A DNA stretch of 64,000 nt, from the NCBI RefSeq assembly GCF_019739195.1, contig NZ_JAHHDS010000003.1, forward strand, positions 1,984,001-2,048,000. Direction: 5' to 3'. Made by a program: the position numbers and the translations under genes. The notes under the pieces were generated by a model. The model did not search any database and was not told the DNA's origin. It saw only the letters and a list, made by a program, of their open reading frames with translations. This stretch comes from Microcella sp. (lineage in GTDB: Bacteria > Actinomycetota > Actinomycetes > Actinomycetales > Microbacteriaceae). Of the stretch, positions 1 to 64,000 are shown one piece after another. How positions within the stretch are numbered: the first letter of the stretch is position 1; the number at the start of each line of letters is the position of its first letter.

Positions 1-1
1 A

Positions 2-598
2 CTGCACGTCGCGGTCGACCGCGATGCCACTCAGCTACGCACAGCGCAAGACCCGACGCGTCGGCGTGACAGCGCGGATACTCAGGTTCGGGTGCACTGG
101 CGCCGAGCATCCACTGCCACCACCGCGATCGTCTCTCCTCTCGAAGAGGCCCTTGATGACTACACGCGCTGCGCGCCGCGCGAGCACGTTGCGGCAGCGG
201 TCGACAGTGCACTTCATCTGGGGATGATGAGCCCTGGCCATCGTCTTGCCCGGGAGTTCGCCGGCGACGGGGTCATCGGAGTCTGCGAATCCGGAATCGA
301 GACACTCTTTTGGCTTCGGATGCGCCGTCATCGACTGCCGATCTCAAGACAGGTGCGCTTCTCTGGACTCGGTCGAGTCGACTTTCGGATCGGCGAGCGA
401 CTCATCATCGAAGTCGACGGGGAAGAGTTTCACGACACCGAGTCGACCTTCGAGAGTGACCGGCACCGTGACGCGCAGTTGTCGACCCTCGGATACCGTG
501 TTCTGCGCTTCAGCTACCACCTGGTGATGAACGAGTGGCCGTTGGTTGAGGCGGCTGTGATTGCGGCAGTCACGCGCGGAGATCATCTGCGCTCGTAA
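2..598 (+). CDS. DUF559 domain protein, 5' end outside the window
   Basis: The reading frame is open from base 2, so the gene begins upstream of the window. A GTG at 92 could act as a start, but the residues before it continue in a family-like way, so I treat the gene as 5'-truncated by the window. The C-terminal part (from about base 290) resembles the DUF559 / very-short-patch-repair endonuclease-like fold: a stretch around RVDFRIGERLIIEVDGEEFH carries the Asp and Glu of a PD-(D/E)xK-type core, followed by a conserved RxxxL..GYRVLRFSY segment. Such proteins are common orphan genes in Microbacteriaceae; nuclease activity is inferred from the fold only. It ends at TAA 596-598. Confidence 0.75.
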   Translation: MHVAVDRDATQLRTAQDPTRRRDSADTQVRVHWRRASTATTAIVSPLEEALDDYTRCAPREHVAAAVDSALHLGMMSPGHRLAREFAGDGVIGVCESGIETLFWLRMRRHRLPISRQVRFSGLGRVDFRIGERLIIEVDGEEFHDTESTFESDRHRDAQLSTLGYRVLRFSYHLVMNEWPLVEAAVIAAVTRGDHLRS

Positions 599-639
599 GC
601 CGTGCGATGACCCCGAGCTGGGCCGTGCCCTGCCCATGC

Positions 640-726
640 GTCACACATCACGGAGATTCAGCAGGTCGCTGACCATGGTCGGCCCGGTGTAAACACATCA
701 ATGCCCGCACTTCCGTGATTTGTGAC
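640..726. repeat. Spaced inverted repeat in a 141-bp intergenic gap
   Basis: A 15-nt arm at 640-654 (GTCACACATCACGGA) is matched by its reverse complement at 712-726 with one mismatch; a second short palindrome (GACCATGGTC, 671-680) lies between the arms. The gap separates a + strand gene ending at 598 from a - strand gene ending at 740, so a bidirectional terminator is possible, but the 57-nt spacing and lack of T-runs are atypical. No target duplication flanks it. Confidence 0.45.
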
Positions 727-739
727 GGGAGGGTCGGGC

Positions 740-1516
740 CTAGGGGCGAGGCGCGACCGCAGACCAGTCGACGGTGAGCTCGCCGAGCCGCCAGCGGGCG
801 ACGCCATCGTGCACGGGCCAGCCGGCGTCGCGCAGCCCGCGCACCGCGGCGATGAAGCGCTGGCGCGGCGAGAAGGTGGCGAGCGGAGCGTGCCGGGCCC
901 ACTGGGCGTCGAGCTCGCGCAGCAGGTCGTGCACTCCCTCGCCGGGCACGTTGCGGTGAATGAGCACTTTGGGCAGCCTCTCGGCCACGACCGACGGATG
1001 CTCGACCGAGCCCAGATGCAGCGCCAGAGTCAGCGTGCGCGGGCCGTCGGGGTCGAGCGCCACCCAGCTCGCCACGCGTCCGAGCTCGCTGCAGGTGCCT
1101 TCGAGCAGCACGCCTGCTGGCTGCAGTCGAGACCGCAGCAGCGCCCAGGCCTCGGGCACTTCGCCCTCGTCGTACTGCCGCAGCACGTTAGCGGCGCGGA
1201 TGATCGCTGGGCGACCATCCCCCTCGAGCGGTATCTCGAAGCCGCCCTGCCGAAAAGTCAGGCCTTCGCGGGCGAACGGCGCGGCCGCCCGCACCCGCTC
1301 GGGGTCGATCTCGATGCCGACGACGCGTGCCTCGGGCCGCACGCGACGCAGCCGTTCGAGCAGTTCGAGCGAGGTCCAGTGCGCGGCGCCGTATCCCAGA
1401 TCGACAATGAGGGGGTCGGCCGCTCTGCGCAACACCGGGTGCGCGGCGAGCCAGCGGTCCATGCGCCGCAAGCGGTTGACGCCCGTCGTGCCGCGGGTCA
1501 CCCGCCCTTCTGCCAT
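740..1516 (-). CDS. Class I SAM-dependent methyltransferase-like protein
   Basis: 258 aa, ATG at 1516. Residues about 35-75 contain a Rossmann-type SAM-binding pattern: IVDLGYGAAHWTSLELLERL (motif I, with GYGAA in place of the usual GxGxG) followed by VVGIEIDPERV, whose acidic residue usually contacts the ribose of SAM. The C-terminal half is less recognisable, and no substrate can be named. It is convergent with the preceding DUF559 gene and divergent from gpmA, whose start lies 40 bp away, so the two share a short promoter region. Methyltransferase activity is inferred from the fold. Confidence 0.65.
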   Translation of the reverse strand: MAEGRVTRGTTGVNRLRRMDRWLAAHPVLRRAADPLIVDLGYGAAHWTSLELLERLRRVRPEARVVGIEIDPERVRAAAPFAREGLTFRQGGFEIPLEGDGRPAIIRAANVLRQYDEGEVPEAWALLRSRLQPAGVLLEGTCSELGRVASWVALDPDGPRTLTLALHLGSVEHPSVVAERLPKVLIHRNVPGEGVHDLLRELDAQWARHAPLATFSPRQRFIAAVRGLRDAGWPVHDGVARWRLGELTVDWSAVAPRP

Positions 1517-1556
1517 GGGCTTATTCTGCCGCGGCGCCGCTCGGTAGGCTGGCTAC

Positions 1557-2300
1557 ATGACCCACACGCTGATCCTGCTGCGCCACGGCCACTCTGTCTG
1601 GAACGAGAAGAACATCTTCACCGGGTGGGTGGATGTCGGCCTCACCGAGCAGGGGCGTGACGAGGCGCGTCGCGCTGGAGAGCTCATCGCGGAGTCGGGA
1701 TTGAACCCGCGGATGCTCTACACGAGCCTGCTCAAGCGCGCGATCCACACCGCCAACATCGCCCTCGAGGTCGCCGATCTCGACTGGCTGCCGGTGAAGC
1801 GCAGCTGGCGGCTCAACGAGCGCCACTACGGCGCTCTGCAGGGCCTCAACAAGGCCGAGACGCTCGAGCAGCACGGCAACGACCTCTTCATGACGTGGCG
1901 CCGCAGCTTCGACACCCCGCCCCCGGTGCTCGACGACGATGCCGAGTACAGCCAGGTGCACGACCCGCGCTACGTCGGCATCGACGGCGAGGTGCCGCGC
2001 ACCGAGAGCCTCAAGCTGGTCATCGACCGCATGCTGCCCTACTGGCAGAGCGACATCACTCGCGACCTCGCGACGGGAGAGACGGTGCTCGTCGTCGCGC
2101 ACGGCAACTCGTTGCGGGCGCTCGTGAAGCACCTCGACGGCATCGCCGACGACGCGATCGCCGAGCTCAACATTCCGACCGGCATTCCGCTCGTCTACGA
2201 GCTCGGTGACGACTTCATGCCCGTGAAGCCTGCTGAGTACCTCGACCCCGAGGCCGCCGCTGCCGGAGCCGCTGCGGTCGCCGCGCAGGGCAAAAAGTAG
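1557..2300 (+). CDS. gpmA: 2,3-bisphosphoglycerate-dependent phosphoglycerate mutase
   Basis: 247 aa, the usual length for dPGM. The N-terminus has the histidine-phosphatase signature [10 protein letters not shown] (phospho-accepting His about residue 10), then the dPGM-specific [13 protein letters not shown]. The [12 protein letters not shown] block contains the catalytic Glu, and [15 protein letters not shown] contains the second catalytic His. It interconverts 3- and 2-phosphoglycerate in the cytosol (glycolysis/gluconeogenesis). The C-terminus carries an Ala-rich tail. It stands alone, divergent from the methyltransferase-like gene and convergent with the lipoprotein gene that ends at 2332. 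Confidence 0.95.
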
Positions 2301-2331
2301 GTGCGTACTGCTGAGTCGCGCGAACTACCGA

Positions 2332-3159
2332 TCACTCGCCCTCGGGCGGACCGAGCAGGCGTGCGGCATCGGCTGAGCATCCGATCTCCCCGGGTTGCAC
2401 CTGCTCGCGCGTGAGGATGACGCGCTCAATCTCGCCCGACGGCCGTTGGGCGACAATGACACAGTCTTCCGGTTCTATGCCGCGCGCGGCGATCACCCTC
2501 ATGCCATCGATCGTGCGGGCATCGACCGTGATGGCCGGGCTGAACAGAGTTGTGGCCTCGGCGAGTGACGCGTCGCTCGCGAGCAGCTGCTCGATGCGGT
2601 TGAGCGCGTCGCCGGGCAAGCGATACGAGCCGACGGGACGCGGCATCTGAGCCTCGGCGTCGTCCGGGCACTCGCCGCGGTCAACCTTGGCGCCGATCTC
2701 CGCTTCGGACACCGGCAGCGTGATCCAGTAGCAGGCTGTCGCCCGCCCGGCCGGGAGGAGTTCGCGGCCGGTTGAGAACCACCCGCCGCCCGTTTCCTGG
2801 ACGGCCTCGTCGACGTCTGCGCTGATGCGCAGCACGACGAACGCAGGGACAGCCCAGGATGTCTCGCCGCCCCAGTCGAGCGTCTCGACGCTGAAGGAGT
2901 CATCGCGCACTCCGGCACCCGTCGGCGTGCGATACCCATCGATCATCTCAGCGGCGAGAGCTTCGGGCGGTAGCCCGACGATGGTGCGACCTCCAGTCGC
3001 GTCGTCGGCTATACCGATCGCGATGCGCTCGGTGTAGTCGAGTGCTCGACGCTCACCATCGCTCTGGGGTGACGAACACGCGCTGATCACGAGTACTGCA
3101 GTGAGCGCGACCGCGCCTACGGCGAGGCGGCGACGATCGTCCACTCGAGGGGGCTGCAT
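2332..3159 (-). CDS. Putative lipoprotein of unknown function
   Basis: 275 aa. The start has basic residues (RRR), a hydrophobic run (AVGAVALTAVLV) and a lipobox ISAC at about residues 25-28, so the mature protein should be lipid-anchored on the outer face of the membrane. The rest contains no motif I recognise; a CYWITLPVSE stretch and two further Cys residues are notable. It lies between gpmA and phoU, separated from phoU by 58 bp and on the same strand, so it may be transcribed after phoU. Function unknown. Confidence 0.75.
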   Translation of the reverse strand: MQPPRVDDRRRLAVGAVALTAVLVISACSSPQSDGERRALDYTERIAIGIADDATGGRTIVGLPPEALAAEMIDGYRTPTGAGVRDDSFSVETLDWGGETSWAVPAFVVLRISADVDEAVQETGGGWFSTGRELLPAGRATACYWITLPVSEAEIGAKVDRGECPDDAEAQMPRPVGSYRLPGDALNRIEQLLASDASLAEATTLFSPAITVDARTIDGMRVIAARGIEPEDCVIVAQRPSGEIERVILTREQVQPGEIGCSADAARLLGPPEGE

Positions 3160-3217
3160 GTTGTGAGCATAGCTCGACGGCGCCTCGGGCCCGGCCCCGG
3201 AGACTCAGCGGCGAGTA

Positions 3218-3871
3218 TCAGTCGTCGGCCTGCACCCAGTCGCCCGTGGCGAGGTACTGCACCTTCTTCGAGATCGAGACGGCGTGGTCGGCGAAGCGCT
3301 CGTGGTAGCGCGAGGCTAGCGTGGCGTCGACGGTGTCGATGGCCTCGCCCTTCCACGTCTCACCGAGCACCTTGTCGAAGACGCTGAGATGCAGGGCATC
3401 GATCTTGTCGTCTTCGTTGCGAATGTGCTCGGCGATCGCGACGTCTTCGGTCTCGAGCAGCTCGACGAGCTTGCGGGCGATCTCGACGTCGAGCGCGCCC
3501 ATCTCTTTGAAGGTGCCGCGCAGGCTCTTCGGCACGACCTTGTCGGGGAATCGGTAGCGGGCGAGCTGCGCGATGTGCTCAGACATGTCGCCCATGCGCT
3601 CGAGCGAGGCACTGATGCGCAGGGCGCTCACGACGACCCGCAGGTCACGAGCGACTGGCTGCTGCCGGGCGAGAATGTTGATGGCGAGCTCGTCGAGCTC
3701 TGCGGCGGCCGCGTCGATCTTGGCGTCATCGGCGATGACGGTCTCGGCGAGCGAGACGTTCGACTCGTTGAACGCTCGCGTGGCGTTGTCGATCGAGTCT
3801 GCAACGAGACCCGCGATCTCAACCAGGCGCTCGCGAACCTCGCGCAGCTCTTGCTGGAACACTTCGCGCAT
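3218..3871 (-). CDS. phoU: Phosphate-signalling regulator PhoU
   Basis: 217 aa from ATG 3871; a TTG at 3880 is in frame, but the MREVFQQEL start matches the family and follows a GAGGA ribosome site by 9 nt. Two three-helix repeats are visible, each with the PhoU metal-binding pattern (residues near AKIDAAAAEL and NEDDKIDALH) and the core RDLRVVVSALRISASLERMGDMSEHIA. PhoU links the Pst phosphate importer to a PhoR/SenX3-type kinase and keeps it off when phosphate is plentiful. It is divergent from senX3-regX3 across a 160-bp region holding a PHO box, which fits that role. Confidence 0.95.
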   Translation of the reverse strand: MREVFQQELREVRERLVEIAGLVADSIDNATRAFNESNVSLAETVIADDAKIDAAAAELDELAINILARQQPVARDLRVVVSALRISASLERMGDMSEHIAQLARYRFPDKVVPKSLRGTFKEMGALDVEIARKLVELLETEDVAIAEHIRNEDDKIDALHLSVFDKVLGETWKGEAIDTVDATLASRYHERFADHAVSISKKVQYLATGDWVQADD

Positions 3872-3926
3872 TGAACTCAATCCTCATTTCGTGGGGCTCT
3901 GGCACAGTCCCCCTCACCGTCCCGTT

Positions 3927-3959
3927 CTCATGTGAACGGCACGTGGCTCGCAGGTGAAC
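3927..3959 (-). promoter_or_regulatory. PHO box between phoU and senX3
   Basis: Read on the - strand, three consecutive 11-nt units occur: GTTCACCTGCG, AGCCACGTGCC and GTTCACATGAG. Units one and three match the GTTCACC direct-repeat unit known for Streptomyces PhoP; the middle unit is degenerate. The site lies 56 bp upstream of the phoU start and 73 bp upstream of senX3, where autoregulation by the RegX3/PhoP-type regulator encoded at 5186 is expected. Confidence 0.7.
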
Positions 3960-4031
3960 TCTGCGGTTCTGGCCCCGTCAAGGCGCTCGAAGCGCACGAG
4001 ACGGTACCTGCCGGTCACTAATCTAGTGCTC

Positions 4032-5189
4032 ATGGACTCGGCACTGCTCGTGCCCCTCGCTCTCGTGCTCGGCGCGCTGATCGGGGGCGGAGCCGTCGTC
4101 ACGGTGGTAGCCGCTGCACGACGAGGCCGCATGGCCGCCGAGGTGGCCTCGACGACGGTGCCCGACGGCGTCGATCAGGTGGTCGAAGCGCTGGAGTCGG
4201 CTGGGGTCGTGCTCGACCCCAGCAATACGGTGGTCAAGGCCTCGCCGGCCGCGTTCGCGCTGGGGCTCGTGTGGCATCGCACGCTCGTGCACGCTCGCAT
4301 GGTCGAGCTCGTCGAGCGTGTGCGCCGCGGTGGTGAGCCGATCACCGAAGATCTCGAACTGAGCCGAGGCCCGCTGGGCGACGCTGCCCTGCACCTCTCG
4401 GTGCGGGTTGCCCGATTGGGCAGCCGCTTCGTGCTGCTGCTCGCCGAAGACCGAACCGAGTCGTATCGCCTCGACGCGGTGCGACGTGACTTCGTCGCGA
4501 ACATCAGCCACGAGCTCAAGACTCCGATCGGCGCTATCGGTCTGCTGAGCGAGGCGCTCGGGCACGCAGCCGATGACCCCGTTCAAGTGCGCCGATTCGC
4601 CGACCAACTGCACCGTGAGTCAGAGCGACTCGCGAGCATGACGCAAGAGATCATCGAGCTCTCACGACTGCAGGCCAAAGATGCACTCAGCCACCCCGAG
4701 ATGGTCGAGATCGATGCCGTCGTGGCCGCCGCGATCGACCAGAACCGCGTGCTTGCTGACGCCCACCGCATTTCGCTCGCCAGTGGCGGCGAGAAGGGCC
4801 TGCGCGTGTGGGGCGACGAGGTCATGCTCATCACGGCGGTGCACAATCTCATTGCCAACGCCGTGCAGTACTCGCCGTCGCCGTCGCGCGTCGGCATCGG
4901 CATCAACGCGACCGATGACGTCATTGAGATCGCAGTGACCGATCAGGGCATCGGCATTCCCGCCGATGAACTCGATCGCGTCTTCGAGCGCTTCTTCCGT
5001 GTCGACCAGGCCCGCTCGCGCGCCACGGGCGGCACAGGACTCGGCCTCAGCATCGTCAAGCACGTCGTGCAGAATCACGGCGGCGATGTGCGGGTCTGGT
5101 CGCAGCACGGTCGAGGTTCGACGTTCACCATTCGACTGCCCCGGGTCGACCAGCCCGCGGCGACCGCCACCGGAAAGGCTCGCGCATGA
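4032..5189 (+). CDS. senX3: Sensor histidine kinase SenX3 (PhoR type)
   Basis: 385 aa from ATG 4032; the frame is open further upstream, but the ATG begins directly before the single N-terminal membrane helix (LLVPLALVLGALIGGGAVVTV), the normal SenX3 layout. A degenerate PAS-like segment follows (about residues 40-140), then the HisKA dimerisation box FVANISHELKTPIGAI with the phospho-His, and an HATPase domain with N box NLIANAVQYS, G1 DQGIGIP and G2 TGGTGLGLSIVKH. It senses phosphate status through PhoU and phosphorylates RegX3. Its stop overlaps the regX3 start by 4 nt (ATGA), which implies coupled translation. Confidence 0.93.
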   Translation: MDSALLVPLALVLGALIGGGAVVTVVAAARRGRMAAEVASTTVPDGVDQVVEALESAGVVLDPSNTVVKASPAAFALGLVWHRTLVHARMVELVERVRRGGEPITEDLELSRGPLGDAALHLSVRVARLGSRFVLLLAEDRTESYRLDAVRRDFVANISHELKTPIGAIGLLSEALGHAADDPVQVRRFADQLHRESERLASMTQEIIELSRLQAKDALSHPEMVEIDAVVAAAIDQNRVLADAHRISLASGGEKGLRVWGDEVMLITAVHNLIANAVQYSPSPSRVGIGINATDDVIEIAVTDQGIGIPADELDRVFERFFRVDQARSRATGGTGLGLSIVKHVVQNHGGDVRVWSQHGRGSTFTIRLPRVDQPAATATGKARA

Positions 5190-5866
5190 CCCGCATCCTT
5201 ATCGTCGAAGACGAGCCGGCGCTCTCTGAGCCCCTCGCCTACCTGCTCACCCGCGAGGGCTATGAGACCACGGTGGTCGCCGACGGGGCCGCCGCGCTGA
5301 CCACGTTCGATCAGGCCGGGGCTGATCTCGTGCTGCTCGACCTCATGCTGCCGGGCCTGCCCGGCACCGAGGTCTGCCGCGAGCTGCGACAGCGCTCGAG
5401 TGTGCCGATCATCATGCTGACCGCAAAAGACAGCGAGGTCGACATCGTCGTAGGGCTTGAGCTGGGGGCAGACGACTACGTCACCAAGCCATATTCGACC
5501 CGCGAACTGCTCGCGCGCATCCGTGCCGTCATGCGACGCCAGTCAGACGAGGGTGATCTCGACGACGGCGTGCTGACGGCCGGGCCGGTGCGCATGGATG
5601 TCGACAAGCACCAGGTCACCGTCGACGGTCGTGAGATCGCCATGCCCCTGAAAGAGTTCGAGCTGCTCGAACTGCTACTGCGCAATGCCGGCCGCGTGCT
5701 TACTCGCGGACAGCTCATCGACCGCGTCTGGGGTGCCGACTACTTCGGCGACACCAAGACGCTCGACGTGCACGTCAAGCGCATTCGCTCGAAGATCGAA
5801 CCCGACCCCTCGAACCCGCGGATGCTCGTGACCGTTCGCGGCCTCGGCTACCGCTTCGAAGACTGA
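5186..5866 (+). CDS. regX3: OmpR/PhoB-family response regulator RegX3
   Basis: 226 aa. The receiver domain carries the acidic pair in ILIVEDEPAL, the phospho-acceptor Asp in LVLLDLMLPGLPG (about residue 52), and the conserved Lys in DDYVTKPYS. The C-terminal winged helix contains LKEFELLELLLRNAGRVLTR and ends with the family signature VRGLGYRFE. It should bind the PHO box at 3927-3959 and regulate phosphate-starvation genes. It is translationally coupled to senX3. Confidence 0.94.
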   Translation: MTRILIVEDEPALSEPLAYLLTREGYETTVVADGAAALTTFDQAGADLVLLDLMLPGLPGTEVCRELRQRSSVPIIMLTAKDSEVDIVVGLELGADDYVTKPYSTRELLARIRAVMRRQSDEGDLDDGVLTAGPVRMDVDKHQVTVDGREIAMPLKEFELLELLLRNAGRVLTRGQLIDRVWGADYFGDTKTLDVHVKRIRSKIEPDPSNPRMLVTVRGLGYRFED

Positions 5867-5888
5867 CCGCCGCGATCGCGAACCAGGG

Positions 5889-7805
5889 TCAGCAGCCGAC
5901 CCGGTTTTGCACCGCCGTGCTGAGCGAGCCCGTGCCGCCGAGCAAGAAGAGCTGATCGGTGTCGAGCCGCCACAGGTCGCTCTTGGCGGCAACGGGTGCG
6001 CAGGTCGGCCGAACGAGCGTGATCGGTCCGCCGACCTGTGCCGCGAGGGCTACCCCGGCGAGAGCATCCGGGAATCCGGTTCCCGTCGCCCACAGCACCG
6101 TGGCAGCGTCATCGAACGCGTCGTCGTTGATCGCCGCCGACGTCGTGTACCGATCGGCGCCCGCGACCCGTGTGACGCTGTACAGACCGCTCAGCTGGGC
6201 CTCGATCGCGGGTGAGACGACACCGGTGCCACCAGCGATCTTGATGACATCGGGGTTGAGCTGGTCGAGCAGTGCCAGGGTGGATGCGGGCACGCTGCTT
6301 GCTGCGCCATCTACGAGCACAACGGGCCCGCCGGCTCGCGCCGCCGCGGGACCAGCGCTCAGGGCGTCGGGGAACTGGCGGCCTGTCGCGATGTAGACCA
6401 CGTCGACGGCTGTGCTGTCAGACGGGGTCTCGAGTCCGTAGGCATTCGCAACAACGCGTCGACCGGTCTCGTAGCGGTCAGGCCCGGCGAGGCGCACGAT
6501 ATCCGCGCCTGTCAGGGCGAGCTGCGCCTCGACGGCGGACGAGATGACCCCTGTGCCGCCGACGATGTAGATCGTGCCGGGGAAGAGTCGCGTGATCTCG
6601 GCGGAGACCACCGCCGGAACGGAGTCGCGCGTCACCAGCAGCAGCGGCGCGTTGCGCGTTGCGGCCGCCGGCCCGGCGGCGAGAGCGTCGGGGAAGTCCG
6701 CTCCGTTGGCGACATAGACCGCGGCTGAGCCGCCGGGGAACGCCTCTGTCGACACCGCCACGGCCGTCTCGTAGCGCGTCGCCCCCGCGAGCCTGCCAAC
6801 CTCGAGGCCTACGCGCAGAACTTCGTCGTCGCGCGAGCTCACGACGTAGAGGCGGTTGCCGTCGGGGGTCATCGCGGTACTGAACACGTCATGACCTGCC
6901 GGCATCGAGTAGAGCGGCGTGCGCGTGGCGATGTCGATGACGTGGAGCGTCGACGTTGTGTCGGTGGCTGTGACCGCGGTGAAGAGGTGCACGCCGTCGG
7001 GGGAGACCGACAGCGCGTCGAGGTAGCCGCCGCCGACGACAATTTCGTCAATCACGGTGCGCGTTGCTGTGCTGATGACCGAGACACTCGATGCGGAGAC
7101 ATCGTTGTTGGAGACGAACGCGAGTGATCCGTCGACGCTGAAGATGACCTGTCTCGGAAACCGATCGACCGGTATGAGGATCGGTGCTCCCGGATTCGCG
7201 GGATCCACGATCGACACCTGGTCAGCGTTGGTGAGGGTCGTCCATACATCGCCCGTCGACGGCTCGACAGCGATGCCCTGCGCGAACTCCCCATTCGTCA
7301 GGCTCGTCGAGCGCGTGAGAGTGGTCGCTGAGATGGGCACGATCGAGTCATCAAGATAGTGACTGACGTAGGCCGTCTGCCCGTTGGGCGAGAAGTCGAT
7401 CGCCCAGGGGCCATTGTCGACGGGGATCGTCGCGATGACCGTGTCTGTCGCGGTGCTGATCACCGAGACAGAGTCGCCGTTGAAGTTGGCGACCCACACT
7501 TGACCTCCGCCCGGTCGCACGGTCACTCCATAGGGCTGGTCGCCGACCGCGATCGTGCTCGTGACCTGGGTTGCCAACGTGAACACTTCGACCGAGTCGT
7601 CCGCTTCACTCGAGACGTACGCACGCGAGCCGTCGGGAAGGATATCCATGTACGACGGGCTGTCGCCGACCGGAATGCTGTCTTCCACAGAGATGGCCGT
7701 CGCCGTTCCAGCAGAGAAAGCGACGGATGCCGACACGACGAGTGCCGCGGCAGTGACGGTGGCCGCGGTGCCGTGAAGCCGCGAGCGGCGCGGGACGAAC
7801 GTCAC
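5889..7805 (-). CDS. Secreted beta-propeller protein with three cell-wall-binding repeats (CWB2)
   Basis: 638 aa, GTG start at 7805 preceded by an AAGGA site. A signal peptide (basic start, then TAAALVVSASVAFSAGTATA) directs export. Residues about 35-335 are YVTN/NHL-type beta-propeller repeats, each with patterns like VTVRPGGGQVWVANFNGDSVSVI and TPDGNRLYVV. Residues about 335-638 hold three CWB2 repeats, recognisable by RLAGATRYETAVAVS, ADFPDALAAGPAAA and IYIVGGTGVIS. The CWB2 module is known from Clostridioides S-layer proteins and binds wall polymers non-covalently, so a surface-displayed propeller is likely. Ligand unknown. A similar gene lies directly upstream. Confidence 0.88.
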   Translation of the reverse strand: MTFVPRRSRLHGTAATVTAAALVVSASVAFSAGTATAISVEDSIPVGDSPSYMDILPDGSRAYVSSEADDSVEVFTLATQVTSTIAVGDQPYGVTVRPGGGQVWVANFNGDSVSVISTATDTVIATIPVDNGPWAIDFSPNGQTAYVSHYLDDSIVPISATTLTRSTSLTNGEFAQGIAVEPSTGDVWTTLTNADQVSIVDPANPGAPILIPVDRFPRQVIFSVDGSLAFVSNNDVSASSVSVISTATRTVIDEIVVGGGYLDALSVSPDGVHLFTAVTATDTTSTLHVIDIATRTPLYSMPAGHDVFSTAMTPDGNRLYVVSSRDDEVLRVGLEVGRLAGATRYETAVAVSTEAFPGGSAAVYVANGADFPDALAAGPAAATRNAPLLLVTRDSVPAVVSAEITRLFPGTIYIVGGTGVISSAVEAQLALTGADIVRLAGPDRYETGRRVVANAYGLETPSDSTAVDVVYIATGRQFPDALSAGPAAARAGGPVVLVDGAASSVPASTLALLDQLNPDVIKIAGGTGVVSPAIEAQLSGLYSVTRVAGADRYTTSAAINDDAFDDAATVLWATGTGFPDALAGVALAAQVGGPITLVRPTCAPVAAKSDLWRLDTDQLFLLGGTGSLSTAVQNRVGC

Positions 7806-7958
7806 GATCGAGGTCCTTCCTGCCGGGCGTGCTCTGAGTGCGATTCAGCTGCACGCCGTTCGTTCAGCGCGGAGGTTCGCGCCTCACCCGCACCATAGCG
7901 AAGCCGAATCGCATTCGGAAGAGGTTCTTGCACGGGCGCACCCCCGCGCTTCCCGAGC

Positions 7959-9833
7959 TCAGCAGCGGGTGAAGTTCTCGACCGCGGCCGAGACGACCCC
8001 CGTTCCGCCGAGAATGCCAATGCGGTCGGCGTTGTGGCGCCACGCGCCGTGAATCGCGCCGTCGGTCGCGCAGGTCGGTCTGACGAGATAGATCGGGGCG
8101 CTGTCCTTCGCCGCGAGAGTGATGCCGGCGAGCGCGTCGGGGTAGTCCATGCCCGTTGCCCAGTATGCGGCCGACGGCAGTAGGAGGTCGAAACCGAGCT
8201 CGGTCACGGCCACCGACGTCGCGTAGCGGTCGACCCCCGCGGCCCGCACGACCTCGATGCCACCGAGGCCGGTGAGCTGGTTCTGGATGCTCGTGCTCAT
8301 CACGCCCGTGCCGCCGACGAGAATCACCCGATCGGGCTGCAGGGTGTTCATCAGGCTGAGGGTCGCGGTCGGCAAGGTCGCCGCATCACCGTCGACGAGC
8401 AGCATGGGCATACCGCCCGAGCCGGCAGCCGCCCCGGCGCTCAGAGCATCGGGAAAGTTGCGCCCGGTGACCAGATAGAGGTCGCTGTATCCGCCCGCAT
8501 TGTCGAAGAACTCCGTGACGACCGCTCTCGACGTCGCATAGCGGTCGAGCCCGGAGAGCCGCACGACTGTGGCACCAGTGGCTTCGAGCTGCGTGCGCAC
8601 GGTGTTCGAGAGCACGCCTTCGCCGCCGGCGAGGTAGATGGTCGTCGGGTCTAGCCGGTTTACCTCGGCGAGAACATCGGCGCGCAGGGAGTTCTGCGGG
8701 TTGAGCAGAAGCGGGCCGTTCTGCAACGACACAGCGGGAGCGAGCGAGAGCGCGTCAGGGAAGGAGGTGCCGCTGGCGATGAAGACGATCGGGTGCGGGT
8801 CGGGGTACGCCTCTTGCGACATCTGAATCGCGGTCTCGTACCGCGTCGCCCCACCGAACCGGTCGACCTCGAACTTCGCGACTTGAATAGCGTCGGAACC
8901 CCACGAGGTCGAGTAGACGGCCCGACCGTTCGGCGTGACCGCGACATCGGTCGTCGCGGAGAGGGTGCCCCAGTTTCCGAGTCGACGATCTTGGTCGAGG
9001 TCGACAACATGCACGTTGTCGAAGGTTGCGACGAACAACAGGCGCTGGTCGAAGAGCGGGGCGAGACCATTCGGTTGCGAGTCGATGAGAATCGAATCGA
9101 CGACCGTGTTCGTGGTGAGGTCGACGATGGTCAGGGTGTTGTCCAGCCGATCACTCACGATCGCGCGGTCACGGCTGGCATCGACGATGATGTCTGTCGC
9201 TCCGTTGCCGACGGTGACGGTCGACGTGGTGTCGAGCGCCGGGTTGATGATCGTCACGGTGTTCGTGTCGCTGCCCGGCACGATGACCTGTCCGCGCTCG
9301 TGATCCACAGCCACCCCTACCGGCCCTTCGCCCACCGGATACGTGTCGATGACGGTGCGTGTCGTCGCGTTCACTTCCATCAGTTCGTCTGAGGTCGAAC
9401 CGGTGATAAACGCCGTCGCGCCATTCGCCGAGAAGGCGACACCGACCGGCCCGCCCGGAAAGCTCGGAGACGATGTGACCGCGTTGGTTGCGGTGCTGAT
9501 GATGCTGACAGAGTTTGAGCTGCGGTGGGTCACCCACAGTTCGGTCGTGCCGGGCCGGAACGCCAAGTCTGTGTCGCCGAAGCCGACATCGATGGTCGTG
9601 ACGACAGTCTGTGATGCGAGGTCGATGACGTCGACCGTGCCGTCGGCGCCGTCGGCAACATATGCTCGCGTGCCCGCAGCGTTGATGACGATCGAGGCCG
9701 GCTGGTCTCCGACGGGAATCGAATCAAGCTGCGAGATGGCTGTCGCAGGGCTGGTCGACACCGGGGCGACAATCGCGAACGTGGCGAGCAGCACCACGGC
9801 TGACGATGCGCGAGTACGGGCGTGCGAGGTCAT
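7959..9833 (-). CDS. Secreted beta-propeller protein with three cell-wall-binding repeats (CWB2), paralogue
   Basis: 624 aa from ATG 9833, chosen because GAGAGGA lies 8 nt upstream and the signal peptide (SSAVVLLATFAIVAPVSTSPATA) begins there; the frame is open to 9956 without a better start. The architecture repeats that of the next gene: propeller repeats (AFRPGTTELWVTHRSSNSV, VVDSILIDSQPNGLAP) over residues about 35-330, then three CWB2 repeats (RFGGATRYETAIQMSQEA, NFPDALSAGAAAG, VILVGGTGVMS) and a terminal Cys. The two are tandem paralogues on the same strand with a 153-bp gap that contains a small stem-loop (7904-7918), so they may be co-expressed. Confidence 0.87.
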   Translation of the reverse strand: MTSHARTRASSAVVLLATFAIVAPVSTSPATAISQLDSIPVGDQPASIVINAAGTRAYVADGADGTVDVIDLASQTVVTTIDVGFGDTDLAFRPGTTELWVTHRSSNSVSIISTATNAVTSSPSFPGGPVGVAFSANGATAFITGSTSDELMEVNATTRTVIDTYPVGEGPVGVAVDHERGQVIVPGSDTNTVTIINPALDTTSTVTVGNGATDIIVDASRDRAIVSDRLDNTLTIVDLTTNTVVDSILIDSQPNGLAPLFDQRLLFVATFDNVHVVDLDQDRRLGNWGTLSATTDVAVTPNGRAVYSTSWGSDAIQVAKFEVDRFGGATRYETAIQMSQEAYPDPHPIVFIASGTSFPDALSLAPAVSLQNGPLLLNPQNSLRADVLAEVNRLDPTTIYLAGGEGVLSNTVRTQLEATGATVVRLSGLDRYATSRAVVTEFFDNAGGYSDLYLVTGRNFPDALSAGAAAGSGGMPMLLVDGDAATLPTATLSLMNTLQPDRVILVGGTGVMSTSIQNQLTGLGGIEVVRAAGVDRYATSVAVTELGFDLLLPSAAYWATGMDYPDALAGITLAAKDSAPIYLVRPTCATDGAIHGAWRHNADRIGILGGTGVVSAAVENFTRC

Positions 9834-10001
9834 GCGGGCATCCTCTCGGGTCGAGACCGTCGAGGTCACCTCGACTCTCTCGCACGATAGCCCGAACATT
9901 CGGCCAATTCCAGAGTAAAAATTGCCTAGTGCGCGCCCGCGATGGCCGGCGACCACGGCATCGCCCTAGCGACTCGCGCGTCGACCGCGGCGCTATTGGA
10001 G

Positions 10002-10469
10002 CTAGGGAACAAGCAGCTCGTACTCGGGCAGCGAGCCGTCGAGTACGGGCACGAGAAGCTCGACGCCCGGCACGGTGCCGTAGCTCAAGAAGAGCGGCAC
10101 GAGCCCGCCGATGACATCGGTGCTGCCGGTGACGAGCACCTGAGGCTGGTCGGGCCCGCCGAATGCCGTGCGACTGTTGGCCGAGATCAAGACGACTTCG
10201 GTCACGCGCTCACTGCCGTCGCTCCACTGCACCGACAGACGCTTGCCGACGTCACTCGAGTTGACGACGGTCATGACCAGGTTCAAATTCTCGGGGTCGT
10301 CGCCGATGAGCAGCGCGTTGCGCACGGCCAGCTCGCCGACCTCGGTGCCCACTCCGTCGCTCGGGTCATACTCTTTCTCGGTCGCGATCTCGGCACCGAA
10401 CGTGCAGCCGGTCGTTGCCAGCAGAAGCGCCGCCGCGAGGGCGATCGACGCGGCCAGACGAGATTTCAC
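10002..10469 (-). CDS. Small lipoprotein of unknown function
   Basis: 155 aa from GTG 10469. I prefer this start to the longer frame (open to 10649) because GGAGG lies about 8 nt upstream and the codon opens a typical lipoprotein signal: KSR, a hydrophobic stretch SIALAAALLLA and Cys in TTGC. The mature part contains NLVMTVVNSSDVGKRLSVQW and reads like a small extracytoplasmic beta-sandwich; no enzyme motif is visible. It is divergent from carD. A lipoprotein in this position next to carD is, to my knowledge, common in this family, but its function is not known. Confidence 0.75.
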   Translation of the reverse strand: MKSRLAASIALAAALLLATTGCTFGAEIATEKEYDPSDGVGTEVGELAVRNALLIGDDPENLNLVMTVVNSSDVGKRLSVQWSDGSERVTEVVLISANSRTAFGGPDQPQVLVTGSTDVIGGLVPLFLSYGTVPGVELLVPVLDGSLPEYELLVP

Positions 10470-10595
10470 GAGTTGCCTCCAGAGCACGGGGGGTAGCGAT
10501 CGATGAGCAGTGCACGACTCTCGATGGCCTGTTCCTCTCCAGTCTATCCAGCGAGCGAGGGCCGCGCGCAGGCTCGATGAGCGCCTGCCCGACCG

Positions 10596-10624
10596 CTGAG
10601 GCTGAGAAACTGCTGTGGTAGACT
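10596..10624 (+). promoter_or_regulatory. Candidate carD promoter
   Basis: A -10-like hexamer TAGACT (10619-10624) lies 27 bp before the carD start, with a weak -35 match CTGAGG (10596-10601) at 17-bp spacing. Actinobacterial promoters often show only the -10, so this is a suggestion based on spacing. Confidence 0.35.
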
Positions 10625-10651
10625 GGAGGTTCTGCGGAAGGACCACCATCC

Positions 10652-11134
10652 ATGCTTTTCCAGGTCGGCGAGACTGTCGTCTACCCCCATCACGGGGCTG
10701 CCACGATCATCGAAGTCAAGAACCGAACCATTCGGGGTGAAGAGAAGCTTTATCTGAAGCTCAACGTCACCCAGGGCGATCTGACGATCGAGGTTCCTGC
10801 TGAGAACGTCGACCTCGTCGGCGTTCGCGACGTGATCGGGCAAGAAGGTCTCGACAAGGTGTTTGAGGTGCTGCGCGCGCCGTTCACCGAAGAGCCGACC
10901 AACTGGTCTCGCCGCTACAAGGCCAACCTCGAGAAGCTCGCCTCGGGCGACGTCATCAAGGTCTCCGAGGTCGTTCGTGACCTGTGGCGCCGCGATCAAG
11001 ACCGCGGTCTGAGTGCGGGCGAGAAGCGGATGCTCGCCAAGGCCCGCCAGATTCTCATCAGTGAGCTCGCTCTCGCCGAGAAGACCGACGAGGAGAAAGC
11101 CTCGACGGTTCTCGACGAGGTTCTCGCCTCATAG
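10652..11134 (+). CDS. carD: CarD-family RNA polymerase-binding transcription factor
   Basis: 160 aa. The N-terminal RNAP-interaction domain ([20 protein letters not shown]) binds the beta subunit. The C-terminal helical domain ends with [31 protein letters not shown], including the Trp (residue about 86) that wedges into the upstream edge of the transcription bubble, and [16 protein letters not shown]. CarD stabilises open complexes at rRNA and many other promoters and is essential in mycobacteria. It is the first gene of the syntenic string carD-ispDF-cysS-rlmB. It ends 25 bp before ispDF, so co-transcription is likely. Confidence 0.95.
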
Positions 11135-11159
11135 CCAGCTGAGTAGCATCGACCCCGCA

Positions 11160-12353
11160 GTGACCGACTCGGCCGCTGCGTCGTCGGCTCTCTCGCCGCG
11201 GCTCGCCGTCGTCATCGTTGCCGCGGGCAGCGGTACGAGGCTCGGGCGATCAGAGCCCAAGGCCTTCGTCACAGTCGGCGGTCGCACGCTGCTCGAGCAC
11301 GCCCTCGATGCGGTCTTCTCGCTCGCCGAGCCCGCTCAGGTCGTCGTGGTCGCGCCTGCCTCCCATCGCGACGAGGCGCGCACCATCGCGCTTCGGTCGG
11401 CGGGTGCGGCTCGCGACTCGGTGATAGTCGTCGCGGGCGGTGACAGCAGGCTCGCCTCGGTGCGCGCCGGAGTCGTCGCGATCGGCTCGGGCGTCGAGAC
11501 CGTTCTCGTGCACGACGCCGCGCGCGCCTTCACCCCCGTCGAGGTGTTCGACCGCGTCATCGCCCGCGTGCGGGCCGACGAGGTCGGAGTAATTCCCGCG
11601 TTGCCGGTGGTCGACACGATCGCGCGGCGCACGTCCGACGGCGCGGTCATCGAGCAGGTCGATCGCGCGCAGCTCGCGTCGATCCAGACCCCCCAGGGTT
11701 TTCCGCTCGAGCAGTACCGCGCAGCACTCGCGGCGGTGGCGCCCGATGCCGAGCACACCGACGATGCCAGCGTGCACGCGGCGGCAGGGCATCCCGTCGT
11801 CACGGTGCTCGGCGACGACCGCGCGTTCAAGGTGACGACGCCGTGGGATCTGCGGCGGGCTCAGCAGCTCGTCGCCGATGACCGGCCCTCGCTGCGCACC
11901 GGGATCGGCATCGATGTGCACGCCTACGACGACGCGCAACCGCTCTGGCTCGGCGGCCTCTACTGGCCCGATGAGCCCGGGCTCGCCGGCCACAGCGACG
12001 GCGACGCGATCAGCCACGCCATCTGCGACGCGCTGCTGTCGGCGGCGGGGCTCGGCGACATCGGGTCGCGATTCGGCGTCGATGATCCGCGATTCGCGGA
12101 TGCTCGAGGCGAGGTCTTTCTCACCGCTACCCTCGAGCTGCTGCGCGATGCAGGCTTCGACGTGCTCAACGTCGCGGTGCAGGTGGTCGCTCAGCGTCCC
12201 CGATTCGCCGCCCGCCGCCACGAGGTCGAAGCGCTGCTCAGCCGGGTGCTCGGCGCCCCGGTGAGCGTGGCCGCGACGACGAGCGACGGCCTCGGGTTCA
12301 CCGGCCGTGCCGAGGGCGTCGCCGCGATTGCGACAGCACTCCTGCGTTCCTGA
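11160..12353 (+). CDS. ispDF: Bifunctional IspD/IspF isoprenoid enzyme
   Basis: 397 aa from GTG 11160; upstream in-frame codons overlap carD and do not look like IspD. Residues about 15-235 are IspD (2-C-methyl-D-erythritol 4-phosphate cytidylyltransferase): nucleotide-binding VIVAAGSGTRLGRSEPKAF, VLVHDAARAF and QTPQGF. Residues about 240-397 are IspF (MECDP synthase): GIGIDVHAYDD with metal ligands Asp and His, GHSDGDAISHAICDALL and the TSDGLGFTGRAEG C-terminus. Both act in the MEP pathway to IPP/DMAPP. The fusion is well known in several bacterial groups. A GC-rich stem-loop follows the stop codon directly. Confidence 0.95.
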   Translation: MTDSAAASSALSPRLAVVIVAAGSGTRLGRSEPKAFVTVGGRTLLEHALDAVFSLAEPAQVVVVAPASHRDEARTIALRSAGAARDSVIVVAGGDSRLASVRAGVVAIGSGVETVLVHDAARAFTPVEVFDRVIARVRADEVGVIPALPVVDTIARRTSDGAVIEQVDRAQLASIQTPQGFPLEQYRAALAAVAPDAEHTDDASVHAAAGHPVVTVLGDDRAFKVTTPWDLRRAQQLVADDRPSLRTGIGIDVHAYDDAQPLWLGGLYWPDEPGLAGHSDGDAISHAICDALLSAAGLGDIGSRFGVDDPRFADARGEVFLTATLELLRDAGFDVLNVAVQVVAQRPRFAARRHEVEALLSRVLGAPVSVAATTSDGLGFTGRAEGVAAIATALLRS

Positions 12354-12378
12354 TCGCGCCGCCGCTCCTGCGGCGCGA
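12354..12378 (+). terminator. Stem-loop after ispDF
   Basis: A perfect 9-bp stem TCGCGCCGC / GCGGCGCGA with a 7-nt loop begins at the base after the ispDF stop codon. It has no T-tract, as is common for actinobacterial terminators. Confidence 0.5.
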
Positions 12379-12452
12379 TGAGCTCCGCCCGCCGAGCACG
12401 GTCGCCGGGCTCCGCTCGCTCGGCCATAGCGCCCCGCCGGTAGGCTTGCCCG

Positions 12453-13859
12453 GTGACCGTGCGCCTTTATGACAGCCTGCAGCAGGCCGTCGTCGACCTC
12501 GCGCCACGGGTCGAGGGCCACGTGGGCATGTACGTTTGCGGGCCGACGGTGCAGTCGTCGCCGCACATCGGGCACGTGCGCAGCGCGCTCGTCTATGACC
12601 TCTGGCGGCGCTGGCTGACCCAGCGCGGGTACGCCGTCACCTTCATTCGCAACGTCACCGACATCGACGACAAGGTGCTCGCACAGCAGAGCGAGCACGA
12701 GCCGTGGTACGCCGTGGCCTACCGCGTCGAGCTCGAGTTCACGGCGGCGTACCGGGCACTCGGCATTCTGCCGCCGACGTACGAGCCGCGCGCGACGGCG
12801 AGCATCGCGCAGATGCACGAGCTCATCGCGACGCTCATCGAGCGCGATCACGCCTACGCGGCCGATGACGGTAGCGGCGACGTCTACTTCGATGTGCGCA
12901 GCTGGAGCCGCTACGGCGAGCTCACCCGGCAGAGCCCCGACGACATGGAAGCGGCGGGCGATGCGCCCCCTCGAGCCAAGCGCGACCCGCGCGACTTCGC
13001 GCTCTGGAAGGGCGCCAAGACCGACGAGCCCTCGAGCGCCCACTGGGCCTCGCCGTGGGGCCCTGGCCGACCCGGCTGGCACATCGAGTGCTCGGCGATG
13101 GCGGCCCGATATCTGGGCGAGTCGTTCGACATCCACGGTGGCGGTCTCGACCTGCGTTTTCCGCATCACGAGAACGAGCTGGCCCAGTCGAGCGCGGCGG
13201 GGCATGAGTTCGCTCGCCACTGGGTGCACAACGGCCTGGTCAACGTGGGCGGCCAGAAGATGTCGAAGTCGCTCGGCAATTCGGTGTTCGCGCTCGAGCT
13301 GCTCGCGAGCCATCGCCCGGCCGTGGTGCGCTACTGGCTCGGCTCGGCGCACTACCGCTCGACGATCGACTACACCCCGAGCTCGCTCGACGAGGCGCAG
13401 GCCGCTCTCGAGCGCATCGAGGGCTTTATCGCGCGCGCATCCCGCCGCGTCGCCTCAACACGCTTCGCCGAGGTCGACGCCGAGTTGCCGGCCGAGTTCG
13501 TGACTGCGATGGATGACGACCTCGCGGTGCCGCAAGCGCTCGCCGTGCTGCACGATCGCGTCAGGGCTGGCAACGCCGCACTCGACGACGACGATGTGGC
13601 CGCCGTCGCGCGGGCCCGCGCCGAGGTGGCTGGCATGGTCGCGGTGCTTGGCTTCGATGCCTCCGAAGCGGATGCTCGCGACGACGACCCCGCCCGACGA
13701 GCCCTCTCGACGCTCGTCGACCGGCTCATCGGCGAACGCCGCGACGCCCGAGAGTCGCGCGACTTCGCGACGGCCGACCGCATTCGCGATGACCTGGCCG
13801 CGGCCGGCATCGTGCTCGAAGACTCACCGACAGCAACCGACTGGAGTATCGATGGCTAA
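12453..13859 (+). CDS. cysS: Cysteinyl-tRNA synthetase
   Basis: 468 aa, GTG start. The class I synthetase signatures are present: YVCGPTVQSSPHIGHVRS (zinc Cys and HIGH motif, residues about 27-45) and KMSKSLGN (about 270). Zinc ligands appear in WHIECSAMA and GGGLDLRFPHHENE. The C-terminal helical region ends in RDFATADRIRDDLAAAGIVLEDSPTATDW, the usual CysRS tail. The paralogous mycothiol ligase MshC is shorter and lacks that tail, so CysS is the better call, supported by rlmB directly downstream (8-nt overlap). It charges tRNA-Cys in the cytosol. Confidence 0.93.
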   Translation: MTVRLYDSLQQAVVDLAPRVEGHVGMYVCGPTVQSSPHIGHVRSALVYDLWRRWLTQRGYAVTFIRNVTDIDDKVLAQQSEHEPWYAVAYRVELEFTAAYRALGILPPTYEPRATASIAQMHELIATLIERDHAYAADDGSGDVYFDVRSWSRYGELTRQSPDDMEAAGDAPPRAKRDPRDFALWKGAKTDEPSSAHWASPWGPGRPGWHIECSAMAARYLGESFDIHGGGLDLRFPHHENELAQSSAAGHEFARHWVHNGLVNVGGQKMSKSLGNSVFALELLASHRPAVVRYWLGSAHYRSTIDYTPSSLDEAQAALERIEGFIARASRRVASTRFAEVDAELPAEFVTAMDDDLAVPQALAVLHDRVRAGNAALDDDDVAAVARARAEVAGMVAVLGFDASEADARDDDPARRALSTLVDRLIGERRDARESRDFATADRIRDDLAAAGIVLEDSPTATDWSIDG

Positions 13860-14844
13860 GCAAGGGCGCCCCGGCGCCAGCAAGAAGAAGAAGGGCCCGA
13901 CGGTCGGTTCAGGGGGTCAAGGTCGCCAGGCGCTCGAGGGCCGTGGCCCGACTCCGAAGGCGGAGGACCGCACGTGGCACCCGGCCGGCAAGCGCAAGGC
14001 CGCGAACGATCGGCTCGCCGCCGCGCGGTCTCGCGCGGGGGGCAATGCCGGGGGCGGGCAGCAGTCGAACCGCTCGCGCGCACCCAAGAAGAATGTCGAC
14101 GCCGAGATCGTCAGTGGTCGCAACTCGGTGCTGGAGGCTTTGCGCGCGAAGATTCCGGCGAGCGCGTTCTACATCGCGGCGCGCGTCGAGATGGACGATC
14201 GGGTGAAAGAGGCTCTCACGCTGGCGACCAAGCGCGGCATTCCGGTGCTCGAAATCATGCGCCCCGAGCTCGACCGCATGACGGGCGAGAACTCGGTCAA
14301 CCAGGGCATCGCGATCACGGTGCCCGCATACGAGTACGCGCACCCGATGGATCTCGTCACGAAGGCCATCAGTCGGGGGCAGACCCCTCTGCTTGTCGCG
14401 CTCGACGGCGTGACCGACCCGCGCAATCTCGGAGCGATCATCCGCTCGACGGCGGCGTTCGGCGGTCACGGCGTCATCGTGCCGCAGCGTCGCTCAGTCG
14501 GCGTCACGGCAGCGGCATGGAAGACCTCGGCGGGTGCTGCCGCGCGCACACCCGTGGCGATGGCGGCCAACCTGACGCAGACCCTCAAGGCCATGAAGTC
14601 AGAAGGCGTCTTCGTGCTCGGTCTCGACGGGGGCGGCGACATGATGCTGCCGAACCTCGAGCTTGCCGATCGCCCACTCGTCATCGTCGTGGGAAGTGAG
14701 GGCAAGGGCCTGTCGCGCCTCGTCACCGAGACCTGCGACGCGATCGTTTCGATCCCGATCTCGGCAGCGACCGAGTCGCTCAACGCGGGCATCGCGGCGA
14801 GCGTGGCGCTCTACGAGGTCTCGCGACGACGGGCAGCGCTCTAG
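13852..14844 (+). CDS. rlmB: 23S rRNA (guanosine-2'-O-)-methyltransferase RlmB
   Basis: 330 aa from ATG 13852, overlapping the cysS stop by 8 nt; the longer open frame upstream is cysS read out of frame. The first about 75 residues are basic and disordered (AKQGRPGASKKKKG and Gly/Arg-rich runs), typical for actinobacterial RlmB. Then come the substrate-binding domain (IVSGRNSVLEALRAKIPASA) and the SPOUT catalytic domain with LVALDGVTDPRNLGAIIRS, VIVVGSEGKGLSRL and IPISAATESLNAGIAASVAL, which form the knotted SAM pocket. It 2'-O-methylates a guanosine of 23S rRNA. Confidence 0.92.
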   Translation: MAKQGRPGASKKKKGPTVGSGGQGRQALEGRGPTPKAEDRTWHPAGKRKAANDRLAAARSRAGGNAGGGQQSNRSRAPKKNVDAEIVSGRNSVLEALRAKIPASAFYIAARVEMDDRVKEALTLATKRGIPVLEIMRPELDRMTGENSVNQGIAITVPAYEYAHPMDLVTKAISRGQTPLLVALDGVTDPRNLGAIIRSTAAFGGHGVIVPQRRSVGVTAAAWKTSAGAAARTPVAMAANLTQTLKAMKSEGVFVLGLDGGGDMMLPNLELADRPLVIVVGSEGKGLSRLVTETCDAIVSIPISAATESLNAGIAASVALYEVSRRRAAL

Positions 14845-14886
14845 GACTGCTCGCTCGTCGCCGTATCGGCGTGTGTATCCTCGAAG

Positions 14887-14905
14887 TGTTCATCTTTACT
14901 GAACA
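14887..14905 (+). promoter_or_regulatory. Operator A1 (GTTCA-N7-TGAAC) before the first ketopantoate reductase gene
   Basis: Perfect dyad TGTTCATCTTTACTGAACA, 15 bp upstream of the ATG at 14921. A -10-like TATCCT (14876-14881) lies directly before it, so a bound protein would block the start of transcription. This is the clearest member of a recurring motif in the region; the XRE-cupin regulator at 35301 is the likely binder (inference). Confidence 0.65.
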
Positions 14906-14920
14906 TGTGAGGAGAGAGCG

Positions 14921-15961
14921 ATGGCGCTCGACCACCTGAAGATCGCGATCGTCGGCGCGGGCGCTGTCGGCGGATCGGTAGCAGCTGACCTGATTCGAGC
15001 TGGTCTCGATGTCACGGTGATCGACCAGTGGCCCGCCCACGTCGAGACGATGCGGGCGAACGGCCTGACCGTGCACCTCGCGGCAGAGACGCAGGTCACA
15101 CCGGTGCCCGCGCTGCACCTGTGCCAGGTGGCCGAGTTGCGCGAGCCCTTCGACATCGTTCTCACGGGCGTCAAGACCTACGACACGCGCTGGACCGCTG
15201 AGCTCATGAAGCCCCTGATGCGACCGGACTCGGTGTTCGTGGGCCTGCAGAACGGCATGACGATCGACGACGTGGCTGCGATCGTCGGCGCTGATCGCAC
15301 GATCGGCTGCGTGCTCGGCATCGCCGCGAATCTGCGCACGCCCGGCGTGATCGTGCGACAGGTGACGCCCGCCGAGACCTGGTTTTCAGTCGGCACGCTG
15401 AGCGGCGAGCGCACCGAGAGGCTCGACCAGGTGGCTGCGGTGCTCGCGCACGCCGCCGAGATCGTCGTGACCGACGACATCCGCTCGGCGAAGTGGATGA
15501 AGCTCATCGCCAACATTCCCGAGATGCTGCCGTCAGGCCTTCTCGGTATGCCGCTGCTGGAGGCCGCGCACACGCCGGGCATTCGACCCGTCATGGATGC
15601 GATGTCGCGCGAGGCGTACGCGCTCGCGATCGATCTCGGCATCACCATGATGCCCTCGCTCGGCATCACTGCCGAGGCTATGCCCAATTCCGACCAGTAC
15701 GCGCTCGACCTGCTCGACCGCGTGCTCTCGCACTTCTCGCAGCCCGATACGCGGGTTGCCGTGCTGCAGGACTGGGAGAAGGGCCGCCGGGCCGAACTCG
15801 ACGCCTTCAGCGGGTACATCGTCGCGCAGCGTGCGGAGCTCGGAGGCAGTGCGCCGGTCAACGAGCGGATCCTGCGGCTGTCAGAGAAGGTCGAGCGCGG
15901 CGAACTCACGCCGGCGCCCGAAAACGCACCGCTGCTTATGGCCGCACTCGGCTCCGCTTGA
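14921..15961 (+). CDS. Ketopantoate reductase-like (ApbA/PanE) oxidoreductase, copy A
   Basis: 346 aa. The N-terminal Rossmann domain has IAIVGAGAVGGSVAADLIRAG (NAD(P)-binding GxGxxG). The middle contains VGLQNGMTIDD and the family Lys in SAKWMKLIANIPEM (residue about 190), the general acid in 2-dehydropantoate 2-reductase. The C-terminal helical domain has the conserved LQDWEKGRRAELDAFSGYIV (substrate-binding Lys/Arg and Glu). In this context the substrate is probably another 2-oxo or hydroxy acid of the catabolic pathway, not ketopantoate. It opens the accessory region behind operator A1. A paralogue lies at 32031. Confidence 0.85.
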   Translation: MALDHLKIAIVGAGAVGGSVAADLIRAGLDVTVIDQWPAHVETMRANGLTVHLAAETQVTPVPALHLCQVAELREPFDIVLTGVKTYDTRWTAELMKPLMRPDSVFVGLQNGMTIDDVAAIVGADRTIGCVLGIAANLRTPGVIVRQVTPAETWFSVGTLSGERTERLDQVAAVLAHAAEIVVTDDIRSAKWMKLIANIPEMLPSGLLGMPLLEAAHTPGIRPVMDAMSREAYALAIDLGITMMPSLGITAEAMPNSDQYALDLLDRVLSHFSQPDTRVAVLQDWEKGRRAELDAFSGYIVAQRAELGGSAPVNERILRLSEKVERGELTPAPENAPLLMAALGSA

Positions 15962-15989
15962 CAGGAGACCATGCGATCGCATTGACTGT

Positions 15990-16006
15990 GTTCACTAAGG
16001 CTGAAC
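15990..16006 (+). promoter_or_regulatory. Operator A2 (GTTCA-N7-TGAAC) before the bicupin gene
   Basis: GTTCACTAAGGCTGAAC, both half-sites exact and the spacer 7 nt as in A1. It starts 28 bp after the preceding gene ends and 84 bp before the bicupin start. A -35-like TTGACT (15982-15987) abuts it. A small palindrome GTGGG-ATA-CCCAC follows at 16020-16032. Confidence 0.6.
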
Positions 16007-16073
16007 GCGCGGCAGCGCCGTGGGATACCCACATAGTCACCACGGAGTGCGCAGTACCAAGAAGGAGTCGACG

Positions 16074-16964
16074 ATGACCCGCTATGTCGTCCGCACGGCC
16101 GGTGAGGCCGACTACCGCGACCCCGGGGCGCTCGCCCCCGACTCGCACGGCTACTCGCGCTGGTGCGCGGTCGGCTATGCCGACGGCGCCGTGCACACCG
16201 ACTTCGGCATGTCGCGTCTCGAGCCCGGCGGCGCCGTGCCGACGCACGTGCACTCGTTCGAAGAGTCGTTCCACCTCGTTGAGGGCGAGGTGCTGCTCGT
16301 GACGCCCGAGGCGACCGTGCACCTCGTCGCGGGCGACTACGGCGTGATCCCGCTCGGGGTTCCGCACTCGTGGCACTCGATCGGCGACGCACCCGCAGTG
16401 TGGAGCGACATCTACTCGCCTCCGCCGCGCGTCGAGCACGGCAGCGACACCTACCGGGTCGCCGACCTCGCGCCGGGCGAGCCCGTGAGGGTCGACCCGC
16501 GCGACCCGCGCACCCGTTCGTTCGGGGCCATCACGACCGAGCAGATGAACCCCGGCAAGCAGTCGCAAGAATTGCTCGCGCAGTCGGCCAGCATGCGCAC
16601 GGCCCTGCTCGTCTACAGCGGCATCTCGCTCAAGATGATGGTCGACAGCGACCTCGGCTCGGTGCTGCACACGATGTTCATGGTGCAGTACGAGCCCACC
16701 GGCGTCGCAGGCCCGCACGACCACCCGCTCGAAGAGGCCTACTTGATCATGGATGGCGAGGTCGACGCGACCTTCGACGGCTACGAGGTGCGCATGAAGC
16801 CGGGCGACATCGCCTGGGCTGGCGTCGGCTGCGTGCACTCGTTTCGCGCAGTCGGCGAGCCCGTGCGCTGGCTCGAGACGCAGTCGCCCCAGATGCCCGC
16901 CCGCCACGCCTACCGATTTGCGCGCGACTGGACCTATCTCGCCGACAAGCTCGGCTCTGCATAA
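16074..16964 (+). CDS. Bicupin protein, ureidoglycine-aminohydrolase-like fold
   Basis: 296 aa from ATG 16074, 7 nt after GAAGGAG. Two cupin barrels are visible. The first (residues about 40-120) has PTHVHSFEESFHLVEGEV and GDYGVIPLGVPHSWHSIGD, giving His, His, Glu and His metal ligands. The second (about 195-280) has GPHDHPLEEAYLIMDGEV and KPGDIAWAGVGCVHSFRA. The two-cupin layout with these motifs is that of (S)-ureidoglycine aminohydrolase and relatives, which release ammonia from an amine-bearing carbon. No allantoin genes are present, so the substrate is open. It precedes the degenerate SDR by 42 bp and is probably in the same transcript. Confidence 0.75.
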   Translation: MTRYVVRTAGEADYRDPGALAPDSHGYSRWCAVGYADGAVHTDFGMSRLEPGGAVPTHVHSFEESFHLVEGEVLLVTPEATVHLVAGDYGVIPLGVPHSWHSIGDAPAVWSDIYSPPPRVEHGSDTYRVADLAPGEPVRVDPRDPRTRSFGAITTEQMNPGKQSQELLAQSASMRTALLVYSGISLKMMVDSDLGSVLHTMFMVQYEPTGVAGPHDHPLEEAYLIMDGEVDATFDGYEVRMKPGDIAWAGVGCVHSFRAVGEPVRWLETQSPQMPARHAYRFARDWTYLADKLGSA

Positions 16965-17006
16965 CCGACTCACCTGGCACCCGGCCAGAACGCTCAAGGA
17001 GGAGCA

Positions 17007-17714
17007 GTGACTCAGCGCACCATCGTCGTCATCGGCGGAACATCCGGCATCGGCCTCGAGATCGCGAAGGAGGTTGTCGCCCGCGGCGACCGCGTCGTAC
17101 TGACCGGGCGTGATCAGGCGCGCGCCGATGCCATCGCGCGCTCGATCGGCGAGAACGCCACGGGCCTCGCGCTCGATATCTCCGAGCCCGAGTCGATCGC
17201 CGAGAGCCTCGCGAGCGTCGAGCACGTTCACGGCCTGGTGCTCGCGGCAATCGAACGGGACGCGAACACCGTGCGCGAGTACGACATCGCCCGTGCCCGG
17301 CGTCTCGTGACCCTCAAGCTCGTCGGCTACACCGAGACGGTGCACGCGCTGCTCGACCGGCTCGATCCGACAGTCGACACGGGCATCGTGCTGTTCGGCG
17401 GTCGCGCGAAAGACGCTCCGTACCCCGGCTCGACGACCGTGGCGACCATCAACGGCGGCGTCGAAGGCCTCGTGCACTCGATGGCGCTCGAGCTCGCCCC
17501 CATGCGCGTCAACGGCCTGCACCCCGGCATCATCGGCGACAGCCCGTTCTGGGCCGACAAGCCGGCGGCGGTGCTGCAGGGCTACGAGTCGCGCACGCCG
17601 GGCGGCAAGCTCGCGACCATGGCCGACATCGTGGGCGCCACGATGTTCCTGCTCGACAACCGCGGAGTTTCGGGCACGAGCCTGTACGTCGACCGCGGCT
17701 GGCGGCTCACCTAG
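17007..17714 (+). CDS. SDR-fold protein lacking the catalytic Ser-Tyr-Lys
   Basis: 235 aa, GTG start behind AAGGAGGAG. The cofactor site is intact (IVVIGGTSGIGLEIAKEV). The active-site region reads VLFGGRAKDAPYPGSTTVATINGGVEGLVHS: aligned to the usual YxxxK helix, the Tyr position is Val (about 145), the Lys position is Asn (about 149), and the upstream Ser is Gly. The downstream substrate loop (GLHPGIIGDSPFW) is kept. It may bind NAD(P) without classical oxidoreduction, or belong to an SDR branch with a different mechanism. It is probably co-transcribed with the bicupin, which suggests a partnered role. Confidence 0.75.
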   Translation: MTQRTIVVIGGTSGIGLEIAKEVVARGDRVVLTGRDQARADAIARSIGENATGLALDISEPESIAESLASVEHVHGLVLAAIERDANTVREYDIARARRLVTLKLVGYTETVHALLDRLDPTVDTGIVLFGGRAKDAPYPGSTTVATINGGVEGLVHSMALELAPMRVNGLHPGIIGDSPFWADKPAAVLQGYESRTPGGKLATMADIVGATMFLLDNRGVSGTSLYVDRGWRLT

Positions 17715-17759
17715 ATTCGTCTGTCTCCACTAGATATATCCACGCGCATCGACTTATTA

Positions 17760-17799
17760 TTTCACCAGGGCTGTACAGATGCGTGCACCTTTACTGAAT
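17760..17799 (+). promoter_or_regulatory. Tandem operator candidates A3a/A3b before the amidohydrolase gene
   Basis: Two imperfect copies of the 5-7-5 dyad lie 23 bp apart: TTTCACCAGGGCTGTAC (17760-17776) and GTGCACCTTTACTGAAT (17783-17799). The second matches 13 of 17 positions of operator A1, including the spacer TTTAC. A -10-like TATTAT (17755-17760) precedes them. The ATG at 17820 is 20 bp downstream. Confidence 0.5.
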
Positions 17800-17819
17800 T
17801 GCTCAACGAGGAGGAACTC

Positions 17820-19268
17820 ATGACCGACGCCGCTCCCCGCGCCGCGGACTTCACACCCGGACGGCCCGTCGTCTTCCGCAACGCGACGGTGATCACCGTC
17901 GATGCAGCGGGCGTTCTCGAGAACGCCGACGTCTTGATCACGGATGACACCATCGCCGCCGTCGGTCATTCGCTTGAGGTGCCCGCAGGCACGCTCGAGA
18001 TCGATGCGAAGGGCGGCATTCTCATGCCGGGCATGATCGACACGCACCGGCACATGTGGCAGACCGCACTGCGCGGCTACGGCGGAGACTGGGCGCTCAG
18101 CCAGTACTTCGTCTTCTACTACCTCACGTGGGGCCACGTCTTCCGCGCGGAGGACATCGCGGCCGGCAACCAGCTCAGCGCGCTCGAGTCGATCGACGAG
18201 GGCGTCACGACGACCGTCGACTGGTCGCACGCCCTGCGCACGCCCGAGTACGCCGACGCCGCCGTCGAGGCTCTGCGCAGCATCCCCGGTCGATTCGTGC
18301 TCGCCTACGGCAACTACCTCGGTGCTCCGTGGGAGTGGATGAAGGAGCCCGGCTTCCAGTCGTGGGTCAAGAACTTCAAGACCGACGACATGATGGGCCT
18401 GCAAGTGGCCTTCGACGTCAACTCGGGCCCCGACTTCCACGAGAAGGGCGCCTTCGAGGCGGCTCGCGACCTCGGTCTGCGCGTCACCACTCACGCGGGC
18501 GTCTGGGGTGTCAACGGCGACCCGAACATCGAGTACATGTATGACCACGGCTTCATGGACAACACGGTCACCTACGTGCACGCGAGCTCGCTCGGCCCCG
18601 ACAGCTACCACAAGATCGCGGCGACCGGCGGAACCATCTCGATCTCGACCGAGAGCGAGCAGAGCGCCGGCCAGGGCTACCCCTCGGCCTGGGTCGCCAA
18701 GAAGTACGGCATCACCGCGTCGCTGTCGATGGACACAAGCGTGTGGTGGAGCGCCGACTTCTTCTCAGCCATGCGCGCGACGCTCAGCTCGTTCCGCTCG
18801 CGAGACCACCTCGAGGCGCAGAGCAAAGGCGAGACGGTCAACGTCAACCGCATGAAGGCCGAAGACGCTGTGTGGCAGGCGACCATGGGCGGTGCTCACA
18901 CACTCGGCATGGCCGACAAGTTGGGTTCTATCACGGTGGGCAAGAAGGCCGACCTCGTGCTGCTCAAGAACGACGAGTCGCCCGCGATGACACCGATCCT
19001 CAACCCCTACGCTCACGTGGTGTACCAGGCAGGTACGGCCGACGTGCACACCGTCGTCGTCGACGGCAAGATCGTCAAGTACAACGGCGAGCGCATCGGG
19101 CTGCCGCTCAAGCCGGTCGCTGACCGCGTGGCCGCGTCGGTCGAGCACGTGCGCAGCGAACTCGGCGAAGAGGCCTGGGCCGAGTGGATGAACCCGGCCC
19201 TTCCGGAGGATGAGCCCATCGCAAACCCGTACACCTACCTCGATGAGGCAGACGAGAAGGAGATCTAG
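17820..19268 (+). CDS. Amidohydrolase-superfamily metal-dependent deaminase/hydrolase (TrzN/AtzB/guanine deaminase-like)
   Basis: 482 aa, ATG 17820 behind GAGGAGG. Metal ligands of the amidohydrolase barrel are visible: HxH in PGMIDTHRHMWQT (residues 76 and 78), a His in LRVTTHAGVWG, a His in TYVHASSLG, and the conserved Asp in ASLSMDTSVWW. The N- and C-terminal beta-sandwich segments (VITVDAAGVLENADVLI; GSITVGKKADLVLL) frame the barrel. Relatives deaminate or dechlorinate N-heterocycles (chlorotriazines, 8-oxoguanine, S-adenosylhomocysteine). This suggests a C-N or C-X hydrolysis step; the exact substrate is not predictable. It ends in a terminator shared with the convergent VOC gene. Confidence 0.85.
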   Translation: MTDAAPRAADFTPGRPVVFRNATVITVDAAGVLENADVLITDDTIAAVGHSLEVPAGTLEIDAKGGILMPGMIDTHRHMWQTALRGYGGDWALSQYFVFYYLTWGHVFRAEDIAAGNQLSALESIDEGVTTTVDWSHALRTPEYADAAVEALRSIPGRFVLAYGNYLGAPWEWMKEPGFQSWVKNFKTDDMMGLQVAFDVNSGPDFHEKGAFEAARDLGLRVTTHAGVWGVNGDPNIEYMYDHGFMDNTVTYVHASSLGPDSYHKIAATGGTISISTESEQSAGQGYPSAWVAKKYGITASLSMDTSVWWSADFFSAMRATLSSFRSRDHLEAQSKGETVNVNRMKAEDAVWQATMGGAHTLGMADKLGSITVGKKADLVLLKNDESPAMTPILNPYAHVVYQAGTADVHTVVVDGKIVKYNGERIGLPLKPVADRVAASVEHVRSELGEEAWAEWMNPALPEDEPIANPYTYLDEADEKEI

Positions 19269-19276
19269 AGGCCGGA

Positions 19277-19323
19277 GTGCGGCGACGTGGACCATCGCGG
19301 TGCGCCGCCGCACGTCGCTGCAC
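19277..19323. terminator. Bidirectional stem-loop between amidohydrolase and VOC genes
   Basis: A 13-nt arm GTGCGGCGACGTG (19277-19289) pairs with CACGTCGCTGCAC (19311-19323) with one mismatch. It lies between convergent stop codons and ends in the VOC stop codon. Confidence 0.55.
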
Positions 19324-19772
19324 TATTTCTTCGGGTGCTGCCAGATCTCGAGCTGGATGCCGTCGGGGTCGCGCAAGTAGGCCCACTGTGATCCGGCGAG
19401 ATCGCCATCGGTCAGCGTGACGGGCGGACCGTTGAAGACCGCCCCGCGCTCGGTCAGGTCGGCGAACGCGGTATGCATATCGTCGACCTCGAGGCAAATG
19501 TGTGCTGAACCGACGTCTCCGTTGGTGCGATCCCAATCCTTGCCTTCGGGCTGGTGGTACTGCAGAAACTCGACGTTGACGTTTCCGATGCGAATCATCG
19601 AGAACGATAGTTCGGCGCCTGGCACCTGCACGCCTCGTTCGAGATCGGGACCCGAGCCGTGATTGAGGGGCCCCGGCTCGACGCCGAACATGCGGGTGTA
19701 CCACTCAAACGACCGTTGAATGTCTCGAACAGTAATGCCGACGTGGTGCACGCCGTTGACGGTGAATGCCAT
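19323..19772 (-). CDS. VOC (glyoxalase/bleomycin-resistance fold) protein
   Basis: 149 aa from ATG 19772, 8 nt after GAAGGAG; the frame extends upstream but without a better start. Paired beta-alpha-beta-beta-beta modules are seen: VHHVGITVRDIQRSFEWYTRMFG at the N-terminus (first metal His) and AHICLEVDDMHTAFADLTERG and DPDGIQLEIWQH at the C-terminus (second His and the terminal Glu). The fold supports isomerases, epimerases, lyases and extradiol dioxygenases; residues do not settle which. It is convergent with the amidohydrolase and has its own palindromic promoter element at 19788. Confidence 0.8.
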   Translation of the reverse strand: MAFTVNGVHHVGITVRDIQRSFEWYTRMFGVEPGPLNHGSGPDLERGVQVPGAELSFSMIRIGNVNVEFLQYHQPEGKDWDRTNGDVGSAHICLEVDDMHTAFADLTERGAVFNGPPVTLTDGDLAGSQWAYLRDPDGIQLEIWQHPKK

Positions 19773-19787
19773 CTGTCCACTCCTTCG

Positions 19788-19804
19788 TGTACGAGAGACG
19801 TACA
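19788..19804 (-). promoter_or_regulatory. Perfect 17-bp palindrome before the VOC gene
   Basis: TGTACG-AGAGA-CGTACA is a perfect 6-5-6 inverted repeat 15 bp upstream of the VOC ATG. Its spacing differs from the GTTCA-N7-TGAAC operators, so a different regulator or a variant site is implied. Confidence 0.5.
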
Positions 19805-19995
19805 GGCCTGGTGGACGACTCGCCACGATCAGGCTGAACGTTTTGTACCCAGACTCAACACCACGAGGAGCCGTCATCGCAAGGCCCGAGCGCCGGTCTG
19901 CGAGCGCTTATGTCAAGCAATTCGGGGAATCCGGGCCTCTGGCAGGCGAACAAGCATGGCCACAGACCGCCCGACTTCAGGCTGACCTCGTTCAC

Positions 19996-20038
19996 TTGAT
20001 TTGCGACACGAGGGGCAGTAAGTTCACCTATAGTGAAC
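19996..20038 (+). promoter_or_regulatory. Promoter with operator A4 (GTTCA-N7-TGAAC) before SDR copy A
   Basis: TTGATT (19996-20001) and TAAGTT (20019-20024) form a -35/-10 pair at 17-bp spacing. The operator GTTCACCTATAGTGAAC (20022-20038), a perfect 6-5-6 dyad, overlaps the -10 and extends past it, consistent with repression. The SDR start is 71 bp downstream. The remaining part of the 337-bp gap 19773-20109 shows no gene. Confidence 0.6.
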
Positions 20039-20109
20039 AGCACTACGCACCGCGCCTCTGACAGCGAACGGCGCGGCGACGATTCGCATGGACGCAAAGG
20101 AGCTTCCTC

Positions 20110-20889
20110 ATGGCAGGACGATTGCACGGTCGCACGATCGTCGTGACCGGCGGCGCATCGGGTATAGGTGCCGCACTCTGCGAAGGCTTCGCCTCAGAAG
20201 GAGCCCACTCCGTCATTGCCGACCTGAATGTCGAGGCGGCGCAGGCCCACGCGCAGCGCATCACCGACGCGGGCGGAAGCGCGATGGCAGTGCGCGTCGA
20301 CGTCACCGATCGCGACTCGGTTCAGGCCGGGATCGCCGCAGCTGTCGACCGCTATGGTCGCCTCGACGCCTACTTCAACAACGCGGGCATGAATTCACCC
20401 ATGAAGTATCTCGACGTCACCGAGTCGAACTTTGACCTGATCATGAAAGTCAATGTGCTGGGCGTTCTCGTCGGCACGCAAGAGGCGGCGAAGCAGTTCA
20501 TCGCCCAGGGCACGCCGGGCAAGGTTGTGAACACCGCGTCCATCGCCGGTCGAACGGGCTTCTCGAGTTTCGCGCCCTATAGCGCTGCGAAGGCGGCCGT
20601 CATCTCGTTGACGCAATCGGGGGCGCGGGCGCTCGCCGAGAACGGCATCACGGTCAACGGATTCGCCCCGGGCGTCGTCGCGACCCCGCTTTGGACAAAG
20701 CTCGACAAAGAGCTCGACGAGATCGGCGAGGGCCAGAACGGCTTCGACTCGATGTCGAGCTCGATTCTGCTCGGCCGCCCGGCCGACCCGAGCGACATCG
20801 TTCCCACCGGCATCTTCTTGGCGGGGCCCGACAGCGACTACATCACCGGCCAGATCATTCCCATCGAGGGCGGCATGATCCTCGTCTGA
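20110..20889 (+). CDS. Classical SDR dehydrogenase, copy A
   Basis: 259 aa, ATG behind AAAGGAG. All classical SDR motifs are present: TGGASGIG (cofactor), NNAG (about residue 92), Ser in VVNTASIAGRTG, YSAAKAAV (Tyr-x3-Lys) and a C-terminal DYITGQIIPIEGGM. An Asp after beta-2 (VIADLN) points to NAD preference. It probably oxidises a secondary alcohol of the pathway. It is the first gene of a five-gene + strand run (SDR, M24-fold, three MDRs). A paralogue at 42243-43046 shares the WTKLDKELDE / WEQLDKDLVA substrate-loop pattern. Confidence 0.88.
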   Translation: MAGRLHGRTIVVTGGASGIGAALCEGFASEGAHSVIADLNVEAAQAHAQRITDAGGSAMAVRVDVTDRDSVQAGIAAAVDRYGRLDAYFNNAGMNSPMKYLDVTESNFDLIMKVNVLGVLVGTQEAAKQFIAQGTPGKVVNTASIAGRTGFSSFAPYSAAKAAVISLTQSGARALAENGITVNGFAPGVVATPLWTKLDKELDEIGEGQNGFDSMSSSILLGRPADPSDIVPTGIFLAGPDSDYITGQIIPIEGGMILV

Positions 20890-20930
20890 GCGACGCGGTC
20901 ATCCGAGAAACCACAGAGAGAGCATCCATC

Positions 20931-22313
20931 ATGAAGAGCACCGGAACCACCGGCATGAACGGCGTCGACTGGGAGGCACGCGTCGATTTCGATCGGTTGC
21001 GGGATGACCGCCTCGCGAAGCTCAAGGCTGAACTCGACCGTTCTGACGTCGGTGCGCTGCTCGCCTTCGACTTTTCGAACATCCGTTACATGACCGCTAC
21101 CCACATCGGCACGTGGGCGATGGACAAGCTCATCCGGTTCAGCTTGCTGACCCGCAACACCGACCCCATCTCGTGGGACTTCGGCTCGGCAGCGAAGCAC
21201 CACAAGCTCTACAACCCGTGGCTCGACGTCACCACCTCAGAGATGGACGCCGACCCGCACTCGCCCCACGAAGGTGCGAAGCGACCGCGTCTCGAGAGCG
21301 GCGCGCGTGCCGGCATCTCGACGCTGCGCGGCGCGTTTCCGCCCGATGCCGGCATCGCTGAAGAGGTGGCCCGCAAGGTCAAGCGCGAACTCGAGAAGTT
21401 CGGCGTCGCCGACCAGCCGCTCGGCGTCGACGTGATCGAGCTACCTATTCTGTTCGCGCTGCAAAAAGAAGGCATTCAGGTCGTCGACGGCCAGCAGATC
21501 TTCCTCGAGGCGCGCCGCATCAAAACCCACGACGAGATTCGGCTGCTCACGCAGGCCGCCTCGATGGTCGACGCGGCCTACGAGAACCTCTACGAATTCT
21601 TGCGCCCCGGCGTGCGCGAGAACGAGGCGGTGGGCCTCGTCGCCAAGACGCTCTATGACCTCGGTTCAGAGTACGTCGAAGGTGTCAACGCGATCTCAGG
21701 TGAGCGCTGCTCGCCGCACCCGCACGTGTTCAGCGACCGTCTGATTCGCCCCGGCGACCCGGCGTTCTTCGACATTCTGCACAGCTACAACGGCTACCGC
21801 ACCTGCTACTACCGCACCTTCGCGGTGGGGTCGGCGAGCCGCGCGCAGAAGGATGCTTACACCCGAGCACGCGAGTACATGGATCGCGCGATCGCACTGG
21901 TTAGGCCGGGCGCCACCACGGCAGACATCGTCGCGGTGTGGCCGAAAGCCCAAGAATTCGGATTCGCCGACGAAGAGGCCGCGTTCGCGTTGCAGTACGG
22001 CCACGGCGTCGGCCTGTCCATCTGGGAGAAGCCGATCTTCTCGCGCCTCACCTCGTTCGACCACCCCGAGCTCATCGAAGAGGGCATGGTGTTCGCCCTC
22101 GAGACCTATTGGCCCGCAGCTGACGGCTGGGGTGCTGCACGAATCGAAGAAGAGGTCGTCGTCACGGCCACCGGGTGCGAGGTCATCACGAAGTTTCCGG
22201 CCGAAGAGCTGCTCGTCGCGGGCAAGCGCTACTACGCGGTCGGCGGCGAGCTCAGTACGCTGCGCGACTCGCAGTCGCACCTCAACACGACCGACGGTCG
22301 TGGCGGGCTCTAG
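20931..22313 (+). CDS. M24/creatinase-fold hydrolase with an Asp-to-Cys metal-site change, copy A
   Basis: 460 aa from ATG 20931 (the frame is open upstream inside the SDR gene). The N-terminal creatinase domain (FDFSNIRYMTATHIGTW, WDFGSAAKHHKLY) is followed by the pita-bread domain. Of the five canonical metal ligands, Asp281 (AFFDILHSYNGY), His358 (YGHGVGL), Glu391 (FALETY) and Glu406 (ARIEEEVVV) are present. The second Asp, 11 residues after the first, is Cys292 in NGYRTCYYRTF. Relatives include aminopeptidase P, metal-free creatinase and the DMSP lyase DddP. I infer a small-molecule hydrolase or lyase, not a peptidase. A paralogue lies at 36045. Confidence 0.82.
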   Translation: MKSTGTTGMNGVDWEARVDFDRLRDDRLAKLKAELDRSDVGALLAFDFSNIRYMTATHIGTWAMDKLIRFSLLTRNTDPISWDFGSAAKHHKLYNPWLDVTTSEMDADPHSPHEGAKRPRLESGARAGISTLRGAFPPDAGIAEEVARKVKRELEKFGVADQPLGVDVIELPILFALQKEGIQVVDGQQIFLEARRIKTHDEIRLLTQAASMVDAAYENLYEFLRPGVRENEAVGLVAKTLYDLGSEYVEGVNAISGERCSPHPHVFSDRLIRPGDPAFFDILHSYNGYRTCYYRTFAVGSASRAQKDAYTRAREYMDRAIALVRPGATTADIVAVWPKAQEFGFADEEAAFALQYGHGVGLSIWEKPIFSRLTSFDHPELIEEGMVFALETYWPAADGWGAARIEEEVVVTATGCEVITKFPAEELLVAGKRYYAVGGELSTLRDSQSHLNTTDGRGGL

Positions 22314-22322
22314 GTACCAAAC

Positions 22323-23405
22323 ATGACTGCTCCATCGACCACCATGCGCGCCGCTGTCTTCCACGGTCGTGGCGACGTGCGCATCGACACCGTGCCGACC
22401 CCCGTTGCGGCGTCGGGGCAAGCGCTCGTCAAGGTGCTGCGAAGCGGCATCTGCGGCACCGACGCGACCGAGTTCAAGTCGGGCCCGATCATGTTTCCGA
22501 TCGACGCGCCGCACCCCAAGAGCGGCCATCAGGGCCCGCTCATCATCGGCCACGAGTTCGTGGGTGAGATTGTCGAGCTTCCGGGCGGCCCTATTGACGG
22601 GCTATCGGTGGGCGACCATGTCGCCTCGGGCGCCGGTGTCGCGTGCGGTGCGTGCCAGCGATGCCAGCAGGGTCGCACGAACCTGTGCGAGCGCTACGTG
22701 ACCCACGGGCTCAACATCGATGGAGGCCTGGCCGAGTACGTTGCGGTCGCGACGTCGACCCTCGTGCGCATTCCCGACGGATGCTCGCTCGACGCCGCGG
22801 GCGTCGCCCAGCCGCTCGCGGTCGGCCTGCATGCCGCTCGGCGGTCGCACGTCGCTGATGGCGACCGGGTCGTGCTGTTCGGAGCCGGGGCGATCGGCAC
22901 GTTCATTCTCGCTGGCCTCATCTCGCTCGCCGACGCCGACATCACCGTGGTGGACTTCGCCGGAGAGCGCCTTGACCGGGCGCTGCGACTCGGAGCGACT
23001 CGGGTCGTTCCGGTCGATGAGAACCTGCACCATGCGCTGCGCACCGTCGTCGGGCCGAACGGCGCCGACGTCGTCATCGAGGCCACGGGAGCACCCGGGC
23101 AGCTCGACCTGTGTCTGCGACTCGTGCGGCAGGGCGGCACCATTCTCGAAGTGGGCTTGCCGTCGAAGCCGCAAGAGCTCGACGTGCACAAGCTCGTGCT
23201 GAGCGAGGTGACGATTGCCACGACCGTCGCGCACGTCTGCGGAGACGATCTGGCTCCGTCGCTCGACATTCTCGCGGGCACCGACCTCGGCGATGAGCTC
23301 GTCGAAGCAGTCTTCGGTCTCGACGATGTTCCTGCCCAGCTCGCTCGGCTCGCCGCCGGTGAGATTCGCGGCAAGGTGCTGTTCGACCCGACCCGCACCG
23401 CCTGA
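22323..23405 (+). CDS. Zinc-dependent medium-chain dehydrogenase 1
   Basis: 360 aa. The MDR fold is clear: catalytic Cys in SGICGTDATEF, IIGHEFVGEI with the GHE zinc site, a structural-zinc lobe with four Cys (GVACGACQRCQQGRTNLCE), and the Rossmann motif LFGAGAIGTFIL. This set resembles the (R,R)-butanediol/threonine/sorbitol dehydrogenase branch. It probably oxidises a polyol or hydroxy acid with NAD. It starts 10 bp after the M24-fold gene and is followed by two more MDR genes, so the pathway seems to need several alcohol oxidations. Confidence 0.85.
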   Translation: MTAPSTTMRAAVFHGRGDVRIDTVPTPVAASGQALVKVLRSGICGTDATEFKSGPIMFPIDAPHPKSGHQGPLIIGHEFVGEIVELPGGPIDGLSVGDHVASGAGVACGACQRCQQGRTNLCERYVTHGLNIDGGLAEYVAVATSTLVRIPDGCSLDAAGVAQPLAVGLHAARRSHVADGDRVVLFGAGAIGTFILAGLISLADADITVVDFAGERLDRALRLGATRVVPVDENLHHALRTVVGPNGADVVIEATGAPGQLDLCLRLVRQGGTILEVGLPSKPQELDVHKLVLSEVTIATTVAHVCGDDLAPSLDILAGTDLGDELVEAVFGLDDVPAQLARLAAGEIRGKVLFDPTRTA

Positions 23406-23450
23406 CACCAGCATCCGCATCCCGATCAATCAGAGAGGTGGCCACGAGCC

Positions 23451-24509
23451 ATGAGAGCAGCTGTCTTCCACGACGCCAAAGACATCCGGGTCGAAGAGGT
23501 CGCCGAGCCAGGAGCCCTCGGGCCCCGCGACGTGCGGCTCAAGCCGTTTTGGTGCGGCATCTGCGGCACCGACCTGCACGAGTATGCAGTCGGCCCCATC
23601 GTGATTCCGACCCAGCCCCACACGCTCAACGGATCGACCGCGCCGCAGATTCTCGGGCACGAGTTCTCTGCTGAGGTGCTCGAGGTGGGCGGCGAGGTGC
23701 GCAGCGTGCGTGCCGGTGATCGGGTGTCGGTCATGCCGCTGCTGTTCTGCGGAGCCTGCTACTTCTGCCAGCGCGGACTCAACCACCTGTGTACGTCGAT
23801 GGCCTGCGTCGGACTCAGCGACCAGTGGGGAGGCATCGCCGAGCAGGCGATCGTGCACGAGTCGAAGGTCGCCAAGCTTCCTGACTCGATGTCAGACATG
23901 CAGGGAGCGCTCGTCGAGCCCACCGCGGTCGCCGCCTACGGCGTCGACAAGGCGCAGGTGCGCCCGGGCGACACCGTGCTCGTCACCGGTCTCGGGCCGA
24001 TCGGCGCTCTCGCGTCGATGTACGCCGCGGCGCTCGGGGCGACGGTCTACATGTCTGAGGTCAACCCGAAGCGGCAAGAGCTCGCGCGGTCGCTCGATGT
24101 CGGAGTACTGCTCGACCCGCGCTCGACCGATGTGGCGGCCGAACTGCGTGACCACACGGGCGGCATTGGCGTCGACGCGGTGATCGAGTGCTCGGGCAAC
24201 GAGATCGCGCTGCAGACCGCGCTCGCCGCGGTGCGGGCATCGGGCAACATCTCACAGACGGGCCTGCACACGAAGCCCGCCGCGATCGACCCCATGGTTC
24301 TGTCAGAGCGCGACATCACCCTGCGTGGCACGTGGTGCTACCCCGTGACCGACTGGCCGCGCATCATCGACCTCATCGGTCGCGGTCGCATGGACGTCGA
24401 GAAGGTCGTCAGCGCGACGATCGACATGGCCGACATCGTCGAGAAGGGCTTCGAGACCCTGCTGTCGCCGACCGGCGACCAGGTCAAGGTTCTCGTTCGC
24501 GCCTACTGA
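23451..24509 (+). CDS. Zinc-dependent medium-chain dehydrogenase 2
   Basis: 352 aa. Motifs: FWCGICGTDLHEY (catalytic Cys), ILGHEFSAEVLE, the structural-zinc lobe LFCGACYFCQRGLNHLC, and VTGLGPIGALASMYAAALG for the dinucleotide. It is closest in pattern to 2,3-butanediol dehydrogenases. It shares the catalytic-site layout with the preceding MDR gene (CGTD, GHEF), but the overall sequences differ clearly, so this is not a recent duplication. The operon position suggests a step in the same pathway. Confidence 0.85.
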   Translation: MRAAVFHDAKDIRVEEVAEPGALGPRDVRLKPFWCGICGTDLHEYAVGPIVIPTQPHTLNGSTAPQILGHEFSAEVLEVGGEVRSVRAGDRVSVMPLLFCGACYFCQRGLNHLCTSMACVGLSDQWGGIAEQAIVHESKVAKLPDSMSDMQGALVEPTAVAAYGVDKAQVRPGDTVLVTGLGPIGALASMYAAALGATVYMSEVNPKRQELARSLDVGVLLDPRSTDVAAELRDHTGGIGVDAVIECSGNEIALQTALAAVRASGNISQTGLHTKPAAIDPMVLSERDITLRGTWCYPVTDWPRIIDLIGRGRMDVEKVVSATIDMADIVEKGFETLLSPTGDQVKVLVRAY

Positions 24510-24540
24510 TCCCTCTACCCAAGCAAGGAGCACGACAGTC

Positions 24541-25515
24541 ATGAAGGCACTGCAATACGTCTCGGTCGACACCCCTCAGGTCGACGAGCTGCCCATTCCC
24601 GAGATCGGCGACGATGAGGTGCTCGTGGCAGCACGCTCGGTCGGCGTGTGCCACAGCGACATTGAGTTGCTCGAGGGCCGCTACATCATCCCGTTCCAGT
24701 ACCCCATCATTCCGGGTCACGAGTGGTCGGGCGAGGTCATGGCTGTCGGATCGAAGGTGACCGGCCTTGCCAAGGGCGACGGCGTGGTGGGCGAGTGCGT
24801 GATCGGCGATGATCACTTCGGCTTCTCGATCAGCGGCGCGGCCGCTGAGTTTTTCGTCGCGAAAGAGTCGTGGCTGCACAAGCTGCCCGAAGGCGTCTCG
24901 TGGACGAACGCCGCGCTCGTCGAACCCTTCAGCGTGGCGTACTACGCGCTCATGCGGGTCGGAAACGTGAACGCGAGCGACACGCTGGTCGTGCTCGGTG
25001 CCGGCCCGATCGGCCTCTGCGTCACGGCCGCGTCGGCCAAGCTCGGCGCCAAGACGATCGTCGTCGAGCCGAGCGAGCACCGACGAGAGAAGGCGCTGTC
25101 ACTGGGGGCAGACTTCGCGGTCTCGCCCGACGACCTCGCGGCTGTGCTCGCTCGCGAGAGCGGCGGGCGCGGGGCGAGTGTCGTGATCGAGGCGACGGGT
25201 CGCCCCGACGTCATGGCGCAGGCACTCGAGATCGCGGCGTTCAAAGGACGCGTCGGCTACATCGGCATCGATGTGGGTCGCGAAGCGCCTGCGAAGCTCG
25301 GGCTGATTCAGTCGAAAGAACTCACGATCACGGGCTCGATCGGTTCACCGGGTGTTTGGCCCGACACGCTGCGGTTCATGGCCCAGGCTGGCATCGACCT
25401 CACCTCGCTCGTCACCCAGCGTTTCGATGTCGACACCGCGACCGATGCGGTGGCGGCTGCCCGCAACCCTGCCGAGACGATCAAGGCCCACATCGAGTTC
25501 GACGCGTCGCTGTAG
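24541..25515 (+). CDS. Medium-chain dehydrogenase 3, without structural zinc lobe
   Basis: 324 aa, behind AAGGAG. The catalytic zinc region is kept (VGVCHSDIELLEGRY; IPGHEWSGEV), but the four-Cys structural-zinc loop is missing: the segment reads GVVGECVIGDDHFGFSISGAAAE. The cofactor motif is VLGAGPIGLCVTAASAKLGA, followed by VVEPSEHRREKA, where the Glu suggests NAD. It is shorter than its two neighbours for this reason. It is the last gene of the run; a strong terminator follows at 25555. Confidence 0.82.
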   Translation: MKALQYVSVDTPQVDELPIPEIGDDEVLVAARSVGVCHSDIELLEGRYIIPFQYPIIPGHEWSGEVMAVGSKVTGLAKGDGVVGECVIGDDHFGFSISGAAAEFFVAKESWLHKLPEGVSWTNAALVEPFSVAYYALMRVGNVNASDTLVVLGAGPIGLCVTAASAKLGAKTIVVEPSEHRREKALSLGADFAVSPDDLAAVLARESGGRGASVVIEATGRPDVMAQALEIAAFKGRVGYIGIDVGREAPAKLGLIQSKELTITGSIGSPGVWPDTLRFMAQAGIDLTSLVTQRFDVDTATDAVAAARNPAETIKAHIEFDASL

Positions 25516-25554
25516 GTGCGGTGTCTCGGTCGTCCTGACCGGCCACGCACTACA

Positions 25555-25597
25555 CGACGAAGGGGGCGGATGCTGTGCGCATCCGCCCCCTTCGTCG
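25555..25597. terminator. Strong bidirectional terminator
   Basis: A perfect 19-bp stem (25555-25573 with 25579-25597; arm CGACGAAGGGGGCGGATGC) with a 5-nt loop lies between the convergent MDR-3 and PRISE-like genes, 40 bp and 27 bp from their stops. Confidence 0.85.
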
Positions 25598-25623
25598 TTC
25601 TGACCCGTGTCGGGTCGGCCGCG

Positions 25624-26703
25624 TCAGGGCAGCAGCTTCGCCTCGCGATACCGGGCCACCGTGTCGACGAAGCTCGTCACGGTCGACCGGAAGTTCAAGA
25701 ACCCGGCCTCGCGACTCTTCGTCATGTCGGTGATGCACTCGACCTCGCGGCCGAGGTCGCTGTCACTGTGCCACCACGACGCGAGCTTGGTGACGTCGCT
25801 CTCGACGAGACCCTCTCTCTCGGCGATGCGCTTCCAGATCTCCGGAGCCACCTCGCTCATCGAGTCGACGAGGGTGCGCGGTGTGTCTGTCGGACCTTCC
25901 CACTCGACACCGAAGTGCGCAGCGATCTGAGGCCACAGCCAGCGCCAACGGAAGACGTCGCCGTTGGCGATATTGAACGCCTCGTTCTCGCCCGCTTCGT
26001 GAGTGGATGCCCACACGAGCTGCTCGCCGAGCAGTTCTGCGTCGGTCACGTCAGTCACGAAGTTCCACTGCTCGACCGAGCCGGGGTAGACGAATGTCTG
26101 GCCGAGCTCTTTGCAGATGGTCGCGTAGACAGAGAGGGTCAGCACCATATTCATGGCGTTGTCGACAGCGAAGCCGAAGACGGTGTGCGAACGGTGCACG
26201 CTCCAGGTGAAGCCCATGCGCTCGGCGGCCGCGAACAGTTCGTCTTCTTGCGCGTAATAGAAGTTGGGGCTGGGCAGTCGCGGCTCTGATTCGTGGAACG
26301 GGGTCTCGGCCTTGACGCCGGTCGCGTAGTCCTCGAAGGGGCCGAGGTAGTGCTTGAGACCGGTGAGCAACGCCACGTGCCGCACACCGCCGTCGGGCTC
26401 GAGCGCGGCGAAGAGATTGCGCAGTGTCGCACTGTTGACCGCGATGTTCTCGGCCTCGGTGTCTTTGCGTATCCAGGCGGTGACGATCACGATCTCGGGC
26501 GCGAGACCGGCGAGTGCCACCGCGGTGGCGTCAGCATCGAGAAGGTCTGCCTGAATCGGGGTGACGCCCTCCACCATCGAGTTGCCGCGCCGCGCGAGGC
26601 CGTGAACCTCCCACCCCGCCTCGACGAGTTGACGGCTGACCGTCTGGCCAGCGATGCCGGTGGCACCGACGACAAGCGCGCGCCGGGTGTGTGCAGTGTT
26701 CAT
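25624..26703 (-). CDS. PRISE-like SDR (progesterone 5-beta-reductase / iridoid synthase family)
   Basis: 359 aa, ATG 26703. An extended SDR with VVGATGIAGQTVSRQL (cofactor) and PRISE hallmarks: LLTGLKHYLGPF (in place of the usual TGxKHY), NFYYAQEDEL (the active-site Tyr of the YYxxED motif), WSVHRSHTVFGF followed by MNM, and NIANGDVFRWRWLWPQIA. Plant PRISE enzymes reduce activated C=C bonds of 1,4-enones with NADPH; bacterial members are mostly uncharacterised. It is monocistronic and convergent with MDR-3, and carries operator A5 27 bp upstream, which ties it to the same regulon. Confidence 0.82.
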   Translation of the reverse strand: MNTAHTRRALVVGATGIAGQTVSRQLVEAGWEVHGLARRGNSMVEGVTPIQADLLDADATAVALAGLAPEIVIVTAWIRKDTEAENIAVNSATLRNLFAALEPDGGVRHVALLTGLKHYLGPFEDYATGVKAETPFHESEPRLPSPNFYYAQEDELFAAAERMGFTWSVHRSHTVFGFAVDNAMNMVLTLSVYATICKELGQTFVYPGSVEQWNFVTDVTDAELLGEQLVWASTHEAGENEAFNIANGDVFRWRWLWPQIAAHFGVEWEGPTDTPRTLVDSMSEVAPEIWKRIAEREGLVESDVTKLASWWHSDSDLGREVECITDMTKSREAGFLNFRSTVTSFVDTVARYREAKLLP

Positions 26704-26729
26704 CAAAGAGCCGCCTTTCGAACGACGAT

Positions 26730-26746
26730 GTTCAGTTTAGATAAAC
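26730..26746 (-). promoter_or_regulatory. Operator A5 before the PRISE-like gene
   Basis: On the - strand GTTTATCTAAACTGAAC, 27 bp upstream of the ATG. It agrees with operator A1 (GTTCATCTTTACTGAAC) at 14 of 17 positions; one half-site is exact. Confidence 0.55.
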
Positions 26747-27205
26747 GCTAGCGCACGGGAGTCGTCGCGTCGATGCGCAGTCGAGGTCGACCCGGAGCGG
26801 GCGCCGTCGATAGCCCGCACGATGATCAGCGGGAGTGCGCCTGCGCAGGCCGGGATCGTTCGCTGTGCGGCTCGGCAGGCTCGATCGAATTCGCCCTGCA
26901 GCGAGCCCACACCGCGCCGGATGCCATACGAAATGGGACGACAAGGCGCCGAGGGCGTGATTGACGGGTCGCTGCGCGGGCGTCGCCCGCGGGTCGCAAT
27001 AGAGCGCAGTTCAGGGGCGCGCGGCAGCGTCGGCAAGGCGTGCGTGGTCGAGCCGGAGGCACCCGTTCACGAGCGTTTTCGGAGCGAGTTCCACGAATCG
27101 TTATGAACGCCGCTTGTGAACACCAGTACTTTTCCATAAAGTGTCACTCAACATCCCGTCCAGTGTGAACGGTCGGGAGCATCGAACTCTTTCAAAGGGG
27201 AAAGC
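26747..27205. other. Long intergenic region with no convincing gene
   Basis: 459 bp before the first CUT2 permease. Several short open frames exist on both strands (up to about 100 codons), but none has family-like composition or a ribosome site. The part nearest the permease is less GC-rich and holds an inverted repeat ACTTT-TCCAT-AAAGT (27128-27142), three TGAAC half-sites (27103, 27117 and 27165) that do not form the 5-7-5 dyad, and AAAGGGGAAAGC as ribosome site. The promoter of the importer operon should lie here. Confidence 0.5.
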
Positions 27206-28225
27206 ATGGCCGAGGCCACCGCAACGCCGAGACTGCTCACCGGCTCACGGTTCGGAATCTCCAAGGGCCTCCTCACGGTGCTCATCTCGACGATCGCCCT
27301 TATCGTGCTCAGCGCGGTGCTTGCTCCGAGTTCTGTCTCGCAAGGCGCGGTTCTTGGCATGCTCCCCTTCGCCGCGGTCTTGGCGATCGTCGGTCTCGGC
27401 CAGATGCTCGTGGTGCAGCAGGGCGGCATCGATCTGTCGGTTCCCGGTTCGGTGTCTCTCGCCGTCGTGATCGTCACGCACATGCCGAACGAGAACGACG
27501 CCATGCTGCTGCCAGCGGTACTCGTCGCCTTCGCCTGGGCGATCGGAGCGGGGCTTCTCAACGGCTTCATGGTCGGCCGCCTCGGCCTGAACCCCATCAT
27601 CGCCACTCTCGGAACCAATGCTCTGCTTTTCGGAGCAGTGCTTGGCATTTCGGGTGGCATTCCGCGCACGACGACCAATCTGCTCAGCGAGATCGCGGGC
27701 GGTCGTACTCTCGGCATTCCGCACGCGGTGCTTTTCGCCCTCGCCTTTCTCGCACTCGTGACGATCATGGTGAAGAAGACGGTCGTCGGCCGACGATTCA
27801 AAGCAGTCGGCGCCAGCCCAGCTGCGGCGCGGGCGACGGGCCTGCGTTATCGCACCCACCAGGGCGCTGCGTACGTGTGGGCGCAGCTGCTCTTCGCGAG
27901 CGCAGGAATCCTGCTCGCGGGCATCACCAACCAACCCACCGCCTTCCAAGGCAACAGCTATCTGTTGACCTCGGTCGCGGTCGTCGTGCTCGGGGGAACC
28001 TCGCTGCTCGGCGGTCGGGGCTTTCCGGCGGCCACGGTGGTGGCCGCCCTATTCCTCAGTCAGCTCGACCAGTTCGTGCTGGCTCTGGGCGTGCCGTTCG
28101 CGGTGCGCACACTCGTCCAGGCCGCCGCTCTCGCGATCGGCGTCGCGATCTACACGGTCAACTGGACGGCACTACGGCAACGATTCGCCCCACCATCGGT
28201 CGCTGCTGCTCCTGCAACACCCTGA
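27206..28225 (+). CDS. CUT2 (ribose-type) ABC transporter permease, system A
   Basis: 339 aa with about nine hydrophobic segments. It has the RbsC/BPD_transp_2 features: VLAIVGLGQMLVVQQGGIDLSVPGSV early, GLNPIIATLGTNALLFG, FKAVGASPAAARATGL (the cytoplasmic loop contacting the ATPase) and VVVLGGTSLLGGRGFPAATVVAAL. It is a membrane channel for a sugar-like or nucleoside-like solute. It is unusual that the partner permease is not separate but fused to the ATPase two genes downstream, so a heterodimeric channel is expected. Confidence 0.9.
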   Translation: MAEATATPRLLTGSRFGISKGLLTVLISTIALIVLSAVLAPSSVSQGAVLGMLPFAAVLAIVGLGQMLVVQQGGIDLSVPGSVSLAVVIVTHMPNENDAMLLPAVLVAFAWAIGAGLLNGFMVGRLGLNPIIATLGTNALLFGAVLGISGGIPRTTTNLLSEIAGGRTLGIPHAVLFALAFLALVTIMVKKTVVGRRFKAVGASPAAARATGLRYRTHQGAAYVWAQLLFASAGILLAGITNQPTAFQGNSYLLTSVAVVVLGGTSLLGGRGFPAATVVAALFLSQLDQFVLALGVPFAVRTLVQAAALAIGVAIYTVNWTALRQRFAPPSVAAAPATP

Positions 28226-28299
28226 AGCCCCGTTCCACCGGAACGGAGCGCACCAAGAGACGTGCGACAAGGCCGTCGCGCCGAACAATGGAGGAAAGA

Positions 28300-29397
28300 A
28301 TGATTCACCGCAAAATCTCCGCGGCAATCGCTGCTGCAGGACTGACGGCGCTTGTCCTGACGGGCTGCGCCACCGATGCGGGCGAAGAGCCCACCACCCC
28401 CGGCGAGCCCGTCGCCGGCGCACCCGACTGGTGCGGACCTGAGGAGGCCGTCGTCGGTCTGCTCGACGGTTTCGGTGGCAACAGCTGGCGTCTCGTGACG
28501 ACGGCTGCCGGTGCCGACGAGGTCGCCAAGTGCCCGAGCGTTGTCGAGTACCTGTACGCCGACGGTCAGGGCGACACGCAGAAGTCGATCTCCGACATCC
28601 AGGGCATGGTCGCCTCGGGTGCCGACGCCATTGTTGTGTTCCCCGACGCTGGCGAGGCGATGCTCCCCGCACTGCGCAGCGCGTACGAAGCGGGCGTTGT
28701 CACGGTTCCGTATCGCGTCAACCCGAACGGCGTTGACGGCGAAGACTACGACATCTGGGTCGGCGCCGACTTCGTCGCCGATGGCGTCGCGTGGGGCAAC
28801 TGGATCCAGGAGAACTTCCCGGATGGTGCCAACATCCTGTTCCTCTCGGGCCCGGCCGGCAACAGCCAGGGCATCGACGAGCGCACGGGCTTCGAGTCGG
28901 TGCTCACTGACCCGAAGTACGTGTTCATCGGGGAGCAGCCCTACGAGGTCACCAACTGGGACCCGGCACTCACGCAGCAGGTTCTGACCGCGGCAATCGC
29001 GCGCTTCGACCAGATCGACGTCATCGTGTCGGACTTCGGGCCGTCGCTTGTGGGCGCACTGCCCGAGTTCGAGAACAGCGGCCGCTCGATTCCCGCCCTC
29101 GTCACCTCTGACGGCAACGTGCTGAGCTGCTTCTGGGAGGAGAAGAACGCGTCGAACCCCGACTTCGATCTCTTCACGGTCGCGACCGGCAACGACAACG
29201 TTCGACTCGCCGTGCAGCACGCCGTGGCTCGCGCCACGGGCGGCGTCATCCCCAGCGAGACCTCGTTCGCCGCTCCGGTGTTCGAAGACTCCGTCAGTGG
29301 ATCGCCCAACCCGGTGACGTGCCGCGACGACCTGCCCGGTGACATCTACCTGTCGGCGCAGATGCCGGCAGATGACCAGGCAGCACTCCTGCAGTAA
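28300..29397 (+). CDS. CUT2 substrate-binding lipoprotein, system A
   Basis: 365 aa from ATG 28300, 5 nt after GGAGG. The signal ends in the lipobox LTGC (about residue 22). The mature protein is a periplasmic-binding-protein type I fold: VVGLLDGFGGNSWRLVTTAA at the first strand (a ribose-binding-protein-like ligand loop), SDIQGMVASGADAIVVFPDA, DYDIWVGADFVADGVAWGNW and ALVTSDGNVL. Extra Cys residues (WCGPEEA, AKCPSV, SCFWEE, VTCRDD) suggest disulfides. It captures the solute outside the membrane for the flanking permease and fused ATPase-permease. A stem-loop follows the gene. Confidence 0.9.
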   Translation: MIHRKISAAIAAAGLTALVLTGCATDAGEEPTTPGEPVAGAPDWCGPEEAVVGLLDGFGGNSWRLVTTAAGADEVAKCPSVVEYLYADGQGDTQKSISDIQGMVASGADAIVVFPDAGEAMLPALRSAYEAGVVTVPYRVNPNGVDGEDYDIWVGADFVADGVAWGNWIQENFPDGANILFLSGPAGNSQGIDERTGFESVLTDPKYVFIGEQPYEVTNWDPALTQQVLTAAIARFDQIDVIVSDFGPSLVGALPEFENSGRSIPALVTSDGNVLSCFWEEKNASNPDFDLFTVATGNDNVRLAVQHAVARATGGVIPSETSFAAPVFEDSVSGSPNPVTCRDDLPGDIYLSAQMPADDQAALLQ

Positions 29398-29420
29398 CTA
29401 CGCATCATCAGCGATTCCGA

Positions 29421-29457
29421 CCCCCGGCTTGCAGAACTCGATTCTGTGGGCCGGGGG
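29421..29457 (+). other. Stem-loop after the system A binding-protein gene
   Basis: CCCCCGGC (29421-29428) pairs with GCCGGGGG (29450-29457), and CAGAA (29432-29436) with TTCTG (29442-29446) inside. Such hairpins after binding-protein genes often protect the upstream mRNA or cause partial termination, raising binding protein over transporter. The hairpin covers an alternative GTG at 29446, which supports the GTG at 29506 as the next gene's start. Confidence 0.6.
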
Positions 29458-29505
29458 ATCGGGCCGCTCCACACCCGCTCGCACGCACCGATTGAGGGTC
29501 CAGCT

Positions 29506-32034
29506 GTGAACAACCAGGCCACCGAAGCGCCGACGACCGTCGCCACGCTCACCATGACCGGCATCTCCAAGCACTTCGGCGGTGTCGCAGCGCTCACCGA
29601 CGTCTCGTTGGAGGTGCTTCCGGGCGAAGTGCACGCACTGCTCGGCGAGAACGGCGCCGGCAAGTCGACACTCATGAACGTCGCGACCGGCACGATCAAG
29701 CCCGATTCCGGCACCATGGTCTTCCGGGGCGAATCGCTCGACGACCTCGACCCGCGAGAGGCCGCGCGACGCGGAATCGCCTTCGTGCACCAGCACCCGG
29801 CCGTCATGCCCGACATGACCGTGCTCGAGAACCTGCTCGTCGCTCTTCCGAAAACGGTGTTCACGGGAGGCCGCGTCGACGACATCGCACGCGAGCTGCT
29901 CTCTACGGCCGGCCTGCGGGTGCACTTGAGCGAACGCGTTGAGAACCTCTCTGTCGCTCAGAAGCATCTGCTCGAGATCGCCAAGGCACTTGCCGTCAAG
30001 CCCGCGCTGCTCGTGCTCGATGAGCCCACCGCGCCGCTCGGGCAAGAGTCGGTCGACCTGCTTTTCGCCTTGGTGCGCGACTTCGTCGCTCAGGGCACAT
30101 CGGTGGTCTACATCACCCACCGCCTCGCCGAGGTGCGCGAGCTCGCAGACCGGGTGACCGTACTCCGCGACGGCAAGCTGCGCGCGACTGCCGTGGTTGA
30201 CGATGTCACCGACCACGAGTTGCTCTCGCTGATCGTCGGACGCCAGCTCGACTCGACCTTCCCCCCGAAGCACACTGGCGACGACGAACAGCCCAACTTC
30301 GTCATCGACGCCATCACGGGTGCGGGATTCAACGACATCTCGGTCTCCGCTCGTCGCGGAGAGATCGTCGGCGTCGCCGGCGTCGTCGGCAACGGCCAGA
30401 GCGAGCTTCTGCGTGCCCTCGCGGGCCTTTTGCCGCTCGAAGGCACGGTCAGCATCAACGACACCACCATGTCGGCCCGCGAGCTGCTGAGCAAGGCGGC
30501 CTACCTTCCAGCCGATCGCATCACTGAAGGCCTCATGATGCGTCTCTCGGTTCGCGAGAACGCTGCTGTGTCGGCACTGCGGCGATTCCGCGGGCGCCTG
30601 CTCATGAATCGCAAGCGCGAGGCCGGCATGGTCGGAGAGACTCTCGGCTCGCTCTCGGTCAAGGCCGCATCGCTCGACTCGACCGTCTCCTCGCTCTCGG
30701 GCGGCAATCAGCAGAAGGTTATGGTCGCTCGAGCGCTTCTTTCTGAGCCCGTGCTCGTGCTCGCCGATGAGCCGACGCAAGGTGTCGACGTCGGTGCCCG
30801 AGCTGAGATCTACCAAATTCTTCGTGACGTGTCGGCATCGGGCATTCCCGTGGTGATCGCCTCCTCCGACGCAAAAGAACTCGAGGGTCTGTGCGACACG
30901 GTCATCGTGATGTCGCGCGGCCACGTCGTAGACACCCTGCGCGGCGATGACCTCACAGAAGAGCGCATGATTCACGCGGCAGTGAGCTCGACGACGCAGA
31001 CGGTGAGCGTCGACGACATTGCCGAGGCGGAGAGCGACGAGCGCACCGCCGTGCGGGCCGCGAAGGTGCGCCGATTCTTGCAGGGCGACTACGCACCGAC
31101 GGTGCTGCTTATCGCCGTCATGATCGGCCTCGGTGCCTACATTTTCGCTCAGAACGATCGGTACCTCGGAGACTTCAACATCTCGTCGATGCTGCTCTTG
31201 GTCACGGCGCTGGGATTCATCGCCATGGGGCAGACCATCGCGCTGCTGACAGGGGGAATCGACCTCTCCGTCGGCCCACTCGTCGGTTTTCTTGTCGTCA
31301 TAGGTTCGTTCTTCATCCTTGACGAGGCGCCCGTGACGTCGATCATCCTGGGATTCGCAGCGATGCTCGGGGCGTCGATCATCGTGGGCCTGCTGAACGG
31401 CTCGCTGATTCGGTACGCCAAATTCACGGCGATCGCGGCGACTCTGACGGTCTACATCGCTCTCCAGGGCATGAGCTTCATTCTTCGGCCGACGGCCGAG
31501 GGCTTCATCAATCGTGACGTTTCGAGCTTCATCACGACCAAGCTCGGTCCGGTGCCGGTTGCCTTCATCGTGCTCGTCCTGGTCGTCGTTGGCCTCGAGT
31601 ACGCCCTGCGCAAGACTCCCTGGGGCTGGCAGTTGCGGGCCGCGGGCTCTGACGAAGAGTCGGCGCGTCGAGTCGGCGTCGAGATCAACCGCACCGTAGT
31701 TCTCGGGTATGTCGCGACGTCGGCACTGACCTTCTTGGGCGCCATCATGCTCATGACCCAGATCGGTGTCGGAGACCCTGCTCAGGGTGTCGCGTACACC
31801 CTGTCGAGCATCACCGCCGTCGTACTCGGCGGCACGAGCCTGCTGGGTGGCCGGGGAACATTCGTCGGCACGCTTCTCGGTTCGATGCTGCTGATTCAGG
31901 TGCTCAACGCCACGGTGTTCTTGCGACTCGATCAGATGTGGCAATACATCTTGCAGGGCGTTTTGATTCTCGCGGCCGCGATTCTCTACTCGCTCGCGCG
32001 CTCTCGTCGCCGTCGTCGCAGCCGTCGCTCGTGA
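29506..32034 (+). CDS. Fused CUT2 ATPase-permease (RbsA-RbsC in one chain), system A
   Basis: 842 aa from GTG 29506 (GAGGG about 7 nt upstream). Residues about 10-500 are a double ABC ATPase: domain 1 has Walker A GENGAGKST, a weakened signature VENLSVAQKHLLEIAKAL and Walker B LLVLDEPTAPLG; domain 2 has a degenerate Walker A (VVGNGQSELL), signature LSGGNQQKVMVARALL and Walker B VLADEPTQGVDVG, as in RbsA. After a linker with many acidic residues (about 500-530), residues about 545-835 are an RbsC-like permease: ALGFIAMGQTIALLTGGIDL, RAAGSDEESARRVGVEI and AVVLGGTSLLGGRGTF. ABC importers normally keep these as separate chains. A basic tail RRRRRSRRS ends the protein. Confidence 0.88.
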   Translation: MNNQATEAPTTVATLTMTGISKHFGGVAALTDVSLEVLPGEVHALLGENGAGKSTLMNVATGTIKPDSGTMVFRGESLDDLDPREAARRGIAFVHQHPAVMPDMTVLENLLVALPKTVFTGGRVDDIARELLSTAGLRVHLSERVENLSVAQKHLLEIAKALAVKPALLVLDEPTAPLGQESVDLLFALVRDFVAQGTSVVYITHRLAEVRELADRVTVLRDGKLRATAVVDDVTDHELLSLIVGRQLDSTFPPKHTGDDEQPNFVIDAITGAGFNDISVSARRGEIVGVAGVVGNGQSELLRALAGLLPLEGTVSINDTTMSARELLSKAAYLPADRITEGLMMRLSVRENAAVSALRRFRGRLLMNRKREAGMVGETLGSLSVKAASLDSTVSSLSGGNQQKVMVARALLSEPVLVLADEPTQGVDVGARAEIYQILRDVSASGIPVVIASSDAKELEGLCDTVIVMSRGHVVDTLRGDDLTEERMIHAAVSSTTQTVSVDDIAEAESDERTAVRAAKVRRFLQGDYAPTVLLIAVMIGLGAYIFAQNDRYLGDFNISSMLLLVTALGFIAMGQTIALLTGGIDLSVGPLVGFLVVIGSFFILDEAPVTSIILGFAAMLGASIIVGLLNGSLIRYAKFTAIAATLTVYIALQGMSFILRPTAEGFINRDVSSFITTKLGPVPVAFIVLVLVVVGLEYALRKTPWGWQLRAAGSDEESARRVGVEINRTVVLGYVATSALTFLGAIMLMTQIGVGDPAQGVAYTLSSITAVVLGGTSLLGGRGTFVGTLLGSMLLIQVLNATVFLRLDQMWQYILQGVLILAAAILYSLARSRRRRRSRRS

Positions 32035-33062
32035 GCCTCGAGGCGGGCAGTGCGCGCATCGCTGTCCTCGGCACCGGAGCGAACGGCGCGGGCATCGGCG
32101 CAGATCTGACCCGAGCTGGCCATGACGTCACGTTCATCGAGCAATGGCCCGCACACGTCGAGGCGATGCGCGCGAACGGAGTGCGCGTCGAGATGCCCGA
32201 AGAGACGCAGACCACGCCGGTTCGTGTGCACCACTTGTGTGAGGTGGCCGAGATGCGCCAGCCGTTCGACCTCGTGTTTGTGCTCGTCAAGGCCTACGAC
32301 ACCCGTTGGGCGTGCGAGCTCATCAAGCCAGTTCTTGCCGCTGACGGGTTGGCCGTCGGCCTGCAGAACGGCATGCAGAGTGACGACATGGTCGAGATTC
32401 TCGGCTCACACCGAACGCTCGGCGCGGTCATCGAAGTCTCGTCGAACATGTTTGAGCCGGGCGTGGTCGAACGACAGAGCCCCCCAGGCAAGTCGTGGTT
32501 CGCCGTGGGCAGCCTGAGCGATGACACGCTGGCCCGGGTAGAGCCGGTCGCGCAGATTCTGCGGGCATCGGGCACCGTCGAGGTGTCTGATGACATTCGA
32601 TCGTCGAAGTGGATGAAGCTCGTGGCCAATGCAGCCGAGCTCGTGCCGTCAGCGATTCTCGATCTGCCCCTGGGCGACGCGGTTCGCATGCCAGGAATGC
32701 GCGAGTTCATGATCGAGACCGGTCACGAGGCCGTACGCACGGCTCTTGCGTCGGGTCGTCGCCTGATGCCGATCTTCGGGATGACCGACGACGACATTGC
32801 CAAACCTGACGACTATGCCGTGATGCTGCTTGATCGCGTGCTGACCGAATACACGCTTCCCTCTACGCGCACGACCGTGCTGCAAGACTGGATGAAGGGC
32901 CGTCGTAGCGAAGTGCACGAGATCAACGGCCTGGTCGTGCGCACCCAGGCTCAGCTGGGCGGGCGTGCGCCGTTCAATGAGCGGGTCGTCGAGGTGGCGA
33001 CGCGCATCGAGGCCGGAGAGCTCACGGCGAGCCCGGACAACATCGCGCTGTTGCTGGCCTAG
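32031..33062 (+). CDS. Ketopantoate reductase-like oxidoreductase, copy B
   Basis: 343 aa from GTG 32031, overlapping the transporter stop by 4 nt (GTGA), which implies translational coupling. Motifs parallel copy A: IAVLGTGANGAGIGADLTRAG, VGLQNGMQSDDM, RSSKWMKLVANAAEL (catalytic Lys) and LQDWMKGRRSEVHEINGLVV. The shared EQWPAHVEAMRANG / DQWPAHVETMRANG segment shows the copies are close paralogues. Being coupled to the importer, it likely acts on the imported compound or an early product. The IS481 element begins 1 bp after its stop codon, and the stop lies inside the target duplication. Confidence 0.87.
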   Translation: MSLEAGSARIAVLGTGANGAGIGADLTRAGHDVTFIEQWPAHVEAMRANGVRVEMPEETQTTPVRVHHLCEVAEMRQPFDLVFVLVKAYDTRWACELIKPVLAADGLAVGLQNGMQSDDMVEILGSHRTLGAVIEVSSNMFEPGVVERQSPPGKSWFAVGSLSDDTLARVEPVAQILRASGTVEVSDDIRSSKWMKLVANAAELVPSAILDLPLGDAVRMPGMREFMIETGHEAVRTALASGRRLMPIFGMTDDDIAKPDDYAVMLLDRVLTEYTLPSTRTTVLQDWMKGRRSEVHEINGLVVRTQAQLGGRAPFNERVVEVATRIEAGELTASPDNIALLLA

Positions 33063-33063
33063 A
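33058..33063. repeat. Left target-site duplication of the IS481 element
   Basis: CCTAGA, repeated exactly at 34142-34147. It fits NCTAGN, the target preference known for IS481 of Bordetella pertussis. The CTAG holds the stop codon of the upstream + strand gene. Confidence 0.9.
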
Positions 33064-34141
33064 TGTACCCGGTCATGACGTTGGTGACACGCGGCTGATC
33101 GGCGGCAGGCCTCCGCAAGCGGTGTGGCCTCGAGCGTAGTTGTAATGCTCAAGCCACGGCGAGAGAGCATCGTGACGAGCTTGGTTGGTCAAGAACGGAT
33201 GCCGATAAGCCCAGTTCTCCTGCAGGGTTCGGTTGAACCGTTCAGCCTTGCCGTTCTGCCACGGGCAGTGCGGCCGCGTCGTCACGTGCCGTGCGCCCAG
33301 CAGTCTCAACGTGTCTTGGAACGCGTGGGAGATGACGTAGTTCTTGGCGTTGTCCGTCATCACCGCTCGAATCGCCACGCCGTGCTGGGCGAAGAACGCT
33401 GCCGCGGCGGTGAGGAACGCCGCGCACGTGGCGCCTTTCTCATCCGGCAGAATCTGCGCAAACGCGAGCCGGGAGTGGTCATCGACGGCGACGTGAACGT
33501 AGTCAAACCCGAGCTTGGCTGACTTCACGCGGCCGCGATTGTGATCGATGACGGCAGGGCCGTCGATTCTCCACCCGCCGCCGTCAGGAATGCGACCGAG
33601 CTTCTTCACGTCGACGTGGATCAGATCGCCGGGCATCTCGTGCTCGTAACGCAGCTGCGTGGTCCGGGAGGCGCGAATACGAATCCCGGTGACCGGGTCC
33701 AGCTCATGCAGGCGCGGCAGCCCTGCTCGAGCGATGATCCGAGACGCCGTCGAGGCGCTGACCGTGAAGCGCAACGCCAACTCGTCACGGCCGATGCGTT
33801 CGGCCTGACGGACCGCAATCAGCTCCCTGACGACCGTGGACGGCGTCGCCGTCGGTGATCGCCGTGGCCTCGATGAGCGATCGATTAAACCAGCAGGGCC
33901 GTGGCTGCGGAAGCGTCCCACCCATCGGTGCGCGCACTGGCGCGAAACACCGAGTTCTTTCGCGACGTGCGAGATCGGGCGGCCCTGCAGCACCCGTTGA
34001 ACCAGGATCATTCGGCCGGCTGGCGCCAGCCTCGCATTACGGTGGACCAAGAGAAGGCCTTCCTCTTCGATGGCGTTAGACACCACTCAGAATGAAGGCC
34101 TTCTCCTCAACTCCGTGTCACCAACCTGCTGACCGGGTACA
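33064..34141. mobile_element. Intact IS481-family insertion sequence, 1078 bp
   Basis: The element is bounded by 28-bp terminal inverted repeats (33064-33091 and 34114-34141; both begin TGTACCCGGTCA and end GTTGGTGACACG, with 3 mismatches) and flanked by a 6-bp direct repeat CCTAGA. It contains one transposase gene on the - strand. Removing the element and one CCTAGA copy restores two convergent genes whose TAG stop codons overlap in CTAG, so the insertion left both proteins unchanged. Confidence 0.95.
33073..34086 (-). CDS. IS481-family DDE transposase
   Basis: 337 aa, GTG start. An N-terminal helix-turn-helix (ISHVAKELGVSRQCAHRWVGRFRSHG) recognises the ends. The RNase H-like catalytic core has the first Asp in DLIHVDVKKLGRI, the second in VMTDNAKNYV and the Glu in GKAERFNRTLQENW, with PHCPWQNGKAERFNRT typical of IS481/IS3-type integrases. 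Full length, no frameshift, so the element may still be active. Its C-terminal codons run into the terminal inverted repeat. Confidence 0.95.
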   Translation of the reverse strand: MVSNAIEEEGLLLVHRNARLAPAGRMILVQRVLQGRPISHVAKELGVSRQCAHRWVGRFRSHGPAGLIDRSSRPRRSPTATPSTVVRELIAVRQAERIGRDELALRFTVSASTASRIIARAGLPRLHELDPVTGIRIRASRTTQLRYEHEMPGDLIHVDVKKLGRIPDGGGWRIDGPAVIDHNRGRVKSAKLGFDYVHVAVDDHSRLAFAQILPDEKGATCAAFLTAAAAFFAQHGVAIRAVMTDNAKNYVISHAFQDTLRLLGARHVTTRPHCPWQNGKAERFNRTLQENWAYRHPFLTNQARHDALSPWLEHYNYARGHTACGGLPPISRVSPTS

Positions 34142-34147
34142 CCTAGA
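34142..34147. repeat. Right target-site duplication of the IS481 element
   Basis: CCTAGA, identical to 33058-33063. Its CTA (34143-34145) is the stop codon, read on the - strand, of the downstream oxidoreductase. Confidence 0.9.
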
Positions 34148-35036
34148 GCCCGCTGCGCCGCCGGGTGACCTCGGCCACGGCCGACCAGTCGAGGGCGCTC
34201 AACTCGGCATCGCCGAGCGCCACCTCGAAGAGTTCGTGCAACACGGGGGCGAGCGGCAGTGAGACGCCTCGCTCGGCCGCGGCGGTTTCGGCGAGACCGA
34301 GATCTTTCAGCCCCAGCGACATCGCGAAGCCGACAGGTTCGTAGCGCTTCTGTGCGATCAGCGGGGCGTAGCCCTTGTGAGCAGCACCGCTGAACGCCGT
34401 GTGCGTAAGAATCTCGACGAACTCGCTCGAGTCGATACCCGTCGCCTCGACGAGCGCCACCGACTCGGCGATCGATTGCAGGGCGCTGATGAGGCTGTAG
34501 TTGACGGCAATCTTGACGACGCTCGCCATGGCGACGTCGGCACCGAGGTTCCACGTCTTCTGACCTAGCGCCTCCAGCGATGCTGCAGACGCATCGATCG
34601 CGCGGGGGTCACCGGAGGCGACGACGAGAAGACCACCGGTCGCGGCGATCGTCGATCGGCCCAGTACGGGCGCTTGCACGTAGCCCACGCCGTGGCGGGC
34701 GTGCCGCTCGGCGAGTTCGCCAGCGGCGGCAGGGCTGATCGTGGCGTGGTTGACGTGCACGCGCCCGCTCGGCACGGCCGCGAGTAGCTCATCGTCGAAG
34801 ACTGCGAGCAGTGCGGAGTCGTCGGCGAGCATCGAGTGCACGATGGCGCACGTCGCGAAAGCCGCGGCGGGGGAGTCGGCGACCACGACGCCGTCGCGCA
34901 CACGCAGCGCGTCGACAGCGGGAGCGCTTCGATTCCAGATCGTGACCGAGAAGCCTTCGTCGAGCAGTCGCGAGACCATTCCCGTGCCCATCGCGCCGAG
35001 GCCGAGGAATCCGACAGAAGGGCCCTGGGCGGTCAT
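34143..35036 (-). CDS. 3-hydroxyisobutyrate dehydrogenase-family oxidoreductase
   Basis: 297 aa. The N-terminal Rossmann domain has VGFLGLGAMGTGMVSRLLDEG and the Arg of IWNRSAPAVDAL, which selects NADP. The substrate loop (VQAPVLGRSTIAATGGLLVV) and the catalytic-Lys region (VVKIAVNYSLISALQSIAES, Lys about residue 169 with the usual NxL/M pattern) match the beta-hydroxyacid dehydrogenase family (tartronate semialdehyde, 3-hydroxyisobutyrate, succinate semialdehyde reductases). It would interconvert a 3-hydroxy acid and a semialdehyde. It is divergent from the XRE-cupin gene A across 264 bp; its stop codon lies in the IS target duplication. Confidence 0.87.
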   Translation of the reverse strand: MTAQGPSVGFLGLGAMGTGMVSRLLDEGFSVTIWNRSAPAVDALRVRDGVVVADSPAAAFATCAIVHSMLADDSALLAVFDDELLAAVPSGRVHVNHATISPAAAGELAERHARHGVGYVQAPVLGRSTIAATGGLLVVASGDPRAIDASAASLEALGQKTWNLGADVAMASVVKIAVNYSLISALQSIAESVALVEATGIDSSEFVEILTHTAFSGAAHKGYAPLIAQKRYEPVGFAMSLGLKDLGLAETAAAERGVSLPLAPVLHELFEVALGDAELSALDWSAVAEVTRRRSGL

Positions 35037-35219
35037 CTCGGCGAGCCGAACTCGTCGGGGTCGCTGTGCGGTGCGTGATCCACGATGATCCTCCAGTTCG
35101 GCCGGTGACAGGGCGGAACACCAGTGTACAGCTCTGCTTCACACGCATCTCAGAGCGCTCCTCGGCGAGCAGCCGACGAGTCGCCAACCAGGTCCGAAAT
35201 GGCCGCCACTGGACTATGC

Positions 35220-35252
35220 TGAACGGAGGGTGAACGTTCACCAGCACTAACG
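35220..35252. promoter_or_regulatory. Dyad-rich promoter region of XRE-cupin gene A
   Basis: A perfect 14-bp palindrome GGTGAACGTTCACC lies at 35229-35242, with another TGAAC at 35220-35224 and a weak 5-7-5 match GTTCACCAGCACTAACG at 35236-35252. The half-sites equal those of the A operators, which suggests autoregulation of the gene at 35301. The rest of the 264-bp divergent gap shows no gene. Confidence 0.5.
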
Positions 35253-35300
35253 ATCTGATGAACACTCAGGCCGACATCGTGCGGCGCGAGAGGGGCAGCG

Positions 35301-36029
35301 ATGCAGTTCGACGTCGGAGCAGAACTGCGCCGCGTGCGCGAGTCGCGCAAGCTCAGTCTGCGTGCGGTGGCCACGGCAGTGGGCGTCTCGGCAAGCCTGC
35401 TCTCGCAGGTCGAGACCGGCAAGACGCAGCCCTCGGTGAGCACGTTGTACGCGCTTGTCAACTATCTCGGCATCTCGCTCGACGCCCTCATGGGCCACAA
35501 CGGCGTCAACACATCGCCTCTCGGGCTCTCGACCTCCAGTGCGCCGACGTCGAGCGACGGGCGTCAGAGCGACTCGGTCGTGCAGCGCCGAGAAGACAAC
35601 CCGATCATCGAGATGGAGAACGGCGTCACGTGGGAGCGCCTCGCCGTCGGCGATTCGGCTGTGGCTGACCCGCTCATCGTCACCTACGCCCCCGCCGGCT
35701 CATCGTCGGTCGAGGGAAAGATGATGCGCCACGCCGCGCTCGAGTACGGCGTGCTGCTCGAAGGCAGGCTCACGCTGCGCATCGACTTTGAGACCTACGA
35801 GCTCACGCCGGGTGACTCGTTCTGCTTCGATGCGCAGCGCCCGCACCTCTACATCAACGAGGGTGATGTGCCCGCGCGCGGCATCTGGTTCGTGATCGGC
35901 CGTCGTGAGATGGCCTACCAGACTCTTTCTGATCTCGGCCACGACGACACCGGCGAGGTTCGCCCGATCGCCTCGGCCGTCGACGTGCTGCAGGCCATGA
36001 AGTCGCTCAAGGTCGAACCTCGCGACTGA
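35301..36029 (+). CDS. XRE-family regulator with C-terminal cupin sensor, copy A
   Basis: 242 aa. The N-terminal HTH_XRE domain (LRRVRESRKLSLRAVATAVGVSASLLSQVETGKTQPSVSTLYALV) is followed by a variable linker and a cupin barrel (residues about 135-215: RHAALEYGVLLEGRLTLRI, YELTPGDSFCFDAQRPHLYIN). This architecture is common in regulators of catabolic genes that sense the substrate or an intermediate in the cupin pocket. The gene sits at the junction of the two paralogous gene sets. I infer that it binds the GTTCA-N7-TGAAC sites listed above, since that half-site is palindromic in its own promoter. Confidence 0.9.
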   Translation: MQFDVGAELRRVRESRKLSLRAVATAVGVSASLLSQVETGKTQPSVSTLYALVNYLGISLDALMGHNGVNTSPLGLSTSSAPTSSDGRQSDSVVQRREDNPIIEMENGVTWERLAVGDSAVADPLIVTYAPAGSSSVEGKMMRHAALEYGVLLEGRLTLRIDFETYELTPGDSFCFDAQRPHLYINEGDVPARGIWFVIGRREMAYQTLSDLGHDDTGEVRPIASAVDVLQAMKSLKVEPRD

Positions 36030-36044
36030 CCTCGTGGCGCTTGT

Positions 36045-37334
36045 TCAGTACGGGTTCGCGACAAAGAGGTCTTGCGCCGGGAACTTCGTGAGCACCTGTG
36101 CGCCGTTGGCCGTGATGACGACCTCTTCCTCGATGCGCGCGGCCGACACTCCGTCGGAGGCTGGGCAGTAGGTTTCAAGCGCGAAGACCATGCCAGCCTT
36201 GATCTCGACCGGGTGGCTCAGCGAGTTGAGACGCGAGATGATCGGCCTCTCGTGCAGGCCGAGCCCGAGCCCATGCCCGAACTGCAACCCGAAAGCATCC
36301 ATCTCGCTCTCGATGCCGATGTCTTGCGCCGTCGGCCACAGTTTCGCCACTTCGTCGGTGCCGACACCATCAGCAACGGTGTCGATCGCGGCATCCATCC
36401 ATTCGCGCGCCCGTCGGTATGCGTCGTGCTGGGCAGGGGTCGAGCTGCCGACCGAGAAGGTGCGGTAATAGCAGGTTCGGTACCCGTTGTACGAGTGAAT
36501 GATGTCGAAAAACGCTTGGTCGCCTGGCCGGATGAGCCGGTCGGTGAAGTTGTGGGGGTGCGGGTTGCAGCGCTCGCCCGAGACCGCATTGATGGCCTCG
36601 ACCTGATCACTGCCGAGCTCGTAGAGCTTCTTGGCGGCGAGCGCGACGATCTCGTTCTCGCGAATGCCGGGCTTGAGGGCATCCGTGATGTCTTGATAGA
36701 CACCGTCGACCATCGCGGCGGCCTGGCTCAGCAGCATGATCTCGTCGACGTTCTTGATGGATCGTGCCCCGAGCATGTCTTGCTGGATGTCGATGACCTG
36801 GATGCCCTGCGCCTGCATCTCGAACAGGAAAGCGGGCTCGACGATATCGACGCCGATGGGCATTCCAGCGAGCCCAGCGTCGTGCAGCAGACCCTTGATG
36901 GTGGTCACGGCCTCTTTCATGAGTCCGACCTCGGGGTGAATCGCCCCGCGCAGGCCGAGCATGCCGCTGTGGCTGTGGCCCTCGTGCAACCAGGGCGAGA
37001 AGAGTCGGTGGTGCTTGGCGGCCGAACCGAAATCCCAGAGGTGCGGCTTTCCGTCGCGGGGCAGCAGGGCGTAGCGCGACATCTTGTCGCCGAGGGCTCC
37101 GCCGATCCAGGTCTGGGTCGTGTAGCGGATGTTGTAGAAGTCGAAGAGCAGAAACGCTCCGCACTCCGTCGCTTCGAGCGCCTGCATCGCGCGGCCGAGC
37201 CGATAATCGCGCAGACGGTCGAAGTCGACCCGCTGCTCGTAATCGACCCCCATGTGGCCGTGCGCGGGAATCATGCGGTTGTCGAAGTCGAGCGCCCCGA
37301 CGAGGGGTCGCGCTGCTTCGCTGCTCGAGGACAT
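36045..37334 (-). CDS. M24/creatinase-fold hydrolase with an Asp-to-Cys metal-site change, copy B
   Basis: 429 aa from ATG 37334, 9 nt after AGGAG; an upstream ATG at 37373 has no ribosome site and falls next to a hairpin. It has the same layout as copy A: creatinase N-domain (FDFYNIRYTTQTWIGG, WDFGSAAKHHRLF) and pita-bread domain with Asp277 (AFFDIIHSYNGY), Cys288 in place of the second Asp (NGYRTCYYRTF), then GHGLGL, FALETY and ARIEEEVVI. Sharing the same rare substitution makes it a functional trait, not an error. It follows the system B binding-protein gene on the same strand. Confidence 0.82.
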   Translation of the reverse strand: MSSSSEAARPLVGALDFDNRMIPAHGHMGVDYEQRVDFDRLRDYRLGRAMQALEATECGAFLLFDFYNIRYTTQTWIGGALGDKMSRYALLPRDGKPHLWDFGSAAKHHRLFSPWLHEGHSHSGMLGLRGAIHPEVGLMKEAVTTIKGLLHDAGLAGMPIGVDIVEPAFLFEMQAQGIQVIDIQQDMLGARSIKNVDEIMLLSQAAAMVDGVYQDITDALKPGIRENEIVALAAKKLYELGSDQVEAINAVSGERCNPHPHNFTDRLIRPGDQAFFDIIHSYNGYRTCYYRTFSVGSSTPAQHDAYRRAREWMDAAIDTVADGVGTDEVAKLWPTAQDIGIESEMDAFGLQFGHGLGLGLHERPIISRLNSLSHPVEIKAGMVFALETYCPASDGVSAARIEEEVVITANGAQVLTKFPAQDLFVANPY

Positions 37335-37375
37335 GAGGAAGTGCTCCTGACGTTGGGTGAATATGCTGGTCATGA

Positions 37376-37412
37376 GACCGGGGTGGGCGCCTTCACCGCG
37401 CCCACCCCGGTC
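37376..37412 (-). other. Perfect 15-bp stem-loop after the system B binding-protein gene
   Basis: GACCGGGGTGGGCGC (37376-37390) pairs perfectly with 37398-37412 across a 7-nt loop, between the binding-protein stop and the M24-fold gene B start. As in system A it may stabilise the upstream message or attenuate transcription into the next gene. Confidence 0.75.
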
Positions 37413-37440
37413 ACGTGCGTGACGAGTCAGACTCTGCTGA

Positions 37441-38451
37441 TCACCACTCGGGAGCGACCGACGGGTCGTCCGCGTTGTCAGCGGTCACCTTGACCGAGGG
37501 CATGAACAGCTCGCGGGGCGACGGGGTGTTGCCCGTGAGCACGTCGTACGCGACGCGCACGGCGTTCTCGCCATCCCATGACGACGACTGGAAGACGGTG
37601 CCGTCCAGCTCGCCCGAGACCACGAGCGGGTTGCCGAGGAACGTGTTGCCGATCGACGTGATGTAGAGCGACGCGGGGTCGATGCCTCGAGCCTTGAGGG
37701 CGTCGATCGCGCCAGCGACCATCGTGTCGTCAGCCGCGTAGATGCCCTGAACGTTCTCGGGGCCCACAGCGGTCAGCATTTCCGACACAGCGATCTGCGA
37801 GTCATCTTTGTTCCAGTTGCCCGGCTGCTCGGCGAGGATCGTCACGTTCGGGCAGTTCGCCTCGATCGTGTCGACGAAGCCAGCGTTGCGGTTGATGGCC
37901 GTCGAGTTTCCGGTGAGACCGTTGACCACGAGAATGCCGACCTCTTCGCCGTCGACGAGCTCGCACATGATCTCGGCCGATGAGACGCCCTGACCGTAGG
38001 TGTCGGGGCCCGAGTAGGCCTCGGTGAGATCCTGGTCTTCAGGGTTCACGTCAGAGTTCGTGACGGTGACCGGGATTCCGGCGGCGTTGGCGGCAGCCAG
38101 GCACGGACGCACGGTGTCGCCCACGGCGGGCCACAGGATGATCAGGTCGGGCTGAGCCGCGACCGCGACCTCGCACTCGCTGGCCTGCTGGTCAGCGTCG
38201 TACTGCGAGTTCGTGATCGTCAGGTTGATGCCGAGTTCGTCGGCGGCCGCCTGCATCGGCGGCAGGTAGGTGGTGCCGTAGGGCTGGTCTGTGCCCTGGG
38301 GCAGCAGCGCGTAGACCTCGAAGGTCTCGTCGCCAGCGCCAGCGCCGTCGGTGCCGCCGTCGGACGAGTCTGCAGCTGCGCAGCCCGAAAGCACGAGTCC
38401 AGCGGCGGCCACAAGGCCGATCGCGGAGAACGTGATGCGAGTGTTTCGCAT
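37441..38451 (-). CDS. CUT2 substrate-binding lipoprotein, system B
   Basis: 336 aa. The signal ends in the lipobox LSGC (about residue 24). The mature PBP type I fold is shown by EVYALLPQGTDQPYGTTYLPPMQAAADEL, ECEVAVAAQPDLIILWPAV, VNGLTGNSTAINRNAGF and GIYAADDTMVAGAIDALKARG (the ribose/autoinducer-type ligand domain). It is clearly different from the system A binding protein, which suggests a different though possibly related ligand. It is the fourth gene of the - strand operon ATPase-permease-permease-binding protein. Confidence 0.9.
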   Translation of the reverse strand: MRNTRITFSAIGLVAAAGLVLSGCAAADSSDGGTDGAGAGDETFEVYALLPQGTDQPYGTTYLPPMQAAADELGINLTITNSQYDADQQASECEVAVAAQPDLIILWPAVGDTVRPCLAAANAAGIPVTVTNSDVNPEDQDLTEAYSGPDTYGQGVSSAEIMCELVDGEEVGILVVNGLTGNSTAINRNAGFVDTIEANCPNVTILAEQPGNWNKDDSQIAVSEMLTAVGPENVQGIYAADDTMVAGAIDALKARGIDPASLYITSIGNTFLGNPLVVSGELDGTVFQSSSWDGENAVRVAYDVLTGNTPSPRELFMPSVKVTADNADDPSVAPEW

Positions 38452-38509
38452 GGTCTTCCTCTTTCCGTTCTTGGTGGGGTTGACGCCGTCAGGGTTGACG
38501 ACGAGCAGC

Positions 38510-39556
38510 TCAGACGGGGGTCTGAGCCTTCTCGCGACTGCGCAGAGACGAACGAACGCCTGCGAGAGCCGCGCGAAGATTGGTGGGATCGGTGATCACG
38601 GCGAGCAGCAGAATGACGCCGATGAAGATGTCTTGAATGTCGACCTGCACGCCCGAGAGCGTGAGTGCTATCTGCAGGATGCCGAGCGAGAAGGCGCCGA
38701 TGAGGGTGCCGAGCACCGAACCGCGCCCGCCGTTGAGCACGACGCCGCCGATGATGGCTGCGGCGAAGCTCGCGAGCAGCACCGTCGACCCTGCCGTCGG
38801 GTCGGCGGCGGTGCGCTCGAGCGTGTTGATGATGCCGGCGAGAGAGGCGACGAAGCCCGAGATCAGGAAGCCGGTGAGAATGCGGCGACGCACGGGAATG
38901 CCCGCATCCACCGCAGCCTGCCGGTTGCCGCCGACCGCATAGAACTCGCGGCCCGCTCTGACGCGGCTCAAGAAGATCTGCAGAGCGACGAAGGCGAGGA
39001 TGAAGAGCAGCACGCGAGGGGTGAGCGGCCCCAGCAGGGGAGCGCCGAAGGCGATGCCGGCATCGATGTTGGTCAAGCGCACGGGCTCTTCGTCCGAGAG
39101 CACGAACGCGAGACCTCGCAGGGCGAAGAGCATGCCCAGTGTCGCGATGAACGAGTTGATGCCGACCACGACCACGAAGAACGCGTTGATCGCGCCGATG
39201 ATGAGGCCGGTCGCGAGGGCGGCGAGAATGCCGAGCCAGAGGTCGGGAATACTCGCCATCACGACGCCCGACACCGCGAGCGTGCTGGCGACACTGAGGT
39301 CGAGCTCGCCCATGAGAATGACGGCGGTGAGGCCGAGTGCGACGAGGCCGATGAGCGCGACGCGGCCCAGGGTCACCTGGTATGAGGTGAACACGACGGG
39401 CTCGAGAATGGCGGCCGCCACGATCACGACCGACAGCAGGGCCAGCCCTCGGCCCTCGGTGCGGCGCGCGAGGGTCACCTTGAGCTGGTCGAACCAGCCG
39501 CCGCGCGCCGCGCCGAGGTGCATGGTGGTGTGAGGCTGCTTCTCTGTAGTGCTCAT
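38510..39556 (-). CDS. CUT2 ABC permease, system B (second)
   Basis: 348 aa with about nine hydrophobic segments. RbsC-type motifs: LIGLVALGLTAVILMGELDLSVAST, GINSFIATLGMLFALRG, FYAVGGNRQAAVDAGIPV (the loop facing the ATPase) and AAIIGGVVLNGGRGSVLGTLIG. It forms a channel with the permease whose gene it overlaps by 4 nt. Confidence 0.9.
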   Translation of the reverse strand: MSTTEKQPHTTMHLGAARGGWFDQLKVTLARRTEGRGLALLSVVIVAAAILEPVVFTSYQVTLGRVALIGLVALGLTAVILMGELDLSVASTLAVSGVVMASIPDLWLGILAALATGLIIGAINAFFVVVVGINSFIATLGMLFALRGLAFVLSDEEPVRLTNIDAGIAFGAPLLGPLTPRVLLFILAFVALQIFLSRVRAGREFYAVGGNRQAAVDAGIPVRRRILTGFLISGFVASLAGIINTLERTAADPTAGSTVLLASFAAAIIGGVVLNGGRGSVLGTLIGAFSLGILQIALTLSGVQVDIQDIFIGVILLLAVITDPTNLRAALAGVRSSLRSREKAQTPV

Positions 39557-40572
39557 TTCTTGGCCGCCCTTCTCGCGAGAGCATCGACAGAGACCGCGAG
39601 CACGATCAGCGCTCCGATCGCCATCTGCTGGAATCCGAACCCGATACCCGAGAGCACGAGAATGTTGGTGAGCACGCTCACGAAGATCACGCCGAGCAGG
39701 GTGCGCAGCACGCTGCCCTTGCCGCCGAACACGCTCGTGCCGCCGATGATGATCGCGGCGAGCGCGCGGAACTCGTAGCCGTCAGACATCGACGACACCG
39801 CCGTGTTCGAGAAGGCGGCGAGCACGAATCCGGCGACCATGGCCGAGAGAGCGGTGATGACGAAGGCCCCGACGACGACGGCAGTCGTGTTGACGCCGGC
39901 GAGGCGTGTGGCGTTCTTGTTGGAGCCGTAGGCGCGCACCGCGAAGCCGAAGGTCGTACGCGTCAAGACGAACCAGAGCACGATGGTTACGAGCAAGAGC
40001 ACCAGGGCCGAGAGCGGGATCGGGCCGAGCCTCGCTTGACCGAACGCACGGATCGGTCCGTCTTCGGGGCCGAAGAAGATGCTGCCGCCGGAGAGCCAGC
40101 GCAGGATTCCGAGGCCGATGAACGTGGTCGAGAGGGTGACGATGACCGCGTTGGCCTTGAAGAAGCCCACCGCGAGGCCATTGACGACTCCGTACATCAT
40201 GGCGACGAGCGAGGCGACGGCGACAGCGGCGAAGACACCGAACTCGTTGCTGATGCCGATGAAGATCACCGCCGACGTGGCCACTTGGGCGACGACCGAG
40301 AGGTCGAGGTAGTTGGCGCTGATGACGACGAAGGTCATGCCGACCGCGACGATGCCGATCGGCGCCGCCCGGTAGAAGACGTCGGTCAGGTTCGGCAGGG
40401 TCGCGAACCCGTCGATGAAGATCACGGCGGCGAGAATCAGCAGCACGGTGAAGACGATGACGCCGCGATCGGCCATCCAGAGCAGCAGGCTGAACCGCTT
40501 CTTCTCGATGCCGGCCTCGGTGGAGTTGGCGACGGCGATCGTCTCGGTCAGGGTCTCGGTCTCACGGCTCAT
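39553..40572 (-). CDS. CUT2 ABC permease, system B (first)
   Basis: 339 aa. RbsC-type motifs: PIGIVAVGMTFVVISANYLDLSV, NAVIVTLSTTFIGLGILRWL, VRAYGSNKNATRLAGVNT and AAIIIGGTSVFGGKGSVLRTLLG. It overlaps the downstream permease by 4 nt and the upstream ATPase stop by 1 nt (TAATG), so translation of the operon is tightly coupled. In contrast to system A, all four transporter parts are separate. Confidence 0.9.
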   Translation of the reverse strand: MSRETETLTETIAVANSTEAGIEKKRFSLLLWMADRGVIVFTVLLILAAVIFIDGFATLPNLTDVFYRAAPIGIVAVGMTFVVISANYLDLSVVAQVATSAVIFIGISNEFGVFAAVAVASLVAMMYGVVNGLAVGFFKANAVIVTLSTTFIGLGILRWLSGGSIFFGPEDGPIRAFGQARLGPIPLSALVLLLVTIVLWFVLTRTTFGFAVRAYGSNKNATRLAGVNTTAVVVGAFVITALSAMVAGFVLAAFSNTAVSSMSDGYEFRALAAIIIGGTSVFGGKGSVLRTLLGVIFVSVLTNILVLSGIGFGFQQMAIGALIVLAVSVDALARRAAKK

Positions 40573-42098
40573 TAGGCACCCACCAGGGTCTCGCCGGATG
40601 CCAGCGACATCACGGTCTTCTCATCGGCTTCCGACTGCTGGAGCGTGCCCATGATGCGGCCGTCGCGGACGACGTGGATCACATCAGAGAGCTCGAGCAG
40701 CTCGGGAAGATCAGAACTCACGACCAGCACCGCGGCGCCGTTGTCGGCGAGCTCGCGCACGAGGCGGTGAATCTCGGCCTTCGCGCCGACATCGACACCG
40801 CGCGTGGGCTCGTCGAGCACGATGAAGTCGGGCTTGCGGCCGAGCCACTTGGCGATGACGACTTTCTGCTGGTTGCCGCCCGAGTACTCGCCGACCTCGC
40901 GCGAGATTGCGGGCGGTCGCAGCCCGACCTCGTCTGCCAGCCGCCGCACGAAGCTACTGATCGACTTGGGTTTCAGCACCGAAGCGGTCGAGAGCTCGGC
41001 CCGGTTCGGCAAGGCCACATTGTCGGAGACGGTCATCGTAAGGGCGAGGCCGTCGACGCGACGTTCTTCAGGCACATAGCCGATGCCGGCGCGCACGGCC
41101 GACTGGAAGCTGCCGATGACGGTGCGGCGGCCATCCACCGTCATCGTCACTGTGCCCGCCGTGCGCGGGTCGGCGCCGACGATCGCGCGCACGAGCTCGG
41201 TGCGACCGGCGCCGACGAGGCCGCCGAGGCCCACGATCTCGCCTGCGCGCACGTCGAGGTCGACGTCGTTGACGTTCGGAGCCTTGATGCCGCGCGCGGA
41301 GATCACGACATCGCCAGGGGTGGCCGTGCGGCGCACCTGCAGGTCGAGCTGCAGCTCGCGACCGACCATGGCGTCGATCACGGCACTCGGGGTGGTGTCG
41401 GCGATCTCGGTGCGCTCGACGAGGTGGCCGTCGCGCAGAATCGTGACGGCGTCGCAGATCGCGAAGACCTCGGGGATGCGGTGCGAGATGTAGATGACTG
41501 CCATGCCTTTGCTCGCGAGCCTCTGCAGCATCGCCAGCAGGTAGTCGGTCTCGGCCGGGGTCAGTGTGGCGGTCGGCTCGTCGAGGATGAGCACGCGCGG
41601 CTTACGAGCGACCGCTCGGGCGATCTCGACGAACTGCCGCAGTGAGACGGAGAGGCGCGCGATCGGCTCGTCGAGGTCGACGGTGACGCCAATCTCATCG
41701 AGGGCTTCGCGGGCGATGGCCTTGAGTCGACGGGAGCGAATGAAACCGGCCGTCGTCGGCGGGGTACCGAGCAGGATGTTCTCGGCGACCGTCATCTCGG
41801 GAACAAGGCTGAGCTCTTGGTGCACGAGCGCGATACCGGCGTCGATCGCGGCCCGAGGGCCGCCCTCGAGCTCATCGCCGCCGACACGGATGCTGCCGGA
41901 GTCGGGCGAGATGATGCCGGCGAGAATGCGCATGAGCGTCGACTTGCCCGCCCCGTTCTCTCCGACCACTGCGTGGATCTCGCCGGGGCGCACCTCGAGG
42001 TCGACATCGGCGAGGGCGAGAGCGCCGCCGAATCGCTTCGAGATGCCGCGCGCCTGCACGATCGGCGCGGGGTTCTCGTGCTGCTCTGAGTTCGTCAT
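40572..42098 (-). CDS. CUT2 double-domain ABC ATPase, system B
   Basis: 508 aa from ATG 42098 behind GGAGAG; the frame extends upstream to 42152 without a site. Domain 1: Walker A GENGAGKST, LSVSLRQFVEIARAV as the signature region and Walker B VLILDEPTATLTPAE. Domain 2: degenerate Walker A (LVGAGRTELV), signature YSGGNQQKVVIAKWL and Walker B FIVLDEPTRGVDVG. This is the RbsA/MglA/XylG pattern, powering import of a sugar-like solute. First gene of the system B operon, with operator B1 45 bp upstream. Confidence 0.92.
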   Translation of the reverse strand: MTNSEQHENPAPIVQARGISKRFGGALALADVDLEVRPGEIHAVVGENGAGKSTLMRILAGIISPDSGSIRVGGDELEGGPRAAIDAGIALVHQELSLVPEMTVAENILLGTPPTTAGFIRSRRLKAIAREALDEIGVTVDLDEPIARLSVSLRQFVEIARAVARKPRVLILDEPTATLTPAETDYLLAMLQRLASKGMAVIYISHRIPEVFAICDAVTILRDGHLVERTEIADTTPSAVIDAMVGRELQLDLQVRRTATPGDVVISARGIKAPNVNDVDLDVRAGEIVGLGGLVGAGRTELVRAIVGADPRTAGTVTMTVDGRRTVIGSFQSAVRAGIGYVPEERRVDGLALTMTVSDNVALPNRAELSTASVLKPKSISSFVRRLADEVGLRPPAISREVGEYSGGNQQKVVIAKWLGRKPDFIVLDEPTRGVDVGAKAEIHRLVRELADNGAAVLVVSSDLPELLELSDVIHVVRDGRIMGTLQQSEADEKTVMSLASGETLVGA

Positions 42099-42142
42099 CA
42101 CTCTCCATTGGGTGCTGATCGCTGACGTCGGCGTCGTTCTGA

Positions 42143-42163
42143 GTGTAAACACACGAAGAACAC
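42143..42163 (-). promoter_or_regulatory. Operator B1 (GTGTT-N11-TACAC) before the system B transporter operon
   Basis: On the - strand GTGTT, 11 nt, TACAC, flanked by a further A/T pair (AGTGT...ACACT, 42142-42164). It is 45 bp upstream of the ATPase ATG. The same half-sites at the same spacing recur at 43136. Confidence 0.55.
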
Positions 42164-42198
42164 TTAAGCCAGACCTGTGGCGTATTTGTTATCTAAGA

Positions 42199-42239
42199 GA
42201 GAACGATTCCCGAGGGAAAGCCCGGGATTGTGCGTTCTC
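42199..42239 (-). terminator. Stem-loop after SDR copy B
   Basis: GAGAACG (42199-42205) pairs with CGTTCTC (42233-42239), with inner TTCCCG...CGGGA pairing. It begins 4 bp beyond the SDR B stop, in the gap before the transporter operon, so it may insulate the two units. Confidence 0.55.
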
Positions 42240-42242
42240 GCG

Positions 42243-43046
42243 CTACTGGATCACCATTCCGCCGTCGATCATCAGCAGCTGCCCCGTCATGTAGTCGCTG
42301 TCGGGGCTCGCGAGGAACGCGGCCGTGCCGACGATGTCTTCGGGGTAGGAGTAGCGCTTCATGAGAATCATGTTCTCGGCGATCGAGTCCATCGACTGGC
42401 CGGGCTTGTCGAACATCCCCATCGCCACAAGGTCTTTGTCGAGCTGCTCCCACAGCTCGGTGCGCACCACCCCAGGCGCGTAGCCGTTGACCGTGATGTT
42501 GTGCTCGATGAGCGACTTGGCGCCGGCCTTGATGATTCCCAGAACGGCGTGCTTGCTCGCCGTGTACACGGTCACGTCGATGAAGGCTTCTCGCGACAGA
42601 ATCGAGCCGACATTGATGATCTTGTACGGCTGCTCTTGCTTGCCCTGATCGCGCATCTGCTTGGCCGCCTCTTGCATGCACACGAGAGTGCCCCAGGCGT
42701 TGACGTCCATGATTCGCTGCCAGTTCTCTTCGGTGATGTCGAGAAAGAACAGCGGCTTGTTGATGCCGGCGTTGTTGAGCAGCACGTTGATCGAGCCGAA
42801 CTCGGCGACCGTGTGGGCCACGGCGGCGGCAGCCGACTCGCGCTTCGTGACGTCGAGCGACACCGCGGTCGCGACGCCGCCGGCGGCGTTGATCTCGTCG
42901 GCCACGGCCTGGGCGCCCTCGAGGTTGACGTCGCCGAGGCAGACCTTGGCGCCTTGCGCCGCGTAGTAGCGGCCGACCGCCGCACCCATTCCCTGGGCTG
43001 CGCCGGTGATCAAGACGTTCTTTCCTGCGAGTCGCGTGGTGTCCAT
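42243..43046 (-). CDS. Classical SDR dehydrogenase, copy B
   Basis: 267 aa from ATG 43046; the open frame continues far upstream, but only this start gives the SDR N-terminus LAGKNVLITGAAQGMGAAVGR. Motifs: NNAG in VLLNNAGINKP, Ser in NVGSILSREAF, YTASKHAVLGI (Tyr-x3-Lys) and DYMTGQLLMIDGGM. The substrate loop GVVRTELWEQLDKDLVAMG parallels copy A (WTKLDKELDEIGEG), supporting a common origin and similar substrate. It is a single-gene unit behind operator B2. Confidence 0.88.
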   Translation of the reverse strand: MDTTRLAGKNVLITGAAQGMGAAVGRYYAAQGAKVCLGDVNLEGAQAVADEINAAGGVATAVSLDVTKRESAAAAVAHTVAEFGSINVLLNNAGINKPLFFLDITEENWQRIMDVNAWGTLVCMQEAAKQMRDQGKQEQPYKIINVGSILSREAFIDVTVYTASKHAVLGIIKAGAKSLIEHNITVNGYAPGVVRTELWEQLDKDLVAMGMFDKPGQSMDSIAENMILMKRYSYPEDIVGTAAFLASPDSDYMTGQLLMIDGGMVIQ

Positions 43047-43135
43047 GCGATGCTGCTCCGTTTCGCTGTGTCTGAGGAGGGACGGGCCCGGAGGAGAGAA
43101 CAGCGTGTGGTCTCGCACCACCGGCGACCCTGTCG

Positions 43136-43156
43136 GTGTTATGCCACACAATACAC
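43136..43156 (-). promoter_or_regulatory. Operator B2 (GTGTT-N11-TACAC) before SDR copy B
   Basis: GTGTT (43136-43140), 11 nt, TACAC (43152-43156) on the + strand, 90 bp upstream of the SDR B start. Both half-sites and the spacing match operator B1 exactly. Confidence 0.55.
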
Positions 43157-43254
43157 GAAGGTCGTGAATGCACCACTGGAACGCGTTATCGTGGCTCCTG
43201 GGAGAACACTGACCACTCACGGGGTGACAGCGCACGGTGCTGTGTTGCGCACCG

Positions 43255-43275
43255 CCGTACACTGTTGACGAACAC
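43255..43275 (+). promoter_or_regulatory. Operator B3 before XRE-cupin gene B
   Basis: Reverse complement GTGTT-N11-TACGG, 8 of 10 half-site positions matching B1/B2, 20 bp before the ATG at 43296. The same bases also form GTACA-N7-CGAAC, a relaxed version of the A operators, hinting that the A and B sites are related. Confidence 0.5.
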
Positions 43276-43295
43276 CCGAGGAATGGATTGTCACC

Positions 43296-44018
43296 ATGAG
43301 CAACGCCGACGACGAATGGTCGATCGTGGGAGAGCGCATCCGGCTCGCTCGTGAATCGCTCGGTATGAGCGTGCGAGAGCTCTCGCGACGGGTCGACGTG
43401 TCGGCCAGTCACGTGTCGCAGGTCGAGCGCGGCCTTGCCTCCTTCAGCGTTCGCGCGCTCTACACGGTCGTCAGCGAGCTCGGCATCTCGATGGACAGCC
43501 TCTTCGAGGACTCTCCCGTCGACACCGACGATTCTCCGTTTCCGGATGACGATGCCGTAGTGGCCCGTTCGAAAGACACCTCGCTCGAAGAGGCGGGAAT
43601 CGTGCTGCGGCACGCCGATCGACCGACGATCAGCCTGAGCTCTGGCCCGCGCTGGGAGCGCCTGACGGCCAAGCCCGAGTCGAACGCCGAGTTCATCGAC
43701 GTCATCTACGCCCCAGCGCCCGGCGCAGAACCGCCGGCCGACTTCGTGCGGCACGACGGTCGCGAGTACGGCGTGATCATCCGTGGCGAGCTCAACGTGC
43801 AGGTCGGCTTCGGCACGGCTGTTCTCGCCGTCGGCGATTCGATCTCGTTCGACTCGTCGATTCCGCACCGGTTCTGGAACAGCTCAGACGACGAGGTGCA
43901 CGCCATCTGGTTCGTGCTCGACAACCACCTCGATGAGATGCGTCAGCAGTTCTCGAGCGTGGGCGCGACGAACCACCTGCACGGTTCGAGCGAGCGCCGA
44001 CCGGCGAGCGCGCACTGA
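43296..44018 (+). CDS. XRE-family regulator with C-terminal cupin sensor, copy B
   Basis: 240 aa. HTH_XRE domain: IRLARESLGMSVRELSRRVDVSASHVSQVERGLASFSVRALYTVV. The linker is acidic and contains DTDDSPFPDDDAV. The cupin (residues about 150-225) has VRHDGREYGVIIRGELNVQVGFG and LAVGDSISFDSSIPHRFWNSSDDE. It is a paralogue of copy A: the cupin halves align well (EYGV, PHxxxN, IWFV), the linkers do not. It is divergent from SDR B, and I infer that it controls the B operators, including its own promoter. Confidence 0.9.
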   Translation: MSNADDEWSIVGERIRLARESLGMSVRELSRRVDVSASHVSQVERGLASFSVRALYTVVSELGISMDSLFEDSPVDTDDSPFPDDDAVVARSKDTSLEEAGIVLRHADRPTISLSSGPRWERLTAKPESNAEFIDVIYAPAPGAEPPADFVRHDGREYGVIIRGELNVQVGFGTAVLAVGDSISFDSSIPHRFWNSSDDEVHAIWFVLDNHLDEMRQQFSSVGATNHLHGSSERRPASAH

Positions 44019-44055
44019 CGACCCGTCAGGGCACGCTTGCCGCGCACCTCTACTC

Positions 44056-45432
44056 CTAGGCGCGCCAGACCGTCTTGAGGTTGCAGAATTCGCGGATTCC
44101 CGCGGCGGCGAGCTCGCGGCCGATGCCCGAGTTCTTGATGCCGCCGAACGGCAGCTCGGGGTACGAGACGGTCATGCCGTTGATGAAGACCGCGCCAGCA
44201 TCCAGATCGCGCGCGACGCGCTCCTGCTCGTCGGGGTCAGTCGTCCACACCGCGGAACTCAGGCCGAACGGGGTCTGGTTGGCGATCGCGAGCGCCTCAT
44301 CGACGTCGGCGGCGCGGTAGACGGTCGCGACCGGCCCGAACGCCTCCTCCATCACCAGTCGCGCGTCGGCCGGCAGATCGGCGATGACGGTCGGCGGGTA
44401 GAAGAAGCCGTCACCCTCGGGCACGGTGCCACCGGTCAGCAGCGTGGCGCCGTGGGCGACGGCGTCGTCGACGAGCTCGGCGAGCTCGTCGCGCCCGCTG
44501 AGGGTCGCCAACGGCCCGACCTGCACTGACTCGTCGAGCGGGTCGCCGACGACAAGCGCGGCCATCTTCTCGACGAAGAGTTCGGTGAAGCGGTCGTAGA
44601 CGTCGGCGTGCACGATGAAGCGCTTGCCGGCCACGCACGACTGCCCGTTGTTGATGGTGCGGGCCGTGACGGCCATCGATGCCGCCGCTTCGAGGTCGGC
44701 ACTCGGCAGCACGATGAAGGGGTCAGAGCCGCCGAGCTCGAGCACGGCTTTCTTGACCGCGGCACCGGCCTGCGACCCGACGGCGCGGCCTGCGGGCTCA
44801 GAGCCGGTGAGAGTCACGGCCTTGATGCGCGAGTCGGCGATGATCGCCTCGACCGGGCCTGAGCCGATGAGCAGTGTCGTGAAGGCGCCCTCGGGAAACC
44901 CTGCCCGGGTGAAGAGCGTGTCGAGGTACAGGGCCGACTCGGGCACGTTCGACGCATGCTTGAGCACGCCAGCGTTGCCGGCCATGAGTGCGGGTGCCGC
45001 GAATCGGATGACCTGCCAGAGCGGGTAGTTCCAGGGCATGACGGCGAGCACGACGCCGAGCGGCTCGTAGCGCGCACCGGCTGCCGACGCGTTGACGGCC
45101 GCGGGGTTCTCGAGCGGCTCATCGGCGAGAAAGCGCTCGGCGTTCTCGGCGTAGAAGCGCATATTCTTGACGCACTTGAGCGCCTCAGCGCGTGCCTGGG
45201 CGATGGGCTTGCCCATCTCGCGCACCATCATGACCGCGACGTCGTCGGCCTCGGCCTCGAGCAGGTCGGCGGCTGCGCGCATCCACTCTGCACGCTGGGC
45301 GAAATCAGTGCTGCGCATGGCGTGCACGGCGTTCTCGGCGAGGGCGATGCGCCGCTCGATCTCGGCGGCGTCGTGCGCGTCGAACGTGCGCTCGGTCGCT
45401 CCGGTGGTCGGGTTGATGACGGCGATGGCCAT
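44056..45432 (-). CDS. NAD(P)-dependent aldehyde dehydrogenase, succinate-semialdehyde dehydrogenase type
   Basis: 458 aa. ALDH motifs: VLAVMPWNYPLWQVIRFAAPALMAGN (cofactor entry), KHASNVPES, the catalytic Glu in VLELGGSDPFIVL and the catalytic Cys in NNGQSCVAGKRF, with GPVATVYRA near the end. The ELGGSDPF and NNGQSC pattern is that of the GabD/SSADH group. It oxidises a (semi)aldehyde to an acid. It is the last of three - strand genes (VOC, GntR, ALDH) divergent from the E1/E2 dehydrogenase genes and is probably controlled by the GntR protein encoded just upstream. Confidence 0.9.
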   Translation of the reverse strand: MAIAVINPTTGATERTFDAHDAAEIERRIALAENAVHAMRSTDFAQRAEWMRAAADLLEAEADDVAVMMVREMGKPIAQARAEALKCVKNMRFYAENAERFLADEPLENPAAVNASAAGARYEPLGVVLAVMPWNYPLWQVIRFAAPALMAGNAGVLKHASNVPESALYLDTLFTRAGFPEGAFTTLLIGSGPVEAIIADSRIKAVTLTGSEPAGRAVGSQAGAAVKKAVLELGGSDPFIVLPSADLEAAASMAVTARTINNGQSCVAGKRFIVHADVYDRFTELFVEKMAALVVGDPLDESVQVGPLATLSGRDELAELVDDAVAHGATLLTGGTVPEGDGFFYPPTVIADLPADARLVMEEAFGPVATVYRAADVDEALAIANQTPFGLSSAVWTTDPDEQERVARDLDAGAVFINGMTVSYPELPFGGIKNSGIGRELAAAGIREFCNLKTVWRA

Positions 45433-45457
45433 GAGTGCCTCTCTCCTGTGTGTCGGC

Positions 45458-46153
45458 TTATCGGGTCGACGCCGAGGCGTCGGTGAAGATGTCGGGATGC
45501 GCGGCGAGCAGTCGTCGCGTGCGCCTGATGTGGTTCTCTACCGTGCGCTCGGCACTCTCGACATCGCCTTCGCGCACGGCGGTCACGAGCAAGTGGTGCT
45601 CGTCGTGCACGATGCGCTGGCTGTGGTCGTCGATCATGAGCGTGTAGGCGCGACGGTACGGCTGCGTGGTGTTCCACAATCGCGTGACGAGGTCGTTGAG
45701 CACGAGCGTCTCGGCCCCCGAATAGCTGAGCATGTGGAAGGCGCGGTCGAGCGCCAAGAACTCGGCAACGTCGTCGGTCTCGGTCATCTGCTGTGCGAGC
45801 TCGGCGAGCTCGATGATGTCGCGTGCCGTCAAGGAGGGCATCGAGTAGCGCATCAGCAGCGGTTCGAGCCTCTCGCGGGCTTGGTAGACCTCTTCGCACT
45901 CGGCGAGGGTGAGGCGCGAGACCCACGCCCCGGCGTTGGGCACGAGGGTGACGAGACCCTCGGCCTCGAGCAGCTTGAGCGCCTCGCGCACCGGCACACG
46001 GCTCGCGCCGAAGCGCTCGGCGATCTCCTCCTGCCGCAGGCGAGCACCAGGAGGGTAGGTGCCGCGCACGATGCCGTCGCGGATGCCCTCGGCGACGCGC
46101 GAGCTCGCATTGCCGTCGCGGGTGGCCGGCGTCGGCACGAAGGCGGCAGTCAT
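45458..46153 (-). CDS. GntR-family regulator, FadR/FCD subfamily
   Basis: 231 aa from ATG 46153, 8 nt after GAGGAGG and overlapping the VOC stop by 4 nt. Winged helix: IRDGIVRGTYPPGARLRQEEIAERFGASRVPVREALKLLEAEGLV. The FCD ligand domain follows, with the family pattern Asp in FLALDRAFHML and His residues in DEHHLLVTAVREGD and VENHIRRTR that usually hold a metal near the effector site. FCD regulators typically sense small organic acids. It should bind the two TGGATGCAAT repeats at 46700 and 46763. Confidence 0.9.
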   Translation of the reverse strand: MTAAFVPTPATRDGNASSRVAEGIRDGIVRGTYPPGARLRQEEIAERFGASRVPVREALKLLEAEGLVTLVPNAGAWVSRLTLAECEEVYQARERLEPLLMRYSMPSLTARDIIELAELAQQMTETDDVAEFLALDRAFHMLSYSGAETLVLNDLVTRLWNTTQPYRRAYTLMIDDHSQRIVHDEHHLLVTAVREGDVESAERTVENHIRRTRRLLAAHPDIFTDASASTR

Positions 46154-46674
46154 TCGGCCGGCCTCCTCGGGTCCCACAGGCGCACGGTCGCGTCGCGCTC
46201 GTAGGCCTTGCCGTCGGGGTAGCTGACGAGCTCAAGCTGCATGCCCCAGGGCGAGAGAAAGTACTGCCAGCGCTGACCCTCGCTCGCGTTGCGGCTGCTC
46301 GTCGGTTCGCCCAGCAGTCGCACGCCGTGCTCGCGCAAGTGCGCGATGCCGGCATCGAGGTCGTCGACGTAGAACGCCAGGTGGTGGCCGCCGATGTCGC
46401 TGTTGCGCGGCTGGGGCGCCTGCCCATCGGCAGGCTCCCACTGGAAGATCTCGAAGTTCGGGCCGAAGCCGCAGCGGAAGAACCTCAGCTCGCGCATCAC
46501 CGAGCGGGGGTGCACGTTCAAGTGCTCGAGCATCCAGTCGTCATCGCGCTCGAACGGACCGAGCGTGTAGACGTACTCGCAGCCGATGACGTCGACGAAG
46601 AAGCGTTGAGCCTCGTCAAGGTCGGGCACGGTGAAGCCGATGTGCTCGGTGCCTCTCAACCCGGGAAGACCCAT
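46150..46674 (-). CDS. VOC (glyoxalase-fold) protein
   Basis: 174 aa, ATG 46674 behind GGAGGG. Two VOC modules: LRGTEHIGFTVPDLDEAQRFFVDVIG (first metal His) and GGHHLAFYVDDLDAGIAHLREHGV, ending with SPWGMQLELVSYP (metal Glu). It differs from the VOC protein at 19323. Members act as glyoxalases, epimerases, dioxygenases or lyases; residues here do not decide. First gene of the - strand unit with the GntR regulator and ALDH. Confidence 0.82.
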   Translation of the reverse strand: MGLPGLRGTEHIGFTVPDLDEAQRFFVDVIGCEYVYTLGPFERDDDWMLEHLNVHPRSVMRELRFFRCGFGPNFEIFQWEPADGQAPQPRNSDIGGHHLAFYVDDLDAGIAHLREHGVRLLGEPTSSRNASEGQRWQYFLSPWGMQLELVSYPDGKAYERDATVRLWDPRRPAE

Positions 46675-46699
46675 GTCGACATCCCTCCTTTGCGGCGAC

Positions 46700-46772
46700 T
46701 GGATGCAATCTTAGCCACACGAGTCGACTATCGGCCAGGAAAGCACAGAAACGTGTTGAGATTGGATGCAAT
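46700..46772. promoter_or_regulatory. Two TGGATGCAAT repeats in the divergent VOC / E1 promoter region
   Basis: Exact 10-nt direct repeats TGGATGCAAT at 46700-46709 and 46763-46772, 63 bp apart (about six helical turns). The second is part of ATTGGATGCAAT, itself an ATTG-N4-CAAT dyad, a shape typical for FCD-GntR operators. One lies 26 bp before the VOC start and the other 20 bp before the E1 start, so one regulator could control both directions. Confidence 0.6.
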
Positions 46773-46791
46773 TGCGGGTATCGTCACGGCC

Positions 46792-48978
46792 ATGCCGAAA
46801 CAACGACGTTTGGAATCCACCGCTCCGTGGGTCGAGCTCAGCACGACGGCCGCCGATTGGAAGGCCGCCGACCCTGCGCTGCTCGCCACGATGCTCGGCC
46901 AGTTGCACCTCATCCGCGCCTTCGAAGAGCGCGTGCTCGACCTGGCCGGTGAAGGCCTCGTGCACGGCCCGGCGCACTCGTCGATCGGTCAAGAGGGCGG
47001 TGCCGTCGGCTCGATCGTGGGTCTGCGCTCGAGCGATGCCGTCAACGGCTCGCACCGCGGCCACCACCAGTTTCTCGCCAAGGCGCTGACGCACGTCGCC
47101 CAGGGCGGCCTCGACCTCGACGCTCTCGTCACCGCAGACATTCAGACGGTGCTGCAGAAGACGCTCGCCGAGATTCTCGGCCTCGCCCAGGGCTACTGCC
47201 GCGGTCGCGGTGGCTCGATGCACCTGCAGTGGTTCGAGGCTGGCGCGCTCGGTACCAACGCCATCGTGGGCGGCGGCGCCCCGATGGCCACGGGCAACGC
47301 CTGGGCCCAGAAGCGCTCGGGCACCACCGACCTCACCATCAACTACTTCGGCGATGGCGCCGCGCAGATCGGCTCGGTGCTCGAGTCGATGAACCTCGCC
47401 GCCGCGTGGAAGCTGCCGGTCTGCTTCTTCGTCGAGAACAACTTTTACGCCGTCGCGACCCGCATCGAGGAGAGCGTGGCCGACACCCGGCTCTCGGTGC
47501 GCGGCATGGGCTTCGGCATTCCGTCGTGGCGGGTCGACGGCATGGACCCGCTCGCCGTGCACCTCGCCATGGAACAGGCCGCCGAGGTCATGCGGTCGGG
47601 CGGTGGCCCCGCGGTCGCCGAGGCCGAGGTGTACCGCTTCTTCCACCAGAACGGCCCGTACCCGGGCAGCGCCTTCGGCTACCGCACGAAAGAAGAAGAG
47701 GCGGAGTGGAAGAAGCGCGACCCGCTCGAGCGCGTCGCCCGCGAGATGATCAAGCTCGGTCTCATCGATGAGGCGGGCGTCGAGAGCGTGCGCGCCCAGG
47801 CCGTCGCGGCGATGGATGCGGCCACCGAGCCGCTGCTCGAGGCCGATCCCGAGAAGCAGGGTCGCCGCCGCATCCGCCCCGAGCTCTGGCCCGACCCGAA
47901 CTTCGTCGACGTCGGTGTGCGCGGCGACGCGAGCGAGCTCGAGTCGCTCACCGTGCTCGACCCGAGCACGTCGCAGGCCGCGCGCGAAGAGACCAAGTTC
48001 GTCGATGCCGTCGCGGGCGTCATGGAGCGCCGGATGTCGCAAGACGATCGCATCGTGGTGCTCGGTGAGGACATCCACCGGCTCAAGGGCGGCACCAACG
48101 GCGCGACCAAGGGCCTCGCCGATGCCTTCCCCGACCGCATTCTCGGCACGCCGATCAGCGAGAACGCGTTCATGGGCCTCGGCGGCGGGCTCGCCCTCGA
48201 CGGCCGCTACCGCCCCGTCATCGAGTTCATGTACCCCGACTTCATGTGGGTCGCGGCAGACCAGGTGTTCAACCAGGTGGGCAAGGCACGCCACATGTTC
48301 GGCGGCGACAACCCCGTGCCGCTCGTGCTGCGCACGAAGGTCGCCATGGGCTCGGGCTACGGCTCGCAGCACCTCATGGACCCGGCGGGCATCTTCGCCA
48401 CGAGCCCGGGCTGGCGCATCGTCGCCCCGTCGTCGGCCGCCGACTACGTGGGCCTCATGAACGCCGCCCTCGCCCTGCAAGACCCCGTGCTGGTGATCGA
48501 GCACGTCGACCTCTACGGCGAGAAAGACGAAGTCATCGCCGGCGACCTCGACTACATCATTCCGCCAGGCACTGCCGCGGTGCGCCGTGAGGGCGCCGAG
48601 ATGACGGTCATCAGCTACCTGTCGATGGTGCGGCACTGCGCCGAGGCTATCGAGCAGACGGGCGTGGATGCTGAGCTCATCGACCTGCGCTGGCTCGACC
48701 GGGCGTCGATCGATTGGGCGACCATCGAAGCCAGCGTCAAGAAGACGAACGCGGTGCTCATCGTCGAGCAGGGCGCCATCGGCACGTCGTACGGCGGCTG
48801 GCTGGCCGACGAGATTCAGCGCCGGTTCTTCGACTGGCTCGACCAGCCGGTGCAGCGGGTCACGGGCACCGAGTCGTCGCCCTCGATCTCACGCGTGCTC
48901 GAACGGGCCGCAATCGCCCGCACCGAAGAGGTCGTCGCCGGCCTCGAAACCGTGCGCCGGAATGCGGGGGGTGCCTGA
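46792..48978 (+). CDS. Fused E1 alpha-beta of a 2-oxoacid/acetoin dehydrogenase complex (thiamine diphosphate)
   Basis: 728 aa from ATG 46792. Residues about 20-330 are the E1 alpha part: GSMHLQWFEAGALGTNAIVGGGAPMATG and the ThDP motif YFGDGAAQIG...VENNFYA. Residues about 390-715 are the E1 beta part: DRIVVLGEDIHRLKGG, TPISENAFMGLGGGLALDGRYRPVIEFMYPDF, QHLMDPAGIFA and LIDLRWLDRASIDW. Separate alpha and beta genes are the norm; a fused chain is known in some groups. It decarboxylates a 2-oxo acid or cleaves acetoin and passes the acyl group to E2. Its stop overlaps the E2 start. Confidence 0.87.
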   Translation: MPKQRRLESTAPWVELSTTAADWKAADPALLATMLGQLHLIRAFEERVLDLAGEGLVHGPAHSSIGQEGGAVGSIVGLRSSDAVNGSHRGHHQFLAKALTHVAQGGLDLDALVTADIQTVLQKTLAEILGLAQGYCRGRGGSMHLQWFEAGALGTNAIVGGGAPMATGNAWAQKRSGTTDLTINYFGDGAAQIGSVLESMNLAAAWKLPVCFFVENNFYAVATRIEESVADTRLSVRGMGFGIPSWRVDGMDPLAVHLAMEQAAEVMRSGGGPAVAEAEVYRFFHQNGPYPGSAFGYRTKEEEAEWKKRDPLERVAREMIKLGLIDEAGVESVRAQAVAAMDAATEPLLEADPEKQGRRRIRPELWPDPNFVDVGVRGDASELESLTVLDPSTSQAAREETKFVDAVAGVMERRMSQDDRIVVLGEDIHRLKGGTNGATKGLADAFPDRILGTPISENAFMGLGGGLALDGRYRPVIEFMYPDFMWVAADQVFNQVGKARHMFGGDNPVPLVLRTKVAMGSGYGSQHLMDPAGIFATSPGWRIVAPSSAADYVGLMNAALALQDPVLVIEHVDLYGEKDEVIAGDLDYIIPPGTAAVRREGAEMTVISYLSMVRHCAEAIEQTGVDAELIDLRWLDRASIDWATIEASVKKTNAVLIVEQGAIGTSYGGWLADEIQRRFFDWLDQPVQRVTGTESSPSISRVLERAAIARTEEVVAGLETVRRNAGGA

Positions 48979-50273
48979 TGGCGACGACCATCCGCATGCC
49001 GGAGGTGCTCGCGAACGTCACCGAGGCGGCCGTGCAGAAGTGGCTCGTCGCCCCGGGCGACGCCATCGCCGTGGGGCAGCCCTTCGCCGAGATCGAGACC
49101 GAGAAGGCTGTCGTCGAGTACACCGCCGAGACGGCCGGAACCGTGCTCGAGCTGCTCATCAAGGAGGGCGACAACGTCGACGTCGGCGCCCCCATCGCGA
49201 TCGTGGGGGAGGCGGGGGAGGTGGCCCCCGCCTCTCCCGCGGCAGACTCGTCTGCCGCTGGAGCCGCGGCCACCGCCGCACCGGCCGAGCCGGCAGCGCC
49301 CGCTGCCGAGTCGGCACCTGCCGCAGCAACACCCGCTGCGCCTGCACCCGCAGCACCTCAGCAGACCACGGCCGCTCCGGGGGGCGAGGCGCACCCCGGA
49401 GCGCGCCGATTCATCAGCCCGCTCGTGCGGCGGCTCGCTCGCGAGCGCGGCCTCGATCTGTCGTCGGTCACCGGTAGCGGCCCCGACGGCCGCATTGTGC
49501 GGCGCGATATCGAGGCGCTCGCCGCCGGCGCTTCCGCCTCGGCAGCCGCTGCACCCGCACCGGCAGCCACGCCAGCTCCCGCCGCGGCGTCGGCCGAACC
49601 GGAGCTGATTCCGCACAGCCGCATGCGCACGACGATCGCGCGCCGGCTCACCGAGAGCAAGTCGACGGTGCCGCACTTCTACCTGACGGCCGACTGCCGG
49701 GTCGACCGGCTGCTCGAGCTGCGACGCGAGATCAACGCCATCGACGGCGTCAAGATCTCGGTCAACGACCTCGTGGTGAAAGCCGTGGCGGCCGCCTTCG
49801 CCGACGTGCCCGAGGCCAACACGACGTGGAGCGATGAGGGCCGGCTGCGCCACCGCACCGCCGACATCGCGATCGCCGTGTCTCTCGACGACGGCCTCGT
49901 GACTCCGGTCGTGCGCGGCGTCGAGTCGCTCACCGTCACGGCACTCTCGGCCGCGGTCATCGACCTGGCGACCCGGGCTCGCGAGGGAAAGCTCAAGCAG
50001 CACGAGATCGAGGGCGGCAGCTTCGCCGTCTCGAACCTCGGCATGTTCGGCACGCAGGCCTTCAGCGCGATCATCAATCCGCCCCAGGCGGGAATCCTTG
50101 CGGTCGGCGCAGCGCGTCAGGCCCCCGTCGTCGTCGACGGCGCGCTCGAGGTCGGCACGGTCATGACCGTGACGCTCTCGGCCGACCACCGCGTGATGGA
50201 TGGCGCGCTCGCCGCGCGCTGGCTCGCCGCCTTCGTCTCTCGCATTGAGAACCCCGTGTCGATCCTCGCCTGA
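48978..50273 (+). CDS. Dihydrolipoamide acyltransferase (E2)
   Basis: 431 aa, ATG 48978 overlapping the E1 stop by 1 nt. One lipoyl domain (residues 1-78) with the lipoylated Lys43 in IETEKAVVEY, then an Ala/Pro-rich linker, a peripheral-subunit-binding domain (ISPLVRRLARERGLDLSSVTGSGPDGRIVRRDIEAL), a second Ala/Pro linker and the CAT-like catalytic domain (about 205-431) with SNLGMFGTQAFSAIINPPQ and the active-site His in LSADHRVMDGAL. It transfers the acyl group to CoA. No E3 gene lies in the window, so a shared dihydrolipoamide dehydrogenase must be supplied from elsewhere. Confidence 0.9.
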   Translation: MATTIRMPEVLANVTEAAVQKWLVAPGDAIAVGQPFAEIETEKAVVEYTAETAGTVLELLIKEGDNVDVGAPIAIVGEAGEVAPASPAADSSAAGAAATAAPAEPAAPAAESAPAAATPAAPAPAAPQQTTAAPGGEAHPGARRFISPLVRRLARERGLDLSSVTGSGPDGRIVRRDIEALAAGASASAAAAPAPAATPAPAAASAEPELIPHSRMRTTIARRLTESKSTVPHFYLTADCRVDRLLELRREINAIDGVKISVNDLVVKAVAAAFADVPEANTTWSDEGRLRHRTADIAIAVSLDDGLVTPVVRGVESLTVTALSAAVIDLATRAREGKLKQHEIEGGSFAVSNLGMFGTQAFSAIINPPQAGILAVGAARQAPVVVDGALEVGTVMTVTLSADHRVMDGALAARWLAAFVSRIENPVSILA

Positions 50274-50396
50274 CTGCGCGTTTCCGCACGCTGAAGAACC
50301 GCAGAACTTTCACGAATCACGGGCGCCTTCGCGCCGGCCGCTCGGCGCGCGCGGGATAGTGTTCCCCTGGTCGCCGTTGACCTGAGGGAGTCCACT

Positions 50397-51548
50397 ATGC
50401 AGATCGCCATCCGGCGCGAACCGATCGACGGAGAGCTGCGCGTCGCCGCGACGCCGGCCACGGTGAGCCAGTACGTCGCCGCGGGCTACGCGGTCACGGT
50501 CGAGAAGGGTGCGGGTGTCGCGGCCGGCCACGCCGATGCTGCCTATGCCGACGCGGGCGCGACGCTCGTGGCGAGCATCCCGCTCTCGAAGGTCGACGTG
50601 CTCGCCCACGTGCGCCCGCTCGATGCGGCGACGATCGCGAAGCTGCGCAAGGGAGCCATCACGGTGGGCTTCGCCTCGCCTGCGAGCGAGCTTGACGCGG
50701 TCGCGGCGCTCGCCGCTCGAGGGGTCACGGCCTTCTCGCTCGAGCTCATTCCCCGCATCTCGCGCGCCCAGTCGATGGATGCCCTGACCTCGCAGTCACT
50801 CGTCGCCGGCTACCGCTGCGTGCTCGAGGCCGCGATGCGGTTTGACCGCTTTCTTCCTCTCTACATGACGGCGGCCGGCACGATTCCGCCGGCGAAGGCG
50901 CTCGTGCTCGGCGCGGGCGTCGCGGGCCTGCAGGCGATCGCGACGGCGAAGCGGCTCGGTGCCAAGGTCTCGGCGTATGACGTGCGCTCGGCCTCGGCCG
51001 ATGAGGTGCAGTCGATGGGCGGCACCTTCATCCACCTCGAGCTCGATGCCTCGGCTGATGCTGCCGGCGGCTATGCGAAAGAACTCGCGGCCGATCGCGC
51101 CGATCGACAGCGCGAGCTGCTCGCGCCGTACATCGCCGACGCCGACCTCATCATCACAACGGCGGCGATTCCCGGTCGCCCCGCCCCCCGGCTTGTCACG
51201 GCTGCCATGGTCACGGCCATGCGCCCGGGCTCGGTCATCGTCGACCTCGCCGCCGAGACGGGCGGCAACGTCGAAGGCGCCGTCGCGGGCGTCGACACCG
51301 CCGTCGCCGTCGCAGGCGGCACGGTCACGATCGTCGGCATGAAGGATGCTCCCTCGACGATGCCCGCTGACGCCTCCCGCCTGCTCGCCCAGAACATCGC
51401 GAACTTCATTGCGCTCATGACGGTCGACGGCGCCCTGACCCCCGACTTCGACGACGAGGTCGTCGCGTCGTCATGTCTCACGCACGAGGGAGCGGTGCGG
51501 CACGAGCCCACCGCCTCAGCCCTCGCCGACCGAAAGGGTGCGAACTGA
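50397..51548 (+). CDS. pntAA: NAD(P) transhydrogenase subunit alpha, part 1
   Basis: 383 aa, ATG behind GAGGGAG. This is the NAD(H)-binding domain I, of the alanine dehydrogenase/PNT family: IAIRREPIDGELRVAATPATV, GITVGFASPA-type region, SLELIPRISRAQSMDALTSQS, the Rossmann motif ALVLGAGVAGLQAIATAKRLGA and VIVDLAAETGGN. The membrane part is a separate gene, as in other actinobacteria. It passes hydride between NADH and NADP+ with PntB, driven by proton entry. Overlaps pntAB by 1 nt. Confidence 0.93.
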   Translation: MQIAIRREPIDGELRVAATPATVSQYVAAGYAVTVEKGAGVAAGHADAAYADAGATLVASIPLSKVDVLAHVRPLDAATIAKLRKGAITVGFASPASELDAVAALAARGVTAFSLELIPRISRAQSMDALTSQSLVAGYRCVLEAAMRFDRFLPLYMTAAGTIPPAKALVLGAGVAGLQAIATAKRLGAKVSAYDVRSASADEVQSMGGTFIHLELDASADAAGGYAKELAADRADRQRELLAPYIADADLIITTAAIPGRPAPRLVTAAMVTAMRPGSVIVDLAAETGGNVEGAVAGVDTAVAVAGGTVTIVGMKDAPSTMPADASRLLAQNIANFIALMTVDGALTPDFDDEVVASSCLTHEGAVRHEPTASALADRKGAN

Positions 51549-51856
51549 TGGATGCCATCACGCTGCTGACCTTCTTCGTGCTGTCGGTGTTCGTCGGCTT
51601 CGAGGTCGTCTCGAAGGTGTCGAGCACGCTGCACACCCCGCTCATGTCGGGGGCCAACGCGATCCACGGCATCATCCTGGTCGGTGCGGTCATCGTCGCC
51701 GGGCAGGCCGAGAGCACGGTCGTGCTCGTGGTGGCCCTCGTCGCCGTGCTCATGGCGACCATCAACCTGGTCGGCGGCTTCGTCGTCACCGACCGCATGC
51801 TGACGATGTTCGGCGGCCGGGCCAAGGCGCCCGCGCGTGAGGAGGCGGCGAAGTGA
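51548..51856 (+). CDS. pntAB: NAD(P) transhydrogenase subunit alpha, part 2 (membrane)
   Basis: 102 aa from ATG 51548; an upstream frame extends into pntAA but has no site. Three to four hydrophobic helices, with FVGFEVVSKVSSTLHTPLMSGANAIHGIILVGA (the conserved PLMSGANAIHG block of proton-translocating transhydrogenase) and INLVGGFVVTDRMLTMF. It forms the proton channel with PntB. Overlaps pntB by 4 nt. Confidence 0.93.
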   Translation: MDAITLLTFFVLSVFVGFEVVSKVSSTLHTPLMSGANAIHGIILVGAVIVAGQAESTVVLVVALVAVLMATINLVGGFVVTDRMLTMFGGRAKAPAREEAAK

Positions 51857-53259
51857 TGCTACTCAGCCCCGAGCTCACGGCTCTGCTCTACCTCGTCGCG
51901 GCCGTCTGCTTCATCCTCGCCCTCAAGGGCCTCGGCTCGCCGAAGACCGCCCGTCGTGGCAACCTCATCGGCGCGTTCGGCGCCGTGCTCGCCATGGTCG
52001 TGGTGTTCCTCTCGACCGAGCTCGACAACCTCGCCCTGATCCTCGGCGTGATCGCCGTCGGCACGGTCATCGCCGTGCCCGCGTCTCGCATGGTCAAGAT
52101 GACGCAGATGCCGCAGCTCGTCGCCCTGTTCAACGGCGTCGGCGGCGGTGCGGCGGCACTCGTCGCCCTTCTCGAACTCGAGGTGAGCACGACCATCGGG
52201 GCGTTCATCGCTGTGGCGTTCACGCTGCTCGTGGGCTCGATCTCGTTCTCGGGCTCGGTCATCACCTTCCTCAAGCTGCAAGAGCTCATGCCGACGCGAC
52301 CGATCGTGTTTGCCGGCCAGGCGCTTGTCATCGTGCTGCTGCTCGTCGTCGGCCTCGCGAGCGCGGTCATCATCGTGCTCGACGACGCCGTGCTCGCCGG
52401 CCTCGGCCTCGCGGGGGTCAAGACGATCGCGGCCATCGTGGCTTTGCTCGTCGGCCTCGTGCTCGGCGTGCTGCTCGTGCTGCCGGTCGGCGGTGCCGAT
52501 GTGCCCATCGTCATCTCGCTGCTCAATGCGGGCACGGGCCTTGCCGTGGCCGCCTCGGGTCTCGTGCTCAGCAACACGCTGCTGCTCGTCGCGGGCACCC
52601 TCGTGGGAGCATCCGGCTCGATCCTCACGCGCGAGATGGCGAAGGCCATGGGGCGCAGCGTCACGGGCACGCTCTTCGGGGCGTTCCGCGGCGGGTCGAC
52701 GGCCGGCTCTACCGCCGTGAGCGATCGACCCGTGCGGTCGTCGAGTGCAGAAGACGTGGCCATCCTGCTCGGCTACGCCCAACGCGTCATCGTCGTGCCG
52801 GGCTACGGCCTCGCGGTCGCGCAGGCGCAGCACACGATGGCCGAGCTCGCCACCACGCTTGAGGCGAAGGGCATCGAGGTCGTGTTCGGCATCCACCCCG
52901 TCGCGGGCCGCATGCCCGGCCACATGAACGTGCTGCTCGCCGAAGCGAACGTGCCCTACGAGGTGCTTGCCGAGATGGACGAGGTGAACCCGCAGTTCAA
53001 GAATGCCGACGTCGCGCTCGTCGTGGGCGCCAACGACGTCGTCAACCCCGCAGCCAAGACGAGCCCCGGCTCACCGATCTTCGGCATGCCGATTCTCGAT
53101 GTTGCTGCGGCCCGGCAAGTGGTCTTTCTCAAGCGCTCGATGCGGCCCGGCTTCGCAGGCATCGAGAACGACCTGCTCTACGAACCTCAGACAACGCTGC
53201 TGTTCGGCGACGCGAAAGACTCGCTCACGAAGGTGCTGACGGCCGTCAAGAACCTGTAG
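51853..53259 (+). CDS. pntB: NAD(P) transhydrogenase subunit beta
   Basis: 468 aa; GTG 51853 is followed at once by ATG 51856, and either can be the start. The N-terminal half is membrane helices (YLVAAVCFILALKGLGSPKTARRGNLIGAFG; MVKMTQMPQLVALFNGVGGGAAALVAL). The C-terminal NADP(H)-binding domain has VIVVPGYGLAVAQAQH, FGIHPVAGRMPGHMNVLLAEANVPY and VVGANDVVNPAA. It binds NADP(H) on the cytosolic side. Confidence 0.94.
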   Translation: MMLLSPELTALLYLVAAVCFILALKGLGSPKTARRGNLIGAFGAVLAMVVVFLSTELDNLALILGVIAVGTVIAVPASRMVKMTQMPQLVALFNGVGGGAAALVALLELEVSTTIGAFIAVAFTLLVGSISFSGSVITFLKLQELMPTRPIVFAGQALVIVLLLVVGLASAVIIVLDDAVLAGLGLAGVKTIAAIVALLVGLVLGVLLVLPVGGADVPIVISLLNAGTGLAVAASGLVLSNTLLLVAGTLVGASGSILTREMAKAMGRSVTGTLFGAFRGGSTAGSTAVSDRPVRSSSAEDVAILLGYAQRVIVVPGYGLAVAQAQHTMAELATTLEAKGIEVVFGIHPVAGRMPGHMNVLLAEANVPYEVLAEMDEVNPQFKNADVALVVGANDVVNPAAKTSPGSPIFGMPILDVAAARQVVFLKRSMRPGFAGIENDLLYEPQTTLLFGDAKDSLTKVLTAVKNL

Positions 53260-53280
53260 TGACGGTGGTGGTCGGCGCGA

Positions 53281-54597
53281 TCAGACTTTGTCGCGCCAGC
53301 TGCCGGCCGGCTCGTCGTCGCCCTCGACGATGTCGATCTCGCTGGTCTCGAGGGCGGGCAGCGAGATGGTCTCGGTCGGCGGAGCGATGACTGTCGCCTC
53401 GTCGCGACGGTGCCGCAGCACCGTGTCGATGTACGAGCTCAGCGCTTCGGCGAGCGGGATCGACCGCGCCTCGTTCTGCGACAGGTACCAGCGGTGCTCG
53501 AGCAGCTGGTGGAACATCTCCGGCGTCTCGAGCTTGCCGCGCAAGTCTTTCGGAATCGCGCGCACCACGGGTTCGAACACGCGCGCGAGCCACTCGTGGG
53601 CCACCTCTTCTTCGTCCATCTCCCTGCCGGGGTAGGTGGATGCCGCATAGGCGTCGAGGTCGTTGAGCAGGCGGCGGGCCTGATTCTCGCCCGCATCGAT
53701 GCCGGTCAGGCGGATGAGTCGGCGGGTGTGGTGCCCGGCGTCGACGACCTTCGGGCGGATGCGCACCTCGGTACTCGCGCCGTCGGTGGTGATCGCGAGC
53801 TCTTCGATGTCGAAGCCGAGAGCGTTGAGCCGCTCGACGCGCTGGTTGATGCGCCAGCGCTCCGACCGGTCGAACGACTCCCAGCCGGTGAGCTCCTTCC
53901 ACAGCGAGCGGTACGACTCGATGATGCCGTTGCTCGTCTCGATCGCGTCGACGCTCTCGTCGAGGCGCCCGCCGGCCTCCAGGTCGAGCAGCTCGCCGGC
54001 GATGTTGACCCGCGCGATCTCGAGGTCGTTCTCGCGCTGCCCGTTCGAGAGCCCGCCCTCATAGAGCTGGCCGGTCTCGGCGTCGACGAGGTAGGCGGCG
54101 AACGCTCCCGCGTCGCGGCGGAAGAGCGTGTTCGAGAGCGACACGTCGCCCCAGAAGAAGCCGATGATGTGTAGGCGCACGAGCAGCAGAGCGAGAGCAT
54201 CCACCAGCCGCGTCGCCGTGTCGGGTCGCAGGGTCTGCGAATAGAGCGCGCGGTAGGGCAGCGAGAAACGCAGGTGCCGCGTGACGAGCACGGGCAGAAG
54301 GTCTTCGCCTTCGGCACTCACGCGCCCGGTGATCACCGCCACCGGCTCGACGCACGGAATATCGAGCCGCTGCAGCGTGCGCAGCATGTCGTACTCGCGG
54401 CGCGCCATCTCTTCGGTGGTCTCCTTCACCGCGACGACGAAGTCGCTCATGTGCACGAAGCGCACGAGGTGACGCGAGATGCCCTTGGGCAACGATGCGA
54501 TCGAGTCGTCGGGCCAGAGCTCGAGCGGCAGGTGCCAGGGCAGGTCGAGCAGGGCCGTATCGGTCACGGCCGAGGTGATGTTCAGCGAGGCGCTCAT
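53281..54597 (-). CDS. DUF4032 protein with a kinase-like fold
   Basis: 438 aa, ATG behind AGGAG. Residues about 40-220 show a Kdo/WaaP-type kinase layout: VAVKETTEEMARREYDML (the VAVK Lys and a following Glu), LLVRLHIIGFFWGDVSLSNTLF (catalytic-loop GDVSLSN in place of HxDxxxxN) and AAYLVDAETGQLY (Asp of the DFG position). The second half is the DUF4032 region (WHEWLARVFEPVV-like VAHEWLARVFEPVVRAIPKDL). Common in actinobacteria beside msiK/ugpC, as here; biochemical function unknown. It is convergent with pntB and separated from msiK by a stem-loop. Confidence 0.85.
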   Translation of the reverse strand: MSASLNITSAVTDTALLDLPWHLPLELWPDDSIASLPKGISRHLVRFVHMSDFVVAVKETTEEMARREYDMLRTLQRLDIPCVEPVAVITGRVSAEGEDLLPVLVTRHLRFSLPYRALYSQTLRPDTATRLVDALALLLVRLHIIGFFWGDVSLSNTLFRRDAGAFAAYLVDAETGQLYEGGLSNGQRENDLEIARVNIAGELLDLEAGGRLDESVDAIETSNGIIESYRSLWKELTGWESFDRSERWRINQRVERLNALGFDIEELAITTDGASTEVRIRPKVVDAGHHTRRLIRLTGIDAGENQARRLLNDLDAYAASTYPGREMDEEEVAHEWLARVFEPVVRAIPKDLRGKLETPEMFHQLLEHRWYLSQNEARSIPLAEALSSYIDTVLRHRRDEATVIAPPTETISLPALETSEIDIVEGDDEPAGSWRDKV

Positions 54598-54635
54598 GGG
54601 GCGTGCTCCTCTCGACGACAGTGGAACGGGATGCG

Positions 54636-54674
54636 CAGAGGGCGGGTGCGCTGGATCAGCACACCCGCCCTCTG
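54636..54674 (-). terminator. Terminator stem-loop after the sugar ABC ATPase gene
   Basis: CAGAGGGCGGGTG (54636-54648) pairs perfectly with CACCCGCCCTCTG (54662-54674). It lies between the msiK-type gene stop (54696) and the DUF4032 start, so it should end the upstream transcript. Confidence 0.75.
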
Positions 54675-54695
54675 ACGCAGAACGGCCGAAGAGCC

Positions 54696-55793
54696 TCAGC
54701 TCTTGACGGGCTCCTTGTTGAGGCGCAGGCCCGACGCCGTGTCGAACACGTGCACGTGCTTCGGCTCAGGCGTGATGTAGACGGTGTCGCCGCTGTGCGG
54801 GTGCACGCGGCCGTCGACGCGGGCGACGATGTCGACGCGCTGGCCGGCGACCTCGGTGTTGCCGTAGAGGTAGCCGTCGGCGCCGAGCTCTTCGACGATG
54901 TCGACCGTGACCGGCAGGCCCTCACCGCTCGTCTTGACGATCATGTCTTCAGGGCGCACGCCGACCGTGACGATCTTCTCGCTCGTCGACGAGAGCACGT
55001 CGCGCGCGACCGGAGCGATTGCGGTGCCGAACTTCACGCCGCCGTCGCCGACCTCGGCCGGGAACAGGTTCATCGCGGGTGAGCCGATGAAGCCTGCCAC
55101 GAAGACGTTGTTCGGGGTCTCGTACAGGTCGCGCGGGGTGCCGACCTGCTGCAGGATTCCGTCTTTCAGCACGCAGATGCGGTCGCCCATCGTGAGGGCC
55201 TCGGTCTGGTCGTGGGTGACGTAGACCGTCGTGACGCCGAGGCGGCGCTGCAGCGAGGCGATCTGGGTGCGCGTCTGCACGCGTAGCTTGGCGTCGAGGT
55301 TCGACAGCGGCTCGTCCATGAGGAACACCTGGGGCTGACGCACGATGGCGCGGCCCATGGCGACGCGCTGACGCTGGCCGCCCGAGAGCGCCTTCGGCTT
55401 GCGGTCGAGGTAGGGCTCGAGGTCGAGCAGCTTGGCAGCCTCGAGCACGCGGGTGGCGCGCTCGTCTTTGTTGATGCCGGCGATCTTGAGCGCGAAGCCC
55501 ATGTTCTCGGCAACGGTCATGTGCGGGTAGAGCGCGTAGTTCTGAAAGACCATGGCAATGTCGCGGTCTTTCGGCGGCACGTCGGTGACGTTGCGCTCGC
55601 CGATGAAGATGTCGCCGGAGTTCACCTCTTCGAGGCCTGCGAGCATGCGCAGCGACGTCGACTTTCCGCAGCCCGAGGGGCCGACGAGAACGAGGAACTC
55701 TCCGTCGCCCACGTGCAGGTCGAGAGCGTCGACCGCGGGAACAGTGGAACCCGGGTAGAGGCGGGTGGCTTTGTCGAACGTGACAGTGGCCAT
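54696..55793 (-). CDS. msiK: Carbohydrate ABC transporter ATPase, MsiK/UgpC type
   Basis: 365 aa from ATG 55793, about 8 nt after AAGGAGA; the frame runs on upstream without meaning. ABC domain: Walker A GPSGCGKST, Q-loop VFQNYALYPHMTV, signature LSGGQRQRVAMGRAI and Walker B VFLMDEPLSNLDAKL, with the switch His in YVTHDQTEA. The C-terminal TOBE/regulatory domain has NLFPAEVGDGG, TVGVRPEDM and VHVFDTASGLRL. In actinobacteria one such ATPase serves many CUT1 sugar importers, which explains the lack of permeases nearby. It does not belong to the CUT2 systems in this window. Confidence 0.9.
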   Translation of the reverse strand: MATVTFDKATRLYPGSTVPAVDALDLHVGDGEFLVLVGPSGCGKSTSLRMLAGLEEVNSGDIFIGERNVTDVPPKDRDIAMVFQNYALYPHMTVAENMGFALKIAGINKDERATRVLEAAKLLDLEPYLDRKPKALSGGQRQRVAMGRAIVRQPQVFLMDEPLSNLDAKLRVQTRTQIASLQRRLGVTTVYVTHDQTEALTMGDRICVLKDGILQQVGTPRDLYETPNNVFVAGFIGSPAMNLFPAEVGDGGVKFGTAIAPVARDVLSSTSEKIVTVGVRPEDMIVKTSGEGLPVTVDIVEELGADGYLYGNTEVAGQRVDIVARVDGRVHPHSGDTVYITPEPKHVHVFDTASGLRLNKEPVKS

Positions 55794-55810
55794 AGTGATC
55801 TTCTCCTTCA

Positions 55811-55828
55811 CCGGCAGGTACGTGCCGG
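55811..55828 (-). ncRNA. Hairpin in the msiK leader (candidate msiK motif)
   Basis: On the - strand CCGGCA-CGTACC-TGCCGG, a perfect 6-bp stem, ends about 3 nt before the AAGGAGA ribosome site. An RNA hairpin motif associated with msiK genes has been described from comparative genomics; whether this one fits that model cannot be decided here. Confidence 0.4.
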
Positions 55829-56054
55829 ACGATCCGTAGTGAATGGATATGCCGAAAGGCAGAATGCGCGTCGTCGAGCATCCGCTGTCAGTATGCCACC
55901 CTGCGCCGCCGCACGCCGAACCGGCCATCAATCGACGGCCGTTGAGCAAGCACCGTGGAGGCCGCTCAAAGCGGCGCCGGGTAAGATTCTGCGGGGCGCT
56001 GCGGGCGCCCATAATCGTGTCGGGCCGAAACTGCACCCGTCTGAATGGGGTTCC

Positions 56055-56972
56055 ATGAGCGACAACTGGTCGGCGAGCGCGCGCCCGTCGAAGAACGAAC
56101 GGCGCGCTGAAGCTCGCGAGAAGGCGCGTCAACTGCGCCAGGAGCAGCAGAAGAAAGAGCGGCGCACGAGACTGCTGCTGCAGGGCGGTGTCGCCCTCGC
56201 CGCGGTTGCCATCATCGCCGTGATCGCTCTCGTGCTCGTCAACTCGGTGCGCCCCGAGGGTCCGGGCCCGCGCAACATGGCGAGCGACGGCATCCGCATT
56301 GGCGAGGGCCTCGTCGCCGTGCCGACTCCAGCGCTGGCCCCCGGAGATCGACCGGTCACCTCCGAGGCCAACCCTCCCGGCGTCGTCGACATTCAGATCT
56401 TCGTCGACTACCTCTGCCCGATCTGCGGAGAGTTCGAGGCCGAGAACGGCGAGCTCATCCGCACGCTCGTCGAGTCGGGGGCGGCGACCGTCGAGTACCG
56501 GCCCATCGCGATTCTCACCAACATGTCGGCCGGCACGCAGTACTCGCTGCGCGCCGCGAACGCGGCAGCGTGCGTCGCCAACTACGACCCCGATTCGTTC
56601 TTCGACGTCAACGAAGCGCTCTTCGTCGCGCAGCCCGAAGAGGGCTCGCCCGGTCTCGATGACGCCGAATTGCTCGAAGTCATCCAGTCGGCCGGGGCGA
56701 CCTCTTCGCAGCTCGAGCAGTGCATCGCCGATCGCACCTTCCGGTCGTGGGTGCAGGCCGCGACCGATCGCGCCGTGACCGGGCCGCTGGCGATTCGTGA
56801 TGCTGAGGTCGAGGCGATTCCCGGCACGCCGACTGTGCTCGTCAACGGCAAGGTCTTCGAATACCGGTTCCCCTTCGAGCAGAGCGAGTTCTCGCAGTTC
56901 GTGCTGCAAGCAGCCGGCGACGAGTTCTCGACCAACCCGACCCCTTCGCCGACTCCGACCCCGAGCCCGTAG
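56055..56972 (+). CDS. Membrane-anchored DsbA-like thioredoxin-fold protein
   Basis: 305 aa from ATG 56055. A charged cytosolic N-terminus rich in Arg/Lys/Gln (NERRAEAREKARQLRQEQQ, probably helical) leads into one membrane helix (LLQGGVALAAVAIIAVIALVLV, residues about 40-62). The external domain (about 105-285) is DsbA-like with the redox motif CPIC in IFVDYLCPICGEFE, ANAAACVANYDPDSFFDVNEALF and the cis-Pro loop IPGTPTVLVNG. It probably forms or repairs disulfides in exported proteins. A short Thr/Pro tail ends it. Stands alone, followed by a hairpin and tRNA-Thr. Confidence 0.88.
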   Translation: MSDNWSASARPSKNERRAEAREKARQLRQEQQKKERRTRLLLQGGVALAAVAIIAVIALVLVNSVRPEGPGPRNMASDGIRIGEGLVAVPTPALAPGDRPVTSEANPPGVVDIQIFVDYLCPICGEFEAENGELIRTLVESGAATVEYRPIAILTNMSAGTQYSLRAANAAACVANYDPDSFFDVNEALFVAQPEEGSPGLDDAELLEVIQSAGATSSQLEQCIADRTFRSWVQAATDRAVTGPLAIRDAEVEAIPGTPTVLVNGKVFEYRFPFEQSEFSQFVLQAAGDEFSTNPTPSPTPTPSP

Positions 56973-57005
56973 CGGCGGTACTCTGACACGGGGCATGCAG
57001 CCCCG

Positions 57006-57021
57006 GAGCCCCTTCGGGCTC
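57006..57021 (+). terminator. Small stem-loop before tRNA-Thr
   Basis: GAGCCC-CTTC-GGGCTC, a 6-bp stem with a 4-nt loop, between the DsbA-like gene and the tRNA; possible terminator or processing element. Confidence 0.45.
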
Positions 57022-57022
57022 G

Positions 57023-57095
57023 GCCGGCTTGGCGCAACTGGTAGCGCACCCGACTTGTAATCGGGCGGTTGGGAGTTCGAGTCTCCCAGTCGGCA
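57023..57095 (+). tRNA. tRNA-Thr (anticodon TGT)
   Basis: 73 nt without encoded CCA. The acceptor stem GCCGGCT pairs with AGTCGGC (one G-U), discriminator A. The D arm has GCGC...GCGC with GG in AACTGGTA. The anticodon stem is CCCGA/TCGGG with loop CTTGTAA, so the anticodon is TGT (Thr). The T arm is GGGAG TTCGAGT CTCCC. Its last 24 nt plus 2 nt of flank are repeated downstream. Confidence 0.95.
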
Positions 57096-57100
57096 CTGTT

Positions 57101-57119
57101 CGCGACGCGATGCGTCGCG
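57101..57119 (+). other. Hairpin between the tRNA and its duplicated 3' end
   Basis: CGCGACGC (57101-57108), 3-nt loop, GCGTCGCG (57112-57119): a perfect 8-bp stem that begins 5 nt after the tRNA 3' end. It could be the tRNA terminator. Confidence 0.55.
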
Positions 57120-57144
57120 GAGTTCGAGTCTCCCAGTCGGCACT
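57119..57144 (+). repeat. Duplicated tRNA-Thr 3' end (att-like direct repeat)
   Basis: 26 nt identical to 57072-57097, covering most of the T arm, the 3' acceptor strand, the discriminator and two flanking bases. The copies are 47 bp apart. Duplicated tRNA 3' ends are the usual footprint of integrase-mediated insertion; here no integrase or cargo lies between, so it may be a remnant of an excised element or an attachment site. Confidence 0.8.
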
Positions 57145-57200
57145 CCGCACTCCGCTTATCTCTACCCTTCAGCTTCTGCGTAGGCCCGAGCTGCTCCCAG

Positions 57201-57239
57201 GGTCACGACGCACTGCGTCGTGACCCCCCTTCGGGGGGG
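57201..57239. terminator. Tandem strong hairpins
   Basis: GGTCACGACGCA (57201-57212) pairs perfectly with TGCGTCGTGACC (57214-57225), and CCCCCC (57224-57229) with GGGGGG (57233-57238) around a TTC loop. They lie between the tRNA region and the CAP-domain genes and should block read-through. Confidence 0.65.
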
Positions 57240-57312
57240 AGAAATGCCTGGTCGCACCCCCCATTCGCGTCACATTCGTTCGCTTTTCGAGCACCCTCTG
57301 TTGGTGGACTCG

Positions 57313-57383
57313 ACCCCCCGGGCATAGCGTGAAACCAGCGGCTGGGGGGCCGCAAGCTCGCCGACCATGGGGGGAGGGCAAAC
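57313..57383 (+). promoter_or_regulatory. GC-rich structured leader of the first CAP-domain gene
   Basis: The 70 nt before the start contain GAAACC, a small hairpin CCAG-CGG-CTGG, and GGGGCCGCAAGC followed by a GGGGGGAGGG ribosome site. The order GAAACC / hairpin / GGG-CGCAA-GC recalls the core of cyclic-di-GMP-I (GEMM) riboswitches, but the second conserved stem is not recognisable. Treat as a candidate structured leader only. Confidence 0.25.
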
Positions 57384-58304
57384 GTGATGCACTCGACGCA
57401 TCGAGAGCGCGAGAGCGAGGTCATCGACCTCGGCAGCGCGGTCACTGTGATGACCCTCGCGTCGGCGATCCTGCTCGCCGTGATCGTCGCCCTCGGGGCC
57501 GTGACGGTCGCGCCGGCCGGCGCGCAATCGGCGGGGGCCAACCAGGCTGTCGCGCCGAGCGCCACGAGCGAGCCCGCACCGACGGTGCTCTCAGAGCAAC
57601 CAGCATCCAGCACTGAGCCGGTCGACGGCCAGGCCAGTCCAGAGCCCTCGGCGACGGGCCGCGCTGACGGCGCCCCCGCACCCGTCTCGCCTGGAGCCGC
57701 TGGCGTTTCCTCGATCCAGCGTCCTCAGCCCAGCACTCCGGTAGCGCCGTTCGCCGCGCAGCCCGCACCTTTCGGCACGCCGAGCGCGACTCCGAGCCCG
57801 ACAAGCCCGTCGTGCCCCGCCGCGATCACCGGCCAGACCGCCGGAGCGCCCGGCGTGCTCTCGCCTCTCGGCGTCGGCGGCACCACGAGCGAAGATCTGC
57901 AGTCGTTCGCCGAGGGCTACAACGCGATTCGGGTGGCGAACTGCCTGGCGCCCGTGCCGTTCGCGAACATCCGCTACGACAGCTGCATGGAGCAGCGTCT
58001 GTTCTGGATGGCGGAAGACCCGAGCACTGACCCGATGAGCGCGTGGGGCCACATCGGCTCACAGCGCTCTGACGGGCTGCCGAGCGTCGGGTGCGACGGC
58101 AACCTGGCCGGAGGCAGCAACAACACCGGGGCGAGTGTGGCGCAGAAGTGGTGGGACTCGACGGGGCACCGCACGTCGCTGTACAAGCCGACCTACACGG
58201 GCAGCACCGCCAACGTCTGCATTCTTTTTGCCACCACTCACGGTGGTGTTCCGAATGAACCGTATGCCTTCATGCGAGCGGCCGCTCGCTGGACGACCTG
58301 TTGA
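57384..58304 (+). CDS. Secreted CAP/SCP-domain protein, tandem copy 1
   Basis: 306 aa; starts GTG 57384 or ATG 57387 behind GGGGGGAGGG. A hydrophobic segment (VTVMTLASAILLAVIVALGAVTVAPAGA) exports it. A low-complexity Ala/Pro/Ser/Thr linker (residues about 45-150) leads to a CAP-like domain (about 165-306): GYNAIRVANCLAPVPF, AWGHIGSQRSDGLPSVGCDGNLAGG and AQKWWDSTGHRTSLYKP, equivalent to the N-x-R, H-S-G, GEN and W-x-x-S-x-G-H-R blocks of CAP proteins. Four or more conserved Cys suggest disulfides. Bacterial CAP proteins are extracellular and of largely unknown function. It is followed 29 bp later by a near-copy. Confidence 0.85.
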   Translation: MMHSTHRERESEVIDLGSAVTVMTLASAILLAVIVALGAVTVAPAGAQSAGANQAVAPSATSEPAPTVLSEQPASSTEPVDGQASPEPSATGRADGAPAPVSPGAAGVSSIQRPQPSTPVAPFAAQPAPFGTPSATPSPTSPSCPAAITGQTAGAPGVLSPLGVGGTTSEDLQSFAEGYNAIRVANCLAPVPFANIRYDSCMEQRLFWMAEDPSTDPMSAWGHIGSQRSDGLPSVGCDGNLAGGSNNTGASVAQKWWDSTGHRTSLYKPTYTGSTANVCILFATTHGGVPNEPYAFMRAAARWTTC

Positions 58305-58333
58305 ACAACTAGTACGGCGCTCCGGGGGGAGCT

Positions 58334-59239
58334 ATGAGACCGGGGGGCCTCACGATGCTGCGCACGACCACTACTCTGACGACGCTTGCCGCCGCGCTGC
58401 TCGTCGCCGCGACCGTGTCGACCGGTGCGCTCGCGGCCGGCGGCGGAGTCGACCCGGCGGGGTCGACGAGCGCGCTTGCGCACGAAGCCCCGTCGGCACC
58501 GGCCCCGCTGGAGCCGCAGCAGACGACCGAATCGATCGACGGACCGACTCCGCAAGCCACGCACCTCGTGCCGACGGCGGAGGCGACCCCAGCCTCAGAA
58601 ACCGAGCGATCGGCCGTGTCGACGGCGGTGACCGAGTCCACGACGACCACCACGGCCGCGCGGCCGCAGCCGACGACCCCCACGGCGCCGCTGGCAGCGC
58701 AGCCGGCACCGTTCGGCTCGGCGAGCCCGGCGCCGAGCACTCCCGCCTGCGCGACCGCGATCACGGGCACGACGCCGGGTGCGCCGAGCCGCACGTCGCC
58801 GTTGGGGGTGGCGGGTACGACCAGTGCAGACCTGCAGCTCTTCGCCGTCACCTACAACGCGATTCGCGTCGCGAACTGCCTGGCGCCCGTGCCCTTCGCG
58901 AACATCCGTTACGACAGCTGCATGGAAGACCGCCTGTTCTGGATGGCCGAAGACCCGAGCCCTGACCCGATGAGCGCGTGGGGCCACATCGGTTCGCAGC
59001 GTTCTGACGGGCTGCCGAGTGTCGGGTGCGACGGCAACCTCGCCGGCGGCCTCAGCAACGACGGCGCGATCGTGGCGCAGAAGTGGTGGGACTCGACGGG
59101 CCACCGCACGTCGCTCTACAAGCCGACCTTCGCCGGCAGCACCGCCCGCGTCTGCATCATGTTCGCAATGACGCACGGCGGCGTGCCCGACGAGCCGTAC
59201 TCGTTCACACGCAGCGCCGCACGCTGGGTCGACTGCTGA
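58334..59239 (+). CDS. Secreted CAP/SCP-domain protein, tandem copy 2
   Basis: 301 aa; ATG 58334 follows GGGGGGAGCT, and an inner ATG at 58355 is also possible. Signal peptide LTTLAAALLVAATVSTGALA, a low-complexity Pro/Thr/Ser/Ala linker to about residue 150, then a CAP domain nearly identical to copy 1 (YNAIRVANCLAPVPFANIRY, SAWGHIGSQRSDGLPSVGCD, AQKWWDSTGHRTSLYKPTF). The CAP parts are highly similar even at DNA level, while the linkers have diverged, showing a tandem duplication with conserved domain and free linker. Confidence 0.85.
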   Translation: MRPGGLTMLRTTTTLTTLAAALLVAATVSTGALAAGGGVDPAGSTSALAHEAPSAPAPLEPQQTTESIDGPTPQATHLVPTAEATPASETERSAVSTAVTESTTTTTAARPQPTTPTAPLAAQPAPFGSASPAPSTPACATAITGTTPGAPSRTSPLGVAGTTSADLQLFAVTYNAIRVANCLAPVPFANIRYDSCMEDRLFWMAEDPSPDPMSAWGHIGSQRSDGLPSVGCDGNLAGGLSNDGAIVAQKWWDSTGHRTSLYKPTFAGSTARVCIMFAMTHGGVPDEPYSFTRSAARWVDC

Positions 59240-59299
59240 CCCGCGCTGGCTAGGCTGGCTCGCGCGGGCGCCAGGTCGGCGGCCGCAGAGAGGCCGACC

Positions 59300-60277
59300 G
59301 TGGAGTCGACACTGCGCTGGGGAATCCTGGCGACCGGGCACATCGCACGCACCTTCGCCGGCGACCTGCGCGATGCGGGCATCACCATGGCCGCGGTCGG
59401 GTCGCGTGCGCCCGGAGCGGCCGAGGCGTTCGCGGCCGAGTTCGGCATCCCGACCGCGCATGGCAGCTATGAGCAGCTCGTCGCCGACCCCAACGTCGAT
59501 GTCATTTACGTCGCCACCCCGCACCCGATGCACCTGTCGAGCGCGCTACTCGCGATCGAGGCGGGCAAACACGTGCTCGTCGAGAAGCCCTTCACGATCT
59601 CGCAGCCTCAGGCGCGCACCATCGCCGACCGGGCCGCCGCACACGGCGTCGTGGCGATGGAGGCGATGTGGACTCGCTACCTGCCGCACATGGTGCGCCT
59701 GCGAGAACTGATCGCCGACGGCGCGATCGGGGATGTTCGCACGGTGATCGCGGACCACACCCAGTCTCTGCCCACCGACCCCACCCATCGGCTGCAGAAC
59801 CCTGCGCTCGGCGGGGGCGCGCTGCTCGACCTCGGCATCTACCCGGTTTCGTTCGCGGTCGACGTGCTCGGCCTGCCGACGGAGGTTCAGGCGCACGCGA
59901 CCATGACGCCGACCGGCGTCGATCGGCAGACGGCCATGGTGTTCGTGCACGAGGGCGGTCGGCAGTCGGTGCTGCACTGCGCACTCGACACCGCGGGGTC
60001 GAACCGGGCCGTGGTGCTCGGCACGACCGGGGCGATCGAGATCGACCGGGTCTGGTACACGCCCACCTCCTTCACGCTCTACGACCGTGACTGGAACCCG
60101 GTCGAGCGGTTCGACCAGCCTGTCGCGACACGCGGCATGCACTTTCAGGCACTCGAGCTCGAGCGGCGCGTGCGCGGCGGCGAGCCCTCGAGTCTGCCGA
60201 TCGACGAGACGGTTGCGATCATGGGCGTGCTCGACGAGGTGCGACGGCTCATCGGTCTGGAGTATCCGCAGCAGTAG
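59300..60277 (+). CDS. Gfo/Idh/MocA-family oxidoreductase
   Basis: 325 aa, GTG start behind AGAGAGG. The N-terminal Rossmann domain has RWGILATGHIARTFAGDL and the family hallmark GKHVLVEKPFTIS with Lys of the EKP motif. The second domain carries GGGALLDLGIYPVSFAVDVLG, where the conserved Asp and Tyr/His region shapes the active site. Members oxidise or reduce sugar-like substrates (inositol, glucose-fructose, trans-dihydrodiol). It stands alone; the substrate is unknown. Confidence 0.88.
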   Translation: MESTLRWGILATGHIARTFAGDLRDAGITMAAVGSRAPGAAEAFAAEFGIPTAHGSYEQLVADPNVDVIYVATPHPMHLSSALLAIEAGKHVLVEKPFTISQPQARTIADRAAAHGVVAMEAMWTRYLPHMVRLRELIADGAIGDVRTVIADHTQSLPTDPTHRLQNPALGGGALLDLGIYPVSFAVDVLGLPTEVQAHATMTPTGVDRQTAMVFVHEGGRQSVLHCALDTAGSNRAVVLGTTGAIEIDRVWYTPTSFTLYDRDWNPVERFDQPVATRGMHFQALELERRVRGGEPSSLPIDETVAIMGVLDEVRRLIGLEYPQQ

Positions 60278-60318
60278 CGCCCGGGTGCGTCTCGGTCTTG
60301 GCTCGGTATCATGTGCGA

Positions 60319-62013
60319 ATGACTGAGCCCGAGCAGCCCCTCAGCCGACGCGCGGCGCGCGAGGCCGAAGCGGCGTCGCGACGGCGAGGCGGCAAGAGCG
60401 AGCGATCGGCGGCTTCGCCGGCCGAGCCGCCGACCGAGCCGCCGACCGAGTTGCTCAGTTCTGCCGATGCGCCCACTACGGCGCTGGGTGCCGCCGCGCC
60501 GACGGTGGCGCTCAACGCGCCCGCTGCGCCCACCGAGGTTCTGAGTGCGTCGGACACCGCCGGCGAGCACACCGATGATGCGAAACCTGCCACGGGCATC
60601 GGAGCGTTTGTGCGCAAGCACCCCCGTGCCGTTCTGACGACCGCTCTCTCTGTCGCCTTCCTGCTGCTCGGTTCTGGTGCGGTGTTCGCGGGTATCGCTG
60701 TGGGCTCTGCGCAGGCCGCTCCCGTGCCGGTGCCGACCGTGACCGAAACGCCCGAACCCGACCCGCGCCCACTGCCGGGCACGATCGCTGACCCGAGCCG
60801 TCTGCGCACGTGCTCAGTGCAGTCGATCGCGGCCGACGCGCGACTCGTCGAGTTCTTCGGCTCGGTCGTCAACGCGACGACCGGTGAAGTGCTGTGGGAT
60901 CGCAGGGCAGACAGTCCGCAGCGCACCGGCAGCGTGCTCAAGGTGATCACGGCGGCGGCGGCGCTCGCCGCACTGGGCCCTGATCACCGCATGACGACGC
61001 GCGTCGTCTCGGGCTCAACTCCGGGCACCGTCGTGCTCGTGGGGGGCGGCGACGCCACACTGAGCCGTGTGCCCGCGGGGCAGGAGAGCATCTACCGAGG
61101 TGCCCCAAAGCTCGCCGACCTGGCGGCGCAGACCGTGGCCGCGTACGCCGCGGCGAACCCGGAAGCCCCAGAGATCACGAATCTCGTGCTCGATTCGACG
61201 TTCTGGAACCCGGCTGACAATTGGCACTCGACGTGGAACCGCGATCGCATCTCCGCGGGGTACCAGGCTCCTGCCACGGCGCTCATGGTCGATGGCGACC
61301 GCAACGATCCGCGAGCGCAGACCAGTGCTCGATCGTCTGATCCCATCGCGCGAGCGGGCCAGTGGTTCGCCGCGGCGCTCGCCGACGCCGGTAACCCCGG
61401 CGGCACCCCGTCGATCAGCACGGGGGCGGCCGTCGGCGGCACCCTGCTCGGTCAAGTGCAGTCGCAGCCCGTGAGCACGCTCATCGGGCAGATGCTGCCC
61501 AACAGCGACAACACACTGGGTGAGATGCTCGCGCGCGCCGTCTCGAAAGAGATCGGCCTTGACGGCTCGACTGCGTCGCTCACGCAGGCCATCACGGGCG
61601 CACTAAACACCTACGGTGTTCCGACCGATGGCCTCATCATCAAAGACGGCTCAGGGCTCGCGACCGACAACGCGGTGCCCGCGCGCTACATGGCTCAGCT
61701 GTTCGCCGTCATCAACGCGCGCGGCAACAATCTCGGCATCATCATGGATGCTCTTCCGGTCGCCGGGCAGAGCGGCACGCTCGCCAGCCGCTTCACCGGC
61801 TCGAATGCGGTCGCCCGCGGCAACGTGACCGCGAAGACCGGCTGGCTGCGGTCGGCCTACTCGCTCTCGGGAGTGATCAGGGCCGCTGACGGCACGGCGC
61901 TCACCTTTGCGTTCTACTCGGTGCGCGACGGTATTCCCGAGTCGGCGAAAGCCGCACAAGACACGCTCGCCGCGGCAATCTTCACCTGCGGCGACAACCT
62001 CTCGAACAACTGA
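60319..62013 (+). CDS. dacB: D-alanyl-D-alanine carboxypeptidase/endopeptidase (PBP4, peptidase S13)
   Basis: 564 aa from ATG 60319. The cytosolic N-terminus (residues about 1-105) is low complexity, rich in Ala/Pro/Glu/Thr with a repeated EPPTEPPTE. One membrane helix (AVLTTALSVAFLLLGSGAVFAGIAV) follows. The catalytic domain has SxxK in GSVLKVITAAAAL, SxN in LPNSDNTLGEML and KTG in TAKTGWLRSAYSLSG, the three penicillin-binding motifs. It trims peptidoglycan stem peptides outside the cell. A single membrane anchor replaces the cleavable signal of Gram-negative PBP4. The nicotinamidase-like gene starts 23 bp downstream. Confidence 0.9.
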   Translation: MTEPEQPLSRRAAREAEAASRRRGGKSERSAASPAEPPTEPPTELLSSADAPTTALGAAAPTVALNAPAAPTEVLSASDTAGEHTDDAKPATGIGAFVRKHPRAVLTTALSVAFLLLGSGAVFAGIAVGSAQAAPVPVPTVTETPEPDPRPLPGTIADPSRLRTCSVQSIAADARLVEFFGSVVNATTGEVLWDRRADSPQRTGSVLKVITAAAALAALGPDHRMTTRVVSGSTPGTVVLVGGGDATLSRVPAGQESIYRGAPKLADLAAQTVAAYAAANPEAPEITNLVLDSTFWNPADNWHSTWNRDRISAGYQAPATALMVDGDRNDPRAQTSARSSDPIARAGQWFAAALADAGNPGGTPSISTGAAVGGTLLGQVQSQPVSTLIGQMLPNSDNTLGEMLARAVSKEIGLDGSTASLTQAITGALNTYGVPTDGLIIKDGSGLATDNAVPARYMAQLFAVINARGNNLGIIMDALPVAGQSGTLASRFTGSNAVARGNVTAKTGWLRSAYSLSGVIRAADGTALTFAFYSVRDGIPESAKAAQDTLAAAIFTCGDNLSNN

Positions 62014-62036
62014 CCCCGCTCGGCAACGGAGGCGAC

Positions 62037-62621
62037 ATGGCTCGCGCGCTCTTCATCATCGACGTGCAAAACGACTTCACGGAGGGTGGTGCACTCGGCG
62101 TGGAGGGGGGCGCCGCCGTGGCCTCGGCGATCACAGAGCACGTGCGCGAGCATCCCGAAGACTACGACGTCGTGATCGCGTCACGCGACTGGCACGACCC
62201 CGACAACGACAACGGCGGTCACTTCGCCCTCGAAGGCGACCCCGACTTCGTGGCGACGTGGCCGCAGCACTGCATGGCGGGCACCGACGGGGCCGAGTAT
62301 CACCCGTCGATCGATACCGGACTCATCGATATCCACGTGCGCAAGGGTCAAGGTGTTCCGGCGTACTCGATCTTCGAGGGCACCACCGACGACGGGCGCG
62401 GCATCGTGACGGCACTCGACGAGCTCGGCGTGACCGAAGTTGACGTCGTCGGCATCGCGACCGACTACTGCGTGCGCGCCTCGGCTCTCGATGCTCTCGC
62501 TGCGGGTCGGCGGGTGCGCGTGCTCAGCGACCTTGTCGCGGGGGTCGCCCCCGAGTCGAGCGAGGCGGCGCTGCGCGAACTCGCCGCCGCCGGTGCGACG
62601 GTCGAGCCTGCCACCGCCTGA
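62037..62621 (+). CDS. pncA: Nicotinamidase/isochorismatase-family hydrolase
   Basis: 194 aa, ATG behind GGAGG. The cysteine-hydrolase triad is visible: Asp in FIIDVQNDFTEGGAL, Lys in IHVRKGQGVPAYS and Cys in GIATDYCVRASALDA. The metal-binding block ASRDWHDPDN and QHCMAGTDGAEYHP match pyrazinamidase/nicotinamidase PncA, so nicotinamide-to-nicotinate conversion in NAD salvage is the best guess; other isochorismatase-like amidases cannot be excluded. It is convergent with the ABC exporter gene 10 bp away. Confidence 0.85.
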   Translation: MARALFIIDVQNDFTEGGALGVEGGAAVASAITEHVREHPEDYDVVIASRDWHDPDNDNGGHFALEGDPDFVATWPQHCMAGTDGAEYHPSIDTGLIDIHVRKGQGVPAYSIFEGTTDDGRGIVTALDELGVTEVDVVGIATDYCVRASALDALAAGRRVRVLSDLVAGVAPESSEAALRELAAAGATVEPATA

Positions 62622-62631
62622 GCTGCCCGTC

Positions 62632-64000
62632 TCAGACGAGCAGCTGGTGCTTCGCGAGGTCGCGATAGAGCGGCACGTCGCGCACGAGCTCACTGTGCGT
62701 GCCGACGCCGACGACCTGCCCGTGGTCGAGCACGACGATCTGATCGCTGTCGACGACGGTCGAGAGCCGGTGAGCGATGACGATGAGGGTTCGGTCTTCG
62801 GCGACGGCGTCGATCGCCTCACGCATGCGCTGCTCGTTGACGCCGTCGAGCGATGACGTCGACTCGTCGAGCAGCAGAATGGGCGGTGCGGCGAGCAGCG
62901 CTCGGGCGATCGCGAGGCGCTGGCGCTCGCCGCCCGAGAGCATCACGCCGTCTTCGCCGACCTGGGCGTCGAGCCCGCGCTCGTCGCGGTCGAGCACCTC
63001 GCCGAGGTTGACGCTGCGCAGCACGGCCGCGCACTGCTCGTCGGTCGCGCCGGGCGTGCCGAGCAGCAGGTTGTCGCGCAGCGTGCCGGCGAGCACGGGA
63101 GCATCTTGCTCGACGTAGCCGATCTGGCCGCGCAGCGCGTCGCGCTCGAGCGCTCTGATGTCGGTGCCGCCCATGCGGATCACGCCCTCGGTCGGGTCGT
63201 AGAACCGCTCGATGAGCGAGAGCACCGTGCTCTTGCCGGCGCCGCTCGGCCCGACGAGCGCGGTGCGCGAGCCCACCGGCACGCTGAACGTCACGCCGCG
63301 AAGCACAGTCTTGTCGCGCACCTCGTCGCCCACGACCTCGGCCACGAGCTTCTCGGCCTCGGTGCGGTGCGCCGACTCGGGGTAGCTGAAGTGCACGTTC
63401 TCGAAGGTGATCGCCGCCGCGTCGACGGTCGCGGCCGCGGGCACGACGGTGGCATCGCCCTCGGTCTCGCTCGGCAGCGCGATGATCTCTTGAATGCGAC
63501 CGAGCGCGCCGAGAGCCGCATTGACGCTCGTGATGGCGCCGAACGCCTGCCCGAGCGGGCCGATGAGCAGGAACAGAAACAGGATGAACGCCACGAGATC
63601 GGCGACCCCGATGGCCCCGGAAGCGACTCGGAAGCCGCCGACCCCGAGCACGACCAAGAACGACACCTGCAGGGCGATCGATGAGATCGGCACGACGAGG
63701 GCTGAGATCTTCGCGACCTTGATGCCCTGCTCCCACGCGCCGACGGCGTTCTGCTCGACGATGGCGATCTCGCGCTCGGTCGCCGTGGCCGCGCGCACGG
63801 TGCGCACCGACGAGATCGATCGCTCGACGGCCGCGGCGAGGTCGCCGACCTTCTCCTGCGCCTTGCGACTGGCGATGCGGATGCGCTGCGACAGCACCAC
63901 GACCGTGACCACCGACACGGCGATGACGAGCACGGTCAAGCCGAGCAAGGTCGGGTCGATGATGATCATGGCGATGAGCGCGCCGATGAACGTGAGGCTG
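62632..64000 (-). CDS. ABC exporter, fused membrane and ATPase domains, 5' end outside the window
   Basis: The open frame reaches the window edge, so the N-terminal membrane helices are missing here. The visible part has the end of the ABC_membrane domain (LTVLVIAVSVVTVVVLSQRIRIASRKAQEKVGDL; ADLVAFILFLFLLIGPLG) and a full ATPase domain: Walker A GPSGAGKST, Q-loop YVEQDAPVLAGTLRDN, signature LSGGERQRLAIARALL, Walker B ILLLDESTSSLD and switch His in VIAHRLSTV. The membrane-ATPase order is that of MsbA/MDR-type exporters. Substrate unknown. Confidence 0.88.
   Translation of the reverse strand, partial: SLTFIGALIAMIIIDPTLLGLTVLVIAVSVVTVVVLSQRIRIASRKAQEKVGDLAAAVERSISSVRTVRAATATEREIAIVEQNAVGAWEQGIKVAKISALVVPISSIALQVSFLVVLGVGGFRVASGAIGVADLVAFILFLFLLIGPLGQAFGAITSVNAALGALGRIQEIIALPSETEGDATVVPAAATVDAAAITFENVHFSYPESAHRTEAEKLVAEVVGDEVRDKTVLRGVTFSVPVGSRTALVGPSGAGKSTVLSLIERFYDPTEGVIRMGGTDIRALERDALRGQIGYVEQDAPVLAGTLRDNLLLGTPGATDEQCAAVLRSVNLGEVLDRDERGLDAQVGEDGVMLSGGERQRLAIARALLAAPPILLLDESTSSLDGVNEQRMREAIDAVAEDRTLIVIAHRLSTVVDSDQIVVLDHGQVVGVGTHSELVRDVPLYRDLAKHQLLV

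Follow-up and report, generated by a model that had tools for sequence, protein, structure and literature searches.

We slightly favour the reading that this region of Microcella sp. is one catabolic island of plug-in build, an exchangeable group of uptake and degradation genes gained and lost as a block by related bacteria, arranged around an unstudied M24-fold enzyme nearly always accompanied by the same energy-yielding enzyme complex. The window, that is, the whole stretch analysed, comprises 64,000 nt of assembly GCF_019739195.1 (NZ_JAHHDS010000003.1, positions 1,984,001-2,048,000, forward strand). In it, Pfam and NCBIfam profile searches trace the catabolic unit from 14921 to about 50273 (Table 1), beyond the end at 44018 that the original prediction had set. 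An aldehyde dehydrogenase (ALDH) of the succinate-semialdehyde dehydrogenase (SSADH) type, a GntR regulator, a second VOC protein, E1 and E2 continue the unit (44056-50273), and this stretch holds the genes most often linked to M24 in other genomes.

The components had otherwise been correctly named. Both profile collections recover the five part types in duplicate (CUT2 importer, XRE-cupin regulator, SDR, M24-fold and ketopantoate-reductase-like enzymes), the single amidohydrolase (of TRZ/ATZ type), bicupin, PRISE-like reductase, VOC protein and beta-hydroxyacid dehydrogenase, and the three MDRs, which are zinc MDRs. The SDR described as degenerate does lack the usual YxxxK motif, as do all 14 of its orthologues at the genus sites. 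Overlooked was an IS481-family element (33059-34146) between KPR2 and HIBDH. It has 40-nt inverted repeats (83% complementary) and two copies in the genome, and is a later insertion that stands outside the pathway.

Table 1. Features of the catabolic unit (positions in the window).
Feature	Position	Strand	Evidence
KPR1, ketopantoate-reductase-family oxidoreductase, frame	14921..15961	+	Pfam ApbA/ApbA_C; TIGR00745
Bicupin, frame; two cupin domains, His-rich motifs	16074..16964	+	Pfam Cupin_2, two stretches
Degenerate SDR without YxxxK, frame	17007..17714	+	Pfam/NCBIfam
TRZ/ATZ-type amidohydrolase, frame	17799..19268	+	Pfam Amidohydro_1; PRK08204
VOC-family protein, cassette a	19323..19877	-	Pfam
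SDR1, directly 5' of M24a	20110..20889	+	Pfam; TIGR02415
M24a, creatinase/DddP-fold enzyme, Cys at metal-ligand position	20931..22313	+	Pfam PF00557; alignment; tree
MDR1 zinc dehydrogenase	22323..23405	+	Pfam/NCBIfam
MDR2 zinc dehydrogenase; top named model IolM, far below cut-off	23451..24509	+	Pfam/NCBIfam
MDR3 zinc dehydrogenase	24541..25515	+	Pfam/NCBIfam
PRISE-like reductase	25624..26706	-	Pfam PF22917
CUT2 permease, cassette a	27206..28225	+	Pfam
CUT2 binding protein SBP1, cassette a	28288..29397	+	Pfam; solved relatives
CUT2 ATPase-permease fusion, cassette a	29446..32034	+	Pfam
KPR2, second ketopantoate-reductase-family enzyme	32031..33062	+	Pfam; TIGR00745
IS481-family insertion element; transposase 33073-34086	33059..34146	-	Pfam; inverted repeats; genome copies
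HIBDH, beta-hydroxyacid dehydrogenase family, frame	34143..35036	-	Pfam/NCBIfam
XRE-cupin regulator 1, frame	35301..36029	+	Pfam
M24b, second M24-fold enzyme, cassette b	36045..37373	-	Pfam; alignment; tree
CUT2 binding protein SBP2, cassette b	37441..38451	-	Pfam; solved relatives
Two CUT2 permeases (38510-39556, 39553-40572), cassette b	38510..40572	-	Pfam
CUT2 ATPase, cassette b	40572..42152	-	Pfam
SDR2, cassette b	42243..43046	-	Pfam; 61-62% to Roseobacter plasmid SDR
XRE-cupin regulator 2, cassette b	43296..44018	+	Pfam
Aldehyde dehydrogenase, NADP succinate-semialdehyde dehydrogenase family	44056..45432	-	NF006915
GntR-FCD regulator, lower part	45458..46177	-	Pfam
Second VOC protein, lower part; distant resemblance to methylmalonyl-CoA epimerase	46150..46659	-	NCBIfam; solved relatives
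Fused E1 alpha-beta, 2-oxo-acid dehydrogenase-type complex, lower part	46810..48978	+	Pfam/NCBIfam; solved relatives
E2 acyltransferase, lower part	48978..50273	+	Pfam

A constant frame with exchangeable cassettes

In the genus, the island occupies a hotspot between rlmB and E1/E2, which we compared in 21 of 26 genomes; the other five (G189, G403, G404, G405, G410) were left out, as contig ends break up their site or rlmB could not be located. One and the same set of 14 sites holds bicupin, degenerate SDR, amidohydrolase and M24a, so that gene neighbourhoods in relatives, named beforehand as a check on the prediction, do not unlink the parts. The remaining seven sites (G340, G137, G406, G310, G409, G413, G235) are three empty ones and four relics. 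HIBDH and E1 are present in the above 14 sites and in G235, where M24 is lost and both E1 and KPR1 carry in-frame stops. Genus-wide, M24 is found in 17 of 26 genomes, E1 in 18 and both in 17.

The constant frame consists of bicupin, degenerate SDR, amidohydrolase, M24a, HIBDH and, usually, KPR1 and XRE-cupin 1, and joined to it is a constant lower part of GntR, VOC, E1, E2 and often ALDH. Between or beside these two lie exchangeable upper cassettes with an importer and at least one alcohol dehydrogenase. Those 5' of M24a are swapped between strains, and two genomes (G400, G366) retain the frame with no importer inside the island. Cassette b additionally carries a second M24 and a regulator; this module b is optional, occurring as a second cassette in CUT2 form at two of the 21 sites (G000, G408) and in a LIV-transporter form at four (G398, G399, G402, G074). 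The whole island is gained and lost at a single chromosomal site, and its empty, relic, minimal and full versions are natural comparisons for direct testing of substrate and pathway order.

The region had been described as two paralogous modules, a view that this architecture of frame and cassettes does not bear out. Paralogy fits the M24 (58% pairwise identity), KPR (49%) and SDR (47%) pairs well, but the importers only loosely (37% between the ATPases; 29% between the binding proteins, and there over just 159 aa). Both importers are of CUT2 type, with BPD_transp_2 permeases, a double-ABC ATPase and a Peripla_BP_4 binding protein; the XRE-cupin regulators are 38% identical. M24a and M24b form separate old clades in a tree from a fast method, with SH-aLRT as its sole support measure and two branches flagged as long; it indicates that the two modules were assembled, and on it their duplication in place was rejected.

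The M24-fold enzymes and their companions

Both M24 proteins belong to the fold (PF00557, 137 bits for M24a and 124.6 for M24b; gathering score 23). M24 metallopeptidases have five metal ligands, D, D, H, E and E. In all 115 aligned homologues, chosen after leaving out matches shorter than 300 aa or with internal stops, a cysteine (Cys301) replaces the second metal-binding aspartate and the other ligand residues (D290, H367, E400, E415) are intact, so that the family lacks the full five-ligand set. Databases annotate these proteins as 'Xaa-Pro peptidase', yet they have lost a metal-binding residue and travel with a decarboxylating complex, not with peptide genes. We judge it an evenly balanced proposition that this 'GYRTCYYRT' family has a new non-peptidase activity, cleaving an SDR-activated carbonyl compound, and defines an undescribed pathway in Actinomycetota, Roseobacter plasmids and haloarchaea, the intended last step being in every case its own 2-oxo-acid dehydrogenase complex. 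M24 and bicupin, earlier viewed as C-N hydrolases, are at most candidates for that activity: the nearest named M24 model is that of a C-S lyase, DddP, itself far below its cut-off. The bicupin reaches only 19.3 bits against the (S)-ureidoglycine aminohydrolase model (NF008376, cut-off 338), on which an allantoin-type bicupin was rejected.

Among the other enzymes, the ALDH exceeds the cut-off of its equivalog model (NF006915, 748.2 bits against 730). KPR1 and KPR2, whose reactions are putative, pass the ketopantoate reductase subfamily model (TIGR00745, 146.6 and 153.1 bits; cut-off 141.35) and fall below the equivalog models. Below cut-off are also SDR1 and SDR2 with the acetoin/2,3-butanediol dehydrogenase model (TIGR02415, 240.1 and 221.8 bits against 304.35), the amidohydrolase with PRK08204 (353 against 391) and E1 with NCBIfam equivalogs (235.1 against 393.85; 221.2 against 454).

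Linkage of M24 with E1 beyond the genus

The linkage of M24 with E1 is far above chance. In the family, E1 occurs in 77 of 80 genomes with M24 and in 14 of 318 without it (Fisher p 1.9e-63, shared ancestry ignored), and of the 61 genomes (out of 77) with M24 and E1 on one contig, 60 have them within 30 kb, counting a single listed place for each genome. That M24 is present in about one fifth of the family genomes searched (80/398), even in genomes of 1.1-1.8 Mb, suggests a common environmental compound. Among the best 80 of 136 named loci, E1 accompanies M24a in 13 of 16 and M24b in 38 of 64; in the subset of 52 with full flanks, it is near M24 in 41. Its absence at 50% identity from the other 26 M24b-type loci is partly due to cut contigs.

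On plasmids, M24 stands beside E1 in six of the eight records viewed (of 48, several near-identical), including Roseobacter and Haloferax mediterranei; the stretches seen of R. opacus pR1CP1 and Halorussus pelagicus hold no E1, and 13 further M24-bearing plasmid relatives are known from the match list only. The order on Roseobacter plasmids is CUT2-SDR-SBP // SBP-SDR-M24-E1a-E1b-E2-SSADH-E2, and in H. mediterranei E1a/E1b adjoin M24, with SSADH nearby. In the available excerpt of a Phaeobacter genome paper, plasmid E1/E2 are mentioned only as pyruvate dehydrogenase genes.

E1 orthologues occur without M24 in 14 of the 91 E1-bearing family genomes; we fetched the neighbourhoods of 11 of them and of a second E1 in G321. 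In two (G044, G162) the contig ends inside the E1 cluster, so that M24 may lie past the edge. Some of these loci adjoin sugar-phosphate genes (aldolase, FGGY kinase, a glycerol-1-phosphate-dehydrogenase-like gene), and E1 may therefore use another substrate type there. In G100, E1-E2-VOC follow a D-amino-acid-dehydrogenase-like and a racemase-like enolase gene, which fits a 2-oxo acid as the E1 substrate.

A possible pathway and its alternatives

With this in mind, one may propose a route for the single island. The CUT2 importers would take up one compound or two, small, polar, resembling sugars or polyols and perhaps containing nitrogen, and SDR and MDR enzymes would oxidise a hydroxyl group to a carbonyl. 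On the molecule thus activated the M24-fold enzyme would act as a non-peptidase, cleaving it through elimination or hydrolysis. KPR and HIBDH may convert hydroxy acids to oxo acids or semialdehydes and back, ALDH may oxidise a semialdehyde, and E1-E2 would form an acyl-CoA by decarboxylating the 2-oxo acid that results; VOC may invert the stereocentre of this acyl-CoA. Substrate or intermediates would be sensed by the XRE-cupin and GntR proteins.

A possible but clearly less probable reading is that two or three independent catabolic pathways crowd one insertion hotspot, with unrelated substrates for M24a and M24b and E1-E2 as their common outlet. It would accommodate the free variation of cassettes between strains, the occurrence of module a or b alone in other genera, the age and separation of the M24 clades and the other neighbours of some E1 orthologues. 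However, the frame genes and M24a are present all-or-none, and both M24 types, at 58% identity, pair with an SDR and the same E1, VOC and GntR.

The top named model for both M24s, spanning nearly all of M24b, is DddP, and its structures 4s00 and 4rzy are among their solved relatives, the 4s00 alignment covering most of the length. That the island degrades a compatible solute resembling DMSP or ectoine, with M24 as a relative of DddP or DoeA, is nevertheless very improbable. We set this reading aside because the scores lie far below the cut-offs (DddP, NF043017, 104.6 and 100.2 bits for M24a and M24b against an equivalog cut-off of 600; the ectoine hydrolase DoeA, TIGR02993, 61.6 and 51.2 against 613), and the cysteine at the Asp position also speaks against it; profile searches recognised no DoeB-like, acrylate or 3-hydroxypropionate genes in the island. 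In the Thermotoga inositol route, two oxidations yield a cyclic 1,3-diketone, the ring C-C bond of which is hydrolysed. By analogy, M24 might be the ring hydrolase of a cyclitol-type pathway, as CUT2 import and the pairing of SDR and M24, seen in each module and again on three Roseobacter plasmids with an SDR 61-62% identical to SDR2, would allow. The scyllo-inosose 3-dehydrogenase IolM (NF041097) is the top NCBIfam model for MDR2 and MDR3, but at 187.5 and 169 bits (149.9 for MDR1) against 450, on which the Thermotoga route itself was set aside; moreover, most cassettes lack MDRs, and MDR2 occurs in 3 of 21 sites. No other inositol-pathway genes were found in the island, nor any description of the Thermotoga hydrolase among the entries that a literature search listed. 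We consider such a pathway improbable.

Relation to known systems

Literature searches found no described pathway matching the island, and with its parts linked in relatives the claim of an undescribed catabolic system stands. The benzoxazinoid (bxd) cluster of Microbacterium was a word match only: the excerpt available names a lactonase, ALDH, VOC and other genes, and no M24 or E1. The DMSP lyase DddP resembles the island M24s in its two-domain fold, as judged by sequence, but they reach one sixth of its cut-off, carry the Cys substitution and have different neighbours. With acetoin, pyruvate and branched-chain 2-oxo acid dehydrogenase complexes the island shares E1 alpha, E1 beta and E2 domains, and the closest solved relatives of its E1 are pyruvate dehydrogenase E1; unlike in those complexes, alpha and beta are fused, score below the equivalogs and have VOC and GntR for company inside a catabolic island.

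Sugar-type import, as originally suggested, agrees with the nearest solved relatives of the binding proteins, the ligands being putative. SBP2 weakly (~75 bits) resembles 4rsm, 4rs3 and 5hko, Mycobacterium-type proteins with polyol ligands, whereas SBP1 is closer to the YtfQ type. Aromatic funnelling pathways are modular upper/lower catabolic islands. Although none of their pathway-defining enzymes was recognised in the Microcella island, they share with it exchangeable entry cassettes that feed a common lower part.

A single island with exchangeable cassettes

Across the genus, the chromosomal site between rlmB and the E1-E2 genes (a 2-oxo-acid dehydrogenase-type complex) is a hotspot for a single island in which a constant frame and an equally constant lower part are combined with exchangeable upper cassettes, and this is our main new result. 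Of 26 genus genomes, 24 gave an rlmB match, 18 an E1 match and 17 an M24 match, and each of the 17 also carries E1. The bicupin, degenerate SDR, amidohydrolase and M24a (one of two M24-fold enzymes) all occur in the same 14 of the 21 sites compared, and none in the remaining 7. HIBDH, a beta-hydroxyacid dehydrogenase family gene, and E1 occupy these 14 sites and that of genome G235; XRE-cupin 1 is found in 13 of the 14 and in three stripped sites, and KPR1 was labelled at 11 of the 21. In G340 and G137 nothing lies between rlmB and a DUF4032 gene, and the G406 site holds two unrelated genes only. XRE-cupin is the sole remainder of the island in G310 and G409, where PntAB still adjoins rlmB; at G413, XRE-cupin is left together with an IS481 relative and 40 aa of HIBDH, and the G235 site, without M24, bicupin and amidohydrolase, has stops within its E1 and KPR1.

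The cassette preceding M24a consists of SDR1 alone (G366), SDR1 and VOC (G400), SDR1, three MDRs, PRISE and CUT2 (source genome G000, G401, G074), two amidohydrolases or one with another CUT2 set (G408, G411, G407, G275), or a third CUT2 set (G412, G402, G390, G399), which in G398 is combined with VOC and SDR1. Six of the 21 sites go on to a second, M24b-bearing cassette, in CUT2 form (G000, G408) or LIV form (G398, G399, G402, G074). What the comparisons show is which genes are present, that they are linked, that they are gained and lost together, and that cassettes are exchanged.

In the source genome (2.88 Mb; region G000:C3:1984001-2048000), Pfam and NCBIfam bore out nearly all part names of the original prediction, but the unit extends further than proposed, via ALDH, GntR, VOC, E1 and E2 to 50273, and an IS481-family element had been overlooked. 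This element, flanked on each side by CTAG, has two genome copies (99% identity) and is enclosed by converging KPR2 and HIBDH, neither of them broken, since their protein ends match the G401 and G074 counterparts. A Microcella MAG (L012) has M24a and E1 92% and 91% identical to the copies studied here, which makes Microcella the likely genus.

Features of the region and their positions in the window
Feature	Position	Length	Remarks
IS481-family element	33059-34146	1088 bp	40-nt inverted repeats
PntAB transhydrogenase genes (PntA in two parts)	50397-53259		after E2

Linkage of M24 and E1 in relatives

Among 398 family genomes, M24 occurs in 80, E1 in 91 and both in 77; E1 is present in 77/80 genomes with M24 vs 14/318 without (Fisher p 1.9e-63, uncorrected for ancestry). 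The two share a contig in 61 of the 77, at most 30 kb apart in 60 of these 61, and M24 lacks E1 in three of the 80 (G038, G112, G276). Some of the 11 E1-without-M24 genomes fetched, out of 14, retain VOC and GntR. In G100 (L174), E1-E2-VOC without M24 lies behind D-amino-acid-dehydrogenase-like, M19 dipeptidase and o-succinylbenzoate-synthase/racemase-type (enolase) genes, possibly a D-amino-acid pathway. More distant E1 copies (60-64%) lie beside aldolase, FGGY kinase and glycerol-1-phosphate-dehydrogenase-like genes.

Among the best 80 of 136 candidate loci, a sample that leans to Actinomycetota because the search patterns were chosen from the window, E1 (at least 50% identity) lies near M24a-type genes in 13/16 and near M24b-type genes in 38/64; where both flanks are complete (52 loci), E1 is present in 41, and E1 together with VOC likewise in 41. 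Module a occurs without module b in L120 and L121, both small genomes, and also in L019, an Acidimicrobiaceae MAG whose parts are 34-53% identical; module b occurs without module a in L116, L118, L119, L124 and L127. Small family genomes (1.1-1.8 Mb; L116-L121) retain single modules. In Streptosporangiaceae-type loci (L022, L023, L029 and related), M24 lies near Mo-hydroxylase-like, FrsA-like alpha/beta hydrolase and amine oxidase genes.

An M24 relative is encoded by 48 of 72,556 plasmid records, of which we viewed eight. Three Roseobacter plasmids (Phaeobacter, Tritonibacter, Marinovum) carry CUT2-SDR-SBP facing SBP-SDR-M24-E1alpha-E1beta-E2-SSADH-E2, with M24 63-64% identical to M24b and the adjoining SDR 61-62% to SDR2. 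M24, VOC, E1 and E2 are all present on Streptomyces and Paenarthrobacter plasmids. In L137 (Paenarthrobacter ureafaciens plasmid) and L138 (Streptomyces plasmid), M24-E1-VOC is accompanied by genes for amidase, RidA, flavin reductase or an LLM flavin oxidoreductase, a hint that these hosts use it on nitrogen-ring substrates. In Haloferax mediterranei, a 35%-identical M24 adjoins E1alpha and E1beta, with SSADH nearby. Speaking against the linkage, the stretches viewed of Rhodococcus opacus pR1CP1, which carries just M24, VOC and XRE, and of Halorussus pelagicus, with M24 alone, contain no E1.

Origin of the modules and role of the M24 enzymes

The suggested paralogy fits the M24 (58% identity), KPR (49%) and SDR (47%) pairs well and the importers (CUT2 ATPases 37%, binding proteins weakly similar) only loosely; the XRE-cupin regulators are 38% identical. 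A tree built from 114 M24 sequences places M24a and M24b in separate clades of 27 and 8 rows (SH-aLRT 100 each), both including other genera. The copies therefore diverged long before the source genome, and the two modules were joined by assembly.

DddP is the best-scoring model for both M24 enzymes, yet they score one sixth of its cut-off. Across 115 homologues, D290, C301, H367, E400, E415, H272 and R304 (M24b numbering) are invariant, and H274 is found in 113. C301 aligns with an Asp of prolidase 1pv9 that is one of two bridging metal ligands, and all 28 M24a-type enzymes have Trp at a position that is His in 85 of the other 87 and is catalytic in methionine aminopeptidase. This makes a peptidase role unlikely.

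One may propose that CUT2 imports the substrate, the binding proteins being nearest to CUT2 sugar/polyol proteins, that SDR and MDR enzymes oxidise it, and that M24 cleaves the product. KPR and HIBDH would then handle oxo acids, ALDH would oxidise a semialdehyde (it scores 748.2 vs a succinate-semialdehyde dehydrogenase cut-off of 730), and E1-E2 would perform oxidative decarboxylation. The amidohydrolase and bicupin, constant frame genes, may act on a nitrogen-bearing intermediate, the least secure step of this scheme.

The open-licence literature searched held no description of the system. The island and its M24 family appear undescribed in the literature searchable here; modular catabolic islands are already known as a kind.
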